A stretch of DNA of 64,000 bases from an uncultured bacterium. GTDB taxonomy: Bacteria; Bacillota; Clostridia; Lachnospirales; Lachnospiraceae. Location: NCBI GenBank assembly GCA_947073545.1, contig CAMTMP010000007.1, positions 1 through 64,000 on the forward strand, read 5' to 3'. Shown in pieces: positions 1 to 64,000 of the stretch. The number at the start of each line of letters is the position of its first letter. The stretch's first letter is position 1. A program made the position numbers and the translations under genes. The notes under the pieces are model-generated. The model was given only the letters and a program-made list of their open reading frames with translations. It did not search any database and was not told the origin of the DNA.

Positions 1-181
1 CCTTTGTAGATATTATATCAGATATCGGGGCACAAATCAGTAAAATCAAGCGTTGTAGAATTAATCAGCAGACACTATATAATGAAAATTGGGCAGGAAA
101 GATTTTCTCCCTGCCCGACGCGCGGCCCGCATGTTTTGAAACAGCAAACTTCCATATGCGGGTCTGCGCAATTATCCCATT
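1..181. other. Intergenic edge region, no supported gene
   Basis: This 181-base stretch lies downstream of the beta-galactosidase gene and runs off the left edge. It holds the hairpin annotated at 91-116 and a second imperfect palindrome around 126-167. One plus-strand frame stays open from base 3 to a TAA at about 180, but it has no start codon here, no recognisable motif, and contains the hairpin, so it is not called as a gene. Confidence 0.5.
91..116 (-). terminator. Hairpin, probable terminator of the beta-galactosidase gene
   Basis: GGGCAGG pairs with CCTGCCC around a short A/T-rich loop, 66 bases after the stop codon of the minus-strand gene. Read on the minus strand it is followed by AATTTTC rather than a clean T run, so termination may be partial. 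Confidence 0.55.
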
Positions 182-3268
<3,087 letters not shown>

Positions 3269-3291
3269 CTACTCTCCTTTCCTACTTCGTT

Positions 3292-3319
3292 ATTTTACAA
3301 CAAAGGTGCCAAAAGCACC
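3292..3319 (-). promoter_or_regulatory. Possible lacZ promoter with overlapping palindromic operator
   Basis: On the minus strand a TAAAAT -10 (3292-3297) lies 27 bases before the lacZ start. A perfect GGTGC/GCACC inverted repeat with a five-base spacer (3305-3319) covers the place where the -35 should sit, and the -35 itself is weak. That arrangement would suit a repressor or activator site, but the regulator is unknown. Confidence 0.35.
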
Positions 3320-3370
3320 ACAAATATCCGGATGTTTTTGACACCTTATTATCTGAAAATTAAGTAACAT

Positions 3371-3431
3371 GCCATGCACGGAATCGCTGCCTCGCAGCCA
3401 TCCCCTCACTCATTTTCCGGGCTTTCGCCCT
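3371..3431 (-). repeat. Dispersed intergenic repeat, copy A
   Basis: Read on the minus strand, this begins AGGGCGAAAGCCCG, continues with an ATGAGT block, a GCTGCGAGGCAGC palindrome and ends GTGCATGGC. The same order of blocks occurs at 29569-29633 and, more diverged, at 28397-28463. It lies just downstream of the amt stop codon, inside the likely 3' untranslated region, and contains two small GC hairpins. Confidence 0.6.
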
Positions 3432-3517
3432 GAGGAAATACACGACCCGGTGCTTACGTTACTTCACCGCACCTGTAATACCTTCTGTATCCATGATGGT
3501 TTTGATCAGTGCCAGGT

Positions 3518-5284
3518 CTACTCCACATCCTGCAGCGCGTCGAAATCTTCCTCGCCGGTGCGGATTTTTACAACCTTATCCACGTTGTAGACGAAAATCT
3601 TTCCGTCTCCGATATGACCCGTATACAACGCTCTCTTAGCCGCTTCCACCACCGTATCCACAGGAATTTTGCTGACAACCACTTCAACTTTTACTTTCGG
3701 CAGCAAGGTAGCATCCATCTCCACGCCCCTGTATTTTTCACCCGCGCCCTTCTGAATGCCGCAGCCCATCACCTGTGTCACTGTCATGCCTGTCACACCA
3801 AGATCGTTCATGGCTTTGCGCAGCTTATCGTATCTGGACAGCTTCGCAATGATCGCCACTTTATAGATACCCGTAGCCGACGCCGTCGGTACCTGCGCCA
3901 CCTTCACCGCCGCATCCTTCTGTATCTGGGATGCCGCATCGTACTCCTCCACGCCGAGGCTTGTATTTTCATTCACATCCATAACCATTGCTCCCGACAC
4001 ATCCATAATACTGAAACCGGAGTATGCGGAAGCCAGCCCATGCTCCGCAGTGTCCAGACCTACGATTTCCTCCTCCTGAGAAGCGCGCAGACCCACTGTC
4101 GCCTTAATCACCAGAAATACAATCGTAATGGTCACAAGCGTCCACGCCGCCACCGAAGCAAAACCGACCAGCTGTAGTCCCATCAGTTTCAGGCCGCCGC
4201 CGTAAAACAGACCCGTAAGCTCCGTGCCGGAAGCGTCTGCTATAGAGTAACCCGGCGCACTATTGGTCGCAAAAAGGCCTACTGCAAGAGTTCCCCAGAT
4301 ACCGTTCATCATATGTACCGCCACTGCGCCCACGGGATCATCGATCCGCAGCTTATAATCCAGCAGCCAGACCCCGAATACCACCAGCAGGCCTGCTACC
4401 GCCCCGATTACAATGGCTCCAAAAGCGTCCGTCACATCGCAAGGCGCAGTGATCGCCACAAGACCCGCAAGGGACGCGTTCAGGCACATGGAGACATCGG
4501 GCTTTCCGTACCTGACCCATGTAAATACCATACACACTACTGTTGCAACCGCAGGCGCGATCGTCGTCGTCACAAAAATGGAGCCGAGCTGTTCCACGCT
4601 CACCGCCGCCGCGCCGTTAAAGCCGTACCAGCCAAGCCAGAGGATAAACACACCAAGCGCGCCAAGGGGAAGGCTGTGTCCGGGGAAAGCATTTACCTTA
4701 GTAACCCTGCCGTTCTTATCCGTATTGAATTTGCCGATACGGGGTCCCAAAATCTTCGCTCCTACCAGCGCGGAAATGCCGCCTACCATATGAATCGCAC
4801 AAGAACCTGCAAAGTCATGGAACCCGATCTGCGAAAGCCAGCCGCCGCCCCAGATCCAGTGCGCCTCAATCGGATAGATCAATGCGGATATCACGCCGGA
4901 GTAAATACAGTAGCTCAGAAATTTTGTACGCTCCGCCATCGCCCCGGAAACAATTGTCGCCGTGGTCGCGCAGAACACCAGATTGAATACGAAGTTCGAC
5001 CAGTCAAAACTCTCATAGGCCGTGAAAATGTCGAATCCGGGCCTGCCGATCAGTCCGGCCAGATCCTCACCGAGCAGAAGGCCGAAGCCGATCAGAATAA
5101 ACATTACCGTACCGATACAGAAATCCATCAAGTTTTTCATAATGATGTTTCCCGCATTCTTCGCTCTGGTAAATCCCGTCTCGACCATCGCAAATCCGGC
5201 CTGCATCCAGAACACCAGCGCGGCGCCGATTAGAAACCAGACACCGAAAATCTGTCCGTTTAAAACCTCCATCATCTCTTCCAT
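3518..5284 (-). CDS. amt: Ammonium channel fused to a P-II signalling domain
   Basis: Residues 1 to about 410 form an Amt/Mep/Rh ammonium channel with about eleven membrane spans and the family signature starting FWMQAGFAMVETG. After a linker, residues about 471-588 form a complete GlnB/GlnK-type P-II domain, including the T-loop segment GCGIQKGAGEKYRG and the C-terminal GDGKIFVYNVDKVVKIRTGEE. P-II proteins normally plug Amt channels as separate trimers, so here the gate is covalently attached. The T-loop keeps Tyr at the position of E. coli Tyr46 but has Met where the uridylylated Tyr51 would be, so control is probably by ATP/ADP/2-oxoglutarate binding rather than uridylylation (inference). 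AGAGGAGG precedes the ATG. Amt-P-II fusions are known in some Clostridia. Confidence 0.95.
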   Translation of the reverse strand: MEEMMEVLNGQIFGVWFLIGAALVFWMQAGFAMVETGFTRAKNAGNIIMKNLMDFCIGTVMFILIGFGLLLGEDLAGLIGRPGFDIFTAYESFDWSNFVFNLVFCATTATIVSGAMAERTKFLSYCIYSGVISALIYPIEAHWIWGGGWLSQIGFHDFAGSCAIHMVGGISALVGAKILGPRIGKFNTDKNGRVTKVNAFPGHSLPLGALGVFILWLGWYGFNGAAAVSVEQLGSIFVTTTIAPAVATVVCMVFTWVRYGKPDVSMCLNASLAGLVAITAPCDVTDAFGAIVIGAVAGLLVVFGVWLLDYKLRIDDPVGAVAVHMMNGIWGTLAVGLFATNSAPGYSIADASGTELTGLFYGGGLKLMGLQLVGFASVAAWTLVTITIVFLVIKATVGLRASQEEEIVGLDTAEHGLASAYSGFSIMDVSGAMVMDVNENTSLGVEEYDAASQIQKDAAVKVAQVPTASATGIYKVAIIAKLSRYDKLRKAMNDLGVTGMTVTQVMGCGIQKGAGEKYRGVEMDATLLPKVKVEVVVSKIPVDTVVEAAKRALYTGHIGDGKIFVYNVDKVVKIRTGEEDFDALQDVE

Positions 5285-5342
5285 AATTTTTCCTCCTCTT
5301 CAAAACAATTTGATGCCATGACATGTAGCAGCGCATAAAAGT

Positions 5343-5374
5343 AAAGGCGCCTTGAGTTTCCTCAAAGCGCCTTT
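5343..5374 (-). promoter_or_regulatory. Leader hairpin upstream of amt
   Basis: A 14-base-pair stem (AAAGGCGC...GCGCCTTT with one G-U pair) closed by a GAAA tetraloop starts about 16 bases after the -10 element. On the minus strand it is followed by ACTTTTATG, a weak T run. It could be an early attenuator or an mRNA-stabilising 5' structure for amt. There is no second hairpin of the kind needed for a standard ANTAR site. Confidence 0.6.
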
Positions 5375-5389
5375 GCTCTTATGTCTTGG

Positions 5390-5418
5390 ATTGTAGCACT
5401 GGCAGTTTACTATGTCAA
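5390..5418 (-). promoter_or_regulatory. amt promoter
   Basis: TTGACA (5413-5418 on the complement) and TACAAT (5390-5395) are separated by exactly 17 bases, a near-consensus housekeeping promoter pointing at amt. The predicted leader is about 100 nucleotides. Confidence 0.8.
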
Positions 5419-5535
5419 GCATTTTTTTGTATTTGTGTATAAATGTATTTTTGTATACGACGTGAAGGCTTACTCCTTCAGACTACTTTGAATTTGCTGT
5501 CCGTCTTTCCAGGATTTCCTTTCCAGATCTATTTT

Positions 5536-5715
5536 CTACAGTGTTAAATCCTCAATATTGACACCAAGACTGGACAGCTTGGCTACAAGCCCCCTCAACT
5601 GATAGTCCAGTTCCTTATTGACTGTGTCTCCATTCGCCTGCTTAATACGCTGTAGATTCATATAATTATCAATAGTTACTGTAATTAATTCCTTCTCTGT
5701 CATCTCCTGTACCAT
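5536..5715 (-). CDS. Small conserved-looking protein of unknown function
   Basis: A 59-residue soluble, mostly helical protein beginning MVQEMTEKEL and ending NIEDLTL. I do not recognise the family. The longer frame could start at 5763, but a TTTACA-17-TATAAT promoter overlaps that ATG, so transcription would begin inside the extension. The ATG at 5713-5715 has AAGGA and GAAAGG just upstream and is therefore chosen. It lies between the amt leader and the EamA exporter gene, in the same direction as both, with its own promoter. Confidence 0.6.
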   Translation of the reverse strand: MVQEMTEKELITVTIDNYMNLQRIKQANGDTVNKELDYQLRGLVAKLSSLGVNIEDLTL

Positions 5716-5761
5716 CCTTTCACCGTCCTTTTTAATGATGATTTTTATGTGATACACTTTC

Positions 5762-5790
5762 ATTATAATAGATGGCCAAAAAAGTGTAAA
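5762..5790 (-). promoter_or_regulatory. Promoter of the small gene at 5536-5715
   Basis: TTTACA (complement of 5785-5790), a 17-base spacer and TATAAT (complement of 5762-5767). It decides the start codon of the downstream gene because it overlaps the upstream in-frame ATG. Confidence 0.7.
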
Positions 5791-5802
5791 GCCCGTCTCA
5801 TT

Positions 5803-6741
5803 TCATGATTCCGCCTGCTGTTTCCCGAATTGCATCTGCGCAAAAATCACCGCAGTAAACACCAGCACGCACCCCAGAATTTCCCGGCCGGTCATGGTCT
5901 CGTGCAGAATCAGCATGCCCGCCAGCACGGAGAAAACCGATTCCAGACTCATCAGCAGGGACGCGATGGCCGGATTGATCCCGTTCTGTCCCACGATCTG
6001 CAGCGTATAGCCCACACCGCAGGACATGACACCCGCATATAACAGCGGAATCCACACATCAATACTCCCGAGAGACTGCATCCACGCCGCCGCACCCATC
6101 TGGCGCATCTCCACAGCAATCATCGGAAACATCCCCCACGCGCCACACACAAAAAACTGGATACACGCCATGCGTACCCCGTCCACCAGCGGGGAGAAAT
6201 GGTCTATCACCATAATATGTACGGAAAAACAGACCGCGCACAGAAGCACCAGCACATCACTGAACTGAAAGGAAAATCCGTCTGTCAGGCAGAGAAAATA
6301 AAGTCCCACCACGGCCACCAGAATACCGATCCAGACATTCCAGCCGCATTTTTTTCTGAAAAAAATACCAAGCACCGGCACCAGAAGAATATAACATGCC
6401 GTCAGGAATCCGGCCTTACCAGCCGTGGTGCCGTAATACATGCCCATCTGCTGAAAGGTGCTTGCCACAAACAGCACCAGCCCGCATAGGGCGCCGCCAA
6501 GCGACAATCTGCGTCTGTCCTGCGCCGACTGCGGTTTCTTACCCGCCGTGTATCTGTCCAGAAAAGGAATCACCGGCAGGAGCACTATCCCGCCCAAAAA
6601 GGAGCGGATGCAGTTAAAAGTGTAGGGGCCGGCCGACGCGCCGCCCTGCCTCTGCGCCACGAAAGCCACACCCCACACGAGGGCGGTAAGGAGCAGGAGC
6701 ATGGAATTGCGGGCTTTTAAATTTATTATTGGTTTCTTCAT
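5803..6741 (-). CDS. EamA/DMT family exporter
   Basis: An integral membrane protein of 312 residues with about ten hydrophobic segments arranged as two EamA repeats (about 12-145 and 165-305), the usual fold of drug/metabolite transporters that export amino acids or other small metabolites. The phrase WGVAFVAQRQG in the first span is typical of this branch. A GGAG sits six bases before the second ATG (start at 6741), while the first ATG four codons upstream lacks a good ribosome binding site. The substrate cannot be told from sequence. Neighbours give no pathway link. Confidence 0.85.
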   Translation of the reverse strand: MKKPIINLKARNSMLLLLTALVWGVAFVAQRQGGASAGPYTFNCIRSFLGGIVLLPVIPFLDRYTAGKKPQSAQDRRRLSLGGALCGLVLFVASTFQQMGMYYGTTAGKAGFLTACYILLVPVLGIFFRKKCGWNVWIGILVAVVGLYFLCLTDGFSFQFSDVLVLLCAVCFSVHIMVIDHFSPLVDGVRMACIQFFVCGAWGMFPMIAVEMRQMGAAAWMQSLGSIDVWIPLLYAGVMSCGVGYTLQIVGQNGINPAIASLLMSLESVFSVLAGMLILHETMTGREILGCVLVFTAVIFAQMQFGKQQAES

Positions 6742-6875
6742 AAACATCTCCATTCCGTAACCATACGTTTTAAGCCCGCGGGCTTTCTACGATACGCTTT
6801 GCGGACACTCAAAACAGTTTACCCCTTCCCAAATGCTTTCGTCAATACTGACTTTTTATGAAAATCAAATTGCAG

Positions 6876-7607
6876 TTACAATTTCTTCACCAGAAGAAGA
6901 TATCTCTCTCCGTCCGGTATCTGCTCCGGCTCCCCTGCCGCTACAAATCCCAGCTTTTCACACAGTCTCAATGACCTCTCGTTTCCCGGCCGCACAAGGG
7001 TCTGCACCCTTTTCATCAAAAGTTCTTCCCGGGCATAGACAAGAATCGCACGACACACCTCCCATGCATACCCCCGTCCCTGCCACGGCACGCCGAACAC
7101 GAACCCAAGCTCAGGCAGTTGATACCCTTCCCGCCATGTAATACCGGCCCTGCCAACCACCTCTCCACTCTCCTTTTCCAGTACCGTCCACATACCGTAA
7201 CCGTAAAAGGCATATACCTTCTCTATATAATCTTTTGTGTAAGCAATCTCCTCGTCTCTGTCCGCCAAAAGATTTTCCATATATTCGGTAATCGACGGTT
7301 CCGCATATATCCGATAAAAGCTGTCCACATCCTCCACCGTTGTCTCCCGAACGATTAAGCGCTCTGTGGCAAGAATCTCCCAAGGCAGCCCTGCAAGACG
7401 CCGGTACGCCAGATCATAGGATTTCCTGTCCATCTCCTCCGGATTTTCCACCGCGTAGAACGCGCCTGGAAAAGATTCTCCACGGTTGTTTTCGTTAAGA
7501 CAGGGCAACACATAGCAGCCCTGCTTACGCAAAGCGGCGTAAACCTCCGCCCGGTCTGTGACATATAAAGGCTGTTTCCATGATGGATCACATATTTTTT
7601 TTAACAT
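6876..7607 (-). CDS. GNAT acetyltransferase (RimJ/RimL type) with extra N-terminal domain
   Basis: Residues about 78-243 form an Acetyltransf_3/RimJ-like GNAT domain starting TERLIVRET and containing the acetyl-CoA loop VPWQGRGYAWE and the NERSLRLCEKLGF segment. The first 75 residues are not part of the GNAT fold. They contain YVTDRAEVYAALRKQG, followed by a stretch ending at YRRLAGLPWEI, and resemble the shortened HAD-like domain often fused to such proteins in Lachnospiraceae (recollection, not checked). The acceptor is unknown: a protein N-terminus, small amine or antibiotic are all possible. GGAAGGGG precedes the ATG. The gene is divergent from the cyclophilin gene. Confidence 0.8.
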   Translation of the reverse strand: MLKKICDPSWKQPLYVTDRAEVYAALRKQGCYVLPCLNENNRGESFPGAFYAVENPEEMDRKSYDLAYRRLAGLPWEILATERLIVRETTVEDVDSFYRIYAEPSITEYMENLLADRDEEIAYTKDYIEKVYAFYGYGMWTVLEKESGEVVGRAGITWREGYQLPELGFVFGVPWQGRGYAWEVCRAILVYAREELLMKRVQTLVRPGNERSLRLCEKLGFVAAGEPEQIPDGERYLLLVKKL

Positions 7608-7647
7608 AAGACCGCCCCTTCCGTCTCCCTCCCGCCTATAGAAACTT

Positions 7648-7676
7648 TTGATTTGTCTGCATTTCTATGGTATTAT
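7648..7676 (+). promoter_or_regulatory. Promoter of the cyclophilin gene
   Basis: TTGATT (7648-7653), a 17-base spacer and TATTAT (7671-7676) with the TGG of an extended -10 directly before it. Confidence 0.8.
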
Positions 7677-7732
7677 GATGTAGTAGAATTTTAGTTTACT
7701 ATTAAATCAACAAAGAGGAAAGGAATTTTTAT

Positions 7733-8254
7733 ATGGCACAAAATCCAATCGTAACTTTCACTATGGCAAGCGGCGACATCATCAGGGCGGAATTGTACCC
7801 CGAAACCGCCCCCATTTCCGTCAACAACTTTATCAGCCTGATTAAGAAAAATTTTTATGACGGTCTGATCTTCCACCGGGTAATCAAAGGCTTTATGATT
7901 CAGGGCGGCGACCCGGAAGGCACAGGCATGGGCGGCCCAGGCTACTCGATCAAGGGAGAGTTCAGGCAGAACGGCTTTGATAATGACTTGAGGCATACAG
8001 AGGGCGTTCTCTCCATGGCGAGAAGTATGCAGCCCGACTCCGCAGGCAGCCAGTTTTTCATCATGCACAAGACAAGCCCGCACTTAGACGGTGCCTATGC
8101 GGCGTTTGGAAAGGTGATCGAGGGGTTGGAAAACGTGAATAAGATAGCTGAGACAGCCACCGATTATGAAGACAGGCCGTTAGAAGATCAGGTCATGCAG
8201 ACGGTTACCGTCGATACTTTCGGCGTGGATTATCCGGAGCCGGAGAAGCTGTGA
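7733..8254 (+). CDS. Peptidyl-prolyl cis-trans isomerase, cyclophilin type
   Basis: A cytoplasmic 173-residue single-domain cyclophilin that speeds cis-trans isomerisation of X-Pro bonds. Visible family motifs are FHRVIKGFMIQGGDP, with catalytic Arg49, GSQFFIM and HLDGAYAAFGKVIEG. There is no signal peptide or lipobox, so it is the cytosolic PpiB-like form. AGAGGAAAGGA lies before the ATG. It is monocistronic, with its own promoter upstream and an intrinsic terminator downstream. Confidence 0.93.
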   Translation: MAQNPIVTFTMASGDIIRAELYPETAPISVNNFISLIKKNFYDGLIFHRVIKGFMIQGGDPEGTGMGGPGYSIKGEFRQNGFDNDLRHTEGVLSMARSMQPDSAGSQFFIMHKTSPHLDGAYAAFGKVIEGLENVNKIAETATDYEDRPLEDQVMQTVTVDTFGVDYPEPEKL

Positions 8255-8323
8255 GCAGTTATCCACTATAGAAATGAGTGGGCTTGCCCGAAGGGCAATG
8301 ACATATTTTAAAATTTGTATGCA

Positions 8324-8362
8324 AAAGCCAGTGATCCCATCCCGGGATCGCCGGCTTTTTTC
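8324..8362 (+). terminator. Intrinsic terminator, probably bidirectional
   Basis: AAGCC..GATCCC pairs with GGGATC..GGCTT around a short loop and is followed by TTTTTT on the plus strand. On the minus strand it is followed by TTTTGC, so it can also end the convergent kinase gene. Confidence 0.85.
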
Positions 8363-8411
8363 TATTTGGTTTCATTAATTCCTAACTGTCTGGCTGGGAA
8401 ATTTTGTTTCA

Positions 8412-9722
8412 TTATTTCTGCATACTTAAGATAAGTCTGAGCACAAACACGCCGTTGTCGTTTTGGAAGTCATATTCCCCATTGTACTTTTTCACCGTCC
8501 TGATGATACTGGAAATGCCCACGCCTCCCTTAAATTCGCCTTTGGACTTTCCGTTCTTTAACGCTGTCTCCTTGCGGCATGTATTGCTGCAGGAAATAAT
8601 CAGTTTATTCTTTTTCCGCTTCAGCATCAGATCGATAAAGCATTCCTGTTCCACCAACCTCTTTTTCACCTCTATACAGGCGTAAATGGCATTTTCATAC
8701 GCATTGGCGAGTATTGCCACCAGATCGATGTCCGGTATTTCCGGATTCTTTCCAAGCTCCACATCCAGCTTCACCTTAATCTGCTCTCTCTCCGCCTTTC
8801 TCGTGTAAGCGCAGAGCATGTTGTTGACCGCCGTATTCGCACAGATCACCTGCTGCGTCCCACGGTCCATTTCCCGATCGTACTCCTGCAGATACCGCAG
8901 AACCTCTTCCGTCTGCCCCCTGCGCGCGCACTCCGCAATGACCGCATTGTGGTGTCTGATGTCATGACGGAGCCGTTTACCGGACTCCACCGACTCTTCC
9001 AGAATTTCCAACTGCCGCTCCAAGAGTCTGTAGTTCATTTGGATCAGCTGATTCTCCCTCTCGTACTCTTTTTCCTTTCCGACATGCAGATAAAAGCGGA
9101 AAATAAGAAATTGCAGTGTTCCCGTCAGGAAAAAGTTCATCAGGATCTGGTAAATTCTGTGAAACGTCATTTCCTTGTTCAGACTCGGGTTTAAAATGTA
9201 ACCGATGCCAAGGAGAATACATATTATCATCACGGCAATGCTGAACTTATCCGCCTCACTCTCCACATAATCGCCAAAATCTTTCAACGTCTTCCTGACA
9301 TACTTGCTGAGCAGGAAGACAATTACTCCGATCAGCCCAATGCGGGCAATGATATCCGCCCATACACTGCGGTCAAAAAACAGAATGGAGATTTCCAGCG
9401 CCCCGACCAGAAATACAGCGAGCAGATAAAATACCAGCACCAGTTTATATATGGACAGATACACGGAATCCCTGCTCATGAAAACGGCAAAAAAGGAAAA
9501 GCAAAGATACATGACAAAGGCCACCATCCGCGTACAGCTTTCCCAGTCCACAGCATACCACACGCATGCCAAAATAATGAGTACCGCGGAAAAACAGCTA
9601 TAGCAGACCACCGTCTTCTTCCTGCCAAACCGAGACTCGGCAAGCAGAGAAAACATCACAATCGTCCCCGCAAGGCTGATTGCAAACCGAATAAATGCTA
9701 TGTACACGGAACCACCTAACAT
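8412..9722 (-). CDS. AgrC-like GHKL sensor histidine kinase, orphan
   Basis: A 436-residue membrane kinase. Residues 1-215 contain about six transmembrane segments. A short coiled linker leads to the phospho-acceptor segment SGKRLRHDIRHH, with His253, the HPK10-type box of quorum-sensing kinases. The HATPase domain (about 330-436) has the N-box segment ANAYENAI and the glycine segment GGVGISSI. Family members sense autoinducing peptides or other small signals and phosphorylate LytTR regulators. No LytTR regulator, AgrB or pre-peptide gene is in the window, so the partner is unknown. GAGGA precedes the ATG. Confidence 0.88.
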   Translation of the reverse strand: MLGGSVYIAFIRFAISLAGTIVMFSLLAESRFGRKKTVVCYSCFSAVLIILACVWYAVDWESCTRMVAFVMYLCFSFFAVFMSRDSVYLSIYKLVLVFYLLAVFLVGALEISILFFDRSVWADIIARIGLIGVIVFLLSKYVRKTLKDFGDYVESEADKFSIAVMIICILLGIGYILNPSLNKEMTFHRIYQILMNFFLTGTLQFLIFRFYLHVGKEKEYERENQLIQMNYRLLERQLEILEESVESGKRLRHDIRHHNAVIAECARRGQTEEVLRYLQEYDREMDRGTQQVICANTAVNNMLCAYTRKAEREQIKVKLDVELGKNPEIPDIDLVAILANAYENAIYACIEVKKRLVEQECFIDLMLKRKKNKLIISCSNTCRKETALKNGKSKGEFKGGVGISSIIRTVKKYNGEYDFQNDNGVFVLRLILSMQK

Positions 9723-9861
9723 GTCAATTCCTCTTTCCCTGCACGACCTGATTTCGGCAGATTTCCAGTTACTATAGCATTATTCTACATTATTTTTTTG
9801 TTGAAAAAAGGGTTATCGGGCGATTGTTACCTGACGTTTATCTTCGAGGGCAATTTCGAAG

Positions 9862-9884
9862 TGAAAAGAGCCGTCCGGCCCTTG
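9862..9884 (-). terminator. Probable terminator of the gene at 9918-10289
   Basis: On the minus strand AAGGGCC pairs with GGCTCTT (one G-U pair) around a four-base loop and is followed by TTTTCAC, 33 bases after the stop codon. Confidence 0.6.
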
Positions 9885-9917
9885 TTTTCCTAAATCACTG
9901 TCTTTGCTCTGTAATGA

Positions 9918-10289
9918 TCATTTATTCTGCCATCCCGCATACAGCGTCATAGACTCTGTCACCGCATCTTCTTCCATGTTCCACGGCATTGTCGCTCCGG
10001 GATCCAAAAACCATCCTTCAAACACAAATCCCTCTCGTGTCGGCGCCTCCGGCGCCTCCAGCAGTTCTCCGTACATCCTTGTCTGCATCTCCACGGCAGT
10101 TCCGCCCTGCGTATCAAAGGTGACACGGAAGCCCCCTTTCTTTATGCCGAAAGCCATACACCCGATCAGCAGAATGACCAGAACGACAATAATAATGTTT
10201 AGCGTCCTGACCGAAATGTTCACTTTACTGTAAAGCCCTCTCAACGGCGGCGTCCCACGCTGCTCTGTTTCCTGTTTAAATTCGTCCAT
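9918..10289 (-). CDS. Small membrane protein with one InlB-type (Listeria-Bacteroides) repeat
   Basis: A 123-residue protein with a hydrophilic N-terminus (about 1-28), one transmembrane helix (about 29-51) and one extracellular Flg_new/InlB B-repeat: VTFDTQGGTAV, then PTREGFVFEGWFLDPG and finally TLYAGW. These small beta domains occur on surface proteins of Firmicutes, often in tandem; a single copy with an N-terminal anchor is short for the family. The second ATG is chosen because GGAGG lies five bases before it. It sits between the orphan kinase and the mgl operon; function unknown. Confidence 0.75.
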   Translation of the reverse strand: MDEFKQETEQRGTPPLRGLYSKVNISVRTLNIIIVVLVILLIGCMAFGIKKGGFRVTFDTQGGTAVEMQTRMYGELLEAPEAPTREGFVFEGWFLDPGATMPWNMEEDAVTESMTLYAGWQNK

Positions 10290-10398
10290 CTTTTCCTCCA
10301 TTCCGAACCGCTTTGTGCTGAGGACGCGAGCAGAATTTATTCAACCTTATCCCCTTCGTCCGTCCTGCTTTCTCTCGCAATCCGCCGCATAATACGAA

Positions 10399-10427
10399 GG
10401 GGGAGATAAAATATATTTATCTCCCCG
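10399..10427 (-). terminator. Hairpin downstream of mglC
   Basis: GGGGAGATAA pairs with TTATCTCCCC around a short A/T loop, about 48 bases after the mglC stop. There is no clear T run on the minus strand, so it may be a 3' stabilising hairpin rather than a simple terminator. Confidence 0.5.
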
Positions 10428-10474
10428 CTATAAGCGTTTCGCATTTGAGCTGCAGCACCCTGACCTCTCATGCT

Positions 10475-11548
10475 TTATTTCTTCACCAGATATTTTCTCA
10501 TGTCAATCGCACAGGCGATCAGAATGATCAGACCCTTGATGATGTACAGCATGTTAGCGTCAACCGCCAGGAAATTCAATCCTGCGAAGATAATCTGGAG
10601 AAGCAGAACGCCCACCACGATACCGCTGATACGTCCGATACCACCGACGAAAGATACACCACCGATAACGCAGGCAGCAATCGCGTCACACTCGTAATTC
10701 AAACCTGTATTCGCATTTGCCGACGCGATACGCGCGCCATCCAGAAAACCGGTAACCGCATACATCATGCCAGCCAGTACGAAAACCATCATGATGGTCT
10801 TTGATACATTGACACCGGATACGTTTGCCGCTTCCTCGTTGGAACCAACCGCAAACATATTCTTACCAAAGGTGGTCTTGTTCCAAATTACCCACATAAC
10901 AACAACAAGAATAATGCTGTAAAGAACATACTTAGGCACTGCCACACTGCCTGTCGCGGTAGGGATGCTGAACAAGGTTCCTGTAATCAGGGAACGGTAC
11001 CCTTCTGTCAGGCCGCTCAGTGTCTGGCCGTTGTTGGTTCCGTTCATCAGATACATCAGGATAATACCGTACACGATAAGCTGCGTGGACAATGTAACGA
11101 TAAAGGGGTGCAGTTTGAACTTGGCTACGCTGAAACCATTCACCAGACCTACCAGACCGCCCACTACGAGAACCAGAAGCAGCACCACAATGATCGGGGG
11201 TGCGCTGGTCATGTTCGGAAATACCTTAAAGGTAGTTGTAAGCAGGGAGGCGGAGATACATGCCGTCAGACCGACTACACGCCCTGCAGAAATATCTGTA
11301 CCCGTAAGTACAATACAGCCGCCTATCCCAAGCGCGATCGGCAGCTTTGCCGCCGTCAGCGAAATAACGTTTACAATGGAAGGAAGCTTAATAAATGCAG
11401 GTACTTTGATGGATATGTAAATAACTGCCAATACAATGATAATATACATCGCATTATTTAACAGTAGGTCAATTACTTTTTTTGATTTTTCTTTTGACGA
11501 AAGCTCATTGAAAGCCGCTCCCTTTGCTTTTAATTTATTCTCAGCCAC
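10475..11548 (-). CDS. mglC: Galactose/methyl-galactoside ABC transporter, permease
   Basis: A 357-residue permease of the BPD_transp_2 family with about nine to ten membrane spans, forming the channel of a CUT2-type sugar importer. Family hallmarks are the ALGIGGCIVLTGTDISAG segment and, near the C-terminus, AIAACVIGGVSFVGGIG, the cytoplasmic loop that contacts the ATPase. The start is a GTG (11546-11548) with GGAGGGAGA before it, 13 bases after the mglA stop, so translation is probably coupled. Third gene of mglBAC. Confidence 0.93.
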   Translation of the reverse strand: MAENKLKAKGAAFNELSSKEKSKKVIDLLLNNAMYIIIVLAVIYISIKVPAFIKLPSIVNVISLTAAKLPIALGIGGCIVLTGTDISAGRVVGLTACISASLLTTTFKVFPNMTSAPPIIVVLLLVLVVGGLVGLVNGFSVAKFKLHPFIVTLSTQLIVYGIILMYLMNGTNNGQTLSGLTEGYRSLITGTLFSIPTATGSVAVPKYVLYSIILVVVMWVIWNKTTFGKNMFAVGSNEEAANVSGVNVSKTIMMVFVLAGMMYAVTGFLDGARIASANANTGLNYECDAIAACVIGGVSFVGGIGRISGIVVGVLLLQIIFAGLNFLAVDANMLYIIKGLIILIACAIDMRKYLVKK

Positions 11549-11561
11549 TCTATCTCCCTCC

Positions 11562-13088
11562 TTACGCGTACTTCGCAGCCAGTGTCATGATTTCTTCCTG
11601 TGACGTTTCCTGCGCGCTGACCTCTCCCGATAAACGTCCGCCGGACATTACCAGAATACGGTCACACACACCTAACAGCTCCGGCATCTCCGAAGAGACC
11701 ATTATCACGGTCTTCCCCTGTTTTGCCAAATCAAGAATCAACTGATAAATCTCATATTTAGCACCCACATCAATTCCTCTTGTAGGTTCGTCCAAAAGCA
11801 GTACCTCAGGCTCTGTCAAAAGCCATCTTGCCAGAATCACCTTCTGCTGGTTACCGCCGGACAATGACCGGATCTGTGTCTTCTGAGTGGGCGTCTTCGT
11901 TCTCATGGCCTTGATTCCCCACTCCGTCGACTCACTCAACAGCTTATCATTGAGAAGCAGTCCCTTCTTATATTTAGGCAGACTGGATATCGTTGTGTTC
12001 GCCTGTATATCGAGAATCCCGAAAATACCCGTAGCACGGCGTTCCTCTGTCAGCATGGCAAATTTATTCGCCAGCGACTCTCTGGCATTCCGGTTCATTA
12101 CCTGTTTGCCGTGCAGATAGATTTCTCCCTCTTTTCGAGTGGCAATTCCGAAAATATTTTCCAAAAGTTCCGTCCGTCCGGAGCCGTCAAGTCCGGCCAC
12201 CCCAAGCACTTCTCCCGCTTTCGCCTCAAAGGAAACATCCCTTAGCTGGGAATACTGCGCCGTCAGGTTTTTCACCTGCAAAATGGTGTCTCCCACCTTA
12301 TTATCTTTCACCGGATAACGGTTCGTCAGTTCACGTCCCACCATCAGACGGATGATTTCATTCATCGTCAGCTCCTTGGCCGGGCGTGTCGCTACCCACT
12401 GACCGTCACGCATGATCGTTACGTCATCGGATATCCGCAGAATTTCTTCCATCTTATGTGAAATATAGATAATTCCGCATCCACGATCCCGAAGCATATT
12501 GATAATGCGGAACAGATGCTCTACTTCTTCCTCTGTCAGGGAAGACGTAGGCTCATCAAATACAATGACTTTGGAATGGAAAGATACTGCCTTGGCAATC
12601 TCCACCATCTGCCGCTGCGATACGGGCATCCTGCTCATGACCGTTTTTGGGTCCACATTGACTTCCAGTTCCTCAAACACTTCCTTTGTGGCATCATACA
12701 TCTTCTTCTCACTCGTCAGCGGACACCACTTCGAAATTTTGGGAAACCGCCCAAGCCACATATTGTCCATCACGTTGCGTTTCAACGCCTGATTCAGCTC
12801 CTGATGCACCATAGCAACGCCATTTTCCAAAGCCTCTTTGGACGTTTTGAAATTAATTTCCTTCCCTTCCAGATAAATGTGCCCGCTGTCTTTGTTGTAT
12901 ACCCCAAACAAACACTTCATCAGCGTCGATTTCCCGGCTCCGTTTTCTCCCATCAGCGCATGAACTGTCCCTGCCCTCACGGTTAAAGATACGTTGTCAA
13001 GCGCTTTTACGCCCGGAAAATCTTTGCAGATACCTTCCATCTTCAGGAGCACATTTTTGCTGTCAGACGACGTTATCTGTTTCTCCAA
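11562..13088 (-). CDS. mglA: Galactose/methyl-galactoside ABC transporter, ATP-binding protein
   Basis: A 508-residue protein with two tandem ABC domains, as in all CUT2 ATPases. The first (about 15-250) has Walker [10 protein letters not shown] and Walker [12 protein letters not shown]; the second (about 265-500) has a degenerate Walker [10 protein letters not shown], signature LSGGNQQK and Walker [14 protein letters not shown]. The degenerate second site is normal for the family. The only plausible start is TTG (13086-13088), preceded by GGGGGTGAG; the next Met is at residue 17. It powers uptake of the sugar delivered by MglB. Confidence 0.93.
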
Positions 13089-13125
13089 ATCATCTCACCC
13101 CCATTTTAAAGTTGTTTTATGTGAT

Positions 13126-13155
13126 AAAAGAGTCCGGCAAGCCGGACTCTTTTTC
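13126..13155 (-). terminator. Intercistronic hairpin between mglB and mglA
   Basis: AGAGTCCGGC and GCCGGACTCT form a perfect ten-base-pair stem with a two-base loop, followed on the minus strand by TTTTATC. It probably stops part of the transcripts, or protects the 3' end of the mglB message, giving more binding protein than membrane components. Confidence 0.75.
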
Positions 13156-13213
13156 AGTGGACACATACTGCGCACGTCCACAAAATTTTTGACTTTTTGG
13201 AAGATTCTATCCC

Positions 13214-14401
13214 TTATTCACCTGTGTATGTTGCGTAAGGAATATTTACACGCCATGTTCCAACAACGTTTGCGGAATCCACTTCTGCGAACTTGTCTGC
13301 ACCGCCCATAAAGTTCTGGGAAATCTGAGAGATGGTATTAGCCATACCTTCTGCATCCTGCTTGATCGTACCGATCATGGTTCCCTTGTTGATTGCGTCT
13401 TTCGCTGCGTCTGTAGCATCTACGCCGAATACAGGAATAACCGTAGCGCTGCCGTCTTCCTTGTTGTAGCCGGCATTCTGTAATGCCGTGATCGCGCCGA
13501 TTGCCATTTCATCATTGTTTGCGATAACAAGCTCGATCATGTTGTTGTTTGCTTCGCTGTACTGAGACAGGGCTGTCTGCAGATAATCAGTAGCCGCTGC
13601 TGCGGACCATGCGCCACCCTGGTCTACCAGATACTTGTTGCTGTTGTTGCTGTCATAGAAGGAAAGTGCCTCTTTGCCTGCATCTGCCAAAACCTTATTC
13701 GCATCTTCTACACCGTACTGAGTACGTGCGTCAGCTTCCGCATTACCTTCCTGACCCTTGAACATAACGTAGGAAATCACACCGTCGCCATTCAAATCAA
13801 CTGCATCATAATTGTCAACCAAATACTGACCGATCAGTTCACCCTGCATATGGCCAGCCATCTCGTAATCGGTACCTACGAATACAGCCTTGTCATATGC
13901 GGTTACCACTTCCTCGCTTACGGAGCGGTTAAAGAATACAACCGGAATGCCTGCTGTGGTTGCCTTCTCGATGATGTTCTTGGTCGTATCGTCAGAACCC
14001 GTATCTACCTGGTTTACTACCAGAAGGGATGTACCCTGAGCGATTGCAGTGTCAATCTGCTCTGTCTGGGTCGTCTGGCTGTTGTTGCTGTCGTAGTCCT
14101 GATATGCAACGCCTGCACTGTCAAAAGCTGCGTCAAGCGCGGAACGTACACTGGAGATATAAGTATCACCGTATGTGTAGTAGAATACGGAAACGGTGCC
14201 GTCCACTGCCGCTGCAGGCGCTTCCTCTGCCGCGGGTGCCTCCTCCTCTGCAGGTGCTTCCTCCTCTGCAGGTGCCTCCTCAGCCGCGGGCGCTTCCTCT
14301 GCCGCGGGTGCTGTCGTCGCCGTCTCTCCTGCGCCGCCACAAGCCGCCAGGCTGGCTGCTGTCATTGTAGCAACCATCAATACCGCAATTTTTCTCTTCA
14401 T
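13214..14401 (-). CDS. mglB: Galactose/glucose-binding lipoprotein of the mgl importer
   Basis: A 395-residue periplasmic-binding-protein-like lipoprotein. The signal peptide ends in the lipobox SLAAC with Cys21. A low-complexity linker of Glu, Ala and Pro (about 33-64) holds the sugar-binding domain off the membrane. The Peripla_BP_4 domain (about 68-390) contains SVFYYTYGDTY, VFFNRSVSEE and the calcium-loop-like DLNGDGVISYV. Similar proteins bind galactose, methyl-galactoside or glucose. AGGGAGG precedes the ATG. First gene of mglBAC, divergent from the response regulator gene. The precise sugar is not certain. Confidence 0.92.
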   Translation of the reverse strand: MKRKIAVLMVATMTAASLAACGGAGETATTAPAAEEAPAAEEAPAEEEAPAEEEAPAAEEAPAAAVDGTVSVFYYTYGDTYISSVRSALDAAFDSAGVAYQDYDSNNSQTTQTEQIDTAIAQGTSLLVVNQVDTGSDDTTKNIIEKATTAGIPVVFFNRSVSEEVVTAYDKAVFVGTDYEMAGHMQGELIGQYLVDNYDAVDLNGDGVISYVMFKGQEGNAEADARTQYGVEDANKVLADAGKEALSFYDSNNSNKYLVDQGGAWSAAAATDYLQTALSQYSEANNNMIELVIANNDEMAIGAITALQNAGYNKEDGSATVIPVFGVDATDAAKDAINKGTMIGTIKQDAEGMANTISQISQNFMGGADKFAEVDSANVVGTWRVNIPYATYTGE

Positions 14402-14488
14402 TCTTTTTCCTCCCTGTTTCGCTCAGTTCGAGCATTTTTAATCGGCAGTAATATTCTGTGTAACATTTCATTACTACCGTCTTAGGCT

Positions 14489-14517
14489 ATTATAATAAAG
14501 TTTACAAACATTTTCAA
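14489..14517 (-). promoter_or_regulatory. mglBAC promoter
   Basis: TTGAAA (complement of 14512-14517), a 17-base spacer and TATAAT (complement of 14489-14494). The leader to mglB is about 80 bases. I see no obvious cre site. Confidence 0.75.
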
Positions 14518-14595
14518 CATTTTTTTAAATTTTAAGAATATTTTGCACAATTTTGTAGCAGGGAAAATTTTTCAGACAATTTTTTCTCCTTTTTA

Positions 14596-14604
14596 TGTTA
14601 TACT
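14596..14604 (+). promoter_or_regulatory. Extended -10 promoter of the response regulator gene
   Basis: TGTTATACT fits an extended -10 element 63 bases before the ATG. No good -35 is seen at the proper distance, which is common for extended -10 promoters. Confidence 0.5.
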
Positions 14605-14667
14605 GATCTGTAAACCAAAATTTGCAGCTGTATAAAATTTGTAGACTGTGCGAAGGTGAGGTCTGAT

Positions 14668-15351
14668 ATGTATACCATTCTTCTGGTCGATGATGATCCG
14701 ACAATTGTGAACGATAACAAGACGTATTTTGACTCAAAAGGATATGATGTGGTCTGCGCGTATACCGCAGAAAACGCGGAAAAGATCATTTTATCCAATG
14801 CGCTGGACTGCGTGATTTTGGACGTCGATCTACCCGACATGAGCGGCTTCGCGCTATGCGAAAAAATACGCGCAAAGACAGGCCTTCCCATTGTTTTTCT
14901 CTCCGGCTATACCGAGGAGGAAAACCGGGTCCGCGGACTGTCCATCGGCGGGGACGACTATGTGTGTAAGCCTTACAGTTTAAAAGAGCTGGAGCTGCGA
15001 GTACAGGCGCGCATCCGCTCCGGAAGAGCCGCCGAGCCGCCCAAAACGCTCACTTACGGCCCGCTCTCCATCTGCCCTTCCTCCTGCAGCGCCATTTATG
15101 AAACACATTCCGTAGATTTTTCTTCTTACGAATTTGATGTGTTGTATTTCCTTGCCAGACATCCTAACCAAATCTTTACGCCGGAACAAATTTACGATTC
15201 GGTATGGAAAGCCCCGATCAACAAGGGCCAAAAATCCCTGCAGGTTATTATGGGGCGCATCCGCAGAAAGCTCTATGCAATCTGCCCCGATCATGACTAT
15301 ATCCAGACCAAACGCTACAAAGGTTATCTGTTTGTCCCGGATCGGAAATAA
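14668..15351 (+). CDS. OmpR/PhoB-family response regulator
   Basis: A 227-residue two-component regulator. The receiver domain (1-115) has the acidic pocket VDDDP, phospho-acceptor Asp52 in VILDVDLPDMSG and the conserved Lys in CKPYSLKEL. The C-terminal winged helix (about 130-225) includes FSSYEFDVLYFLARHPNQIFTPEQIYDSVW. The ATG at 14668 is preferred over the in-frame GTG at 14656 because GGTGAGG lies six bases upstream. Its natural partner is the histidine kinase at 17499-19517, separated by one opposite-strand surface-protein gene. The last 28 bases overlap the end of that gene. Confidence 0.92.
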   Translation: MYTILLVDDDPTIVNDNKTYFDSKGYDVVCAYTAENAEKIILSNALDCVILDVDLPDMSGFALCEKIRAKTGLPIVFLSGYTEEENRVRGLSIGGDDYVCKPYSLKELELRVQARIRSGRAAEPPKTLTYGPLSICPSSCSAIYETHSVDFSSYEFDVLYFLARHPNQIFTPEQIYDSVWKAPINKGQKSLQVIMGRIRRKLYAICPDHDYIQTKRYKGYLFVPDRK

Positions 15352-17444
15352 CGGGTGCGCGCATAAAAGCCCCCCATTCCGGCAATCGCCGCCAACAGAA
15401 CAACCCCCGCCGCAATCACCATATGACCGATCCGGCGGTTATCCGCACACAAGGGCTGTGTCTGCGTGAGATCCGCGCCGTTTTCTCCGTATACGGATAT
15501 AGCCTCGACAGCCTCCACATGATCCGGAGCGTCAAAATCACTTTTGGCAGTGCTTTCCGCATCCGTCCGGCCATATAACGCAGAGGCTTCACCGGATTCC
15601 ATGGACCCGGCCTGTGACATCTGCTCTATTTTAGCGTTCTCCGCTTTCGTGCCGGACAGCCGGTCCACCTTAATATTTGAATGTTCCGCGCCGGACTGCC
15701 GTCTTGCATCCCCGTCTGTCTGCGCCCCATGTAACGCCTGTCCTGCGTTATCGTCTGCCTCGCCTGCCTCAGAGGGCGTCGCATTTTCCATCCGGCCCGC
15801 GGCTGCCTCCTCCGAATCGGCCTTGTCCGAATCCTCATCGCGGTCCGGCCTTTCCCCTTCCGAAGGTGTACCGTCGATCTCCTCCCGCGGCTCATCCGGC
15901 GGATTTGTGATGGAAGTGCCGCCGCCCCGGCTGCCCCCTATATCTTCCTCCTCGTCCAAGTTGTCCGCCGCATAGCACAACATATTTGAAAAATATTCGG
16001 CTCCGTTATTTTCACACCGTAAGCGGATATATATATAAGGATAAGCGGCCCTGTCGGGCTGCACATCGTCAGCAACGATAACAAAGTCTGCGTATGATGT
16101 ATCATCCACCATCTTTTCATCGGATACCAGCCAGTTTTCCGCGTCGAAGGAATACTCCGATTTCAAGATATACGGGGATTCCCCTTCCGGCTTCGAATAA
16201 AAGCCCTTGAAGATATAACTGTTTTTGTACATCGACGCACGCACTTCCTTAAAGGTCATCGGATAGTCGTTATAGACAACCGTGCACCGCACCGGCTCCA
16301 CAGATACCGCCTTTCGAAAGAAGCCTTGCGCCTGAAAGCGCAGTCTCTCTTCCTGCTGCCTCTTTGTGCCTTCCAAATTCCACGCCAAAGGAACCGAATC
16401 TTCGGAGCTTACCTCTCCCTGCCGGTTGACTCTGCAGCGAAGAGATTCCGGCAGAACATCATCAACCGTCTGTCCCTTCTCCACGACAACGCAGACGGGA
16501 TCCGGGTCTATCACGAAAGGCGTCTTCGCATAATGGATGCTCCCCGTGGTCTGACAGCCGGAAACAACCAGCCCGGCTCCCTCCTCCTGCCACAGCGCGC
16601 CCGTTTCGCTCTCCACCGCAATACCCTGCATGGAAAGAAGCCCTTTTTCCTTCACATGGAAGATGCCTTTTCCATCCGGACGTCCCGAAAAGGCAAGCCT
16701 GTTATCGCTCGAAAGTCCAACCGTCCCTGTCACAGTGATGGTATAGCGTTCCGTATCAACCGTGATGGCAGGCATATGCGGCGCATTGGGATAAAAATCG
16801 TACGCCTCTTCCAGAACGATGTGGTCAGCCAGTTTAACCGTACCCCCGGTGTTCTTGTGCGATTCCAGCCAGTCTGTCAGTTCTCGTCCGGTGGACACGC
16901 TTTCTTCCGGTTCCTTCTTGTCAGCGCACTCCGAAGTCTGCACCACTGGTTCGGCCGTGAACCCGCCGGGTTCTTCCGGTTTCGGTTCGACAGATGCCTC
17001 ATCGCCTTCTTCCGGCTCCGCATCGGCAGATGCCTCTCCGCCTTCTTCCGGCTCCGCATCGGCAGATACCTCTCCGCCTTCTTCCGGCTCCGCATCGGCA
17101 GATACCTCTCCGTCCTCTTCCGGCTCCGCATCGGCAGATACCTCTCCGTCCTCTTCCGGCTCCGCATCGGCAGATACCTCTCCGCCCTCTTCCGGTTCCG
17201 CATCGGCAGATGCCTCTCCGCCTTCTTCCGGTTCCGCATCGGCAGATGCCTCTCCGCCTTCTCCCGATTCCCGATCTACGGCAGATTCATCGCTCTGCTC
17301 CGCCGCCGAATCGGATATTTCTTCCACATTTTGCGGCGCGGCCATTGCGACAATGAAATCGGCTCTGTATAATAGACTCACAATTACAAAGCCGAGTATA
17401 AACAGGAAAGTATACCTACTCTTCATCATTTTCTCCATCGTCAT
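15324..17444 (-). CDS. Repeat-containing surface-anchored protein, function unknown
   Basis: A 706-residue type I membrane protein: N-terminal signal or anchor helix (about 9-33), a Glu/Pro-rich repeat region (about 60-160) with seven 12-residue SADAEPEEGGE-type units plus one degenerate unit, an ectodomain (about 180-500), a Ser/Asp/Glu/Arg-rich low-complexity stalk (about 505-660) and a C-terminal transmembrane helix followed by a short basic tail. There is no LPXTG sorting motif. The ectodomain opens with TDWLESHKNTGGTVKLADH, which looks like a parallel beta-helix surface domain, but I cannot assign a family. It lies inside a two-component locus and starts 55 bases from the divergent kinase gene, so it may be its target or sensory partner (inference). 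Confidence 0.75.
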   Translation of the reverse strand: MTMEKMMKSRYTFLFILGFVIVSLLYRADFIVAMAAPQNVEEISDSAAEQSDESAVDRESGEGGEASADAEPEEGGEASADAEPEEGGEVSADAEPEEDGEVSADAEPEEDGEVSADAEPEEGGEVSADAEPEEGGEASADAEPEEGDEASVEPKPEEPGGFTAEPVVQTSECADKKEPEESVSTGRELTDWLESHKNTGGTVKLADHIVLEEAYDFYPNAPHMPAITVDTERYTITVTGTVGLSSDNRLAFSGRPDGKGIFHVKEKGLLSMQGIAVESETGALWQEEGAGLVVSGCQTTGSIHYAKTPFVIDPDPVCVVVEKGQTVDDVLPESLRCRVNRQGEVSSEDSVPLAWNLEGTKRQQEERLRFQAQGFFRKAVSVEPVRCTVVYNDYPMTFKEVRASMYKNSYIFKGFYSKPEGESPYILKSEYSFDAENWLVSDEKMVDDTSYADFVIVADDVQPDRAAYPYIYIRLRCENNGAEYFSNMLCYAADNLDEEEDIGGSRGGGTSITNPPDEPREEIDGTPSEGERPDRDEDSDKADSEEAAAGRMENATPSEAGEADDNAGQALHGAQTDGDARRQSGAEHSNIKVDRLSGTKAENAKIEQMSQAGSMESGEASALYGRTDAESTAKSDFDAPDHVEAVEAISVYGENGADLTQTQPLCADNRRIGHMVIAAGVVLLAAIAGMGGFYARTRYFRSGTNR
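17002..17253. repeat. Seven 36-base tandem repeats inside the surface-protein gene
   Basis: Units begin near 17002, 17038, 17074, 17110, 17146, 17182 and 17218 and differ by only a few bases (gat/gac, cct/ctc, ggc/ggt). Each encodes 12 residues of type ASADAEPEEGGE. The 36-base unit keeps the reading frame, so copy-number changes would alter length without a frameshift. Confidence 0.9.
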
Positions 17445-17474
17445 TGAAACTTTTACTTTTCACTCTTCTATAAT
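17444..17474 (+). promoter_or_regulatory. Possible promoter of the histidine kinase gene
   Basis: TTGAAA (17444-17449) and TATAAT (17469-17474) with a 19-base spacer lie in the 54-base gap before the kinase. The spacer is longer than ideal. Confidence 0.45.
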
Positions 17475-17498
17475 ATTGGAAGGAATATATTTTATATT

Positions 17499-19517
17499 AT
17501 GAAACAACATATTTTTACAAAATCCGCATGGCAGACCATTCTTGTAATCGCAGGCGCCGTAATAGTAAGCCTGACCGGATTGTCTGCCGTCACACAGTAT
17601 GATAATAAATATATAGCAAAGGCTCTCCCTGCACAAGGCCAAATTTACATGATTCCAGAAAAAGGATACTGCGCCCTCGTGGATGGATGGGCGTTTTATC
17701 CGGACGCCTTGCTTTCTCCGGCGGACTTTTCACCCGGCACGCGTAATTATTACAACACATGGGCCGGCGAATATCCAAACCTCGCCATGTTCCATGAAGA
17801 CAAAAACCCTTACGGAACCTCGACATGGCGTATGCGCCTGCAGGGAAGCGGAAGCGTCCTTCTCTATCTGCCGGAGCCGCTGTGCGCCGCCAGAGTCTTT
17901 GTGAACGGAATTTGTCTCGGTGAAACCGGCGATGTGTCCCCCGACAGTTATTCTCCCCTGATCAAAGACAATACTTATGCGTTTTTTCTTGACAGGGAGG
18001 CGGAACTGATTATCCAGACTGCCAACTATTCCCACTATTACGGCGGCATCTGGTACGCGCCCGTGATCGGGGATGCGGACAGTGTCAGCCGCCTCGTCGC
18101 CGCCCGGATGCTCCTCTATGGACTGCTGTTTTTCTCGTCGCTCACGCTCTCCCTGTTCTGCATCGTACTCTGGGAGCGAAGAGAAGGCGGCGACAGAACG
18201 TCTACATTCTATTTTGGCTTGTTAAGTCTGTCCTTTGCACTGCGGATCTGCTATCCGTTCCTAAGACTTGTCGGCGTGCCTTTCGTGCGCTCTCTCTATG
18301 CGGTGGAGGACACAGCCGCTATATCCGGCATTTACTTTTCCATGCAGATTGCTCTTCTGCTGCTTATGCCAAAACCGGGTGTCGGCACAGTTTCCCGGCG
18401 CCTGAAAAAAGGGCTTCGTGCGCTCGCTTTGGGAGCCTGTGTCGTTGTCGTCGCCGCTCCTGTGCTGGTATTTCCTGTAGTTCCCGGACTTGTGCAATGG
18501 TACGGGCCGCTCATTTCATGGTACAAAGCTATTATGGCGCTCTTTCTGATCAGCCTGTCGGTCTATGGCGGCCTTATGGGACTGCAATATTTTAAGATCG
18601 TGCTCGCCGCCGCTGCCGCAAACGGCGTCTGCCTGATTTACAGTGTCCTCTCCATCGGATACTATGAACCGTTTATCGGCGCGTATCCCGAAGAGTACGG
18701 TTCCTTTTGTATGGTAATCGCCTTCGCCTTTCTGATGGTACAGCGAAGCCGGGAAATGACCGCAGAAAACAGGCGGCTGAATCTGTGTCTGCAGGAAGAA
18801 GTGGCGGACAAAACGGAACATCTGCGCAGACTTCTCATGGAGAGGAGCCAGTTGATCTCAGAGCTTGGACATGATATGAAATCGCCTCTGACCTCCCTCT
18901 CAAACATGGCGCAGATCATACGACAAAACGATATTATGCTGGACGAAGCCACCCACGAAAGAATGCTTCATATAGAAGAGCAGTGCAATATTTTATCCGA
19001 CCGCCTGAAATCCATTCAGGAGATTGCCTCCCGGACAAGCTCCCCCGCCAAGATGGAACTTTTGCTGCTCAATACCTTCCTCGCAGATTTCTGTCACAGC
19101 TGCCGTCCGATTATAGAGCTTTACGGGCCGAATGTTTTTGCGGACATTACGCCCCGCCCCTGCTATATCATGGCAAACCGCGAACAGCTCTTTCGTGCGC
19201 TGGAAAATCTTATATACAATGCCGCCGACTTCACGCCGCCGGAGGGCAGAATCACCCTCTCCCTTACGGCAGATGAAAGTACTGCCTACATCGCCGTTTC
19301 AGACACGGGCTGCGGCATCCCGGAAGAAGAGCTGCCTAACATCTTCCACCGCTCCTACACCACCCGCAGCGACAGGGGCGGTCAAGGGCTGGGGCTCGCC
19401 ATCGCCCGCACGATTGTTTTGGAACATGCCGGGCGGATAGAGGCGGCATCCAAAGAAGGGGCGGGAACTACCTTTACAATCTGTATTCCGATGGCGTCAT
19501 CCCGCAAACTTTCTTAA
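17499..19517 (+). CDS. Sensor histidine kinase with 7TM-DISM-like sensor
   Basis: A 672-residue membrane kinase. After one N-terminal helix (about 13-33) comes an extracellular jelly-roll-like domain (about 45-190), then about seven membrane spans (about 200-415). This is the layout of 7TMR-DISM receptors, which bind carbohydrate or similar ligands. The kinase core has the H box SELGHDMKSPLTSL with His458, N box ENLIYNAADF, G1 DTGCGIP and G2 GGQGLGLAIA. It very probably phosphorylates the regulator at 14668-15351. AAGGA lies about 14 bases before the ATG, a slightly long spacing. Its last 44 bases overlap the convergent araC-type gene. Confidence 0.9.
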   Translation: MKQHIFTKSAWQTILVIAGAVIVSLTGLSAVTQYDNKYIAKALPAQGQIYMIPEKGYCALVDGWAFYPDALLSPADFSPGTRNYYNTWAGEYPNLAMFHEDKNPYGTSTWRMRLQGSGSVLLYLPEPLCAARVFVNGICLGETGDVSPDSYSPLIKDNTYAFFLDREAELIIQTANYSHYYGGIWYAPVIGDADSVSRLVAARMLLYGLLFFSSLTLSLFCIVLWERREGGDRTSTFYFGLLSLSFALRICYPFLRLVGVPFVRSLYAVEDTAAISGIYFSMQIALLLLMPKPGVGTVSRRLKKGLRALALGACVVVVAAPVLVFPVVPGLVQWYGPLISWYKAIMALFLISLSVYGGLMGLQYFKIVLAAAAANGVCLIYSVLSIGYYEPFIGAYPEEYGSFCMVIAFAFLMVQRSREMTAENRRLNLCLQEEVADKTEHLRRLLMERSQLISELGHDMKSPLTSLSNMAQIIRQNDIMLDEATHERMLHIEEQCNILSDRLKSIQEIASRTSSPAKMELLLLNTFLADFCHSCRPIIELYGPNVFADITPRPCYIMANREQLFRALENLIYNAADFTPPEGRITLSLTADESTAYIAVSDTGCGIPEEELPNIFHRSYTTRSDRGGQGLGLAIARTIVLEHAGRIEAASKEGAGTTFTICIPMASSRKLS

Positions 19518-20244
19518 AATAGCGCGTAAAGTGGGGCAGGCTGTCAAAACCTGCCTGCGCGGCCGCCTGTGCCACCGGCAGTTTCTCTACCCGCAGCAGA
19601 TACTTAGAGCGCTCCATGCGGGCATCCAGCAGTTCTGATTTGGGTGAGCGGTTAAAAAACATTTTATAATAGCTGTAAAACTGGCTTGTTCCCAGATTAG
19701 TCAGCGACGCCATGCTGTCCGCGTCCCACTTCCTGTCAATATGGGTCAAAATCTCAATCCTCGCCTTCTTAAACGCCTCAAAAAGGTCCGCCTGAAAATC
19801 CCTTCCTTCCGGAATTGCGTGAAGCTGTCTGGAAAAAAGAATAAAAAGCTGATGCATCAGTTTGTCGGTCTGCTCCTGATAATAATCCTGCTTTGTCACG
19901 CTCTCCACATAGACGGATTTGAACAGGGCATTCAAGGTGTCGGGATAGGGCGGATAGACTATCTTGTTGGCGGGAAGATCGTACGCCGCAAGAAACCCGT
20001 CGTCGTCGCAGGTGAAGTGCACGAAACTGTTTTTAAATTGTCCGACTGCCTGATAAATCTGCGCTTCTCCCGGCGTATACAGCAGGAATGCCCCTTCCTC
20101 CACCATCTGTGTCCTGCCGCCAAGCTGTACTTTCATGGGCGCCATAAAATAGAGGAAGAGATAATCGCCGCTTCCATCGGGTCGGTTGATGATATCGCAG
20201 TCCGGGTTGAACCGGTTGTAATCGCAGTAACCTGTGTGAAACAT
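19474..20244 (-). CDS. AraC-family transcriptional regulator
   Basis: A 256-residue regulator with an N-terminal cupin-like sensing domain (about 1-140) and a C-terminal double helix-turn-helix (about 165-256) containing SLTNLGTSQFYSYYKMFF and QAGFDSLPHFTRYFKKVCGMTPSEYR. Such proteins usually activate sugar-use genes on binding a pentose or oligosaccharide. It is divergent from the GH51 arabinofuranosidase gene, making that gene and possibly itself the likely targets (inference from position). AAAGGAGG precedes the ATG. It overlaps the end of the kinase gene. Confidence 0.9.
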   Translation of the reverse strand: MFHTGYCDYNRFNPDCDIINRPDGSGDYLFLYFMAPMKVQLGGRTQMVEEGAFLLYTPGEAQIYQAVGQFKNSFVHFTCDDDGFLAAYDLPANKIVYPPYPDTLNALFKSVYVESVTKQDYYQEQTDKLMHQLFILFSRQLHAIPEGRDFQADLFEAFKKARIEILTHIDRKWDADSMASLTNLGTSQFYSYYKMFFNRSPKSELLDARMERSKYLLRVEKLPVAQAAAQAGFDSLPHFTRYFKKVCGMTPSEYRL

Positions 20245-20263
20245 GAGGAGCCTCCTTTTCTCT

Positions 20264-20293
20264 ATTTTAGTAGAACATCGTAAGAAAAGTCAA
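20264..20293 (-). promoter_or_regulatory. araC-type gene promoter
   Basis: TTGACT (complement of 20288-20293), an 18-base spacer and TAAAAT (complement of 20264-20269), just before the ribosome binding site. A small GTATG...CATAC inverted repeat at about 20311-20328 could be an operator. Confidence 0.65.
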
Positions 20294-20357
20294 ATATGGC
20301 GCAAGAAAAGGTATGGTTATTTTCATACTCTTTAAGTAGAATAAATTTATGCTATGA

Positions 20358-22037
<1,680 letters not shown>

Positions 22038-22304
22038 CATGCCTCCGTTCATAATATGTTCATAATTAATTTTAAAAAATTTCATTTTATAATCATGATT
22101 CAGACATTTCTGCACCGTATACTAAGACCATAAGATACAACACAGCGAGCTGATCACAAAGTTAGCTGATTAATTAAAACTTTTTCATAATAAATGCCAA
22201 GTAGGGGAGACCTTACTTGGCATCCTCCCTTTTCTGGGGCTTTTCCGCATTTGCCTTTCGTCACAGTATCGCCGCATGAGTATATGCATGTATACAATTT
22301 TTCC
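22038..22304. other. Gene-free stretch after abfA
   Basis: No reading frame with a start and ribosome binding site is seen. It holds a tandem AGCTGAT repeat near 22148-22170 and the hairpin at 22194-22223. The rest of the gap to alsT contains the promoter and attenuator annotated separately. Confidence 0.6.
22194..22232 (+). terminator. Probable abfA terminator
   Basis: ATGCCAAGTA pairs perfectly with TACTTGGCAT around a ten-base loop, followed by CCTCCCTTTT. The T run is imperfect, so efficiency is uncertain. Confidence 0.55.
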
Positions 22305-22333
22305 TTGTCATATATTTTGTTTTATGGTATACT
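22305..22333 (+). promoter_or_regulatory. alsT promoter
   Basis: TTGTCA (22305-22310), a 17-base spacer and TATACT (22328-22333) with a TG extension (TGGTATACT). The predicted leader is about 125 bases. Confidence 0.8.
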
Positions 22334-22377
22334 TGAATACCGTAAGAATCTTTATAATGTGAAAGTGTTCCATAATT

Positions 22378-22413
22378 GTCGACGTAGACATTTTGTTTGA
22401 TGTCTGCGCCTTT
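22378..22413 (+). terminator. Attenuator-like terminator in the alsT leader
   Basis: CGTAGACAT pairs with ATGTCTGCG (one G-U pair) around a short T/G loop and is followed by CCTTTTTT. It lies after the promoter and about 55 bases before the alsT start, so it should stop transcription unless an antiterminator forms. No glycine-riboswitch core was recognised. Confidence 0.7.
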
Positions 22414-22467
22414 TTTCCTTATAAGAGTTGGATACACTTGTGTAAAAGTAAGAGGAGGAAATGTGTC

Positions 22468-23961
22468 ATGGTTGAAATGATTACAAATGTGAACAGCGCC
22501 GTCAACAGTTTCGTCTGGGGCATTCCCATGCTGGTGCTGCTCGTCGGTACGGGTATTCTGATGACCGCCCTTACCAAATTTTTCCAGTTGTCACACATCA
22601 AGCACTGGTTCAAAAATACCATCGGCGGTATTTTTCACGACAAACATATTACGAAGCACACGGACAAGGAAGACCAGTCCATCTCCCAGTTCCAGTCCCT
22701 ATGCACCGCACTGGCCGCTACGATCGGCACGGGTAATATCGTAGGTGTCGCCAGCGCGCTGATTTCCGGAGGCCCCGGGGCAATCTTCTGGATGTGGATT
22801 GTGGCTTTCTTCGGCATGATGACCAACTATTCCGAAAATGTGCTGGGCATCTACTACCGCCGCAAAAACGAGCGGGACGAGTGGTGCGGCGGCGCGATGT
22901 ACTACTTAAAGGACGGCCTTGGCTCCTACAAAGGCTTTCAGAAAATCGGTGCGGTGCTGGCCGTACTGTTCTCCGTTTTCTGTGTCATGGCCTCTTTCGG
23001 TATCGGTAACATGAGCCAGATCAACTCTATATCCGGCAACATGAAGTCCGCCTTCGGCGTTCCTACCTATGTAACCGGTATCGCACTCGTGATTCTCGCA
23101 GCGCTCGTGATCGTGGGCGGCCTGAAGCGCATTGCATCCGTCACGGAAAAACTGGTGCCCTTCATGGCTATTATCTATATCTTGGGCGCGCTGGTTCTCT
23201 TCTTTTTGAACATCGACCAGTGCGGCGCGATTTTCTCCGCCATTTTCAAAGGCGCATTCGGCCTGCGCGCGGTGGGCGGCGGTATTGTCGGCAGCGGCGT
23301 GAAAATGGCTGTCACATGGGGGATGAAGCGGGGTGTATTCTCCAACGAGGCCGGACTTGGCTCCTCCGTCATGGTACATTCCAGCTCCAACGTGAAAGAA
23401 CCTGTGCGTCAGGGTATGTGGGGTATCTTTGAGGTGTTTGCCGACACGATGATCGTCTGCACGCTGACCGCGTTTGTGGTGCTCTCCTCCGGTCTGGTCG
23501 ATCTGGAAACCGGCGTAGTGTTAAGCTCTTCCGAGGGTTCCGCACTGGTGGGCGAAGCCTTCGCCACTAAATTCGGCAGCGTAGGACCCATGTTTATCGC
23601 CATTGCGATCCTACTGTTCGCCTTCTCCACGGTACTCGGCTGGAGCCACTACGGCTCTAAGGCATGGGAATACCTCTTCGGCACGAAGTCCATGATCGCT
23701 TACAAAATCGTGTTCGTCCTGATGATTTATGTGGGCGCGACCATGAATCTGGGGCTGGCATGGGATCTCTCCGATACCTTTAACGGACTGATGGCGATCC
23801 CCAACCTGATCGGCGTCTTAAGCCTGTCCCCTATTGTCATGAAGATCACGAGAAATTACGTGGCAAGAGTGCTGAAAAAAGAGGACGTGAAACCGATGCT
23901 CTCCGCTTTTCCGGATATTGAGGATACACATGCGGCAGAGTTGAAGGAAATGTATAAATAA
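22468..23961 (+). CDS. alsT: Sodium:alanine symporter, AGCS family
   Basis: A 497-residue integral membrane protein with about eleven spans that imports alanine or glycine with sodium. Family signatures are LAATIGTGNIVGVASAL, YSENVLGIYYR and MKRGVFSNEAGLGSS. The ATG at 22468 follows AGAGGAGG; the longer open frame upstream includes the leader terminator and is rejected. Monocistronic, with an attenuator-like leader and a strong terminator downstream. Confidence 0.92.
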   Translation: MVEMITNVNSAVNSFVWGIPMLVLLVGTGILMTALTKFFQLSHIKHWFKNTIGGIFHDKHITKHTDKEDQSISQFQSLCTALAATIGTGNIVGVASALISGGPGAIFWMWIVAFFGMMTNYSENVLGIYYRRKNERDEWCGGAMYYLKDGLGSYKGFQKIGAVLAVLFSVFCVMASFGIGNMSQINSISGNMKSAFGVPTYVTGIALVILAALVIVGGLKRIASVTEKLVPFMAIIYILGALVLFFLNIDQCGAIFSAIFKGAFGLRAVGGGIVGSGVKMAVTWGMKRGVFSNEAGLGSSVMVHSSSNVKEPVRQGMWGIFEVFADTMIVCTLTAFVVLSSGLVDLETGVVLSSSEGSALVGEAFATKFGSVGPMFIAIAILLFAFSTVLGWSHYGSKAWEYLFGTKSMIAYKIVFVLMIYVGATMNLGLAWDLSDTFNGLMAIPNLIGVLSLSPIVMKITRNYVARVLKKEDVKPMLSAFPDIEDTHAAELKEMYK

Positions 23962-23987
23962 GTATTTATGGAAAACTCCACTATCAC

Positions 23988-24024
23988 AAAAGTCCCGGCA
24001 GGCTTTCATAGCTTGCCGGGACTT
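23988..24024. terminator. Bidirectional terminator between alsT and fba
   Basis: AAAGTCCCGGCA pairs with TGCCGGGACTTT; inside it GGCT and AGCT extend the stem. A/T runs flank both sides, so it can end both convergent genes. Confidence 0.8.
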
Positions 24025-24078
24025 TGATATGCAGTTCTGATTCTTTTAGAATGCCTTCGACATTCTCATAAACACAAT

Positions 24079-25047
24079 TTAAGCCTTGCCGTCGGAACCA
24101 AGCACGTTCTTAATCTTGTGTGCTACCATATCCTTCACAGCCTGTCTTGCGGGCTTCAAATACTGTCTGGGATCAAAGTGATCCGGATGCTCCGCAAAGT
24201 ACTGACGAATGTTACCTGTCATAGCCAGACGGATATCAGAGTCGATGTTGATCTTACATACGGCAAGCTCTGCTGCCTTACGAAGCTGCTCCTCGGGAAT
24301 ACCTACTGCATCGGGCATGTTTCCGCCGTATTGGTTCACCATCTTGACAAACTCCTGCGGAACGGAAGAAGAACCGTGAAGCACGATCGGGAAACCGGGC
24401 AGTCTCTTGATGCACTCCTCGAGCACGTCAAAACGAAGCGGAGGCGGAACAAGAATGCCTTCCTCGTTTCTCGTGCACTGTGCAGCCGTAAACTTGTATG
24501 CGCCGTGTGAAGTACCGATCGCGATAGCGAGGGAGTCACAGCCTGTCTTATCTACGAACTCCTCCACTTCCTCGGGACGAGTGTAAGACTCTTTACCAGC
24601 CTCTACAACGACCTCATCCTCAACGCCTGCCAGCGTACCAAGCTCAGCCTCAACCACTACGCCCTTGTCATGCGCGTACTCAACTACCTGCTTGGTCAGC
24701 GCGATGTTCTCCTCGAAAGACTTGGAGGAAGCGTCGATCATAACGGAGGTAAAACCGCCGTCGATACAGGACTTACAAAGCTCGAAAGTATCGCCGTGAT
24801 CCAAGTGAAGCGCGATCGGGATCTGCGGATTCTCTGCCACAGCCGCCTCAACCAGCTTCACCAGATAGGTGTGGTTCGCATAAGCGCGTGCGCCCTTGGA
24901 AACCTGCAGGATCACAGGGCTGTTCAGCTCACCGGCAGCCTCGGTAATTCCCTGAACGATCTCCATGTTGTTTACGTTGAAAGCGCCGACTGCATAACCG
25001 CCGTCATAAGCCTTCTTAAACATTTCGGTTGTTGTTACTAATGCCAT
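24079..25047 (-). CDS. fba: Class II fructose-bisphosphate aldolase
   Basis: A 322-residue zinc-dependent aldolase that splits fructose-1,6-bisphosphate into dihydroxyacetone phosphate and glyceraldehyde-3-phosphate. Visible motifs: LHLDHGDTFE with catalytic Asp83 and zinc ligand His84, VEAELGTLAGVED, IGTSHGAYKF and VLHGSSSVP. The ATG at 25045-25047 has AAAGGAAG before it; the 15 codons upstream lie in the leader. It has its own strong promoter and shares a terminator with alsT. Confidence 0.95.
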   Translation of the reverse strand: MALVTTTEMFKKAYDGGYAVGAFNVNNMEIVQGITEAAGELNSPVILQVSKGARAYANHTYLVKLVEAAVAENPQIPIALHLDHGDTFELCKSCIDGGFTSVMIDASSKSFEENIALTKQVVEYAHDKGVVVEAELGTLAGVEDEVVVEAGKESYTRPEEVEEFVDKTGCDSLAIAIGTSHGAYKFTAAQCTRNEEGILVPPPLRFDVLEECIKRLPGFPIVLHGSSSVPQEFVKMVNQYGGNMPDAVGIPEEQLRKAAELAVCKINIDSDIRLAMTGNIRQYFAEHPDHFDPRQYLKPARQAVKDMVAHKIKNVLGSDGKA

Positions 25048-25107
25048 ACTATTTTCTTCCTTTCTATTAAAATTTTTATTACTTTCCATCATCTGGAATC
25101 CAACTTT

Positions 25108-25136
25108 ATTTTAACAGCCAGTCCCCAGAAAGTCAA
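25108..25136 (-). promoter_or_regulatory. fba promoter
   Basis: TTGACT (complement of 25131-25136), a 17-base spacer and TAAAAT (complement of 25108-25113) with a TG extension, giving a leader of about 55 bases. Confidence 0.8.
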
Positions 25137-25206
25137 CAACTCCGCCGCGATGCGGACAGCTTTTACCAGACCTTTCGACCGCCCGGATATCCTCCCATTG
25201 AGACCG

Positions 25207-26106
25207 TCAGCCCATTTCCTGCGGTACCCTGATTGCAAGCGCCTGATGCCAGCTCTCAATCACCACCGCCTGATGCTCTCCGCCAAACTCTCCGTCCAGC
25301 GTCCATGCCACCGGGTCTTCTGACTCCACCTTCAACTTCCGGGTCGTAAAGGTGTAAATGTGTTCGGATTTTACGCGCTTATCCACAAGCGCGCGGATAA
25401 TATTGTTGATATCCAGAGGATTGGTCGGCTTGCGGATCAGGGTCACCTCAAAAACCCCGTCATCCAGCGCCACATTCTGTCCTGTAATGCCGCGGAACCC
25501 GCCCACCGAATGGGAATTGGTGACCATCCCGTAGAGAAATTCTCCTTCGATCACCTCGTCGTTGCATGTAATTTTCAGCGGATAGGCCCGCACGGCAGGC
25601 AGACGCTTAACGCCCTCTATCAGATAAGCGGCATGTCCCAGTACATTCTTTGTGTCCTGAGGCGTCCCGTAGGACACATCCGTAAAAATACCGAACGCCG
25701 CCACATAAATGAAAATGCCGTTGTTAAATTTACCCACGTCGCAGGCAAAAGTCCTGCCGTTTACCACCACATCCGCCGCCAGCAGCATGTTCTTTGGGAT
25801 CTTCAGACTATTGGCGAAATCGTTGGTACTGCCCGCCGGAACATAGCCCACAGGAAGCCGCTCCTCCGATTTCATCATACCCGTCACCACTTCGTCGAGC
25901 GTGCCGTCCCCGCCGCTGCACACCACCATATCGTAACCGGCGCGCCTCTCCTGCACGGCCTTGACCGCGTCGCCGGGCGCTTGGGTTGGATAGGCCGTCA
26001 CTTCATAGCCGGCTTTCACAAAAATATCAATGATATCTAAAAGGTTACTTCTAATCTGCGCCTTGCCCGCTCTGGGGTTATAGACAAAAAGCATTTGTTT
26101 CGCCAT
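25207..26106 (-). CDS. Diacylglycerol kinase family lipid kinase
   Basis: A 299-residue DagK/YegS-type kinase that phosphorylates a lipid such as diacylglycerol or undecaprenol using ATP. The nucleotide site shows VVCSGGDGTLDEV (about 58-70) and YVPAGSTNDFANSL (about 88-101). The ATG at 26104-26106 follows GGGAGGG; the upstream in-frame part overlaps the terminator of the HPr operon and is excluded. In Gram-positives this family recycles diacylglycerol made during lipoteichoic acid synthesis, but that role is not shown here. Confidence 0.88.
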   Translation of the reverse strand: MAKQMLFVYNPRAGKAQIRSNLLDIIDIFVKAGYEVTAYPTQAPGDAVKAVQERRAGYDMVVCSGGDGTLDEVVTGMMKSEERLPVGYVPAGSTNDFANSLKIPKNMLLAADVVVNGRTFACDVGKFNNGIFIYVAAFGIFTDVSYGTPQDTKNVLGHAAYLIEGVKRLPAVRAYPLKITCNDEVIEGEFLYGMVTNSHSVGGFRGITGQNVALDDGVFEVTLIRKPTNPLDINNIIRALVDKRVKSEHIYTFTTRKLKVESEDPVAWTLDGEFGGEHQAVVIESWHQALAIRVPQEMG

Positions 26107-26155
26107 AGGTTCCCTCCCGATTTTAGTTTCAATGCGCTTGATTTCCTGCTGACAT

Positions 26156-26211
26156 AATAAAAAGCTGCCCAGAATCCCACCCGCATACCGCGTCACAGGA
26201 TTCTGAACAGC
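26156..26211 (-). terminator. Terminator after the HPr-like gene
   Basis: On the minus strand GCTG..CAGAATCC pairs with GGATTCTG..CAGC and is followed by TTTTTATT. It separates the rapZ-whiA-HPr unit from the lipid kinase gene. Confidence 0.8.
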
Positions 26212-26256
26212 CCACACATTATGCCTTATCAAATGTCAACCCTGTCACACCCATTC

Positions 26257-26511
26257 CTATCTGGTGGTCAGGAATTTCTCGATCTCCGCAACAGCCGTCT
26301 CCTCGTCGACTCCGTCCGCAGTAACCGTCACCTCTGCCCCGCTCTCGAGTCCCATGCTCATCATGCCCATGATACTCTTCGCATTTACCTTCTTGTTGTC
26401 GGAACCAAGATAGACAGTGCTCTCAAACTGACTGGCCACCTGAACAAGCATCGCCACCGGCCGCGCCTCAAGGCCCGTCTCCAGTTTGATCTGGATTGAC
26501 TTCTGAATCAT
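26257..26511 (-). CDS. Crh-like HPr-family protein lacking the active-site histidine
   Basis: An 84-residue HPr-fold protein. At the position of the PTS phospho-histidine (His15 in GIHARP-type motifs) it has Glu15 in GLEARP. The regulatory serine is kept: Ser46 in NAKSIMGM. It therefore cannot pass phosphate to EIIA proteins but can be phosphorylated by HPr kinase and act as a co-repressor of CcpA, as B. subtilis Crh does, which has Gln at this site. An HprK gene is 4 kb upstream. The ATG at 26509-26511 follows AGAGGAGG. Order rapZ-whiA-Crh-like matches the yvcJ-yvcL-crh locus of B. subtilis. Confidence 0.9.
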   Translation of the reverse strand: MIQKSIQIKLETGLEARPVAMLVQVASQFESTVYLGSDNKKVNAKSIMGMMSMGLESGAEVTVTADGVDEETAVAEIEKFLTTR

Positions 26512-26555
26512 AATATTTTCCTCCTCTTTTTCTTTTCGAGACATCTCGTCTCTTA

Positions 26556-27458
26556 TTATGATCTAATTTTGTCAGCAATTTCACTCAGCCTGCGTAACCT
26601 GTGATTCACCCCTGATTTCCCCACAACCGGTTCCAGATACCCGCCCAGCTCTTTCAGCGCTGCGTCCGGATATTCCAGCCGGATCTCCGCCATCTGCCGC
26701 AGATTATCCGGTAAATTTTCAAACCCATACCTGTCTCTGATCAGAAGAATGTCTTCAATCTGCCTGCCCGCCGCCGTCACCGTCTTGGATATGTTGGCCG
26801 TCTCGCAGTTTACCCTTCTGTTGATTGAATTTCGCATCTCTTTCAGGATTCTCATGTTTTCCAAATCCATCAGAGACACATGTGCTCCCATTACATTTAA
26901 AAGATCTACAATGCCTGTGCCCTCTTTCAGATAGACCACCTGATACTTCTTGCGTCCTATGATCCTTGCCTCAATCCGAAATTCCGAAAGCACGTCCTGA
27001 ATTTGCAGCGCCTGCGCCTTCTCGTCACAGACAAACTCCAAATGATAGCTTTTTTTCGGATCGCTCATAGATCCGACGCTCAAAAAAGCACCGCGCAGCC
27101 ATGCTCTCGCGCAACAGGAATTTTTAATCAGAAGGGCATTGACCGTTTTGGTTAATGCTATCTTTCCATCCTCTTCCCTTGCAAGATTTAACGCCTCTGT
27201 CACCCGGCGTTCCGCCTCATCGTCGGGAATCAGCCGCCTTCTGCACCGCATAACAGTTTCTATATTAAATGTTTTTTTTAGTAATGTAAAGCATTTTCTC
27301 GCAACTGCCTCATTTTCCGTATCCAGACAAAGATGCGCGCCATCGTCGCAAACGCCCCCATTATACAGCAGCAGCGCCGCAAGCTCCGCGAGCTGGCAAT
27401 GTCTGGCAGAGCTTACATGGGCCGCAAGCTCCTCTTTTACCGTTCCCGAAAACGACAT
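26556..27458 (-). CDS. whiA: WhiA sporulation/cell-division DNA-binding protein
   Basis: A 300-residue WhiA protein with the two-lobed LAGLIDADG-like N-terminal region (about 1-190) and a C-terminal helix-turn-helix (about 215-300) holding NISKTVTAAGRQIEDI and ALKELGGYLEPVVGKSGVNHRLRRL. WhiA binds DNA and affects division and chromosome segregation in Firmicutes. GAGGATG precedes the ATG. It lies 47 bases after rapZ and 44 bases before the HPr-like gene, all in one operon. The yvcK gene that sits between rapZ and whiA in Bacillus is missing. Confidence 0.95.
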   Translation of the reverse strand: MSFSGTVKEELAAHVSSARHCQLAELAALLLYNGGVCDDGAHLCLDTENEAVARKCFTLLKKTFNIETVMRCRRRLIPDDEAERRVTEALNLAREEDGKIALTKTVNALLIKNSCCARAWLRGAFLSVGSMSDPKKSYHLEFVCDEKAQALQIQDVLSEFRIEARIIGRKKYQVVYLKEGTGIVDLLNVMGAHVSLMDLENMRILKEMRNSINRRVNCETANISKTVTAAGRQIEDILLIRDRYGFENLPDNLRQMAEIRLEYPDAALKELGGYLEPVVGKSGVNHRLRRLSEIADKIRS

Positions 27459-27505
27459 ATTTCATCCTCTATTTTGTAACCGTCCGGCGTATGCCAAGCT
27501 GTTAC

Positions 27506-28363
27506 TTATTTATCTACATCTCGATGATACAGCTTCACACCGTAAGTATCGTGAGCCTTGAACTCTGTGTAAAGCGCATTGGCAAGCGTCACGCTTCTGT
27601 GCTTGCCCCCGGTACAGCCGATGCCGATTACAAGCTGGTGTTTGCCCTCTTTCATATAATTGGGAATCAGAAAGTCCAGCATGTCCGTCAGCTTTTTCAA
27701 AAAAGTGCCGGCTTCCGGAAAAGACATGACATAATCCTGCACCTCTTTGTCATTGCCTGTCTTATATTTCAGCTCGTCTATATAGTAAGGATTTGGAAGG
27801 AACCGCACGTCAAAGACCAGATCGGCGTCCGCCGGAATCCCTTTCTTAAAGCCGAAGGACAGGATCGTAACGATCAGTGAATTATATTCCTTATTCCTCA
27901 CAAAAATATCATCGATCTCTTCTTTGAGTTCTCTCGTCAGAAGGTGAGAGGTATCTATGATATAATCCGCCTTTTCCCGGATCTCCTTTAGGATTTCCCT
28001 CTCTCTGTGGATTCCCTCTTCCACCCTGCCTTCGGGAGAAAGCGGGTGCATCCGTCTTGTCTCTTTATACCGTTTCAGGAGAACGGCGTCACTCGCTTCC
28101 AGAAAAAGCATTTCAAAGAGATAACCGTTCTCCTTCAATTGATCCAGAATGCAGCGCACGCCGCTAAAAGGCTGATCTGCCCGTACATCAAGCCCAAGCG
28201 CCACCTTGTTGACCTCGCTTGTGGGCGTCGTAATCAGCTCTACAAACTTTTCAATCAACGCCACCGGCAGATTATCCACGCAGTAAAAGCCCAGATCCTC
28301 CAGCATTTTCATGGCGGTCCGTTTGCCCGAACCGCTCATCCCCGTCACAATTACAAATCTCAT
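27506..28363 (-). CDS. rapZ: RapZ/YvcJ nucleotide-binding protein
   Basis: A 285-residue protein with a P-loop domain, Walker A GMSGSGKRT (residues 8-16) and the family phrase CVDNLPVALI, and a C-terminal domain with GIGCTGGKHRSV. In E. coli RapZ is an RNA-binding adaptor for GlmZ; in Bacillus YvcJ is a GTPase/ATPase linked to competence and UDP-GlcNAc sensing. The usual Walker A in this family ends GKS; here Arg-Thr follow the Lys, leaving a Thr to ligate magnesium. First gene of the rapZ-whiA-HPr unit. Confidence 0.93.
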   Translation of the reverse strand: MRFVIVTGMSGSGKRTAMKMLEDLGFYCVDNLPVALIEKFVELITTPTSEVNKVALGLDVRADQPFSGVRCILDQLKENGYLFEMLFLEASDAVLLKRYKETRRMHPLSPEGRVEEGIHREREILKEIREKADYIIDTSHLLTRELKEEIDDIFVRNKEYNSLIVTILSFGFKKGIPADADLVFDVRFLPNPYYIDELKYKTGNDKEVQDYVMSFPEAGTFLKKLTDMLDFLIPNYMKEGKHQLVIGIGCTGGKHRSVTLANALYTEFKAHDTYGVKLYHRDVDK

Positions 28364-28396
28364 GTTAACTCTCTCTCTTCCGTAAAACCCGGTTCG

Positions 28397-28463
28397 GCCA
28401 CGCTCATCCGCAAAATCGCGTCTTCGACGCTCTCCGCAGCTTCACTGCTCACTTTTGCTCATA
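28397..28463 (-). repeat. Dispersed intergenic repeat, diverged copy C
   Basis: Read on the minus strand it runs ATGAGCAAAAG, a GAAGCTGC/GCGTC..GACGC hairpin region, CGATTTTGCGGATGAGC and GTGGCC. It follows the same block order as copies A and B but has a longer central part. It fills the gap between murB and rapZ. Confidence 0.45.
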
Positions 28464-28550
28464 TAACGGATGTTCCCTCAGAGCATCAACTGCCTGTCGA
28501 ATTCATGCAAGCATGATTTGCCTGTCAGTTTCGCTCTGGCTGAACTGTAA

Positions 28551-29462
28551 TCAAAAATCTCCCAGAAAAATAACCTCAGGCTCCAGCCGGACATGAAAGC
28601 GATCTTTTACTCGCTCCCGCACTTCCTCGATCACTTCCCTGATATCTGCCGCAGACGCACCGCCCCTGTTGATTACAAAGCCGCAATGCTTCTCGGACAC
28701 CTGCGCACCACCTATACGGTAGCCCCGAAGCCCTGCGTCCATAATGAGTTTTCCCGCGTAATACCCCTCCGGACGTTTAAAGGTGCTGCCCGCGCTCGGA
28801 TATTCCAGCGGCTGTTTACTCTTCCTCTGCGTCATCAGTTCTTCCATTTTGGCAGTGATTTCTTCTTTATTGCCGGGCGTCAGTTTGAGCACTGCCCCAA
28901 GCACAATAAAGGGTCTGTCTCTGATAATGCTGGTGCGGTAGCCGAACTCCATGGTGTCATTGTCCAGCGTCAGGATTTCTCCCTCCTTATTTATCACGCG
29001 GACCATCTTCACAACCTGTTTCATTTCGCCGCCGTACGCACCTGCGTTCATCACAATCGCGCCGCCGATGCTGCCGGGAATCCCCGCCGCGAATTCCAGT
29101 CCGCTTAATCCCGCATCCTTTGCCGCATACGCCACCTTGGAAAGCAGCGCACCCGCGCCCACCGCAATATGATTTTTCTCCACACCAATCGCGCTAAGCC
29201 GTTTCCCCAGCTTTACGATAATGCCGCGATAGCCCTTATCTCCCACCAGAAGATTGCTGCCGTTTCCCAAAATAAAATATTCCTGCTCGATCCGTCCCAA
29301 ATAGGAGACGAGCTGCGTCAGTTCCTCCTTTGTCTCCACAACGGCCATGCATTCCGCCTCGCCGCCTACCCGGAAAGTGGTATGTCTGCTCATAGGCTCG
29401 TGAAACAGCAATCTCTCCTCCGGTACAAACGTCCTGATATAGTCATACATTGATGCACTCAA
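28551..29462 (-). CDS. murB: UDP-N-acetylenolpyruvoylglucosamine reductase
   Basis: A 303-residue FAD enzyme that reduces UDP-GlcNAc-enolpyruvate to UDP-MurNAc in peptidoglycan precursor synthesis. FAD-binding signatures are GNGSNLLV and GIPGSIGGAIVMNAGAYGGE. The SAGSTFKRP segment carries the catalytic Ser and marks the type II form. The best ribosome binding site (GGGAG) serves a TTG at 29460-29462; an ATG four codons inside is too far from it. Flanked by the dispersed repeats on both sides. Confidence 0.94.
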   Translation of the reverse strand: MSASMYDYIRTFVPEERLLFHEPMSRHTTFRVGGEAECMAVVETKEELTQLVSYLGRIEQEYFILGNGSNLLVGDKGYRGIIVKLGKRLSAIGVEKNHIAVGAGALLSKVAYAAKDAGLSGLEFAAGIPGSIGGAIVMNAGAYGGEMKQVVKMVRVINKEGEILTLDNDTMEFGYRTSIIRDRPFIVLGAVLKLTPGNKEEITAKMEELMTQRKSKQPLEYPSAGSTFKRPEGYYAGKLIMDAGLRGYRIGGAQVSEKHCGFVINRGGASAADIREVIEEVRERVKDRFHVRLEPEVIFLGDF

Positions 29463-29568
29463 AATTTACTCCCGCTCCAGTAACCTCTCCGTACCTTCTC
29501 AGTTACCTTTTTTATTCATTTATATAATATATCCTTTACAGCTTATACCCATTCGCGAAAGCTGCTTT

Positions 29569-29633
29569 GCCATGCACATTCGCAAAACCGCTGCTTCGCA
29601 GCTCCGTTTTACTCATTTACGGGCTTTCGCCCT
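29569..29633 (-). repeat. Dispersed intergenic repeat, copy B
   Basis: On the minus strand: AGGGCGAAAGCCCG, TAAATGAGTAAAA, the palindrome GAGCTGCGAAGCAGC, GGTTTTGCGAATG and GTGCATGGC. It matches copy A block for block and lies just downstream of the glucokinase stop codon. Confidence 0.6.
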
Positions 29634-29711
29634 ATAACCTTATGCCGAGACATCCGTCCGAATGCAAGCATTTTTCCGTCTGTCCCAGATAAGGCTGCAT
29701 GGCTCAATGCT

Positions 29712-30647
29712 TCACAAAAGCAGTCTCGCCGCGCCGTAGATGCCCGCATCATTGCCGAGAGTCGCCAACGCGAAAATCACGTTCTGGCAGCCGTGGAAAG
29801 CGGTTCGCTCAAAGGAAGGTTTGATATAGTCAAACAGCACCTCACCCGCCTTGGACACGCCGCCGCCGATCACGAAAATCTCCGGGTTAATGATACCTGC
29901 AATGATACCCAGACCCTTGCCCAGATACTCGCCGAACTGCTTTGCCACCTCTATGGCCAGCTCATCGCCGGACTTCACCGCGTCAAACACGGCTTTCGCA
30001 GACACCTCGCCCTTTCTCAGAACGCTGTCCTTATCGCTCGCCTGAAGCGCGCGGTTCGCAAGTCTGGTAATGCCCGTAGCTGACGCATACTCTTCCAGAC
30101 AGCCGAAGTTGCCGCAGCCGCAGGCTTCCGTCTCGTTGTCCTCCACATGAATATGACCGATCTCGCCGCCAGCGCCTGTCGCACCCGTCATAATCTCGCC
30201 GTTTATGATTATGCCGCCGCCAACGCCTGTGCCGAGAGTGACCGCTACCAGATTCTTATATCCCTGTCCGCCGCCCTTCCACATTTCGCCCAGCGCCGCC
30301 ACATTCGCATCGTTGCCGCCCTCCACGCGCATCCCGTCGAGCAGCGCGGTAAGTTCCTCTTTCAAATTCAGTTCTGCCCAGCCCAGATTGACGGCCTTAT
30401 GCACAATACCGCTTTTCTCCACAGGGCCCGGCGTACCGATGCCGACGCCTTCCACGTCCTTCTTTGCAATGGACTTCTGCTCCATTTTCTCTTTAATGCT
30501 CGCCGCAATATCGGGAAGAATTTTTTCTCCGTGGTTTTCCGTCCTTGTTGGTATCTCCCACTTTTCCAGGACATTTCCTTCCTTGTCAAATAACCCCATT
30601 TTGACAGTGGTGCCGCCCACGTCTACCCCAAATATATAGTTTGCCAT
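29712..30647 (-). CDS. glk: ROK-family glucokinase
   Basis: A 311-residue cytoplasmic sugar kinase that phosphorylates glucose with ATP. N-terminal ATP loop FGVDVGGTTVKMG, active-site GGEIGHIHVE and the ROK zinc signature CGCGNFGCLEEYAS are all present. The ATG at 30645-30647 follows GAAGGAGAG; the much longer open frame upstream overlaps hprK and is not real. There are 22 bases between hprK and this gene, suggesting co-transcription and a link between glucose phosphorylation and catabolite control. Confidence 0.95.
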   Translation of the reverse strand: MANYIFGVDVGGTTVKMGLFDKEGNVLEKWEIPTRTENHGEKILPDIAASIKEKMEQKSIAKKDVEGVGIGTPGPVEKSGIVHKAVNLGWAELNLKEELTALLDGMRVEGGNDANVAALGEMWKGGGQGYKNLVAVTLGTGVGGGIIINGEIMTGATGAGGEIGHIHVEDNETEACGCGNFGCLEEYASATGITRLANRALQASDKDSVLRKGEVSAKAVFDAVKSGDELAIEVAKQFGEYLGKGLGIIAGIINPEIFVIGGGVSKAGEVLFDYIKPSFERTAFHGCQNVIFALATLGNDAGIYGAARLLL

Positions 30648-30669
30648 ATGTTTTCTCTCCTTCTCTATA

Positions 30670-31608
30670 CTACTCCTCATCTTCTCTGCCGTGTGCAAGG
30701 GAATTCTGCACACGTTTGTACAGCTCCTGCGCCGCATTGTAGCCCATCTTCTTCTGACGGTGGTTAACCGCAGCGGACTCGCAGATAATCGCCAGATTAC
30801 GCCCCGGTCTGATCGGTATGCTGTGGCAGACCACGCGGTTTCCCAGATACTCCGTGTACTCCTCCTCAAGGCCAAGGCGATCGTACTCTTTATCTTTGTC
30901 CCAGTCTTCCAGACGAATAACCAGATCAATATTCTGGGTATCCCTTACGCTGGATGCCCCGAACAGCGCCTTTACATCCACGATGCCGATACCCCTTAGC
31001 TCAATAAAATGTTTCGTGATATCCGGCGCGGAACCGATCAGGGTATCCTCGCTGACACGTCTGATCTCCACCACGTCATCCGTCACCAGACGGTGCCCTC
31101 TCTTAATCAGCTCAAGCGCCGCCTCGGATTTACCGATGCCGCTCTCACCCGTGATCAGAACGCCCTCGCCGTAAACATCCACCAGTACGCCATGCACCGA
31201 AATACAGGGTGCAAGTTTTACGTTCAGCCAGCGGATCACTTCCGCCATACAAGCCGACGTAGCCTTCTTGCTCATCAAAAGCGGCACGCCATGTTTTACG
31301 GCAATCTCCCTGAAAATTTCATTCGGATACAACTCCCGGCAGAACAAAATGCCCGGCAGGGGATTATTCAGCAGTTTCTCAAAAATCTCCCGCTGCCTCT
31401 CCTCGTCCAAACCGTTCATGTAGGAGTATTCCACAAAGCCGACGATCTGTAGACGCGTCGTCTCGAAATGCTCAAAGTACCCGGCCAACTGCAGCGCCGG
31501 TCTGTTGATATCCGGCTGCGTCACCTTGACCTTTGAGGTGTCGATTTCCGGTGTCAGATTCTCCCACTTAAATTTTTCAATTACTTTGTTTAAATTGATG
31601 CTCGCCAT
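30670..31608 (-). CDS. hprK: HPr kinase/phosphorylase
   Basis: A 312-residue HprK. The N-terminal DRTGG-like domain (about 1-130) leads to the kinase core with Walker A GESGIGKS (154-161), preceded by VHGVLVDVYGEG, and the LRGIGIVDVKALFG signature. It phosphorylates Ser46 of HPr and Crh when glycolytic intermediates are high and removes the phosphate otherwise. The Crh-like protein at 26257-26511 keeps this serine and is a likely substrate. GAGGAGGGAG precedes the ATG. Confidence 0.95.
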   Translation of the reverse strand: MASINLNKVIEKFKWENLTPEIDTSKVKVTQPDINRPALQLAGYFEHFETTRLQIVGFVEYSYMNGLDEERQREIFEKLLNNPLPGILFCRELYPNEIFREIAVKHGVPLLMSKKATSACMAEVIRWLNVKLAPCISVHGVLVDVYGEGVLITGESGIGKSEAALELIKRGHRLVTDDVVEIRRVSEDTLIGSAPDITKHFIELRGIGIVDVKALFGASSVRDTQNIDLVIRLEDWDKDKEYDRLGLEEEYTEYLGNRVVCHSIPIRPGRNLAIICESAAVNHRQKKMGYNAAQELYKRVQNSLAHGREDEE

Positions 31609-31650
31609 AACTCCCTCCTCTATTATTGTATTGCGCGGATTTTCTCCTGC

Positions 31651-31986
31651 TTACTGCCTGCATATGTTTCCAATGGCCTCCTCTACCACTGCGTTTAAAC
31701 TCTTTCCATGCTCAATTGCGTAAATGGCAATATTTCTATGGAGTTCCGGGCTGATCCTGACATTGAATGTTCCTTTGTACGGCTGCTCCGGCTCCACGTT
31801 ACGCTCTTTGCAATCCTCCAGATATTCATCAATTACTTTTTTGAAATCCTGCTCTAATTCCCGAACGGAGTATCCCTCATAAGAAAGCTGCGATTTTATC
31901 CCGACAACCTTTCCGAACAGGCAGTCGTCTTCTTTGGAGTACTCTACGGTTCCATTGTAATTTTTATAAAACAGCAAATCGCTCAT
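31651..31986 (-). CDS. HicB-family protein, no HicA partner seen
   Basis: A 111-residue protein with a HicB N-terminal half (about 1-70: NYNGTVEYSKEDDCLFGKVVGI and YEGYSVRELEQDF) and a C-terminal ribbon-helix-helix segment (about 78-111: FNVRISPELHRNIAIYA, GKSLNAVVEEAI). HicB proteins normally neutralise the HicA mRNase and repress their own operon. No HicA-like frame lies on either side; only a 25-codon frame at 32001-32078 precedes it. It may be an orphan antitoxin or a stand-alone regulator. AAAGGATG precedes the ATG. Confidence 0.8.
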   Translation of the reverse strand: MSDLLFYKNYNGTVEYSKEDDCLFGKVVGIKSQLSYEGYSVRELEQDFKKVIDEYLEDCKERNVEPEQPYKGTFNVRISPELHRNIAIYAIEHGKSLNAVVEEAIGNICRQ

Positions 31987-32000
31987 AAGAACATCCTTTC

Positions 32001-32078
32001 TCAGTTTTTCGATAGCCTGTTCCCATATATATCGTTTCCTGTACCATTCGGATACGGCTTATTTTTCCTTTTATTCAT
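32001..32078 (-). CDS. Very short frame before the HicB gene, doubtful
   Basis: A 25-codon frame (MNKRKNKPYPNGTGND...) ends 15 bases before the hicB start. It has only a weak ribosome binding site. It does not resemble HicA. It could be a leader peptide, a remnant, or chance. Confidence 0.2.
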   Translation of the reverse strand: MNKRKNKPYPNGTGNDIYGNRLSKN

Positions 32079-32140
32079 CGTTGTTTCTCTGTAGTATAGT
32101 GTATCATTTCAAAATCAAATATGCAACTAATAATAGTTGC

Positions 32141-34024
32141 TCACTCTTGCTTGTCTATCTCTCCTCCCGCCCGGAAATACGCATAAATCTGCTTCCCGAT
32201 ATGTTCCGGAATCTCGGGCACCTCGCAGAGCTTTTCAACCGATGCTTCCTTAATCTCATTGATGGAGCCGAAGTGCCGCATCAACGCCTTTCTCCTCGCC
32301 GGCCCTACGCCGGGAATCTCGTCGAGAGCCGATTTTACCTGTGCCTTAGAGCGCAGTGATCGATGGTACTCAATGGCAAAGCGGTGCGCCTCGTCCTGAA
32401 TCCTTGTCACCAGCTTAAACCCTTCCGAGCGCGTGTCTATGGGAATCTCCACATTCTGATAATACAGCCCTCTTGTGCGGTGGTTGTCATCCTTCACCAT
32501 ACCGCATACGGGAATATCCAAATGCAGCTCGGAAAGCACCTGCAAGGCGATATTGACCTGCCCCTTGCCGCCGTCCATCAAAAGCAGATCCGGAAATTTG
32601 GTAAAACTTCCGAAGGTGTGCTCCATCTGCCTGCGGTCCAGCTCCTCCTTCTCCTCCATGCCGTGAACAAAACGTCTGGTCAGCACTTCCTTCATGCAAG
32701 CATAGTCATCCGGCCCCGACACGGACTGGATTCGGAATTTGCGGTAATCGCTGCGCTTCGCCTTTCCCTTCTCGAAAACCACCATGGAGCCCACATTGGC
32801 GAAGCCGCTTATATTGGAAATGTCAAAGGCTTCCATGCGGCTTACGTCCTCCAGATGAAGAAGCGCCGCAATCTCCTTCATGGCGCCGATCGTCCTTCCT
32901 TCCTCCCTGCGGATGCGCTCCTTGTCCTGGCTTAAGATCAGTTTCGCGTTCTGCGCCGCAAGCTCCACCAGCTTTTCCTTCGCGCCCTTTTTCGGCACAC
33001 GGATATAGACCCGGCCGCCCTTTCTGGCGCTGAGCCATTTTTCCAGAATCTCCGTGTCCGCAATCTCCTCCTGCAGCATCAGCTCCTTCGGAATATAAGG
33101 CGTTCCCGCATAAAACTGTTTCACAAAATCAAGGAGAATCTGGGCGCTGTCACAGTCCTCCACATGAGTCATATAAAAATGATCCCTGCCGATCAGCTTG
33201 CCGTCGCGCACAAAAAACACCTGCACCACGGCATCATGCTCCTCAAGCGCCAGCGCGATGATATCTTTGTCCTCGCCGTTCGAATCTGTAATTTTCTGCT
33301 TCTGCGCCACGCTCTTTACGCTGTTGTACAAGTCCCGGTATCCCGCCGCCTCCTCAAACTCCATTTTTTCTGACGCTTCCGTCATTTTCTGTTCCAGTTC
33401 CCGGAGCATGGGTTTATAATTTCCGTTCAAAAAATCGAGCGCCTGATCGATTCTGGCCCGGTACTCCTCCTTGCTGATATAGCCCTGACAGGGAGCGGCG
33501 CACTGTTTGATATGATAGTTCAGGCAGGGGCGCTCCAGCCCGATATCCCGGGGCAGTTTGCGGTTACAGGTCTTTAACTGATACAGCTTATTCATCAGGT
33601 CGATCGTGTCCTTCACCGCCGCCGCGCTCGTGTAAGGCCCAAAATATCTCGACTTATCCTTCTTCATTTCGCGGGAAATAAATATGCGCGGGTATTCCTC
33701 CCCCACCGTCACCTTGATATAAGGATACGTCTTGTCATCCTTTAACATCGTGTTGTATTTCGGACTGTATTCTTTAATCAGATTATTCTCCAGAACAAGC
33801 GCCTCCAGCTCCGAGTCCGTGACAATATACTCAAACCGCGCAATCTGCTCCACCATCCGGTCAATCTGCGGCCCGCGGCCCACGATCTTGCGGAAATAGG
33901 AGCGCACGCGGTTATGCAGGTTTATGGCCTTTCCCACGTAGATAATCGTATCGCTGTCGTCATGCATCAGATATACGCCCGGAGAATTGGGCAGCTTTTT
34001 CAGTTCCTCATCGAAATCAAACAT
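32141..34024 (-). CDS. uvrC: Excinuclease ABC subunit C
   Basis: A 627-residue nucleotide excision repair nuclease. Domains: GIY-YIG endonuclease (about 12-95; [18 protein letters not shown]), a Cys-rich segment near 170, the UVR motif that binds UvrB (about 205-240), the RNase H-like nuclease (about 385-540; AFDISNISG) and a C-terminal double HhH DNA-binding domain (about 570-625; [17 protein letters not shown]). It makes both incisions around damaged bases. GGTGAGGA precedes the ATG. Confidence 0.96.
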
Positions 34025-34053
34025 ACACAGTTCCTCACCATTCTTCTCCCATT

Positions 34054-34082
34054 ATTGTACAGGAGGCGGATAAAGAAAACAA
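34054..34082 (-). promoter_or_regulatory. Possible uvrC promoter
   Basis: TTGTTT (complement of 34077-34082), a 17-base spacer and TACAAT (complement of 34054-34059), overlapping the tail of the ftsH terminator. Confidence 0.45.
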
Positions 34083-34112
34083 GGCAAAGTCTTTCGCAGA
34101 CTATGCCTTGTC
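34070..34112 (-). terminator. ftsH terminator
   Basis: ACAAGGCATAGTC pairs with GACTTTGCCTTGT (one mismatch) and is followed on the minus strand by TTTCTTT. It lies about 70 bases after the ftsH stop. Confidence 0.8.
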
Positions 34113-34181
34113 TCTGTCTTACGCTGCTGTTCACTCCGTGACCAGTAACTATCTTACTATATACAGTCCGGAAAACCCGCT

Positions 34182-36464
34182 CTACTTTTCATCGGAAGTG
34201 TGTCCGGGATCCGGCGCTTGGGAAAACAGTCCCCGGGGGCCTGCCGACTGCAGGTTCTGCGGCTGCGCGCCTTCCTGTACCGCGTTCTCATCCGCGGCCT
34301 GCGGCTGTTCCTGCATCGGCGCACCGTTTGACTGGTCTGCGCCTGCCATCGGCGCTGCCTGAAAGCCCGCACTCTGTGGCTGCTCTGTGCCTGCCATCGG
34401 CGGTGCCTGAAAATTTGCGCCGTCCTGCTGCGCCGGATTCGCCGTATACTGCGGCTGCTCCTCCTTGTGCGGCGCCTTATCTTCCTTCGTTTCCTTGCTT
34501 TCTTCTTCCTCCGGCTCCGGAATGCCCTTCTCCTTGCGGTAAATCTTCATAAACTCTTTGCCCGTGATGGTCTCTTTCTCGATCAGATGGGCCGCCAGCT
34601 TATCCATGATCTCCCGGTTCTCTTTCAGGAGCTTTTTCGCCTTCTTATAACTCTCATGAAGCAGCTTCATCACCTCGGAGTCAATGTCCGCCGCCGTCAC
34701 ATCGGAGCAGGTCAAAGAAGCTCTGCCGTCCAGATATTGGCTTTCCACCGTGGCAAGACCCATCAGCCCGAATTTCTTGCTCATGCCAAACCGGGTGATC
34801 ATATTTCTCGCAATGCTCGTCGCCTGCTCGATATCATTGGCCGCGCCCGTGGTAACCGTGTCAAATACAATCTCCTCCGCGGCGCGTCCGCCAAGCAGAC
34901 TCACAAGCCTGTCGCGAAGCTCTGCCTCGGTGTCAAGATACTTTTCCTCCTCCGGCACATGCATGACATAGCCAAGCGCGCCCATGGTGCGGGGCACAAT
35001 GGTAATCTTCTGCACCGGCTCCGAATTTTTCTGCAGCGCGCTCAAAAGGGCATGACCCACCTCGTGATAGGATACGATCTTGCGCTCCTCTTTGCTCATC
35101 ACGCGGTCTTTCTTTTCCTTGCCTACAAGCACCTGTTCCACCGCGTCAAAGAGGTCTTTCTGACTCACATACTCTCTGCCCAGCTTCACGGCATTGATCG
35201 CTGCCTCGTTAATCATATTCGCCAGATCCGAGCCGACCGCTCCCGAGGTCGCCAGCGCGATCTCGTTTAAATCCACCGAATCGTCCATCAGCACATCCTT
35301 GGAATGTACCTTTAAAATCTCGACGCGCCCCTTCAAATCCGGCTTATCTACAATGATACGCCTGTCGAAACGGCCCGGACGAAGCAGCGCCTTATCCAGA
35401 ATTTCCGGCCTGTTGGTGGCCGCCAGAATGATAATGCCCTTTTTTCCGTCGAAACCGTCCATCTCGGAGAGAAGCTGGTTGAGCGTCTGCTCCCGCTCCT
35501 CGTTGCCGCCGCCGTACTTGGAGTCACGGCTCCTGCCGATGGCGTCGATCTCGTCTATAAACACGATACAGGGCGCGTTCTTCTCCGCCTCCTTAAAAAG
35601 GTCACGCACTCTCGACGCGCCTACGCCCACATACAGTTCAATAAAGTCTGAACCGGACAGGGAAAAGAAGGGCACATGCGCCTCGCCCGCCACAGCCTTT
35701 GCTAAAAGCGTCTTACCCGTGCCGGGAGGACCCACAAGAAGCGCACCCTTGGGAAGTCTCGCGCCGATCTTGGAATATTTGCCCGGATTATGCAGGAAGT
35801 CTACCACTTCAACCAGAGACTCCTTCGCCTCGTCCTCTCCCGCCACATCCTGAAAGGTAATGCCCGTCTCCTTCTGTACATAGGCCTTTGCCGTGCTCTT
35901 GCCCACGCCCATAGGCCCGCCTTTACCACCCATGCGCCGGAACAGAAGACTCAACAGTCCCCACATCAAAAGCACAGGGAGAATATAATACAAAAGCACC
36001 GTCATAATCACACTGGAGCTGTCGGAAACTTCCTTCTTCATTTCCACATTATGCTTCAACAGCCGTTCCGCCAGCTTGTCATCATCCTCCATCTTACCTG
36101 TATAATAGGTACTCGCACCCATACCGTAAGCATAGAGGAACGCAGAATCCTTCTGTTCCGCTTTCGGATAGACCGTAATGCGGTCAGAACCCACCTGCAC
36201 GCTTTTTACCTTTCCGTCCTCCACCATCTTCACAAATTCATTGTAAGAGATTTCCTGATTAGTGGCTCCCGTCAGCATCTTCATAAAGACACTGACACAA
36301 AGCAGAGTGATCAGCGCCGCCACCACCAGCATAATAAGACTCTGCTTTCGCGGGTCACTGCCGCTTCCTCCGGGGCCTCCGGTTCCGCCCGGACCGCCAC
36401 CCTTTCCCGGACCGCCGGAACCCGGGCCGCCGCCGTTGTCGTATTGGTTTACGTTATCTGCCAT
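34182..36464 (-). CDS. ftsH: ATP-dependent zinc metalloprotease FtsH
   Basis: A 760-residue membrane-bound AAA+ protease. A Gly/Pro-rich N-terminal tail (10-36) precedes two membrane helices (about 42-62 and 150-175) that bracket a small external domain. The AAA domain has Walker A GPPGTGK with Lys251 and Walker B FIDEIDAIG (302-310). The protease has zinc motif HEVGH (467-471). The last 110 residues are Gln/Pro/Ala-rich and disordered, with two PPMAG/APMAG-type repeats; this tail makes the protein longer than typical 600-650-residue FtsH. It degrades unassembled membrane proteins and some regulators. Confidence 0.96.
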   Translation of the reverse strand: MADNVNQYDNGGGPGSGGPGKGGGPGGTGGPGGSGSDPRKQSLIMLVVAALITLLCVSVFMKMLTGATNQEISYNEFVKMVEDGKVKSVQVGSDRITVYPKAEQKDSAFLYAYGMGASTYYTGKMEDDDKLAERLLKHNVEMKKEVSDSSSVIMTVLLYYILPVLLMWGLLSLLFRRMGGKGGPMGVGKSTAKAYVQKETGITFQDVAGEDEAKESLVEVVDFLHNPGKYSKIGARLPKGALLVGPPGTGKTLLAKAVAGEAHVPFFSLSGSDFIELYVGVGASRVRDLFKEAEKNAPCIVFIDEIDAIGRSRDSKYGGGNEEREQTLNQLLSEMDGFDGKKGIIILAATNRPEILDKALLRPGRFDRRIIVDKPDLKGRVEILKVHSKDVLMDDSVDLNEIALATSGAVGSDLANMINEAAINAVKLGREYVSQKDLFDAVEQVLVGKEKKDRVMSKEERKIVSYHEVGHALLSALQKNSEPVQKITIVPRTMGALGYVMHVPEEEKYLDTEAELRDRLVSLLGGRAAEEIVFDTVTTGAANDIEQATSIARNMITRFGMSKKFGLMGLATVESQYLDGRASLTCSDVTAADIDSEVMKLLHESYKKAKKLLKENREIMDKLAAHLIEKETITGKEFMKIYRKEKGIPEPEEEESKETKEDKAPHKEEQPQYTANPAQQDGANFQAPPMAGTEQPQSAGFQAAPMAGADQSNGAPMQEQPQAADENAVQEGAQPQNLQSAGPRGLFSQAPDPGHTSDEK

Positions 36465-36652
36465 GAGGCATCCTCACTTTCATCTTTTTCCGTTTCTCTA
36501 CTAAATTATATAATATATAACGAGTACGCTCGAAAAGCCTTCGGCCCTCCTCGCTAACAGGCTTCGTCCTATGCGTCCATTCAGATAAGCGCCTCGGCAA
36601 GCTCCCCATTCACTTATCTTCCGCCTGCACACTGCCCATTGCCTCAATTAAG
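36465..36652 (-). promoter_or_regulatory. Long ftsH leader with hairpins
   Basis: About 190 bases separate the ftsH promoter from its ATG. On the minus strand there is a GATAAG/CTTATC inverted repeat (about 36562-36596) and an AAGCCT/AGGCTT hairpin (about 36530-36555) with a T run after it. A second TATAAT-like box lies near 36505-36515. Possible attenuator or repeat-derived sequence; no gene is seen. Confidence 0.4.
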
Positions 36653-36681
36653 ATTATATGCCAGTAAAAATCATAAATCAA
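36653..36681 (-). promoter_or_regulatory. ftsH promoter
   Basis: TTGATT (complement of 36676-36681), a 17-base spacer and TATAAT (complement of 36653-36658). Confidence 0.75.
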
Positions 36682-36754
36682 TGAGTGAATTATGAAATTA
36701 TGAACACATGTGTAAAAGAATTATAAATTTTTTTACATTTTTTGACCTTTGGAG

Positions 36755-36784
36755 TAGATTTTTTCTGACTTTTCATTGTATAAT
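36755..36784 (+). promoter_or_regulatory. Possible pyrG promoter
   Basis: A perfect TATAAT lies at 36779-36784, with only a weak -35 (TAGATT) 18 bases upstream. It would give a leader of about 175 bases before pyrG. The initially transcribed bases are not the GGGC type used by the Bacillus pyrG switch. Confidence 0.45.
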
Positions 36785-36867
36785 GGACAGTGTATTGTTT
36801 TTGACGGCAGCTATTCAACACAGGTCAAAACATTTACTGTTTAAACCGTAAGAACATAATTAAAGAA

Positions 36868-36909
36868 TGCAAAATTCCATCGTCAAAGACGGTTTTAATG
36901 AATTTTGCA
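36868..36909 (+). promoter_or_regulatory. Upstream hairpin in the pyrG leader
   Basis: TGCAAAATTC pairs perfectly with GAATTTTGCA, with an inner CGTC/GACG pair. It ends one base before the terminator hairpin at 36911, so the two may interact. Confidence 0.5.
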
Positions 36910-36910
36910 A

Positions 36911-36942
36911 GGAACTGCGAAGGCACTAAGCAGTTCCTTTTC
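36911..36942 (+). terminator. Terminator in the pyrG leader (attenuator candidate)
   Basis: GGAACTGC pairs with GCAGTTCC and is followed by TTTTCGTATTTT, 25 bases before the pyrG start. As it precedes the gene it must be regulated or leaky, as in known pyrG attenuation. Confidence 0.7.
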
Positions 36943-36965
36943 GTATTTTAGAAAGGAACAGACAG

Positions 36966-38573
36966 ATGGCAGTAAAATATGTATTCGTCACAGGAGGAGT
37001 TGTTTCAGGTCTCGGCAAGGGCATCACGGCGGCATCTCTGGGAAGGCTTTTAAAAGCGCGCGGCTACAAGGTAACCATGCAGAAATTTGATCCCTATATC
37101 AATATCGACCCGGGAACCATGAATCCGATCCAGCACGGCGAAGTGTTCGTCACCGAGGACGGCACGGAGACAGATCTGGATCTGGGTCATTACGAGCGTT
37201 TCATCGATGAAAACCTGGACAAAAATTCCAACGTGACCACAGGTAAAGTCTATTGGTCCGTTTTGCAGAAGGAGCGTCGGGGCGATTACGGCGGCGGCAC
37301 CGTTCAGGTAATCCCCCACATAACAAACGAAATAAAAAGCAGATTTTATCGCAACTTTACAGATCAGGAAACCCGTATTGCCATCATCGAGGTGGGCGGC
37401 ACGGTGGGTGATATCGAGAGCCAGCCTTTCTTAGAGTCCATCCGCCAGTTCCAGCACGAGGTTGGCCGGGAAAACGCGATTCTGATTCATGTGACGCTGA
37501 TTCCCTATTTAAGCGCTTCTCAGGAATTAAAGACCAAGCCGACGCAGGCAAGTGTCAAAGACCTGCAGGGTATGGGTATCCAGCCCGACATCATTGTGTG
37601 CCGCAGTGAGCAACCGCTCGATCAGGGCATAAAAGACAAGATCGCGCTGTTTTGTAATGTACCGAACAACCGCGTTTTACAAAATCTGGACGTGGAGCAC
37701 CTGTATGAGGCGCCCCTCGCCATGGAAAAGGAGCATCTGGCACAGGTCGCATGTGAATGTCTGAAACTGGACTGCCCGGAGCCGGATCTGACCGACTGGA
37801 AAGCAATGGTGGAGTCCCTGCGGACGCCCACCGATTCCGTGACAGTTGCCCTTGTCGGCAAATACACGCAGCTTCACGACGCTTACATCAGCGTGGTGGA
37901 GGCCCTGAAACACGGCGGTATTTCCCACCGCTGCGTAGTCGACATCAAGTGGGTGGATTCCGAGACCGTCACCCGGGACAACGTAGATGACGTCCTTCAC
38001 GGCGTAGACGGCATTCTGGTGCCCGGCGGCTTCGGCGACCGGGGCATCGAGGGCAAGATTGAAGCCATCACTTACGCAAGGGAACATCAAGTTCCTTTCC
38101 TCGGGCTTTGTCTGGGTATGCAGTTAGCTATTGTGGAGTTTGCCAGAAATGTGATCAGCTACAACGATGCTCACAGCATTGAGCTGGACCCCTCCACGAC
38201 CCATCCTGTCATCGCGCTGATGCCCGACCAGAACGGCGTGGAAGATATCGGCGGCACGCTGCGGCTCGGCTCCTATCCCTGTGTTTTGGACAAGGCGTCG
38301 AAGGCGTATGCGCTGTACAACGAAGAAACCATTCACGAAAGACACAGACACCGCTACGAGGTCAACAACGATTACCGCGCGGTTCTCACCGAAAAAGGCA
38401 TGCTGCTTTCCGGCCTTTCTCCCGACGGGCGCATCGTGGAAATGTGCGAACTGTCAAGCCACCCCTTCTTTGTGGCGACACAGGCACACCCGGAGTTGAA
38501 GTCCCGCCCGAACAGACCACACCCGCTCTTTAAGGGCTTTGTGGAGGCTGCGCTGCATTGTAAAAATAAGTAG
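36966..38573 (+). CDS. pyrG: CTP synthase
   Basis: A 535-residue enzyme that makes CTP from UTP, ATP and glutamine. The N-terminal synthetase domain (1-265) shows [19 protein letters not shown] and [13 protein letters not shown]. The C-terminal class I glutamine amidotransferase domain (about 290-530) has catalytic Cys382 in LGLCLGMQ and the His/Glu pair in AHPELKS. AAAGGAA precedes the ATG. Divergent from ftsH. CTP is also the donor for the cytidylyltransferase encoded at 42201-42947. Confidence 0.97.
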
Positions 38574-38612
38574 GATATAAAAAATCTGTCAGAAAACAGA
38601 CAGTGATAAACA

Positions 38613-38652
38613 GGGCGGGAAACGGCTCCCATGAGCCGGTTCCCGCCCTTTG
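38613..38652. terminator. Bidirectional terminator between pyrG and GH3 gene
   Basis: GGGCGGGAA..CGGCTC pairs with GAGCCG..TTCCCGCCC around a four-base loop, followed by TTTGTTTATT on the plus strand. It can serve both convergent genes. Confidence 0.75.
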
Positions 38653-38692
38653 TTTATTCCACACTTTCTGCCAGACGACGCCCAGGGAAGAT

Positions 38693-40975
38693 TTAACCTT
38701 CCTCCAGCGCATTCAGCCGATCTACGATTTCCTGTATATCCGCCATATTCACTTTTCCGCCAAAGCTGACCGCACTCCGAAGAGGCGCAAACTCCGCCAT
38801 CGCCGCATTCATTTCCGCCGTAATAGCCTCGTTTGCCACGCTACTCTCCGCTTTGTTCTGCGCCCCGCCAAAAATGTCAAACTTGAGAAGCTCCTCCACA
38901 ATTTCACGGGCACGCGGGTCCTTAAGCACATCTCCCATCGCCGTGTCCGTTGTATACACAAAAGGAATCTTTACCGTGGATTCCACCGTAACCTCCTTTG
39001 TCAGCACGATGTCCCTGGAAGATCTGCCGATCATAATATCGAAAGCGCCAGTCTCCACATGCCAATCCTGAAGTTTCACGCTGTAGTAGGCAAACGCCCT
39101 CTTATCCAGCGTGAAGGTCACTGTCTTCGTCTCCCCCGGAGCAAGCTCCACTTTCTCAAAGCCTTTCAGCTCTTTCGCCGGGCGAATCACCGTGCTCTCC
39201 TGATCTGCCACATAGAGCTGCACAATTTCTTTGCCCGCCATATCGCCCGTATTCGTCACGTCCACAGATACCGTCATAACATCCGTATCCCGCATCTGCT
39301 CCTTGTCTACAGCCAGATTGGAATACGCAAACGTCGTGTAGGAAAGCCCATGTCCGAACGGGAACAGCACATCCATCTTCTTGGAATCATAATAGCGGTA
39401 TCCCACAAAAATGCCCTCCCGGTACTCCACCTTATCCTTTTCTCCCAAGTAGAAAAGATAGGACGGATTATCCTCCAGCTTTAACGGGAAACTCTCCGGC
39501 AGTTTCGCGCTGGGATTCACCTTTCCGAACAGAATATCGCAGACTGCACCGCCTACTGCCTGCCCGCTAAGATACGCCTCCACAATGCCCTTCACCTCGT
39601 TCACCCACGGCATCTCCACGGGAGAACCGTTGTGCAGCACCACAATCGTATTCGGCTGCACCGCCGCCACCTTGGAAATCAGCTCATTCTGGCAATTCGG
39701 CATCCGCATATGCTTTCTGTCAAAGCCCTCCGACTCAAAGGCGTCCGGAAGTCCCGCAAAAATGACCGCAGCCTTAGCCTTTTTCGCCGCCTCAACAGCC
39801 TCCGCCAAAAGTTTTTCATCCGTTTTATCCTCTTTGTCATCAAAGCCCTGCGCATATGTCACGTTCGTCATACCTTCGACCGCGTCTAACGCCGAGGTAA
39901 CTTTGTGACTGTTGATGTGGGAGCTGCCGCCGCCCTGATAACGGGGCGTCTTTGCGTACTTCCCGATAAAGGCGATCTCATCCTGCTCCGACAAAGGCAG
40001 CACGCCCTCGTTTTTCAGAAGGACAATCGTCTCCTGCGCCACCTTTCGCGCCATCTCGTGATCTTTGTCTCTGTCAAACACCGCATTTTTATCCCTGTTT
40101 TCCTCATACCGGAAAACAATATTTAAAATACGGGAAATCGCGGCATCCAGCACTTTTTCGGGAAGCTCACCGCTCTGCACCGCGCCCACGATCAGCCTGT
40201 CGTTAAATCCGTTCGAGGAAGGCATCTCCAGATCCAGCCCTGCCTGCAGATCCTTCACGCGGCTGTTGACCGCGCCCCAGTCGCTCATCACATACCCTTC
40301 AAACCCCCACTCGTCACGAAGCACTTCCGTCAGGTATTTGTGATTTTCCGCGGCATACGTGCCGTTAATTTTATTGTAGGAGCACATCACCGTCCACGGT
40401 TTCTCCTTCTTTATCGCACCCTCAAAGGCCGCCAGATAAATCTCATGAAGGGATCTTGGGCCGATTTGGGAATCGGATGTCATTCTTCTCGTCTCCTGGT
40501 TGTTCCCCAGAAAATGCTTGATGCTCGTGCCTACATTTTTGCTCTGCACACCGTGGATCAGCGCACCCGCCATCTCGCTCGCCACAAACGGGTCTTCGGA
40601 ATAGTATTCAAAATTACGCCCGCAAAGAGGGGATCTCTTAATGTTCACCGCCGGGCCGAGAATCACGCTCACTCCCTCCGCCTGACACTCTTCTCCCAAA
40701 GTCTCCCCCATCTGCCGGATCAGCTCCCTGTTAAAAGAAGCCGCCGTACCGCAGCCTGCCGGAAAACATACCGCCTTGATACTGTCGTTGACCCCCAAGT
40801 GGTCGCCCTCCTGATCCTGCTTGCGCAGACCGTGCGGTCCGTCCGACACCATGCTGGCGGGAATCCCCAACCGCTCCACTGCCTCGGTGTGCCAGAAATC
40901 CGCACCCGAACACATAGATGCCTTTTCCTCCAGCGTCATCTGTGAAACGATCTCTTTGATTTTTTCTGCTGTCAT
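38693..40975 (-). CDS. Beta-glucosidase, glycoside hydrolase family 3
   Basis: A 760-residue cytoplasmic GH3 enzyme hydrolysing beta-linked glucose (or related sugars) from oligosaccharides. The barrel domain (about 1-300) contains SIKHFLGNNQE and nucleophile Asp232 in YVMSDWGAVNS. The second alpha/beta domain (about 320-560) and a C-terminal fibronectin-like domain (about 590-670) follow. GGAGG lies six bases before the ATG at 40973-40975; the 14-codon extension upstream is less likely. No signal peptide. It stands between pyrG and the glycan cluster and is separated from the latter by a terminator. Confidence 0.92.
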   Translation of the reverse strand: MTAEKIKEIVSQMTLEEKASMCSGADFWHTEAVERLGIPASMVSDGPHGLRKQDQEGDHLGVNDSIKAVCFPAGCGTAASFNRELIRQMGETLGEECQAEGVSVILGPAVNIKRSPLCGRNFEYYSEDPFVASEMAGALIHGVQSKNVGTSIKHFLGNNQETRRMTSDSQIGPRSLHEIYLAAFEGAIKKEKPWTVMCSYNKINGTYAAENHKYLTEVLRDEWGFEGYVMSDWGAVNSRVKDLQAGLDLEMPSSNGFNDRLIVGAVQSGELPEKVLDAAISRILNIVFRYEENRDKNAVFDRDKDHEMARKVAQETIVLLKNEGVLPLSEQDEIAFIGKYAKTPRYQGGGSSHINSHKVTSALDAVEGMTNVTYAQGFDDKEDKTDEKLLAEAVEAAKKAKAAVIFAGLPDAFESEGFDRKHMRMPNCQNELISKVAAVQPNTIVVLHNGSPVEMPWVNEVKGIVEAYLSGQAVGGAVCDILFGKVNPSAKLPESFPLKLEDNPSYLFYLGEKDKVEYREGIFVGYRYYDSKKMDVLFPFGHGLSYTTFAYSNLAVDKEQMRDTDVMTVSVDVTNTGDMAGKEIVQLYVADQESTVIRPAKELKGFEKVELAPGETKTVTFTLDKRAFAYYSVKLQDWHVETGAFDIMIGRSSRDIVLTKEVTVESTVKIPFVYTTDTAMGDVLKDPRAREIVEELLKFDIFGGAQNKAESSVANEAITAEMNAAMAEFAPLRSAVSFGGKVNMADIQEIVDRLNALEEG

Positions 40976-41105
40976 GCTATCCTCCATTCTGCAGTCCGCT
41001 ATTCCGGCTGCATACATTTATCGGAACGGTCCTGAAACCTTCTCCGCCACAGCACACACCCAAAGCGGGGTTCACATCCGGCCGCTATGATTCTGTGTAA
41101 ACTGT

Positions 41106-41151
41106 AAAAACCGCCCCTGTCATGTCTTAGTGTAACATGACAAAGGGCGGC
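41106..41151 (-). terminator. Terminator of the surface-glycan cluster
   Basis: On the minus strand CCGCCC..TGTCATGT pairs with ACATGACA..GGGCGG and is followed by TTTTT. It lies just after the last gene of the cluster. Confidence 0.9.
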
Positions 41152-41167
41152 TTCCAATAGGTATTTT

Positions 41168-42214
41168 TCAAATGTACATCATAATTTTGCCGTACTCCTC
41201 CCTCTTATCCCTCATAAGTTCTAAGCCTTCCGTCAGTCTGTCCCCCGCAAATCTATGGGAAATCAACTCTCCAGGCTTGATCCGCCTATCCCGTAACCGT
41301 TCCAGTACATAATGCCAGTCGTCCCGCTCATCCTGCGAAAAGGAGGAATTCCACGTGCCCATAACCGTCAGTTGGTTCCGCAGGATCTTCCAGTAAACCG
41401 TCTTGGGAATCATGATGTCCGAGGCCGGATTCCCGACCATGATAACTTTTCCGGCAGGTGCGGTCAGATCAATCGCCCGCACCACAGTCTCATTTCTTCC
41501 CACACACTCAAAACAGATGTCCGCCCCTGCTTTGCCCATCCGTTCCCAAATCCACTGTGCCGCATTTTCCGCTTTGCTATCGCAGTATGCCTCCTCCTGC
41601 AGCCCCAGCTTCGCGGCAGTCCTTCTTTGAAACTCCTTGTTCCCCACAGCGAACAGATTTTTATACCCGGATTCTATCAGAAACATAAGTACAAGCAATC
41701 CAATCGTTCCAAGCCCCCATATCACGATCTGATCCGCCCTGCCTGCCGCTGCCCGCCTAATTGCGTGAACAGCCACGGCCATCGGCTCAAGCATAGCGGC
41801 TTCCTCGTAGGAAACCTCCTCCGGCAGCGCAATCAGATTCTTGGCAGGGACTGCCACATACTCTGCAAATCCACCATCCTGTCTCGAGCCAAGATACCCG
41901 TAACTTCTGCACATCTCATACCGTCCTGCCATGCACGGGCCACAGCTGTAACAGGGAATCAGCGGAAAAATTCCCACCCGTTTCCCTTTCCATTCGGGAT
42001 CAACGTCTTCTCCTACTTCCTCCACCATCCCTGCAAATTCATGCCCCGGTATGGTCGGGAAATGATAAGTACCCGTCTGATAAATACGTGGAATATCCGA
42101 TCCGCATATCCCCGCCGCCTTTACCCGCACCATCACCTCTCCCGCTTTTAACGACGGACGAGGCGTCTCCTCCAGTCGGAGTTCTCCTATGTCATGTAAT
42201 CTATATGCCTTCAT
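41168..42214 (-). CDS. Zinc-dependent polyol-phosphate dehydrogenase, TarJ/GatD-like
   Basis: A 348-residue medium-chain dehydrogenase. Catalytic zinc ligands appear in AAGICGSD and GHEFAG. The structural zinc loop has four Cys (CYSCGPCMAGRYEMC), and the NAD(P) domain starts VIWGLGTIGLL. The sequence phrase GSRQDGGFAEYV is shared with galactitol-1-phosphate dehydrogenases and with TarJ ribulose-5-phosphate reductases. It overlaps the cytidylyltransferase gene by 14 bases, and an epimerase gene precedes that one, so reduction of ribulose-5-phosphate (or xylulose-5-phosphate) to a polyol phosphate is the best inference. Last gene of the cluster. Confidence 0.82.
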   Translation of the reverse strand: MKAYRLHDIGELRLEETPRPSLKAGEVMVRVKAAGICGSDIPRIYQTGTYHFPTIPGHEFAGMVEEVGEDVDPEWKGKRVGIFPLIPCYSCGPCMAGRYEMCRSYGYLGSRQDGGFAEYVAVPAKNLIALPEEVSYEEAAMLEPMAVAVHAIRRAAAGRADQIVIWGLGTIGLLVLMFLIESGYKNLFAVGNKEFQRRTAAKLGLQEEAYCDSKAENAAQWIWERMGKAGADICFECVGRNETVVRAIDLTAPAGKVIMVGNPASDIMIPKTVYWKILRNQLTVMGTWNSSFSQDERDDWHYVLERLRDRRIKPGELISHRFAGDRLTEGLELMRDKREEYGKIMMYI

Positions 42215-42947
42215 CAGCCATTAACTCCTGAAACCTTATTAGATCCTGCTGTGTCGTAATCTTGAAATTCCTCTCATCGCCGTCTATCATAGTCACATCC
42301 ATGCCCGCCAATACCGCCGGCTCTGTGGAGCCCTTAATCATCCGTATCCTGTCCGGCAGCAAGCTTTGATTGGCGTCATAGTAAGGCCCGAGTACAAACG
42401 CCTCAGGCGCCTGTCCCGCAAAGATATTGTCTCGGTCCAGCAGACATGAAATGCTGCGCCCGTCCTCACTCTGATACACCGTATCCTTCATCGGCAGCAC
42501 CGGCAGAACGCCCTCATGCCCCTGCATCGCCGCAAGACAAGCCGTGATAAATTGCTCCGTTATCATCGGTCTTGCCGCATCGTGGATCACAACCACGTCC
42601 TCCCTGCCCGCGTACATAAACATATCCTCTAGTCCGTTCAGAATGGAAAGTTGTCTGTTTTCTCCTGGTCTGGAAAACCCTCTCCATTTGCCATGGCATT
42701 TTTGTACCGTTTCTTTTCTTTCGCCCTGCCGGTTCGAACTTCGCCCCGTCTTATCTATGTATGTTAGAATAAGTTCCCGCCATCTGTCATCCGCAACCAC
42801 CTGCACCGCATCAATGTCCGGATGGCGCAAAAAAACGTCCAGACAATAGCCGATCACCGGTCGTCCGCAAACCGTTATATATTGTTTAGGCATTTCACTG
42901 CGGACCCGCGTGCCAATACCGCCCGACAAAATCAATGCTATGTTCAT
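42201..42947 (-). CDS. Cytidylyltransferase, TarI/IspD family
   Basis: A 248-residue nucleotidyltransferase with the N-terminal GGIGTRVRSEMPKQY-type CTP-binding loop, VVIHDAARPM and a C-terminal NFKITTQQDLIRF. IspD (MEP pathway) and TarI (ribitol-5-phosphate) share this fold. Here the pairing with a TarJ-like reductase and an Rpe favours a CDP-polyol product such as CDP-ribitol. A basic insertion (about 71-92) is longer than in IspD and leads into PGENRQLSILNGL. The ATG lies one base after the epimerase stop, indicating coupled translation. MEP synthesis cannot be excluded without other IspD genes for comparison. Confidence 0.82.
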   Translation of the reverse strand: MNIALILSGGIGTRVRSEMPKQYITVCGRPVIGYCLDVFLRHPDIDAVQVVADDRWRELILTYIDKTGRSSNRQGERKETVQKCHGKWRGFSRPGENRQLSILNGLEDMFMYAGREDVVVIHDAARPMITEQFITACLAAMQGHEGVLPVLPMKDTVYQSEDGRSISCLLDRDNIFAGQAPEAFVLGPYYDANQSLLPDRIRMIKGSTEPAVLAGMDVTMIDGDERNFKITTQQDLIRFQELMADEGI

Positions 42948-42948
42948 A

Positions 42949-43611
42949 TTAAAACTTCAACTCCCTGATATTCGCCAGCGTTTCCTTGTATGGCGCCGCT
43001 TTTCCGAACAGCAGCGTTGTTCCGAGCACAAACCCTCTCACACCCTTGGGCGCATACTCCCTGATTTTATCCGCGCTGCATGCCCCGTCCCAGTAAATCT
43101 CAAAATGCATCTCTTCTTTCATAGATAACAGCTTCGTATATTTTTTACCCACATAGGGGAGATACATCTGTCCCGCATTGCCCGGATTCACTGACATAAC
43201 CAACACCTTTTTGACAATCCGGAGCATCTCCATGACTGTCTCGATACTGGTTCCCGGGTTGATGGCAATTCCCGGTATCATGCCCGCATTTATGATCTTC
43301 TGCAATGTTGTGGAAGGGTGATACTCCGCTTCCGGATGGATGTAAACTGTATCGCCCTGCCGCAGCCTTTCCAGAAATACATGAATGTTGTTGTTGGGAT
43401 GTTCGATCATCAAATGCACATCCAAAGGTTTCTCCGCCGCAGATGCTATGTAGGCCATGTCATTTAAGGACATGGCAAAATTAGGCACGTAGCGGCCGTC
43501 CATAATATCGATATGAAAGGAATCGATACCGCCCTCCTCCAGATCTCTCACTTCTTTTTCAAGATTGCCATAATTGGCGCACATCATGGATGCGGTTAAC
43601 TCAAAGTCCAT
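42949..43611 (-). CDS. rpe: Ribulose-phosphate 3-epimerase family protein
   Basis: A 220-residue TIM-barrel enzyme with the Rpe pattern: SMMCANYGNLEKEV, HIDIMDGRYVPN, LDVHLMIEHP and VMSVNPGNAGQ. The final motif reads WDGACSADK where housekeeping Rpe has a DGG segment, so it is a diverged branch. The expected reaction interconverts ribulose-5-phosphate and xylulose-5-phosphate. The ATG at 43609-43611 follows AAAGGTGG; an in-frame GTG four codons upstream is weaker. It probably feeds the next two genes, which would make a CDP-activated polyol. Confidence 0.82.
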   Translation of the reverse strand: MDFELTASMMCANYGNLEKEVRDLEEGGIDSFHIDIMDGRYVPNFAMSLNDMAYIASAAEKPLDVHLMIEHPNNNIHVFLERLRQGDTVYIHPEAEYHPSTTLQKIINAGMIPGIAINPGTSIETVMEMLRIVKKVLVMSVNPGNAGQMYLPYVGKKYTKLLSMKEEMHFEIYWDGACSADKIREYAPKGVRGFVLGTTLLFGKAAPYKETLANIRELKF

Positions 43612-43644
43612 ATGTTTTTCCACCTTTTATTTTAGTTTTAAGAG

Positions 43645-45711
43645 CTACAGCATGTCCATCATATCCGTCATGCGGTTAAAAAACGGATCTTCCACTTTTA
43701 ATTTCAAAAAATCATTATCCGTGATTTCCACCCCGTGAATCAAGGTCAGGAAAATTTCATCCAATCTCTTATTCGTCCTTCTGGCCGATATGGGACACAG
43801 TTTCAGATACTCCCTAAAGTATCCCCTGATCCCTTCCTGAGCCTCCTGAAAGCACCTGATGTCGCTTTCCTTTCTCGTTTCTTCCGCGTACACGGGATTC
43901 CCCTCTTCGTCAAACTCCCTGACCGAAGGCATTGGCGCCGTCAACATTGTCTCAAGGATGTAATAGTCCCGGAAAATAATGCTGTTGTTCATTTCTTCCG
44001 TATCATAAAAAGAAATGATATCCAGATCTTTCCCCCGCATCTGCTCCTTATCCAAACGCAGAAAATAGATTCCCTTCAAGTGCTGTTCCATCAGTCTGCC
44101 CATATACATCTGTGTTGTTCCCTTAGCCACAAAATCGAAAAATCCGGTTTCTCCCTCTTTCAATCCCAGCCGCCCGATATATGTACTGTAATTCTTTCTG
44201 CTGACGGCTGCCCGGTCAAAAATTTCCTGCGCGTAATCCATAAGATCTGCCCGTCCGTCCTTCTGCTTCTTCGCGGCACTGACCTGAATCCCAAACCGCT
44301 CCTCAAGCTGCTCAAACAGACTCCCGCTGAACTTCATGTCCCCCACATACCGAATATCCGCTTCACTCTCCATGCCTGCCCGGATTGCCGCCATCCGTGA
44401 TGTCAGGAAATATACGGAAGAAATCTGATTGCACAGTTCGTCATACAACTGCTTGACCAAATAACCGTCTCTGGCACAGAAAAGAATATTTTCAAGCCGG
44501 TGCCTTTCCGCCTGCTCACGGAACCACAAAACAAAATCGCATATCATGGGTGCAAAAAAGACATACCCGATATCATACGCCGTATGAACGCCAATCCGGC
44601 ATCCTTCTGTCTCAAACTGGAAGGGGCTGTTAAAAACATTAGCCACAAACATACCTATCCTAATCCTGTCTGACAAATTCTGTGTGTAATCCCACACCCC
44701 CATATACCCGGCGCACTCCAGTAAATCCATGCCGCTGTAAATACGACAGGCACTAATGCCATGTTTTTCAGCGCTCTCCACATCCGCGGCCGCATCATCC
44801 CCGATATGAAGATATGACCAGGCATCCGTCACCTGCTTAAACTCGTGAAAAAGTCCCTGCGTCTTTCCCGTCTCGTATTCACAGGAGACAAAAACATCTG
44901 TATAGTGTGTAATGCCACATTTCTTCAATATACCCACAATCTGTTTCTTATTATAGTAAGAATCAGACACGATATACACTTTCTTTCCCCGCGCCTCCAA
45001 ATCGGAAAGCAGTCTGCAGACCTCCCTGCGCGGAATCACCAGCCCGCAGTCAATCTCCCACTCCAGCACCGCCATCTGCTCCGGCTCAATCTCGGACAGC
45101 CGATATACCTGCCTCATGTGGGCATAAATCTCCGAAAGTCTCGGCGCGCGGTTTCTCGACAATTCCTTCTCACTCGCCATCCGTTTATCCGGAAAATCTT
45201 CTATGACAATTCCATGCTGCCTCAGCCGGTCATCCACCAGCTCGAACACATCCGCCGGAGACAACACCTGACGCATAATCAGTGTGTCAAACAAATCAAA
45301 ACTGACAGTGTCATATGTCAGGGCCTTTTGCATAATCTGGCTTTTCGTATAACCTGACACCTTTTTAAAGTCGTATACAACCCGCTTGGTATCACAAAGG
45401 TCATTGCCTCTTGTATCAAACAAGGCGATTTCCTTTTCCCTGCAGATGCCGCCAATCCGTTTGGCAATCGCCCGGCATGATCCCGGCCGTGCCGCAACCA
45501 AAATCAGCCTGACCGATTCCGCAATGGCTCTCTCCAGAGAAATGATTGGTTTCCCATAGAGGCTCCCGCTGCTTTGATAACTATCCAAAAGCCCGACTAC
45601 CCGGAAGCAGTCTCCGATTTCTTTGAGAACACGCTCCGTCTCTGCACCAAGCCCATATATGGCAATCTTACAGCCTTTGTATTCTTCTAAAAATTTTCGT
45701 AAATCGGACAC
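43645..45711 (-). CDS. HAD-superfamily protein of glycan clusters with N-terminal Rossmann-like module
   Basis: A 688-residue protein. Residues 14-104 form the cluster's Rossmann-like module (IAIYGLGAETERV, then GLLDS). From about 130 a HAD phosphatase-type domain starts with SFDLFDTLI and has KVYIVSDSYY and HIGDDAAADVESA, giving the full set of HAD motifs. The long C-terminal part (about 345-688) has FCARDGYLVKQLYDEL and belongs to the COG5610-type architecture often found in capsule loci. The start is GTG with GAGGAG before it. A role in polymer length, phosphate removal or transfer is possible; not known. Confidence 0.75.
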   Translation of the reverse strand: MSDLRKFLEEYKGCKIAIYGLGAETERVLKEIGDCFRVVGLLDSYQSSGSLYGKPIISLERAIAESVRLILVAARPGSCRAIAKRIGGICREKEIALFDTRGNDLCDTKRVVYDFKKVSGYTKSQIMQKALTYDTVSFDLFDTLIMRQVLSPADVFELVDDRLRQHGIVIEDFPDKRMASEKELSRNRAPRLSEIYAHMRQVYRLSEIEPEQMAVLEWEIDCGLVIPRREVCRLLSDLEARGKKVYIVSDSYYNKKQIVGILKKCGITHYTDVFVSCEYETGKTQGLFHEFKQVTDAWSYLHIGDDAAADVESAEKHGISACRIYSGMDLLECAGYMGVWDYTQNLSDRIRIGMFVANVFNSPFQFETEGCRIGVHTAYDIGYVFFAPMICDFVLWFREQAERHRLENILFCARDGYLVKQLYDELCNQISSVYFLTSRMAAIRAGMESEADIRYVGDMKFSGSLFEQLEERFGIQVSAAKKQKDGRADLMDYAQEIFDRAAVSRKNYSTYIGRLGLKEGETGFFDFVAKGTTQMYMGRLMEQHLKGIYFLRLDKEQMRGKDLDIISFYDTEEMNNSIIFRDYYILETMLTAPMPSVREFDEEGNPVYAEETRKESDIRCFQEAQEGIRGYFREYLKLCPISARRTNKRLDEIFLTLIHGVEITDNDFLKLKVEDPFFNRMTDMMDML

Positions 45712-45777
45712 TGTTTCTCCTCTTTTCCAAATATATGTGTTGCTGAAACATTTCCCCCCGCTTCGGTCTGTACCAAG

Positions 45778-47214
45778 CTATTTCCCGCCTGTTTTCTGCA
45801 CCTTTGACATAATATGCCGTACATTTTCTTCAAACACCCGCACGGAGAATACATTCTCGTACACTTTCCGCGCCAAAATACCCATATCGGAAAGCCGCTC
45901 CGGATGTTCTATGCACCAGACAAGCTTCTCCGAAAGCTGCTTGGTATCCCCGCTGTGAAACACGATGCCGTCCTGCCCGTCCTGTATATATCCCGCCGTT
46001 CCCGTAGCATCTGATAAAATACAGGGTACGCCGTGCATCATCGCCTCCGCCGCCACAGTCGGCATGGGGTCCTCTCTGGAAGGACAGATAAGCACATCTG
46101 CCTGTTCCAACAGTGCGTGAATCTCCTCCCTGTCCAAAACGCCCGTCATGACCGCCCCTGGCATGTTCTCTATTTCTTCTCTTATCCGCCCGGCAAGTAA
46201 GGAGGTATCCTGCCCGACCATATAAAAGACCGCTTTCCCGCGCATTACATCCGGCATATCCCGAAGCGCCTTTACCAGAATATCCTGTCCCTTTCTCATT
46301 TCTATATAACCGATTGTCACAAAACATACTCTGTCCCGGTCTGTGCTCGGTCTGTTTCCGGTTCCTTCACATCCTTCCACTTCATCCGCAACCCCATACA
46401 GCAAATCCTGTATGCTCAGATCCGTGCGGAATTTCTCCATAGCTTTTCTCGCCACAGGGCCTACTGCACAGACCTGCATATTTTTTCTGCTTATTGCTTG
46501 TAAAACCCCCGGGTTCACCCCGTCATAAAAAAAGGAAGAATCATGCAGCCACCAGACAACCGGCGTGTCCGTATTCCGTTCCGATAGGAACACATGAAAA
46601 TTGATGGTATTGCATACAATCAGGGAAAACTTCTCCGGCCATCCGGCATCGCGCATGGTTTCCACCTGTAAGTTGGCATCAACAATAACCGGGATTCCTG
46701 CCTGCACCAGTACTTCCCGCAGGGGGCCGTCCAGCATGGAAGCCATCACCACCTTTTTCTCCTGCTTAAGCAGCGCCAGCGCCATATGATAAAGGGCGAG
46801 CGACGGCCCTCCCATCGTAAGGTCATGCGTTAAAAGCAGGATCGCAGAAGACGGCTCAACTTGTTTCGCACCGCCATAATACTCGATGTTTTTTTTATAA
46901 TCGGCGGCCGCTTCCCCGTTCCCGCTGCAGATCAGCCTGTTCAAGTCATAAAAATGATAAATTTTTTCTTCCGGCACGCCAAGCTCCACAAGCTGCCGTT
47001 TCATCGTCTTCACATAAAAGCTTAAAATCACGATGATATCGTAGGGAAGCTGCACCCCCTGCTTTGGTGAAACCACAGGTATGCCTTCTAAAAGCGTGTC
47101 CTGCTTGTCCGGCGCGTTGTCGAGAAGCGCCAGGACATCCTCCCGGGGGAACCATTTTTTGTAACGGTTGTAGTAATCGCCGGTGCCAAAGAGAAGAATT
47201 TTTCTACCTGTCAT
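45778..47214 (-). CDS. GT4 glycosyltransferase with N-terminal Rossmann-like module
   Basis: A 478-residue protein. Residues 3-94 are the shared module (KILLFGTGDYYNRY, LLDNAPD, IIVILSFYVKT). The remainder is a GT-B, family 4 retaining glycosyltransferase: LTHDLTMGGPSLALYHMA in the N-lobe, and GYIEMRKGQDILVKAL, REDPMPTVAAEAM (the E-x7-E nucleotide-sugar motif) in the C-lobe. AGGAGAG precedes the ATG. It transfers a sugar from an NDP-sugar to the growing glycan in the cytoplasm; donor and acceptor are unknown. Confidence 0.88.
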   Translation of the reverse strand: MTGRKILLFGTGDYYNRYKKWFPREDVLALLDNAPDKQDTLLEGIPVVSPKQGVQLPYDIIVILSFYVKTMKRQLVELGVPEEKIYHFYDLNRLICSGNGEAAADYKKNIEYYGGAKQVEPSSAILLLTHDLTMGGPSLALYHMALALLKQEKKVVMASMLDGPLREVLVQAGIPVIVDANLQVETMRDAGWPEKFSLIVCNTINFHVFLSERNTDTPVVWWLHDSSFFYDGVNPGVLQAISRKNMQVCAVGPVARKAMEKFRTDLSIQDLLYGVADEVEGCEGTGNRPSTDRDRVCFVTIGYIEMRKGQDILVKALRDMPDVMRGKAVFYMVGQDTSLLAGRIREEIENMPGAVMTGVLDREEIHALLEQADVLICPSREDPMPTVAAEAMMHGVPCILSDATGTAGYIQDGQDGIVFHSGDTKQLSEKLVWCIEHPERLSDMGILARKVYENVFSVRVFEENVRHIMSKVQKTGGK

Positions 47215-47337
47215 TTTTTCTCTCCATGTCAGAGCCGTGTCCTGCGATCATCGCAGCTTTCATGCTCTGCGCCAAAATGCCGATTGCAAAATAAGGGACA
47301 TCAATTCCATACAGGCCGTAAGCATCTGTACCGCATG

Positions 47338-48396
47338 TTAAGGTATCGCATACAGGACAGTATCATAGTCGGAAAACGAATAATGCCTCAAGTAAAATTT
47401 ATACCCGGAATGATAGCTTAAGATTGTCCGGGGAATCGTCCAGATATCATCCGGTTTATGATAAATACTGATTGCCAGCCGGGGCTTCTGTTCGGATAAG
47501 ATCCGCCCTGCGCCATGTAAGGCTTCCACCTCTGCGCCCTCGATGTCCATTTTGATAAACGTTACACCCTTATCAAGCAGAATGTCATCCAGCGCAGCAG
47601 CCTCTATCCCCTTCTGGTCGTCAAGACTTTTTTGCCCGGTCACAGAAGTTGCACAATTCCCTTTGGCGTCTATCGAAAGCCGCGTTGTCTTTGACCATAT
47701 GGCCTTTTCCATTATTTCAAAATTCCGGCTGCTTCCTAAATTCTTTTGGATCAAAGCGATATTGCAAGCATCTGGTTCCAGGCAATAGGAGTATCCGCTC
47801 CCGCCGCACCACGCAAGAAACTGTCTGGTTGTCTCCCCGTCGAAACAGCCGGCGTCCACAAAAACTTCCCGGCTTTTACAAGGAAGTAATTCCTCCAGAT
47901 CAAAGTAAATGGCTTTCTCTGTCAACTGATGAATCACGCTTCCCGCATCAATAATCCGGTCATCCGGGATACCCTGACTCCGTAACTGCCCTTTCATTTC
48001 CCGTAAGTTTTTGAAGGAGGACAGGACAATATATTCTCCCTGATCGTTATCTACAAACTGTTGAAAGGGGAGGATCGGTACAGGACTGTTTTCCCTCTCC
48101 ACAGGGTTGGAATCCACCATACATTTCCATGGCACTAACCCGCATGTCTCCCGGTATAGAATATTTCCCCACATTCCTGCGCCGAAAATAACAAGCTCCC
48201 GTTTTTCCGATAATTTTACCAGTTTGTCCAGAAAATTCTGCCATACCATTTTTGTCTTCATTACCCGGCCAATCATTTCGCGCAGGTAGGAAACATCCTG
48301 CGTAACGCTGTAATTAAGCCTGCTTATATAGATCATTTTTGATTCGTCGTCCTGCAGCCTTTTATAAATTTCCTGCAAGTTTCCAATCTCACACAA
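47338..48396 (-). CDS. FkbM-family methyltransferase with internal Rossmann-like module (copy 1)
   Basis: A 352-residue protein. The N-terminal 65 residues are helical. The shared module follows at 66-150 (ELVIFGAGMWGN, CMVDSNP, YIVLSSFKN). The FkbM SAM domain begins at about 176 with VFVDAGCFDGET and contains VTFIKMDIEGAEVEALHGA and PRLAISIYHK. Start is a TTG preceded by GGGAGGAAAGAG. FkbM enzymes O-methylate sugars or related hydroxyls. It is adjacent to, and shares its architecture with, the next gene. Confidence 0.85.
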   Translation of the reverse strand: MCEIGNLQEIYKRLQDDESKMIYISRLNYSVTQDVSYLREMIGRVMKTKMVWQNFLDKLVKLSEKRELVIFGAGMWGNILYRETCGLVPWKCMVDSNPVERENSPVPILPFQQFVDNDQGEYIVLSSFKNLREMKGQLRSQGIPDDRIIDAGSVIHQLTEKAIYFDLEELLPCKSREVFVDAGCFDGETTRQFLAWCGGSGYSYCLEPDACNIALIQKNLGSSRNFEIMEKAIWSKTTRLSIDAKGNCATSVTGQKSLDDQKGIEAAALDDILLDKGVTFIKMDIEGAEVEALHGAGRILSEQKPRLAISIYHKPDDIWTIPRTILSYHSGYKFYLRHYSFSDYDTVLYAIP

Positions 48397-48416
48397 TACT
48401 CTTTCCTCCCAGTATG

Positions 48417-49469
48417 TCAGACTGTCGCATAAAGAACCGTTTCCGCCGGCGAATAAAAATAATGCCGGATATAGAATTTATATTCCGGGACAAGCTCGTG
48501 TATATAAGTGGGTATATCCACCAGATCCTCCCATTTATGGTAAATGCTGATGGCAAGCTTCGGTCTGTATGTCTGAATCAGGTTTCTGCTTCCCTGCAGC
48601 GCCTTTATCTCGGAACCTTCAATATCCATCTTGATAAAGGTGACCTTCTCCTGTATCACACTGTCTAACGACACCACCTCTATCTTCGTTCCCTCCTGCA
48701 CGTCACAGCGGATCTTTGACATCATGTCTCCTGAAGCGTTAAAATACAGGCTGGCTGGCTGATCCCAAAGCCCGCAGTGAAACACTTCCACTTTATCTCC
48801 ACACTGCAGTCTTTCTATATTTGATTTTACTTTTTCCAGATTCCGCTCATCCGGTTCAAACGCATAAATCTTTTTTACATCGCAAAGCTTCATTAATTTT
48901 TCGCTGGACTCAAAATCATAGCAGCCGCAGTCGACAAATACTTCTCCGTCCTGATATTCCATGATGCTCTCTTCAAAATACTGCTTTAGCTGATGCTCCA
49001 ATGTAATCCGGCTTACTAACGGTATGATGCAGTCGTTGCTGAAATATTTTTGAAGATATGCCACAACCTCTTGTGTATAGTCCGATGTGCCAACTACCAC
49101 TGTCGCGTCCAAGTGCTTTTCTACCAGTTCTTCCGGCGAAATGACTTTGATGCCAAACCTTTCCGTTCCCTGTTTTGCCTTGTCCCTGTCACACAGAAAC
49201 CTGACCGGGTGGCCAAGCGCCTGGCAGCTTTTTATAGATGCCTCACACATATTCCCGGCGCCGTAAATAATTATTTTACCGGACTGTATCGCTTCCAGTC
49301 TTTGATAATTTTCAGGATCTCTGTTCATAATAATTTGCAGCCAATACTTATCTTCACCGGTAATCATGTACAAAAATTTCTTCCTGAATATTTCCCGGGA
49401 TTCCTCATCCTCAAGGGAAAAATATACTTTTCTCGCCTTCTTTATAAACGCCGCCGATTCACACCCCAT
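48417..49469 (-). CDS. FkbM-family methyltransferase with internal Rossmann-like module (copy 2)
   Basis: A 350-residue paralogue of the downstream gene: helical N-terminus, module at 64-142 (GKIIIYGAGNMCE, FLCDRDKA, ATVVVGTSDYTQ), then the FkbM domain from about 165 with VFVDCGCYDFES, FIKMDIEGSEIKALQG and PKLAISIYHKWED. The two proteins end similarly (FYIRHYFYSPAETVLYATV against FYLRHYSFSDYDTVLYAIP). AAGGAGA precedes the ATG. A tandem duplication with divergence in specificity is likely. Confidence 0.85.
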   Translation of the reverse strand: MGCESAAFIKKARKVYFSLEDEESREIFRKKFLYMITGEDKYWLQIIMNRDPENYQRLEAIQSGKIIIYGAGNMCEASIKSCQALGHPVRFLCDRDKAKQGTERFGIKVISPEELVEKHLDATVVVGTSDYTQEVVAYLQKYFSNDCIIPLVSRITLEHQLKQYFEESIMEYQDGEVFVDCGCYDFESSEKLMKLCDVKKIYAFEPDERNLEKVKSNIERLQCGDKVEVFHCGLWDQPASLYFNASGDMMSKIRCDVQEGTKIEVVSLDSVIQEKVTFIKMDIEGSEIKALQGSRNLIQTYRPKLAISIYHKWEDLVDIPTYIHELVPEYKFYIRHYFYSPAETVLYATV

Positions 49470-49486
49470 ATTTTACAGTCTCCTTT

Positions 49487-51043
49487 TCACCATCTGGCCA
49501 TCTCATCAATCACTTCGCTCAATGTAATCATTTTCCCTTCGCATCTGTCTTTCAACTGCCTGCCTATCGAGTCCGCATCATAAGCCGTAATAATGACGGC
49601 ATCCACGGCAGGAAATCCCTCCTCCGGGCGGAATATTTTAAAGTCTTCCCCAAACTGCCCCACATAACGGTCAATGCCAAAAAGCGGCGCAATCCCTTCC
49701 CTTTTCAACTGGATCAATACATGTTTCCCCAAAGCCGCCATGCCATAGATCGCAACCGTATGAATCCCTCTGTCCTGAAAATACCGCTTAAAATTCACCC
49801 TTCTTTCCTGTTCCAGAAACAGCCATCGGTCTATCAGTTCAAACAGGCTCTTAAACTTCTGTACATTGTCGTTCAGCGCTTTCATCTCCGCTTTTACCGC
49901 TTCCTGCGCCTCTTCTTTCACGTCTGTTTTTTCCCAATGATATGATGCATTCACGACATTTTTAATGGCCTTCAAATAACCGTACCCGTCCGTCATATCC
50001 GGCTCGAGGTACATTCCTTCTCCCCATTCGTTCCATGCATTGACAAAAAGAAACTCATTTTCAGCATTTATGCTCTTTTGCACAAGAGCTTTCAACTGCC
50101 GTTCAAATATGTCAGGAGCCGCATTAATCAGGCACTCGCCGCTCGTTCCTCTTCTGGGCGTATCATCATATCCCGAAACGCCGCAAAAATAAGTTTTAAA
50201 TCCATAGACAGGCTGGGAAGCATTGATACACTCCCATATCCTTTCGTAGTCAAAGCATCTGACTCCTTCCCTGATGCGGGCTTCCCCGCCTGCGTTTAAC
50301 GTGTTGATGCTGTTTCTCGGTTCGTATATAATTGCCGCATCCAGATATGGATTCGGCGCGCTCAGCCGGGAACCAATCAAATACAAATCGTCTATTCCCG
50401 CCTTTCTTGCCAGCCTGCGCCAGCATTCCGTCATCTCTCCAAACGGTTTTATATCGTTCGGGCTATAAAAAATAAATACCGGCCTGCCGTCCTTTTTTAT
50501 GTATCTGTCATCCTGAAAAAACGGCAAAAGATACGCAAAATGTTTTGCCCAGTCCTCCTCGTTTCCATAGTCCTGTTCCGCCAGTATCCCGCTTATGGAA
50601 CCGGCCCCGTCCGTTTCCTGCCTTTCGTATTTTTCCGCCCATACGTTCCCCGTAAACCTGCTCCATGACCTGATCCACGATTCACTTGCCCAGTTAAAGC
50701 AAAACGGCATCTTTATGTCTTTCCATTTCAGCAGATTCTCCGCCGGAAGCTCCAGCTCTTTTTTCCCGTCTTTAAAATAATAATGATAAAAGCAAAACCC
50801 ACCGACGCCATATTCTGCCGCCAGCCTTGCCTGTGTCTCCAATACTTCCTTTTGGCTAAGATCATAGTAATGCTGGTCGAGCGGTACCCTTGGCTGATTA
50901 TGCCCGGGAAAATATGCCTCCGCCGTTTTTACCGTCTCCCAGTCTGTGAACCCCTCTCCCCACCATAAATTATTGTCCTTTGTCTCATGAAACTGCGGCA
51001 GATAAACCGCTAGAATCTGAGGTGTTTTTCTCTCATTTTTCAA
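49487..51043 (-). CDS. WbsX-like (GH99-type) protein with C-terminal Rossmann-like module
   Basis: A 518-residue protein. Residues 1-350 are the WbsX/glycosyl hydrolase 99-like domain found in O-antigen and capsule loci: AVYLPQFHETKDNNLWWGEGFTDW, GFCFYHYYF, FCFNWASESW and FVNAWNEWGEG. After a helical linker, residues 428-518 are the shared module (VAIYGMAALGKHV, FGIDR, VDAVIITAYD). The start must be TTG with GGTGAG upstream, overlapping the preceding gene by 11 bases; the next Met is near residue 94. It may cleave or transfer mannose-type residues; not proven for this family. Confidence 0.82.
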   Translation of the reverse strand: MKNERKTPQILAVYLPQFHETKDNNLWWGEGFTDWETVKTAEAYFPGHNQPRVPLDQHYYDLSQKEVLETQARLAAEYGVGGFCFYHYYFKDGKKELELPAENLLKWKDIKMPFCFNWASESWIRSWSRFTGNVWAEKYERQETDGAGSISGILAEQDYGNEEDWAKHFAYLLPFFQDDRYIKKDGRPVFIFYSPNDIKPFGEMTECWRRLARKAGIDDLYLIGSRLSAPNPYLDAAIIYEPRNSINTLNAGGEARIREGVRCFDYERIWECINASQPVYGFKTYFCGVSGYDDTPRRGTSGECLINAAPDIFERQLKALVQKSINAENEFLFVNAWNEWGEGMYLEPDMTDGYGYLKAIKNVVNASYHWEKTDVKEEAQEAVKAEMKALNDNVQKFKSLFELIDRWLFLEQERRVNFKRYFQDRGIHTVAIYGMAALGKHVLIQLKREGIAPLFGIDRYVGQFGEDFKIFRPEEGFPAVDAVIITAYDADSIGRQLKDRCEGKMITLSEVIDEMARW

Positions 51044-52127
51044 TCTTTCTCACCACCGCATACACAATCAGAGGATAATACTTGTCATTCGGCACAAAAT
51101 CATCTGCCGTCAAATCTTCAAAGCATAAACCGTTCAAGTGCGCTGAAACTGTCTTCACATTCCCATAACTTCCAATTTCCGTCACTTCCATACCAGGTTC
51201 CTGCTCAAACAGTCTGCGCAGTGCATCTTGGTTAAAGTTAAAACAGCATCCGTAATCGTCCATACACCGCTTGGAATTTTGGGAAATGCCCGAACAGGTA
51301 ATCAGCGCGCATCCGCCCTTTTTCAGCAGCCGTGCAATATGATGCGCAGCGCTTTTCAGGTCAAAAATATACATCAATGTCTGTGTCAGTATAAAGCAGT
51401 CGGCTATTCCGTCCTTAATTCCTTCCCCTGTCTCAAGGTTTCCCCGAAAGGTAATATCCCCGTCTTCTCTTCCCACATCCATGACAATGGCTTTTTGTAT
51501 GCGTTCTTCCCCGTACCGCAGTGAATAAGCGCTGTCTTCTATCTCGAGGACATCTCCTCTGACCATCTGTCTATGCTCTTCCAGAAATCTTTCGATATAG
51601 TAGCGGTCAACCGGCGTCCCCCTCTCTGTACCGAACTGGCGGCTGATGGGTTCCGTTTCCATTTCTGCCATGGCGCGGATCAGAGGGTAGCGGCTCCGGT
51701 ATGCCTTCCTCAGCAGATTTCGCCACTCCTCCTCACTGCGCACCTTTATTACCTCCCCGTTTTTCCGGGTACACGTAAAGAAGTCCTGTGAGAATGTGAT
51801 CCCGCTCAGATCATGGCACAGTGCGCCGTCATTTTCAAAAAACGGTTTTTCCGTATAGGGAAACCGGATTCGCGCCGGAGAAATACCGGCCCGGCAAAGT
51901 TGTCTCCACATGCTTACAAAATGTACCGACATAAGAAATATAACCGTGTCATCATCCCCGTTTAAATCATCCGGGTTAATGATTTCTATACCCGTATTCT
52001 GATATAGCTCTGTCTTGTTCTTCTCTACCCTGTTATCAAGAAATTTTATAATTTTATATTTCTGCTCCAGCGTTTCTCTCTTCCATTCAAAATACTTTCC
52101 CATTCCAAAAACAATAATGTTTTCCAT
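51033..52127 (-). CDS. Class I methyltransferase-like protein with N-terminal Rossmann-like module
   Basis: A 364-residue protein. Residues 1-90 form the shared module (IIVFGMGKYFEWK, FLDNRVEK, TVIFLMSVHF). A SAM-methyltransferase-like domain (about 170-360) includes GTPVDRYYIERFLEEHR, VRGDVLEIEDSAYSLRYG and later ARLLKKGGCALITCSG. The motif I glycine loop is not the canonical GxGxG, as is usual for this cluster-associated branch. AGGGGCGC precedes the ATG. Target unknown. Confidence 0.75.
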   Translation of the reverse strand: MENIIVFGMGKYFEWKRETLEQKYKIIKFLDNRVEKNKTELYQNTGIEIINPDDLNGDDDTVIFLMSVHFVSMWRQLCRAGISPARIRFPYTEKPFFENDGALCHDLSGITFSQDFFTCTRKNGEVIKVRSEEEWRNLLRKAYRSRYPLIRAMAEMETEPISRQFGTERGTPVDRYYIERFLEEHRQMVRGDVLEIEDSAYSLRYGEERIQKAIVMDVGREDGDITFRGNLETGEGIKDGIADCFILTQTLMYIFDLKSAAHHIARLLKKGGCALITCSGISQNSKRCMDDYGCCFNFNQDALRRLFEQEPGMEVTEIGSYGNVKTVSAHLNGLCFEDLTADDFVPNDKYYPLIVYAVVRKIEK

Positions 52128-52162
52128 AAGCGCCCCTCTGTCCCCAGCATAAGCATTTGCTT

Positions 52163-53206
52163 TTACTCGTCCGTCTCCAAAAGTGTCCTGAAAGAAATAA
52201 TATTCTGATACCCCATCTTTGACAGCTCTTCTCTGATCTCGTCAAAGTAGTAAACCGCCGTAACCACCACCGCGTCTACCTGTGGCAGCCCGCTTTGCGG
52301 AATATACACCGGCAAATTTTTTATCCCCGAATCCGCTACTCTCTTATCCAGTAAATAAGAAACGTGTACCTCGCCTTCGGCAAGCTCCCTGCACAATAAC
52401 TGTCCCAGTTCCGCATAGCCATACACCGCGATCTGCCTCCAATTTTGTTTCAGCAAGACATCCGCTATACGTTTCCCCGCTATCTTCCAATCCATCCACC
52501 TTGTCAGTATCCAGTAAAACAGCACACTTTTCTGCCACTTTTTTTCCAGCTCCACGGTACTGCTGTCCGGGTCGTCCAAAGGACTCATATAGGTATAGCT
52601 TTCAAAATAACAGCCGTCCGCCCGGTTCTGCAGCGCCCTGTATTCTGCCAGGCATCTGGCCATCTTATCGTAAGGAAGACTTGTCAATTGTGACTGGTGG
52701 CATCTGATCAGGCTTAGCTTTTTCTCAAGTACCCGCGTAATATCCAATATGTGCGTCGTTTCCCGCAGCGGGGCATGTACCTCATACAGATATATTTCCA
52801 CATCTGTAATGCCCTGCTTTTTCACCGCCTGCTGCACACTGACAAAGGCTGCCGTATGATCGGGATGATTGTCATGTATTCCTGTCACAAAGATTTTGCT
52901 AAACGGAGTCAGATCCAGCTTTTCCAAGCAATCCGTATGCTGCATCAAGCCGCCGTCTTCATATTCCAGCATTTCGTAGTCGCTGACTCCCGCTTTTTGC
53001 ATTTCACTGACAAATTCCTGTTTTCTTATCTGTTTTTCAACCTTCGGCGGCCTATCTCCCTGTCCCTGTCTTCCGTCCGTGAGCACGACCACCTTACAGA
53101 GCTGTGGATACAATGCAAGAAGCCCTCCCGGCCCGATGCACTCATCATCCGGGTGAGGCGCGACGATAAGCAGCCTGTCATTATTATTAATTGTCAATGT
53201 TTGCAT
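52163..53206 (-). CDS. PIG-L family deacetylase with C-terminal Rossmann-like module
   Basis: A 347-residue protein. Residues 10-215 form a zinc-dependent LmbE/PIG-L N-deacetylase with APHPDDE (zinc motif, His18 and Asp21 region) and the second metal motif HDNHPDHTA. Residues about 256-347 are the shared module (IAVYGYAELGQLL, YLLDK, VDAVVVTAVYYFDEI). GAGGG lies before the ATG at 53204-53206; an in-frame TTG 12 codons upstream is less likely. It should remove acetyl groups from N-acetylhexosamines in a glycan or its lipid-linked precursor. Confidence 0.88.
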   Translation of the reverse strand: MQTLTINNNDRLLIVAPHPDDECIGPGGLLALYPQLCKVVVLTDGRQGQGDRPPKVEKQIRKQEFVSEMQKAGVSDYEMLEYEDGGLMQHTDCLEKLDLTPFSKIFVTGIHDNHPDHTAAFVSVQQAVKKQGITDVEIYLYEVHAPLRETTHILDITRVLEKKLSLIRCHQSQLTSLPYDKMARCLAEYRALQNRADGCYFESYTYMSPLDDPDSSTVELEKKWQKSVLFYWILTRWMDWKIAGKRIADVLLKQNWRQIAVYGYAELGQLLCRELAEGEVHVSYLLDKRVADSGIKNLPVYIPQSGLPQVDAVVVTAVYYFDEIREELSKMGYQNIISFRTLLETDE

Positions 53207-53231
53207 TTTAACCCTCACTCTGGTATTTGGA

Positions 53232-54230
53232 TCAAATTTCAAAAGCGGACTTTTGGGGAAAAAGCCGGGCTAACGCCCTATTGATTTCCGATTTAATTTG
53301 TGTAAAGTCCCCTTCGCCCGTCTCATTCAGGCTGACAATCGGATATTCCTGCTTCCCGATCGCCGCTGCCGCGGCCCGGTAGTTGTTTTCATCAACCAGA
53401 AACAGCTTCCCCCGATATTTATGAGGTACAAAATTCCCGGAGCAAATCTGCCACATGGTAATCAATCTCTGCGTCACATCCGAATGTGCGCGGAATTTAT
53501 TTCGTGACGCTGCCGCAAGCGCTTCCGGTTCCTTCTCCCATATTTCCCGCAACACCGATTTTTTCATCGGCATCGCCTCATGGGGATAGACAAATGATTC
53601 AAAGTTATTCCAAAACTCCAAGTTATGGTTCTGCTGCAGCCGCTCCCCATAAACCGGGGAAAACCATTTGTCCCGGTTACGCGCTATCACGTTCCTTTTA
53701 TCAAAATTTCGGTTTAGGAGAACCATATTGTTGACGCAGGCATAATTCATCTGCAAATCCATTCCCTTGTCCGCTTTTAATATGAAGTGTGTCTCCACCG
53801 CCTCTTCGCACGGCAAATTATCCTGAAAATAGTATGTTTCCGGTATCGGCTGTGTGACGAACAAGTCGTCATTAAACAGAATGAAGTTCTCGCTCAGCTC
53901 CTCGATCCGAAAATAATTCATCTCTATGACATTGGAATTAAAAGTCGGCAAAAAATCCTTTGGAATGTATTCCTCATGTCTTACCACCGCCAGCCTGTCA
54001 TAAGCAGTATCCAGCCATTCCGGGATATGCCCCCATGTTATGAAAAAAACCTTATGTACCCACGGCATGTACGCCTCGATCCCGCGGAAGATATACTGTA
54101 AATTATCCCAAGATTCGTATCGAACATCAGACGCCTTACGTTCCGCGTCATATTTGCTTTTCTCCGCACGCCACTGCGGATCATTGCCGTCCACCCAAGG
54201 GATAACCAGATCAATGGCACTGTTGTTCAT
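53232..54230 (-). CDS. Stealth-family sugar-phosphate transferase
   Basis: A 332-residue protein with the four Stealth conserved regions: CR1 IDLVIPWVDGNDPQW, CR2 RYESWDNLQYIFRGIEAYMPWVHKVFFIT and FILFNDDLFVTQPI, CR3 near 225-250 and CR4 near 270-310. Stealth proteins transfer hexose-1-phosphate (or a similar phospho-sugar) to make phosphodiester-linked polymers. GGAGG lies before the ATG at 54228-54230, so the 20-codon upstream extension is rejected. No Rossmann-like module. It fits with the CDP-polyol genes in predicting a phosphate-containing glycan. Confidence 0.9.
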   Translation of the reverse strand: MNNSAIDLVIPWVDGNDPQWRAEKSKYDAERKASDVRYESWDNLQYIFRGIEAYMPWVHKVFFITWGHIPEWLDTAYDRLAVVRHEEYIPKDFLPTFNSNVIEMNYFRIEELSENFILFNDDLFVTQPIPETYYFQDNLPCEEAVETHFILKADKGMDLQMNYACVNNMVLLNRNFDKRNVIARNRDKWFSPVYGERLQQNHNLEFWNNFESFVYPHEAMPMKKSVLREIWEKEPEALAAASRNKFRAHSDVTQRLITMWQICSGNFVPHKYRGKLFLVDENNYRAAAAAIGKQEYPIVSLNETGEGDFTQIKSEINRALARLFPQKSAFEI

Positions 54231-54342
54231 AATAGTCCTCCATGACAAAAGCGTTTGTTCAATCAATGCATATGTAAGGCTCTGGCTCAAATTACTAATT
54301 TAGAAAATCACTATATCCGCATGATTTTTCAAACGAATCCTG

Positions 54343-56010
54343 TCATTTAAATTGTATTGTCTGCGTAAATACACTTTTTTCATAATGATTGATATATTTC
54401 TCCTCCCCCTTTTCCCCGCACACATATTCACCGAATTTTCTTTCCATCCTCCGGTAAATGGGGAGATGCTCCTTCCTGATTCCTGCTTTCACCGCAAACT
54501 CTTCCTGAGATAACTGCGGCCGCAGGTAGGCTGCAAATTTGTCGTATAGCTGATAAACCGCCCGCCATAAAACATATTCATACGGAATCGGGAACTCAAA
54601 AACCCATTCGTAATCAAAGTTAACAGGCTTTCTTCCCTCTATCATCTTAAAGTTTGAAAATATCAGGTCCGCGTTTGTGACGGGTAAACTGTACTCCCCC
54701 TCCGGTGCCTGATCCCCAAACACACGCACAAACTCTTCTGTCATGACAAAAGGAATCTTCTGTTCTTCTCCCGGCATCAGGTATTCCCGTATCAGACGTT
54801 TTAACGCTTCAATCATGGCATCCGCCGAATGCCTGTAACGGTAAAAAGATACATCCAGATTGATACCGTCAACATAAGGTGTCTGATACTGCCCGTTGAC
54901 CATCTCTCCGCTGACATAATCAATTCCTGACAAAGTTCCCTTCCACTTTCTTTCCTTTTCTGACAGTGCCGCGATATGTTCTGCCGCCTCCTCATGCAAA
55001 GCGGACTTTATCACTCTCCTGCCGTCTCCTTCCTTCACAATGCAGGTCTTCATCCGGTACTGCTTTTTCCTCAATCTGTTATAGCGCGAGAAAGGAACCT
55101 GTATTTCTGTATCTCCGCAGATGAACAAAAAAGAGTTGGAAAAATAGGAAAACACAGAATCCGTACATATCTGGTCAAAAGCCGCCGCATCATTAAAGTG
55201 GTAAACACGGCAGTCTGCGTAATCCTTTTTGAAATACCTCAAATCCCCCGCCTGGGGCAGCATATCGTCACTGTAAATCACATCCGGCAGCTTATAGTCG
55301 GACGCCGGATAATAAAAAGCTGCCTTTCCGATTCCAGCCTCATCCAAGATCTTTTCAATTTCAGGCTTTGAAAAAGTTCTCACCTTTTTCTCCCCGGCAT
55401 AATCGTTGATACCGCTGTACATCTTCGCCGTATGATCCTCCGGCGCCCCGTTAAAATATTTCAGTCCCATCTTGTTCTCGATGGCTACGATGATTTTTCC
55501 GCCCGGCTTCAGGTATCCTTTGATCTTTTGCAGCATGGAAATGTAAGGTTCGTCGCCGCCAACGTAAAGTCCCGCATACTCCCATACGCCGATCAATGTG
55601 ATATAATCATACTTTTCCTCTATCAGAATATCTTTAAAGTTCCCTACTTTTATTTCTATGTTATCCTGTTTCCGGTTTCTCTCTGCGTTTATAAGAGAAC
55701 GCCTTTTAGACAACTCAACACACGTTACCTTCTTTACCTTTCTACTAAACAAACCTGTGAGTGCGCCGCACCCGGAACCGATTTCTAAAAGGCTTGCACC
55801 CGGGTCAAACGGATACCATTCCAGAATATTCTCCCTGATGTCCGACAAATGATACAGAACCGCCCACTGGCTGCTGCTCCTTAGCAGCCGCTCACTCGTA
55901 CCGTCACGGAATGCCTCTAATATGATATCCTCAATGTCGCCGTCCGAATATCTGTCCTCACCTGTATAAAAAGAATAATCCAAAACCACATTTCCTATTT
56001 TTTCTTTCAT
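54343..56010 (-). CDS. SAM methyltransferase with kinase-like C-terminal region
   Basis: A 555-residue protein. The N-terminal part (about 40-260) is a class I methyltransferase with motif I LLEIGSGCGAL, VTCVELSKRR and LKPGGKIIVAIEN. The C-terminal 250 residues have KEGDGRRVIKSALHEEAAEHI, then NADLIFSNFKMIEGRKPVNFDYEWVFEFPIPYEY, which recalls the catalytic loop and DFE-type metal motif of aminoglycoside-phosphotransferase-like kinases. That C-terminal reading is an inference from motif spacing. GAGGA precedes the ATG. It lacks the Rossmann-like module. Confidence 0.78.
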   Translation of the reverse strand: MKEKIGNVVLDYSFYTGEDRYSDGDIEDIILEAFRDGTSERLLRSSSQWAVLYHLSDIRENILEWYPFDPGASLLEIGSGCGALTGLFSRKVKKVTCVELSKRRSLINAERNRKQDNIEIKVGNFKDILIEEKYDYITLIGVWEYAGLYVGGDEPYISMLQKIKGYLKPGGKIIVAIENKMGLKYFNGAPEDHTAKMYSGINDYAGEKKVRTFSKPEIEKILDEAGIGKAAFYYPASDYKLPDVIYSDDMLPQAGDLRYFKKDYADCRVYHFNDAAAFDQICTDSVFSYFSNSFLFICGDTEIQVPFSRYNRLRKKQYRMKTCIVKEGDGRRVIKSALHEEAAEHIAALSEKERKWKGTLSGIDYVSGEMVNGQYQTPYVDGINLDVSFYRYRHSADAMIEALKRLIREYLMPGEEQKIPFVMTEEFVRVFGDQAPEGEYSLPVTNADLIFSNFKMIEGRKPVNFDYEWVFEFPIPYEYVLWRAVYQLYDKFAAYLRPQLSQEEFAVKAGIRKEHLPIYRRMERKFGEYVCGEKGEEKYINHYEKSVFTQTIQFK

Positions 56011-56023
56011 GCCAAATTCCTCG

Positions 56024-57262
56024 CTATCCTTTATTTTCTATACAGGCGATAATCTGTCCGAGATATATTTCATCATCCACGTCCTCCACTTCCGCCGGGG
56101 GAAGCTGCGAGACATATTTTGTCGGGTTAGGTACTTTTTTCCCTGCCCCTGCGCGATACCACTCGTAGTCCATATCCATCTGCCCGATATCTACCACCTG
56201 ATGCCCGCAGTTAATCAGGTCATAAGCCAGCACCTTCCCGGCCGGCCCAAGGACGCATAAAACCAGTTCGTCTTTAATCAGGTTTTTCGCTGTTTCCAAT
56301 ATCTCCTGATACTTTGCGTACGCGTTTTGGGTTGGACAGAGGATTCGCCGGATAGATTTCACATTGTCGAACAAATCGTTGCCCTGTCCCGTTCTTGTCT
56401 GCGCTCCCTCGATTAAAATAACGTCCCGGTCCTGCCATATCCTTTTGACAAAACGCACCCGCTCGGCAGTCCCCGATTTGTCCTTATACGGATAATAGCA
56501 TTTAAACAAATACGCATTATAGTATATCCGGTTTAGTCTCAGCAAAGAAAGATGCCTCGCCCTGGTTTCCTCTGTCATATACCCACGTATCCCATCCGCA
56601 ATTTCCTCAGAATACAATTCCAGATTCCCATAATTATCGGCAATGCCAATCAAAATATTTTCCTGTTCTGTCTGGATAACCTCTTTTAACCGGCTCCCCA
56701 GCTCTCCGTCATACTTTTGAAAATTGACACGGTCATTTCCTGCTATTATTTCAAATTCACCATCCCCAAACCGGATCATGGAGCATTTTTCATTCACAAT
56801 GCGGTTGACCGCTTCCTCACCGCTATGTATCATTGGAAATCGGTATCCGTTTTGCCGTATCTTATCGGCGATCTCATATCCGGCATTATCCAAACGGATA
56901 TTTACTACTCTTTCCAGCTCTTCCAGCCGTTTTTCGAGAATGTCAATCTTCCATCCCTTACTGTCAAAGAATACCCGTATTTTTTCCTCACTTTGACTGC
57001 CATCAAAATAGAATAAAACCTTCTCCGGGTCTGTTTTGCTTTGGCGGAGCTGATATGCAATAGCCGCATAGTTCACTACGGTAACTACGAGATAGTCAAA
57101 GTCATTTTCCACATCTTTGAACCGGACAATCGCCCTGCCCTCAAAATACTGTCCTGTATGTTCAGGATTGTTATCAATGAAGCCGGTGATTTCCTCTGTA
57201 CCTGTATAATTATGAAGCGCTTTACGGCAGCCTTTTCCCGTTCCCCAAAAATATAGTTTCAT
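56024..57262 (-). CDS. GT-D fold glycosyltransferase (DUF1792) with N-terminal Rossmann-like module
   Basis: A 412-residue protein. Residues 1-88 form the shared module (KLYFWGTGKGCRKAL, FIDNNPE, YLVVTVVNYA). The catalytic part (about 145-400) is the GT-D/DUF1792 type first described for pneumococcal DGT1: MIRFGDGEFEIIAG, VILIEGAQTRTGQGNDLFDN and DIGQMDMDYEWYRAGA. Such enzymes add glucose or similar sugars during protein or surface glycosylation. AAAGGAACGGG precedes the ATG. Confidence 0.87.
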   Translation of the reverse strand: MKLYFWGTGKGCRKALHNYTGTEEITGFIDNNPEHTGQYFEGRAIVRFKDVENDFDYLVVTVVNYAAIAYQLRQSKTDPEKVLFYFDGSQSEEKIRVFFDSKGWKIDILEKRLEELERVVNIRLDNAGYEIADKIRQNGYRFPMIHSGEEAVNRIVNEKCSMIRFGDGEFEIIAGNDRVNFQKYDGELGSRLKEVIQTEQENILIGIADNYGNLELYSEEIADGIRGYMTEETRARHLSLLRLNRIYYNAYLFKCYYPYKDKSGTAERVRFVKRIWQDRDVILIEGAQTRTGQGNDLFDNVKSIRRILCPTQNAYAKYQEILETAKNLIKDELVLCVLGPAGKVLAYDLINCGHQVVDIGQMDMDYEWYRAGAGKKVPNPTKYVSQLPPAEVEDVDDEIYLGQIIACIENKG

Positions 57263-57282
57263 ATCTACCCGTTCCTTTTACA

Positions 57283-58449
57283 TTAGACTTTAATAACCGC
57301 CCTATAAAATCTGAGAAGATCTTTTACTACATAATCCGGATGTAATTTCTCTATCCTCTCTTTTGCCCGCTTTCCCATTTCCTGTTTCTCCTGCACATTC
57401 ATTCTCGCCGCCATTTCCATTTTTATCAGTAAATCCTCCGAATCACCGATTCGACACAGCAATCCGTTTTTCTTGTGTTCTATCAGTTGTTCAAAACTCG
57501 CTCCATCCGTTCCTATCACTACCTTTGAAAGCGACATAGCTTCCAGACAGGCATTTGGGAAATTGTCAATTATGGAAGGCAGCACTACAAATTCCGCATG
57601 TTCTATTACCGGATATAGTTTTATGTGCTCTAACGGTTTCCCAATCATTACTCTGTTTTTGCATCTTCCTGCTCCTTTCATGATAATATCTACTGCCGGT
57701 CTTCCATTAACCGAAAGAGCATCTCCGATAAAGACAAAATAATAATCCTCATGACACTCTAAAAATCTCTCAAGAATTTTGGCAATAACCGTTATACCCT
57801 TTGCATAATATATTCTGCCAAAAAACAGCGCATATTTTTTCCCTTTTAAGTGCGTATCATAAAAAGAATTATCATGTACTTTAACATCTTGAATATATGG
57901 CGTCTCAATAACATAGGTTCGTTTCTTAAAGTCTTTCTGATAAGCATCTGCCATCACATTGCTGGGCGCAAATACCGCCCGACAACGTTTCCCGGCAAAA
58001 ATCTCCAATACTGACGCCACAAAAACAGAACACCTTTCCATTGAATCATACGTAGGATTCTGTTTCCTCGTATAAGATGATAATCTCATTATTGCCGGTG
58101 TTTTGCCGTTATAAAGCAATGATATGGCATTTAAAGACGTGAACTGAATAATATCTATATTTTCCAGTTTTACCAGTTCTTTCAACCGATTATTCAGGTA
58201 ATAGCTTCTACATACCGAAGCGAAAAAAACGTTTAGCCAGGAATACGCTGTATTAACAATTCGGCACTTAACTCCATATATTTTTATTCCGTCTTCAACC
58301 CTGCAGGAATCTCTGTCACTGCAATATACAATAACCGGCGTGTGCCCCATATCTTTTAAAGCATGAGATACCTTATATATATACATAGGAAATCCATCCT
58401 TTGGAATCCCTCTGTCTACATACCCATTGGCTGCATATAAAATATTCAT
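57283..58449 (-). CDS. GT4 family glycosyltransferase
   Basis: A 388-residue GT-B glycosyltransferase without the Rossmann-like fusion. N-lobe phrase DGFPMYIYKVSHALKDMGHTPV; C-lobe FFGRIYYAKGITVIAKIL, IGKPLEHIKLYPVIEHAEF and the nucleotide-sugar motif NFPNACLEAMSLSK. Its stop is 20 bases before the GT-D gene. Base composition is more A/T-rich than in the core genes. The start codon lies one base after the deacetylase stop, so the two are coupled. Confidence 0.88.
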   Translation of the reverse strand: MNILYAANGYVDRGIPKDGFPMYIYKVSHALKDMGHTPVIVYCSDRDSCRVEDGIKIYGVKCRIVNTAYSWLNVFFASVCRSYYLNNRLKELVKLENIDIIQFTSLNAISLLYNGKTPAIMRLSSYTRKQNPTYDSMERCSVFVASVLEIFAGKRCRAVFAPSNVMADAYQKDFKKRTYVIETPYIQDVKVHDNSFYDTHLKGKKYALFFGRIYYAKGITVIAKILERFLECHEDYYFVFIGDALSVNGRPAVDIIMKGAGRCKNRVMIGKPLEHIKLYPVIEHAEFVVLPSIIDNFPNACLEAMSLSKVVIGTDGASFEQLIEHKKNGLLCRIGDSEDLLIKMEMAARMNVQEKQEMGKRAKERIEKLHPDYVVKDLLRFYRAVIKV

Positions 58450-58450
58450 A

Positions 58451-59410
58451 TCAGTTTTTCCTTATCCGCAAACTTTTTCCGTACCGATAAACAAATTCTG
58501 TCAACCCAATCCCCTTGTAATCCTCCTTCATATAGGAAAACAACTCCTCCAAATCACAGTACAGCTTTTCAATTTGCCTTTCACTTCCAAACGTAGGGCT
58601 GCCGCCGGGCATTAACTCTGAAGAATGGAGCATAAATTCAATATACGGCTGCCGTGTTTTCTGGTTCCAATCAACGATTGCTTTCATATCTTCCAAGTTA
58701 TTCCCTGTCGGGCGAAACCATTTATGTACAATTGCTTGTTTGCATGTGCGGGGATGAAGACATGCTTCCAAATGTAAATTCGGTTTTATAGTGACCGGGA
58801 CTTCTATCATCTGTGATTCCCTGTCCTTTGAAATATTATAAATTCCTCTTGGAAACAATCTATAATCTGTTCCTCTGCTGTTTTTTGTCTGACCTGTAGT
58901 ATGACGCCAGCTAAGGCCGGGCGTAACCGTGCAGTCTGCAATATATCCCTTTTGAGCAAGAAGTCCAACATATTTTTGGTCTAAATACCATCTGCCTCCC
59001 CTGTGGCTTTTAATAGGTGTCTGAAAAGTATCTTCCAAAAGCTTTGTCAGATAGTCAATTTTCTGTTCCAGAATGTACATGGGATATTCCCCTGCATAAG
59101 CCTTATTTCCCCCCTGTCTATCCGGCAATGAATATAATGGCGGGCTGTTAAATGCATGAAGGTGCATTCCGATTTCCAGCTTTTTATTTTTCAGCCCTTC
59201 TTTCGCCAACTCCTGCAAAGGCTCCGATAATGCCATCTCGTAATTTGTCAGATAGGTGGGAACGAAGCCGTATTTTTCGCATAACATCTGAAAACGTTCT
59301 AAATAAGCGCCATTTTTATTTGTGATTCTGCTCAGCGCTTTCTCAGAGTTTCTAACCCTCCATAAATTGTCTCCCTCGGTATCAATTGTAATAATAAATT
59401 TTTTCTTCAT
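58451..59410 (-). CDS. Polysaccharide deacetylase-like protein (NodB-type fold)
   Basis: A 319-residue protein starting with the catalytic strand FIITIDTEGDN (Asp10, Glu12, Asp14). It continues with EIGMHLHAF, which places the metal-binding His pair, and SHRGGRWYLD, which resembles motif 3. This is a CE4-like divalent-metal deacetylase fold as found in capsule loci. There is no signal peptide, suggesting a cytoplasmic lipid-linked substrate. AGAGGAACGG favours the ATG at 59408-59410 over one six codons upstream. Confidence 0.82.
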   Translation of the reverse strand: MKKKFIITIDTEGDNLWRVRNSEKALSRITNKNGAYLERFQMLCEKYGFVPTYLTNYEMALSEPLQELAKEGLKNKKLEIGMHLHAFNSPPLYSLPDRQGGNKAYAGEYPMYILEQKIDYLTKLLEDTFQTPIKSHRGGRWYLDQKYVGLLAQKGYIADCTVTPGLSWRHTTGQTKNSRGTDYRLFPRGIYNISKDRESQMIEVPVTIKPNLHLEACLHPRTCKQAIVHKWFRPTGNNLEDMKAIVDWNQKTRQPYIEFMLHSSELMPGGSPTFGSERQIEKLYCDLEELFSYMKEDYKGIGLTEFVYRYGKSLRIRKN

Positions 59411-59433
59411 GGCCGTTCCTCTGCCCATATTCC

Positions 59434-60345
59434 CTATGTCATATAAATATTAACCATCGGGTACCAATGCTTTGTTTCAATCTGCTTTTCTATTTGAAAT
59501 ATGCCACTGTCCAGAATCATATCGTGGCACACCGTATTAATATATATGATTCTGATTTTTCTATGGTTTCGCATATAACTGTCTTTTATATTATCTATTA
59601 CCTTCTGAAAAACAGAACCGCTGAACGGATTATAAAAGTAAAAATAATTGTATCTGTCAATTTCTGTGATTTCACGCGCGTCCGCACAGCATATTTCTAT
59701 ATCACTGATTTTCAACCTGTCAAAATTGTCCTGCGCTATCGTACATAGTTCCTGATCTCTCTCGACTCCGCCAAGATTGCGAAAACCATACTCATAAAAC
59801 TGAACCAATGCGGCTCCTTTTCCCATTCCGTAATCAAATATGGCATCATCGCTTTTCAGTGATACTGATGATACGATTTCCTTAATTGTCATATATGGAG
59901 ATGGCGTATATTCCGCACACTCAAAACTCTCGTTTCTTTTATTCTCAAGAAAATCACATCCGTATTTGTCTTCCATCCATATAAGAAAATTTAATGACTG
60001 TCCTTTGTTATCGTCAAAAAGCACCTCCCGCACGTCGAAATAGTGCTGATCTTTCAATGCGCCTATTTCTTTGCACAGCATTTCAGGCTCTTCCGTATCT
60101 TTCATACATAAGAAAATAAATACACCCGCAGGGTCCTTCGTTTTTAAGAACTCCGCTCTTTGTATTCCCTCGTTCGTATCATTTTTATCAATTATGCTGA
60201 CTTGATATCCGCCACGCTTTTTCAAATAGTCATATAGAAATTCTCCGATCTCACAGTAATATCCCCATATGATAATTTCTTTCTGCCTCGCCCCGCTGCC
60301 CTCTAAAACTTTCTCCAGCCTTCGTCCCATTTCATCCCAAAACAT
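59434..60345 (-). CDS. Class I methyltransferase with N-terminal Rossmann-like module
   Basis: A 303-residue protein. Residues 21-108 form the shared module (EIIIWGYYCEIGEF, SIIDKND, VFIFLCMKDTE). The SAM domain (about 150-303) has motif I IFDYGMGKGAALVQ, GGVERDQELCTIA and the motif IV-like NYFYFYNPFSG. Asn-Pro-Phe after the strand recalls nucleic-acid or amine methyltransferases, but the substrate here is probably a sugar or lipid-linked glycan. GAGGGGAG precedes the ATG. Confidence 0.78.
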   Translation of the reverse strand: MFWDEMGRRLEKVLEGSGARQKEIIIWGYYCEIGEFLYDYLKKRGGYQVSIIDKNDTNEGIQRAEFLKTKDPAGVFIFLCMKDTEEPEMLCKEIGALKDQHYFDVREVLFDDNKGQSLNFLIWMEDKYGCDFLENKRNESFECAEYTPSPYMTIKEIVSSVSLKSDDAIFDYGMGKGAALVQFYEYGFRNLGGVERDQELCTIAQDNFDRLKISDIEICCADAREITEIDRYNYFYFYNPFSGSVFQKVIDNIKDSYMRNHRKIRIIYINTVCHDMILDSGIFQIEKQIETKHWYPMVNIYMT

Positions 60346-60372
60346 ATTTTTCTCCCCTCAGATCGGCATCCA

Positions 60373-61473
60373 TCAAAACAGTAATGTAACCAAATTCTTG
60401 TCTCTGAAATACCCGAACTCTGACAACTTACTTTCCAATTTTTGAAAGGTCTGTTCCTGTAGTGTCATTAATAACAGATGCCGGCCACCATCAAAGCGTT
60501 CCAAGTCTTCATCCCGTAAATACTGTGCTTTTTCCGGTGCTTTTGCATAATTATCAAGAATTTTGTAATGTGTGTATTCCAGACGTTCCATTTCATCCCG
60601 CACATATTTCCCTATTTTGCCAAATCCGTATATGATGATCTCTTTCTCTTGTTCTTTCATTATATTTTTTAATTTGTCATCAATCATTTTGATCATTTTA
60701 CAAGGTATTGCAAAACCGGATTGATATGTAATCACATTTCCGCCAAATCCGCGTTTGAAATCAGCTATAGCATGGGTTTCCTCAGAAAAATCCGATATCC
60801 CGTTAAAATCATAGATCTCATACCCTTCCGATTTAAAATACAGCATATCCTGATAATGCATCATCCTATTCGCGCGTCCAATCAGGTTTTTATACTGTAC
60901 ATATTCTTCCTTTCGGTACAGAGAACATGATGTGGCAAGCATCGCCCGTTTGTCCTCTTTGTCCAGATAATAAGTATGTTCAACAAGCAGTGTACCGTCA
61001 CTACTATAGCATTTCGTCACCGCATACATCCCATCTGCGGCTAATTTTCTGATTTTAGCCTCTCCTATATGTCCCAGATTCTTTAAATCGGCAAAAGCAT
61101 TATACAGTGTAAGAAATTCCTGCAGTTCTTGTTCTGATATGTCCATTAGAAATTCCGTACAGAGTTCGTCCCTATTTAGCGCACGCCTGACTTCATAACG
61201 CGTATTCTTGGTCATTTGCTGCAAAAGCTCTTCCGGCGATTTTAACAGAGACACTTCTATTGAATGCGTATGATTTCCCCGGCAGCCACCATATTCTATA
61301 AAGCTCATAACAGCCTTGTATTTATCAAAAACATCGTCGCTGACATTCTGAGGATAAATTACGTTTAAGGAATCATAATCGCTATACTCTTTTTCAATCG
61401 TGTCAAGGTTTAAACCTTTACTAAAATAAATGACACAAATTGACCTGTCATTTTCATTGAACACGAACTCCAT
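60373..61473 (-). CDS. FemAB/GNAT-like acyltransferase with C-terminal Rossmann-like module
   Basis: A 366-residue protein. The N-terminal 270 residues look like a FemABX/GNAT-fold acyl- or aminoacyl-transferase: MTKNTRYEVRRALN in the first half, then YDFNGISDFSEETHAIADFKRGFGG, the pattern that in FemAB proteins ends the catalytic domain. Residues 277-366 are the shared module (EIIIYGFGKIGKYV, KILDNYA, HLLLMTLQEQT). It may attach an amino acid or acyl group to an amino sugar. GGAGAGAG precedes the ATG. Confidence 0.72.
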   Translation of the reverse strand: MEFVFNENDRSICVIYFSKGLNLDTIEKEYSDYDSLNVIYPQNVSDDVFDKYKAVMSFIEYGGCRGNHTHSIEVSLLKSPEELLQQMTKNTRYEVRRALNRDELCTEFLMDISEQELQEFLTLYNAFADLKNLGHIGEAKIRKLAADGMYAVTKCYSSDGTLLVEHTYYLDKEDKRAMLATSCSLYRKEEYVQYKNLIGRANRMMHYQDMLYFKSEGYEIYDFNGISDFSEETHAIADFKRGFGGNVITYQSGFAIPCKMIKMIDDKLKNIMKEQEKEIIIYGFGKIGKYVRDEMERLEYTHYKILDNYAKAPEKAQYLRDEDLERFDGGRHLLLMTLQEQTFQKLESKLSEFGYFRDKNLVTLLF

Positions 61474-61486
61474 TTACTCTCTCCTG

Positions 61487-61969
61487 TTATAACTCAAACA
61501 AAATATCCTCTAAGGACATGATCTCTATATTCGATTTTGCTTCTAATTGTTCTTCGATTTCATTGTAAAAATATATTGCCGTCACAATAATTGCATCCAC
61601 ATTCTCCAATTCATCCTCCGGGCTTACGATAACAATGTCCGAATATATACTCGTTGCGTTTTTGTCAATACAATACCGCACACTGATATCAGAATTTTTC
61701 AGCTCTTCATATAAGCGCTGCCCCACAAAACTCATGCCGTAAATAGCAATGGATTTAATATCATGCGCATGAAAATAATCTGTGATTGACTTTCCTTCCT
61801 GCTTTGTCTGCATCCATCGGTCATACAATTTCATAATGGCCAGATGCTTGTTCGCTAACTGCTGGCTTTCATCTCCTCCTATCACTTTGCCTGTCGCAAC
61901 TACTCCTCCAATCGCGCCTATAGCCGTACCTGTTAATAAAGATAAAATACTCACTGCCCCTTTTTTCAT
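61487..61969 (-). CDS. Stand-alone Rossmann-like module with an N-terminal membrane segment
   Basis: A 160-residue protein. Residues 4-30 form one hydrophobic helix rich in Gly, Ala and Thr. A helical linker (about 40-68; LYDRWMQTKQEGKSITDYF) leads to the module at 70-160: SIAIYGMSFVGQRLYEEL, YCIDK, VDAIIVTAIYFYNEI, ending LEDILFEL. It closely resembles the C-terminal modules of the WbsX and PIG-L proteins, including the RW...G..I linker. No catalytic domain. AGGAGG precedes the ATG. It could be a membrane anchor or scaffold for the other enzymes (inference). Confidence 0.78.
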   Translation of the reverse strand: MKKGAVSILSLLTGTAIGAIGGVVATGKVIGGDESQQLANKHLAIMKLYDRWMQTKQEGKSITDYFHAHDIKSIAIYGMSFVGQRLYEELKNSDISVRYCIDKNATSIYSDIVIVSPEDELENVDAIIVTAIYFYNEIEEQLEAKSNIEIMSLEDILFEL

Positions 61970-62017
61970 TGCAATTTCCTCCTAAAACCTGTAAATTTTT
62001 CATTTCTATATTACACT

Positions 62018-63211
62018 TTAAAAATCATCCAGCAAAATGCACTTTCTCTTACTTTTTATCTCATGAATAAAATCCTCGTAACCCTTACGCGGAAATGCTA
62101 GTATAATCAAGTCACAATCCGGAATCTCCATATACGGTTTAATGACTCGGATTCCTTTATATTCTTCAACTGACTGATCGATTCCTGCAACAATGTCAAC
62201 CCCATTTTCCAGTAATAAATCGCAAAGCGGCTTTCCCCTTTTTCCTAACCCCCATACAATAATTTTCCTATAATTATTACCCGTAACATAATCTTTCACT
62301 TTATATCTTTGTCTTTTCTCCGTCTCTTCCAGCATTTTTTCATGTATAAACAAATTGCTGCTTACTACTGCATTATATATCCGCAAAAGTTCTTTTTCAT
62401 AATGCAATTTAATGATATTATGGTATTCATCCAGCACACTTTTTTCAGGCATATACTCCCATGTCATACTAAGCATCCAGAAAATGTCCCTGACATTTTT
62501 ATATGTGTCTTCCGTAATCTGAAAACAGCCAATATTGATCAATTCATCCTTATCATTTAAAAATGTATACTTATCCGCACAGACAGTACCGAGTAAAATT
62601 TTAGTAGCTACGCTTTTCTTTACCGCGATTATATCCGAAGTCCCTTCTAAAATACCCAAATAGTTCAGCGAAACATCATGCACCAGAACAACCGCATCTT
62701 TTGATAAATACGGAAGTATAGCAAGAAAATCCAACAATTCCCCCGGCAGAACGTGAGCGCTGTCAATAAAAACTAAATCTATACCCTTTCCTATTCTCTC
62801 TAACTGCCCTGCGATTGTCCTTCCTGTTAGTATGGATACCATCTTATCCCAACCGTACTTATCATTGAAATAACTGCAGATACAGCCAGATTCATATCTG
62901 TCGTCATAATACAGCTTCCTCGATAAATCTACACCATATACTCTGCTGTCCAGTTCGAGCATTGAAACTGCCTTTGCAATTACGGCCGTAGTGCCTCCTT
63001 CTGCAATCCCTATTTCAACAATTTTTTTAGATTTACGCTCTCGAATAATTCCGCATATTAGCGCCTGATCAAAATCCCTTACCTGCCTTCTCTCTATGGT
63101 CCATTCTTTTGGCACCTCATTAAGAATCTCAAGCGGTTCATACCAACAATCTGCCCTCATAATTTGCATTCTCCCATTTCTATAGTGAAACACTTTATAA
63201 TAGTATTCCAC
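62018..63211 (-). CDS. CmcI-like/Methyltransf_24 methyltransferase with C-terminal Rossmann-like module
   Basis: A 397-residue protein. The SAM domain (about 50-240) has KIVEIGIAEGGTTAVIA, VYGVDLSRK, DLVFIDSAHVLPGELLDFL and VLVHDVSLNYLG, the pattern of CmcI-like and Methyltransf_24 enzymes. Residues 315-397 are the shared module (KIIVWGLGKRGKPL, AGIDQS, DLIILAFPRKG). The GTG at 63209-63211 has GGAAAG upstream and overlaps the amidotransferase stop; an ATG 17 codons inside (63160) is the alternative. Confidence 0.8.
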   Translation of the reverse strand: MEYYYKVFHYRNGRMQIMRADCWYEPLEILNEVPKEWTIERRQVRDFDQALICGIIRERKSKKIVEIGIAEGGTTAVIAKAVSMLELDSRVYGVDLSRKLYYDDRYESGCICSYFNDKYGWDKMVSILTGRTIAGQLERIGKGIDLVFIDSAHVLPGELLDFLAILPYLSKDAVVLVHDVSLNYLGILEGTSDIIAVKKSVATKILLGTVCADKYTFLNDKDELINIGCFQITEDTYKNVRDIFWMLSMTWEYMPEKSVLDEYHNIIKLHYEKELLRIYNAVVSSNLFIHEKMLEETEKRQRYKVKDYVTGNNYRKIIVWGLGKRGKPLCDLLLENGVDIVAGIDQSVEEYKGIRVIKPYMEIPDCDLIILAFPRKGYEDFIHEIKSKRKCILLDDF

Positions 63212-64000
63212 ACATGTCTTTCCATTCCGACTTTAATAGTCTCTCAAAGCTTGTACAGTTTCCAACACCGATGTAATTATCAGGAACCGCAAACCCTTGT
63301 TTCTTTCTATATAAAATATCCTCTGGCAGTACATCTTCATATGCTTTTTTTAATATTGTTTTTAATTCGTTTCCATAAAAATACTCGTCCTGCGCCAAAG
63401 AAAACACGTACTCCACCAAATCTCTGTCCAAAAAGGGTACTCTCGCCTCCAACGATGTACGCATGGCCGTCCGGTCGGTTTTTGTCAAAACATCTCCCGG
63501 CAAGTAGGTCTTAAAATCCAAATACCGCATTCTTGTCATAAGAGGTAATTCTTTATGATAATATTTCCTCAAAAACCATTTGCTGTCATATTCTTCATCA
63601 ATATGAAGCTTTTTTCTCCATCCTTTATATGTTTCCTGCTCGAAAAACCCAAGGAAACGGCCATACGCAGACAAATCACCTTCCAGTTTTCTGATGGTAT
63701 TTCCTTTTAATACACTCCCCACAAAACGTGATTTTTTCAAAAAGTTTTCTAATTTTTCTCCACCGGCCAGCCTTTCTTTTCTTCCCTCAATAAACCAGCG
63801 ATATCGTTCATATCCCCCGAAAATTTCGTCTCCTCCATCCCCGGTCAAAACAACCTTAACTTTCTTTCTTGCCAGCTTAGATACAAGTAAGGTGGGATAA
63901 GCCGTCGTATCTCCAAACGGTTCGTCAAACAGATCCGCCAAGGTGCCCTTCAAATTCGAAATATCTTCTGCAGACAACACCTGCAATATATTCGGAATAC
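63195..64000 (-). CDS. Asparagine-synthase-like amidotransferase, 5' part cut off by window edge
   Basis: The C-terminal 267 or so residues of an AsnB-type ATP-dependent synthetase; the frame stays open to the right edge. The ATP-pyrophosphatase domain has VVLTGDGGDEIFGGYERY, TSLEARVPFLDRDLVEYV and KKQGFAVPDNYI. In surface-glycan clusters, AsnB relatives often turn uronic-acid carboxylates into amides rather than making asparagine. The N-terminal glutaminase domain is outside the window. It is the first visible gene of the cluster. Confidence 0.88.
   Translation of the reverse strand, partial: IPNILQVLSAEDISNLKGTLADLFDEPFGDTTAYPTLLVSKLARKKVKVVLTGDGGDEIFGGYERYRWFIEGRKERLAGGEKLENFLKKSRFVGSVLKGNTIRKLEGDLSAYGRFLGFFEQETYKGWRKKLHIDEEYDSKWFLRKYYHKELPLMTRMRYLDFKTYLPGDVLTKTDRTAMRTSLEARVPFLDRDLVEYVFSLAQDEYFYGNELKTILKKAYEDVLPEDILYRKKQGFAVPDNYIGVGNCTSFERLLKSEWKDMCGILL

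Follow-up and report, generated by a model that had tools for sequence, protein, structure and literature searches.

A Rossmann-type module on twelve of 16 consecutive genes in a putative surface glycan locus of an uncultured Lachnospiraceae bacterium

Introduction

Why should neighboring proteins with quite different catalytic parts contain the same additional domain? This question is raised by the window, i.e., the whole 64,000-nucleotide stretch of DNA analyzed here, in which 12 of 16 consecutive minus-strand genes (43645..63211) contain one homologous Rossmann module of ~90 residues. The twelve module-bearing neighbors seem to be enzymes for making and decorating one bacterial surface polymer, and their shared tag hints at a common switch or at a place where all enzymes of the pathway would meet. 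Both the fold class and individual fusions are already known. In open-licence PMC papers, searched by title and the start of the abstract, no description of pathway-wide tagging was found.

Results and discussion

Detection of the module in the gene cluster

A first-pass annotation, made from the DNA letters, had placed the module in twelve of the 16 genes. This held when each copy was searched for with a profile built from the other 11, using the open reading frames of the fetched stretches and a database size of 4000. All 12 modules were recovered at the correct place, and the profile boundaries (Table 1) differed from the annotated ones by no more than about 40 bases (for the stand-alone copy, 61496-61759 compared with 61490-61762). 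Leave-one-out E values ranged from 2e-14 to 1.5e-3 for 11 modules and reached 0.061 for the 59434-60345 protein; for the latter and the FemAB-like protein, the alignment covers just ~40 residues. The profile had no match at E<1 in the remaining four cluster genes (Stealth, methyltransferase 54343-56010, GT4 57283-58449, and 58451-59428). It also detected no module in the three genes at 41168..43623, the dehydrogenase giving a weak partial match (E 0.3).

The annotated sequence motif was correct, but its GxGxxG is frequently degenerate. Identity to the first alignment row is 13–21%, so that “similar” here means remote homology. In profile-profile comparisons, the stand-alone family aligned across the modules with the FkbM family (E 5.7e-8, P 95%) and the GT-D family (E 7.3e-6, P 84%), and weakly with the HAD family (E 0.008, P 5%) and the 59434-60345 family (E 7e-4, P 26%); the comparison A2-A10 is not independent, because alignment A2 includes the module concerned.

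Table 1 Genes and modules of the cluster, with window positions.
Feature	Position	Strand	Evidence
Zinc alcohol dehydrogenase, IspD-type cytidylyltransferase, ribulose-phosphate-epimerase-like	41168..43623	-	PF08240, PF01128, PF00834
HAD-like protein, 688 aa, N-terminal module	43645..45711	-	PF00702; leave-one-out E 8.5e-5
Module of HAD-like protein	45415..45675	-	profile
GT4 glycosyltransferase, N-terminal module	45778..47214	-	PF00534; leave-one-out recovery
Module of GT4	46930..47208	-	profile
FkbM-type methyltransferase 1, module upstream of catalytic domain	47338..48396	-	PF05050/TIGR01444
Module of FkbM 1	47929..48204	-	profile
FkbM-type methyltransferase 2, module upstream of catalytic domain	48417..49469	-	PF05050; two-domain homologue 2py6
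Module of FkbM 2	49005..49283	-	profile
WbsX-type glycosyltransferase, C-terminal helix and module	49487..51043	-	PF14307
Module of WbsX	49505..49765	-	profile
Methyltransferase, N-terminal module	51033..52127	-	PF08241
Module of methyltransferase 51033..52127	51864..52127	-	profile
PIG-L-type deacetylase, C-terminal helix and module	52163..53242	-	PF02585
Module of PIG-L	52175..52444	-	profile
Stealth-type phosphotransferase, without module	53232..54290	-	PF11380/PF17101/PF17102
Methyltransferase, without module	54343..56010	-	Pfam and module profile
GT-D glycosyltransferase, N-terminal module	56024..57262	-	PF08759; AlphaFold model
Module of GT-D	56993..57262	-	
GT4 glycosyltransferase, without module	57283..58449	-	Pfam and module profile
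Protein without Pfam match at E<=1, without module	58451..59428	-	Pfam and module profile
Methyltransferase-like protein (Pfam below cut-off), N-terminal module, weakest copy	59434..60345	-	leave-one-out E 0.061
Module of methyltransferase-like protein 59434..60345	60016..60285	-	profile
FemAB-like protein, C-terminal module	60373..61473	-	PF02388
Module of FemAB-like protein	60379..60651	-	profile
Stand-alone module, 160 aa: hydrophobic N-terminus, long helix, Rossmann module	61487..61969	-	AlphaFold, hydropathy
Module of stand-alone protein	61496..61759	-	profile
Methyltransf_24/CmcI-like protein, C-terminal module	62018..63211	-	PF13578; CmcI model below cut-off
Module of CmcI-like protein, cut at stop codon	62021..62275	-	profile

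Fold and conserved residues

AlphaFold models were obtained for two divergent copies, the stand-alone protein and GT-D (pLDDT 86.8, pTM 0.83), the latter replacing FkbM because it is more divergent. Both agree in fold, and the proposal of one common fold thus stands for 2 of the 12 copies. Structural matches of the models include 2g6t and Rex; for one of the two models, they also comprise the WbaP DUF as well as an FkbM enzyme in which the module is already present. The GT-D module further matches WeeI, VioB, and Pcryo_0637. Match ranks were taken from a second-look aligner, not from Foldseek, in which the stand-alone model had no PDB match at E<=0.001.

Among 785 unique modules, the glycines of GxGxxG are present in 97, 78, and 61%, respectively. 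The aspartate that had been proposed to end strand 2 occurs in 77% and is replaced by valine in 15%; the first glycines and this aspartate are among the best-kept residues of the module, whose putative ligand edge is thus well conserved. Given the degenerate GxGxxG and the share of valine, some copies may bind a nucleotide differently or not at all.

Distribution within the genome

In the 4.37-Mb genome from which the window derives, the profile had 44 matches at E<=1. Forty-one of these cluster in three stretches, on contigs C7, C4, and C15, among them a GFO/IDH/MocA oxidoreductase without a module (C7:83 kb, E 0.03). An iterated profile recovered 45 modules at E<=3e-12, followed by a sequence that we read as ThiF-like at 0.004; as the members are part of their own profile, the gap is informative and the values themselves are not. 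The genome has ~45 module copies, nearly all within three glycan loci. A generic Rossmann background was rejected for this genome, because many other Rossmann proteins (e.g., 23 PF01370 matches) remained unmatched.

The module occurs in 6 of 12 GT2/GT4 matches inside the module loci, compared with 0 of 73 elsewhere in the genome. It is not a general trait of the glycosyltransferases of this organism; the tagging is supported as pathway-specific, in line with the first-pass view that a whole pathway is tagged. Precursor enzymes are not wholly module-free: a methyltransferase/module/CTP_transf_like fusion and a xylose-isomerase-like protein on contig C4 and a citrate-lyase-ligase-like protein on contig C15 bear it. 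The module is also found on sulfatase-like and GDSL-like proteins (matches below cut-off).

Of five IspD matches scoring over the cut-off, four are inside a module locus or next to one, which suggests that the polymers made there are of a CDP-polyol (teichoic-like) type. An IspD-like gene was inside the fetched stretch at just 22 of 79 named loci from the wider sample described below. A flagellin glycosylation island was also considered and rejected: the flagellin genes (C4:149.7 and 158 kb, C42, C1, and C2) and the sole Wzz match (C38) are located elsewhere, and hence neither adjoins a module locus.

Occurrence and inheritance in other genomes

Around 79 fetched loci, 62 of them titled Lachnospiraceae, the module was found in 540 of 1312 neighboring genes, where it is fused to ~74 catalytic families. 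As annotated for the window, it lies at the N-terminus, internally or at the C-terminus, and it also stands alone. Single matches in other genomes of the family and phylum (frames of 210–240 aa) were not counted as module loci and, judged by frame length, look like Rex or NeuD.

Relatives of the cluster proteins within these loci (≥70% coverage) mostly keep the module: HAD 11/11, GT4 17/17, FkbM 1 16/16, FkbM 2 21/21, methyltransferase 51033..52127 9/9, PIG-L 7/7, GT-D 11/11, and CmcI-like 2/2, with just 7/12 for WbsX and 2/3 for the 59434-60345 protein. None of the relatives of the module-free genes has it (Stealth 0/7, methyltransferase 54343 0/2, GT4 57283 0/14, 58451 0/8), and for the FemAB-like protein no relative was found in the 79 loci.

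Related modules also occur on catalytic parts that lack BLAST similarity to each other, with up to 46% identity over 89 aa, as expected for a module that moves as a unit. For this comparison, both genes of a pair had to be complete and to have a catalytic part of 200 aa or more, which left 42 pairs; the most alike cross-family pairs (60–100% identity) were dropped, since they mostly came from genes truncated by a contig end or seemingly disrupted. The idea that copies cluster by locus was rejected. Modules on different families share 20.0% identity within one locus and 19.8% between loci, and on the module tree the label changes for locus (232) are on a par with those after shuffling (231), whereas the changes for catalytic family (125) are far below the shuffled number (192). 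Module similarity hence tracks the catalytic partner rather than the locus, and most modules are inherited with their enzyme.

Comparison with known systems

The WbaP-type DUF (PF13727, CoA_binding_3; structure 8t53) has the same fold as the module according to the structural match of one model. It was not among the 50 matches listed for the stand-alone model, and PF13727 had no match at E<=1 in 20 window proteins. This DUF has been described (PMC10942596) on initiating phosphoglycosyl transferases, has structural relatives in PglF-like dehydratases and mediates dimer contacts.

The N-terminal domain of PglD/NeuD (PF17836; VioB 7txp, WeeI 4m9c) probably has its fold class in common with the module. 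PglD_N was the Pfam family matched by most modules of the genome (8/45 at E<=0.1, best 5.3e-5), followed by 2-Hacid_dh_C with seven; in the window it stayed below the Pfam cut-off (best 14.8 vs 23.4 bits), with no other window protein at E<=1. PglD_N is known from acyltransferases, whereas the module occurs on dozens of enzyme families. For the left-handed beta-helix acyltransferase domain, no Hexapep match was present in any module protein of the window; one module protein of contig C4 narrowly missed the cut-off of 27 bits with 26.1, and matches were seen in 3 of the 118 module proteins sampled.

The GxGxxG and the acidic residue after strand 2 of the Rex NAD(H)-binding domain are found in many modules, not in all, and the likeness to NAD-binding Rex is as strong as that to uridine-binding domains. 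Unlike Rex, the module proteins are no transcription regulators by architecture, and those of the window had no Pfam match at E<=1 to a Rex-type N-terminal winged-helix DNA-binding domain. Another structural match is the N-terminal part of 2g6t, an uncharacterized protein of Clostridium acetobutylicum that we take to be CAC2185 and to underlie the Pfam family PF22674 (“C2185-like_N”). Nothing on CAC2185 was found in open-licence PMC papers. PF22674 had no match at E<=1 in window proteins, matched 5/45 modules of the genome at E<=0.1 and, at E<=0.001, 4 of the 118 module proteins sampled, and reached 20.1 bits (cut-off 27) in one protein of contig C15.

The two-domain form with module and FkbM domain is encoded by two window genes and was solved from Methylobacillus flagellatus (2py6, aligned over profile positions 60-354 at 1.8e-49), a single enzyme in contrast to the tagged pathway described here. 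Since this bacterium is unrelated, the FkbM module belongs to the normal make-up of its enzyme family, an outcome that the first-pass annotation had named as speaking against its reading and that applies to this copy. The FkbM 2 module also has sub-threshold Pfam matches to PglD_N, Methyltransf_14, and CoA_binding. The C-terminal domain of KijD1-type C3-methyltransferases (5t64/5t67), presumably linked to Methyltransf_14, is among the closest known systems.

Possible functions of the shared module

The reading that we place first, if at slightly less than an even chance, is an accessory Rossmann module family that binds a common pathway ligand gating activity and possibly association. The modules form one family of ~90-residue domains, probably of the nucleotide-binding (Rex/PglD N-terminal/WbaP-DUF) class, added to many of the enzymes that assemble and decorate polymers in surface glycan loci; in the genome of the window, these loci have a CDP-polyol (teichoic-like) appearance. 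Each would bind one small ligand common to the pathway; our guess is a cytidine or uridine nucleotide from the transfer steps, with NAD(H) as the main alternative. Such binding would control activity and perhaps association as well, which would let the enzymes respond together, and the anchored stand-alone copy, where present, may act as a membrane-bound sensor or tether.

An assembly scaffold would have the modules contact one another, or the anchored copy, directly and keep the enzymes at the membrane, with ligand binding secondary or lost; it appears unlikely, but survives best among the rivals. It would fit the architecture of the stand-alone protein, whose model has a helix at residues 32–57 and the module at ~73–159 (pLDDT mostly >90; residues 1–30 <50). 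Its N-terminus is hydrophobic (hydropathy 1.92), as in 54 relatives (19-aa hydropathy 1.33–2.33, ≥1.6 in 48), and is TM-like, resembling a membrane anchor. A crude hydropathy scan of the 16 genes detected TM-like segments only in this and the CmcI-like protein. The same helix precedes the C-terminal modules of WbsX and PIG-L, whose matches to the 158-position stand-alone profile begin at positions 22 and 32, respectively. Further points in favor are the dimer contacts of the WbaP DUF (PMC10942596) and the precedent of WbdD, a membrane-associated recruiter of a glycan polymerase (PMC11231755 and PMC3482155). However, same-locus modules are no more alike than those of different loci, contrary to what a locus-specific homotypic code predicts. 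Moreover, searches of 12 genus genomes recovered no full-length anchored copy in 5 (three of the five <90% complete; one, G002, has a relative with a different hydrophobic N-terminus), and the same holds for 7 genomes outside the genus that have the module. Hence the tether is not obligatory, which weakens the idea of an obligatory membrane hub. As module similarity follows the partner and not the locus, the data argue against docking codes specific to a locus and favor a common ligand; between the ligand and the docking that the first-pass annotation had left side by side, they lean to the former. A metabolite-gated assembly system spanning the pathway, in which the module on dozens of unrelated enzymes and on the anchored, non-catalytic protein would provide the enzymes of a CDP-polyol glycan locus with both a joint response to one nucleotide and gathering at the membrane, is a doubtful proposition.

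We consider it rather improbable that the modules have no common function and are old, ordinary parts of enzyme subfamilies gathered in these loci by horizontal transfer. The usual retention of the module in relatives (exceptions WbsX and 59434), the module tree that follows catalytic families and 2py6 agree with this. It leaves unexplained, however, why 0 of 73 GT2/GT4 elsewhere and 540 of 1312 neighbors have the module, as well as the stand-alone copies and the related modules on unrelated catalytic parts. Least probable is a substrate-binding extension that, like its counterpart in NeuD/PglD-type acetyltransferases, binds either the nucleotide end or the acceptor polymer being extended and offers it to the catalytic domain: PglD_N leads the Pfam matches and WeeI, VioB, and Pcryo_0637 resemble the GT-D module, but the tagged methyltransferases and PIG-L deacetylase need no sugar nucleotide, and the module also occurs on sulfatase- and GDSL-like proteins and on one without a catalytic part.

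Implications

The module bears on how soluble glycan enzymes that differ in fold and origin are gathered and kept in step. One visible tag marks much of a pathway in many related bacteria, and its 160-residue stand-alone form should lend itself to purification. In practical terms, it gives a name to numerous glycan enzyme ends that have so far gone unannotated in these bacteria. If the assembly system were true, the module would act as a plug-in tag through which any enzyme could join, and loci could be rebuilt by gene swapping. Should the modules prove to share a ligand or partner, the tag would become a marker that assigns unknown genes to this pathway and a part for building glycan pathways.

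Homology and genomic distribution of the module

The genome that contains the window comprises 4.37 Mb in 94 contigs. Pfam named the catalytic parts of most of the 16 genes within 43645–63211, and the scan of the window proteins returned no over-threshold domain for the module; the protein FkbM 2 scored below threshold for several Rossmann families, among them F420_oxidored (19.4 bits), Methyltransf_14 (18.5 bits) and PglD_N (14.8 bits). One Gly and one Asp were invariant in an alignment of the twelve modules. Leave-one-out profiles found all copies (11 of 12 at E ≤ 0.0015, the remaining one at 0.061), which bears out the first-pass annotation's claim of a similar module in twelve genes. In profile-profile comparisons, the stand-alone family matched the FkbM (E = 5.7e-8) and GT-D (E = 7.3e-6) families in register, and matches to the methyltransferase-like protein with the weakest module copy (E = 7e-4) and to the HAD protein (E = 0.008) were weaker. 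In about 15% of modules Val replaces the strand-2 Asp; these are perhaps a subclass with a different ligand.

A profile search of the whole genome yielded 44 matches at E ≤ 1, comprising the 12 of the cluster, three more on the window's contig (C7), 16 on contig C4, 10 on C15 and three elsewhere. With an iterated profile, the fetched stretches contained 45 clear modules; these three loci accounted for 44 and contig C10 for one, and an E-value gap separated the modules (3e-12) from the next sequence (0.004). Beyond the window, the C7 locus runs on to cytidylyltransferase, carbamoyltransferase, DegT and NeuB.

Features of the module loci and of other regions in the same genome
Feature	Location	Remarks
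Gene run	C7, minus strand	Asn synthase (63195) to zinc dehydrogenase (41168)
Methyltransferase-like gene	C7:59434–60345	weakest module copy
Anchored stand-alone copy	C7:61487–61969	hydrophobic TM-like N-terminus, long helix, module
Protein with acidic repeat	C7:15324–17444	EGGEASADAEPE-type repeat near N-terminus
Further C7 matches	C7: 67, 83, 86 kb	83-kb match is a GFO/IDH/MocA oxidoreductase
WcbI-like protein (below cut-off)	C7:66121–67371 (stretch L044)	past window, same gene run; carries module
ABC transporter set and AMP-binding enzyme	C7:67619–71635 (L044)	within gene run; permease, NMT1-like binding protein, ATPase
Stand-alone module, 114 aa	C7:85646–85990 (stretch L045)	past window, same gene run; no hydrophobic N-terminus
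C4 matches	C4: 58–92 kb	n = 16
Phage-type integrase gene	C4:53000–54145 (stretch L039)	~4.4 kb from first module gene of C4 locus
C15 matches	C15: 20–49 kb	n = 10
Lone module protein outside the three loci	C10:80762–81844 (stretch L046)	groups with FkbM proteins by BLAST; by eye an FkbM methyltransferase

Occurrence in other genomes

Matches at E ≤ 0.001 occurred in 20 of 21 genomes (20 relatives and genome G000). All 12 genus relatives had matches, with 1 to 38 copies each, and the full-length anchored copy had no match in five of these 12. At 1e-5, 30 of 60 genomes at the family level and 40 of 119 at the phylum level matched, mostly with only one or two matches (21 of the 30 and 35 of the 40, respectively). 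Five or more matches were found in genomes G000, G069, G030, G036 and G053 of the family-level set and in G106, G163 and G170 of the phylum-level set, four of the five in G163 lying together. Nineteen regions from ten genomes, picked for their matches, provided 186 module proteins (179 under stricter boundaries). As first proposed, the module occupies any position: 77 of the 179 were N-terminal, 8 internal and 74 C-terminal, plus 20 stand-alone.

When GTDB contigs were scanned with the anchored stand-alone family, 147 stretches were confirmed, and the 80 best of these, representing 79 loci, were retained. By title, these loci were assigned to Lachnospiraceae (62), Clostridiaceae (3), Eubacteriaceae (1), Bacteroidaceae (1) and Muribaculaceae (1, like the previous one on a MAG contig), and 11 had no family. 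In every one of the 79 loci the module (E < 1e-3) recurred on one or more further genes less than 10 kb away, and in 73 on three or more; across loci, 540 of 1312 neighbours (41%, with crude ORF calling) carried it. Because some contigs occur in both this and the genome set, counts were kept separate; only the conservation table pools them, after removal of identical rows.

Enzymes with and without the module

Two samples were scanned, 118 proteins drawn from the 398 non-redundant module proteins and 118 drawn from the 444 non-module neighbours on the plus strand, and their Pfam families overlapped. Among the families listed (25 of 60), the former included GT2 (22), GT4 (12), FkbM (9), RgpF (8), GT-D (5) and several methyltransferase families; among those listed for the latter (25 of 127) were GT4 (15), GT2 (11), GT11 (6), epimerase (5), NTP_transf_3 (5), DegT (4) and IspD (4). 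Given these fractions, a precursor family absent from the listing could still have as many as three members with the module. Further carriers in the window's genome were DUF1796, citrate-lyase-ligase-like, WcbI, xylose-isomerase-like, GT8, TupA and TOD1 proteins, a methyltransferase/CTP_transf_like fusion, and sulfatase-, GDSL- and hexapeptide-like proteins whose catalytic matches fell short of the cut-off; precursor-type nucleotidyltransferases are thus not wholly excluded from tagging. Single linkage of 466 complete module proteins (≥120 catalytic residues) gave 74 catalytic families, and the number of folds is smaller because BLAST over-splits.

Evolution of the modules

The nearest neighbours of the 179 modules shared the catalytic family in 105 cases and the locus in 9 (chance 6% for each). 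In a poorly resolved FastTree phylogeny (260 modules, 89 columns), family labels changed 125 times versus 192 (sd 3) after shuffling, and locus labels 232 versus 231 (sd 2.6). Modules of different families were 20.0% identical within and 19.8% between loci, and those of the same family from different loci 29.0%; the copies therefore do not cluster by locus. These results indicate that modules mostly travel with their own enzyme, that enzymes are shuffled between loci, and that modules jump now and then. The suggestion that the module moves as a unit held, since 42 pairs at least 40% identical sat on catalytic parts without BLAST relation. C-terminal modules, e.g. of WbsX and PIG-L, bring the preceding helix along.

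Putative role of the module

The domain class is already known, as are single fusions (FkbM 2py6, a solved methyltransferase; KijD1; WbaP; PglD). Among the papers listed by literature searches on the module and its setting, none described tagging across much of an assembly pathway together with a stand-alone anchored form. We tentatively favour one common ligand for the putative binding module, because of the ligand-edge conservation, the reported function of the WbaP DUF in sensing (PMC10942596) and the absence of locus-specific similarity. The anchored copy and the helix favour, in addition, a putative assembly role; a scaffold as the main function is a less likely reading. That the modules have no common function is improbable, and putative substrate binding by the module is more doubtful still.

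Pathway specificity and putative polymer type

The window's genome contains 54 GT2 and 31 GT4 matches, which carried the module in 6 of 12 cases inside the three module stretches and in 0 of 73 outside (Fisher p = 2e-6), a test that is only partly independent because the stretches, bounded by hand, were drawn round all modules, mostly on other enzymes. Large glycan regions elsewhere in this genome, e.g. on contig C3, were without any module. Of five IspD matches over cut-off (a sixth, on C24, falls below), four lay within or beside module loci, the C15 gene being separated by ~4.5 kb from the nearest end of the module genes' series, at the first of them; the fifth, on C41, is presumably housekeeping. 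An IspD-like gene occurred in at least 22 of the 79 loci, counting the fetched stretch only. Together with the TagF-like and GDPD genes on C4 and the Stealth gene in the window, the IspD placement is read here, from gene content, as a sign that the module loci may make CDP-polyol, teichoic-like polymers.
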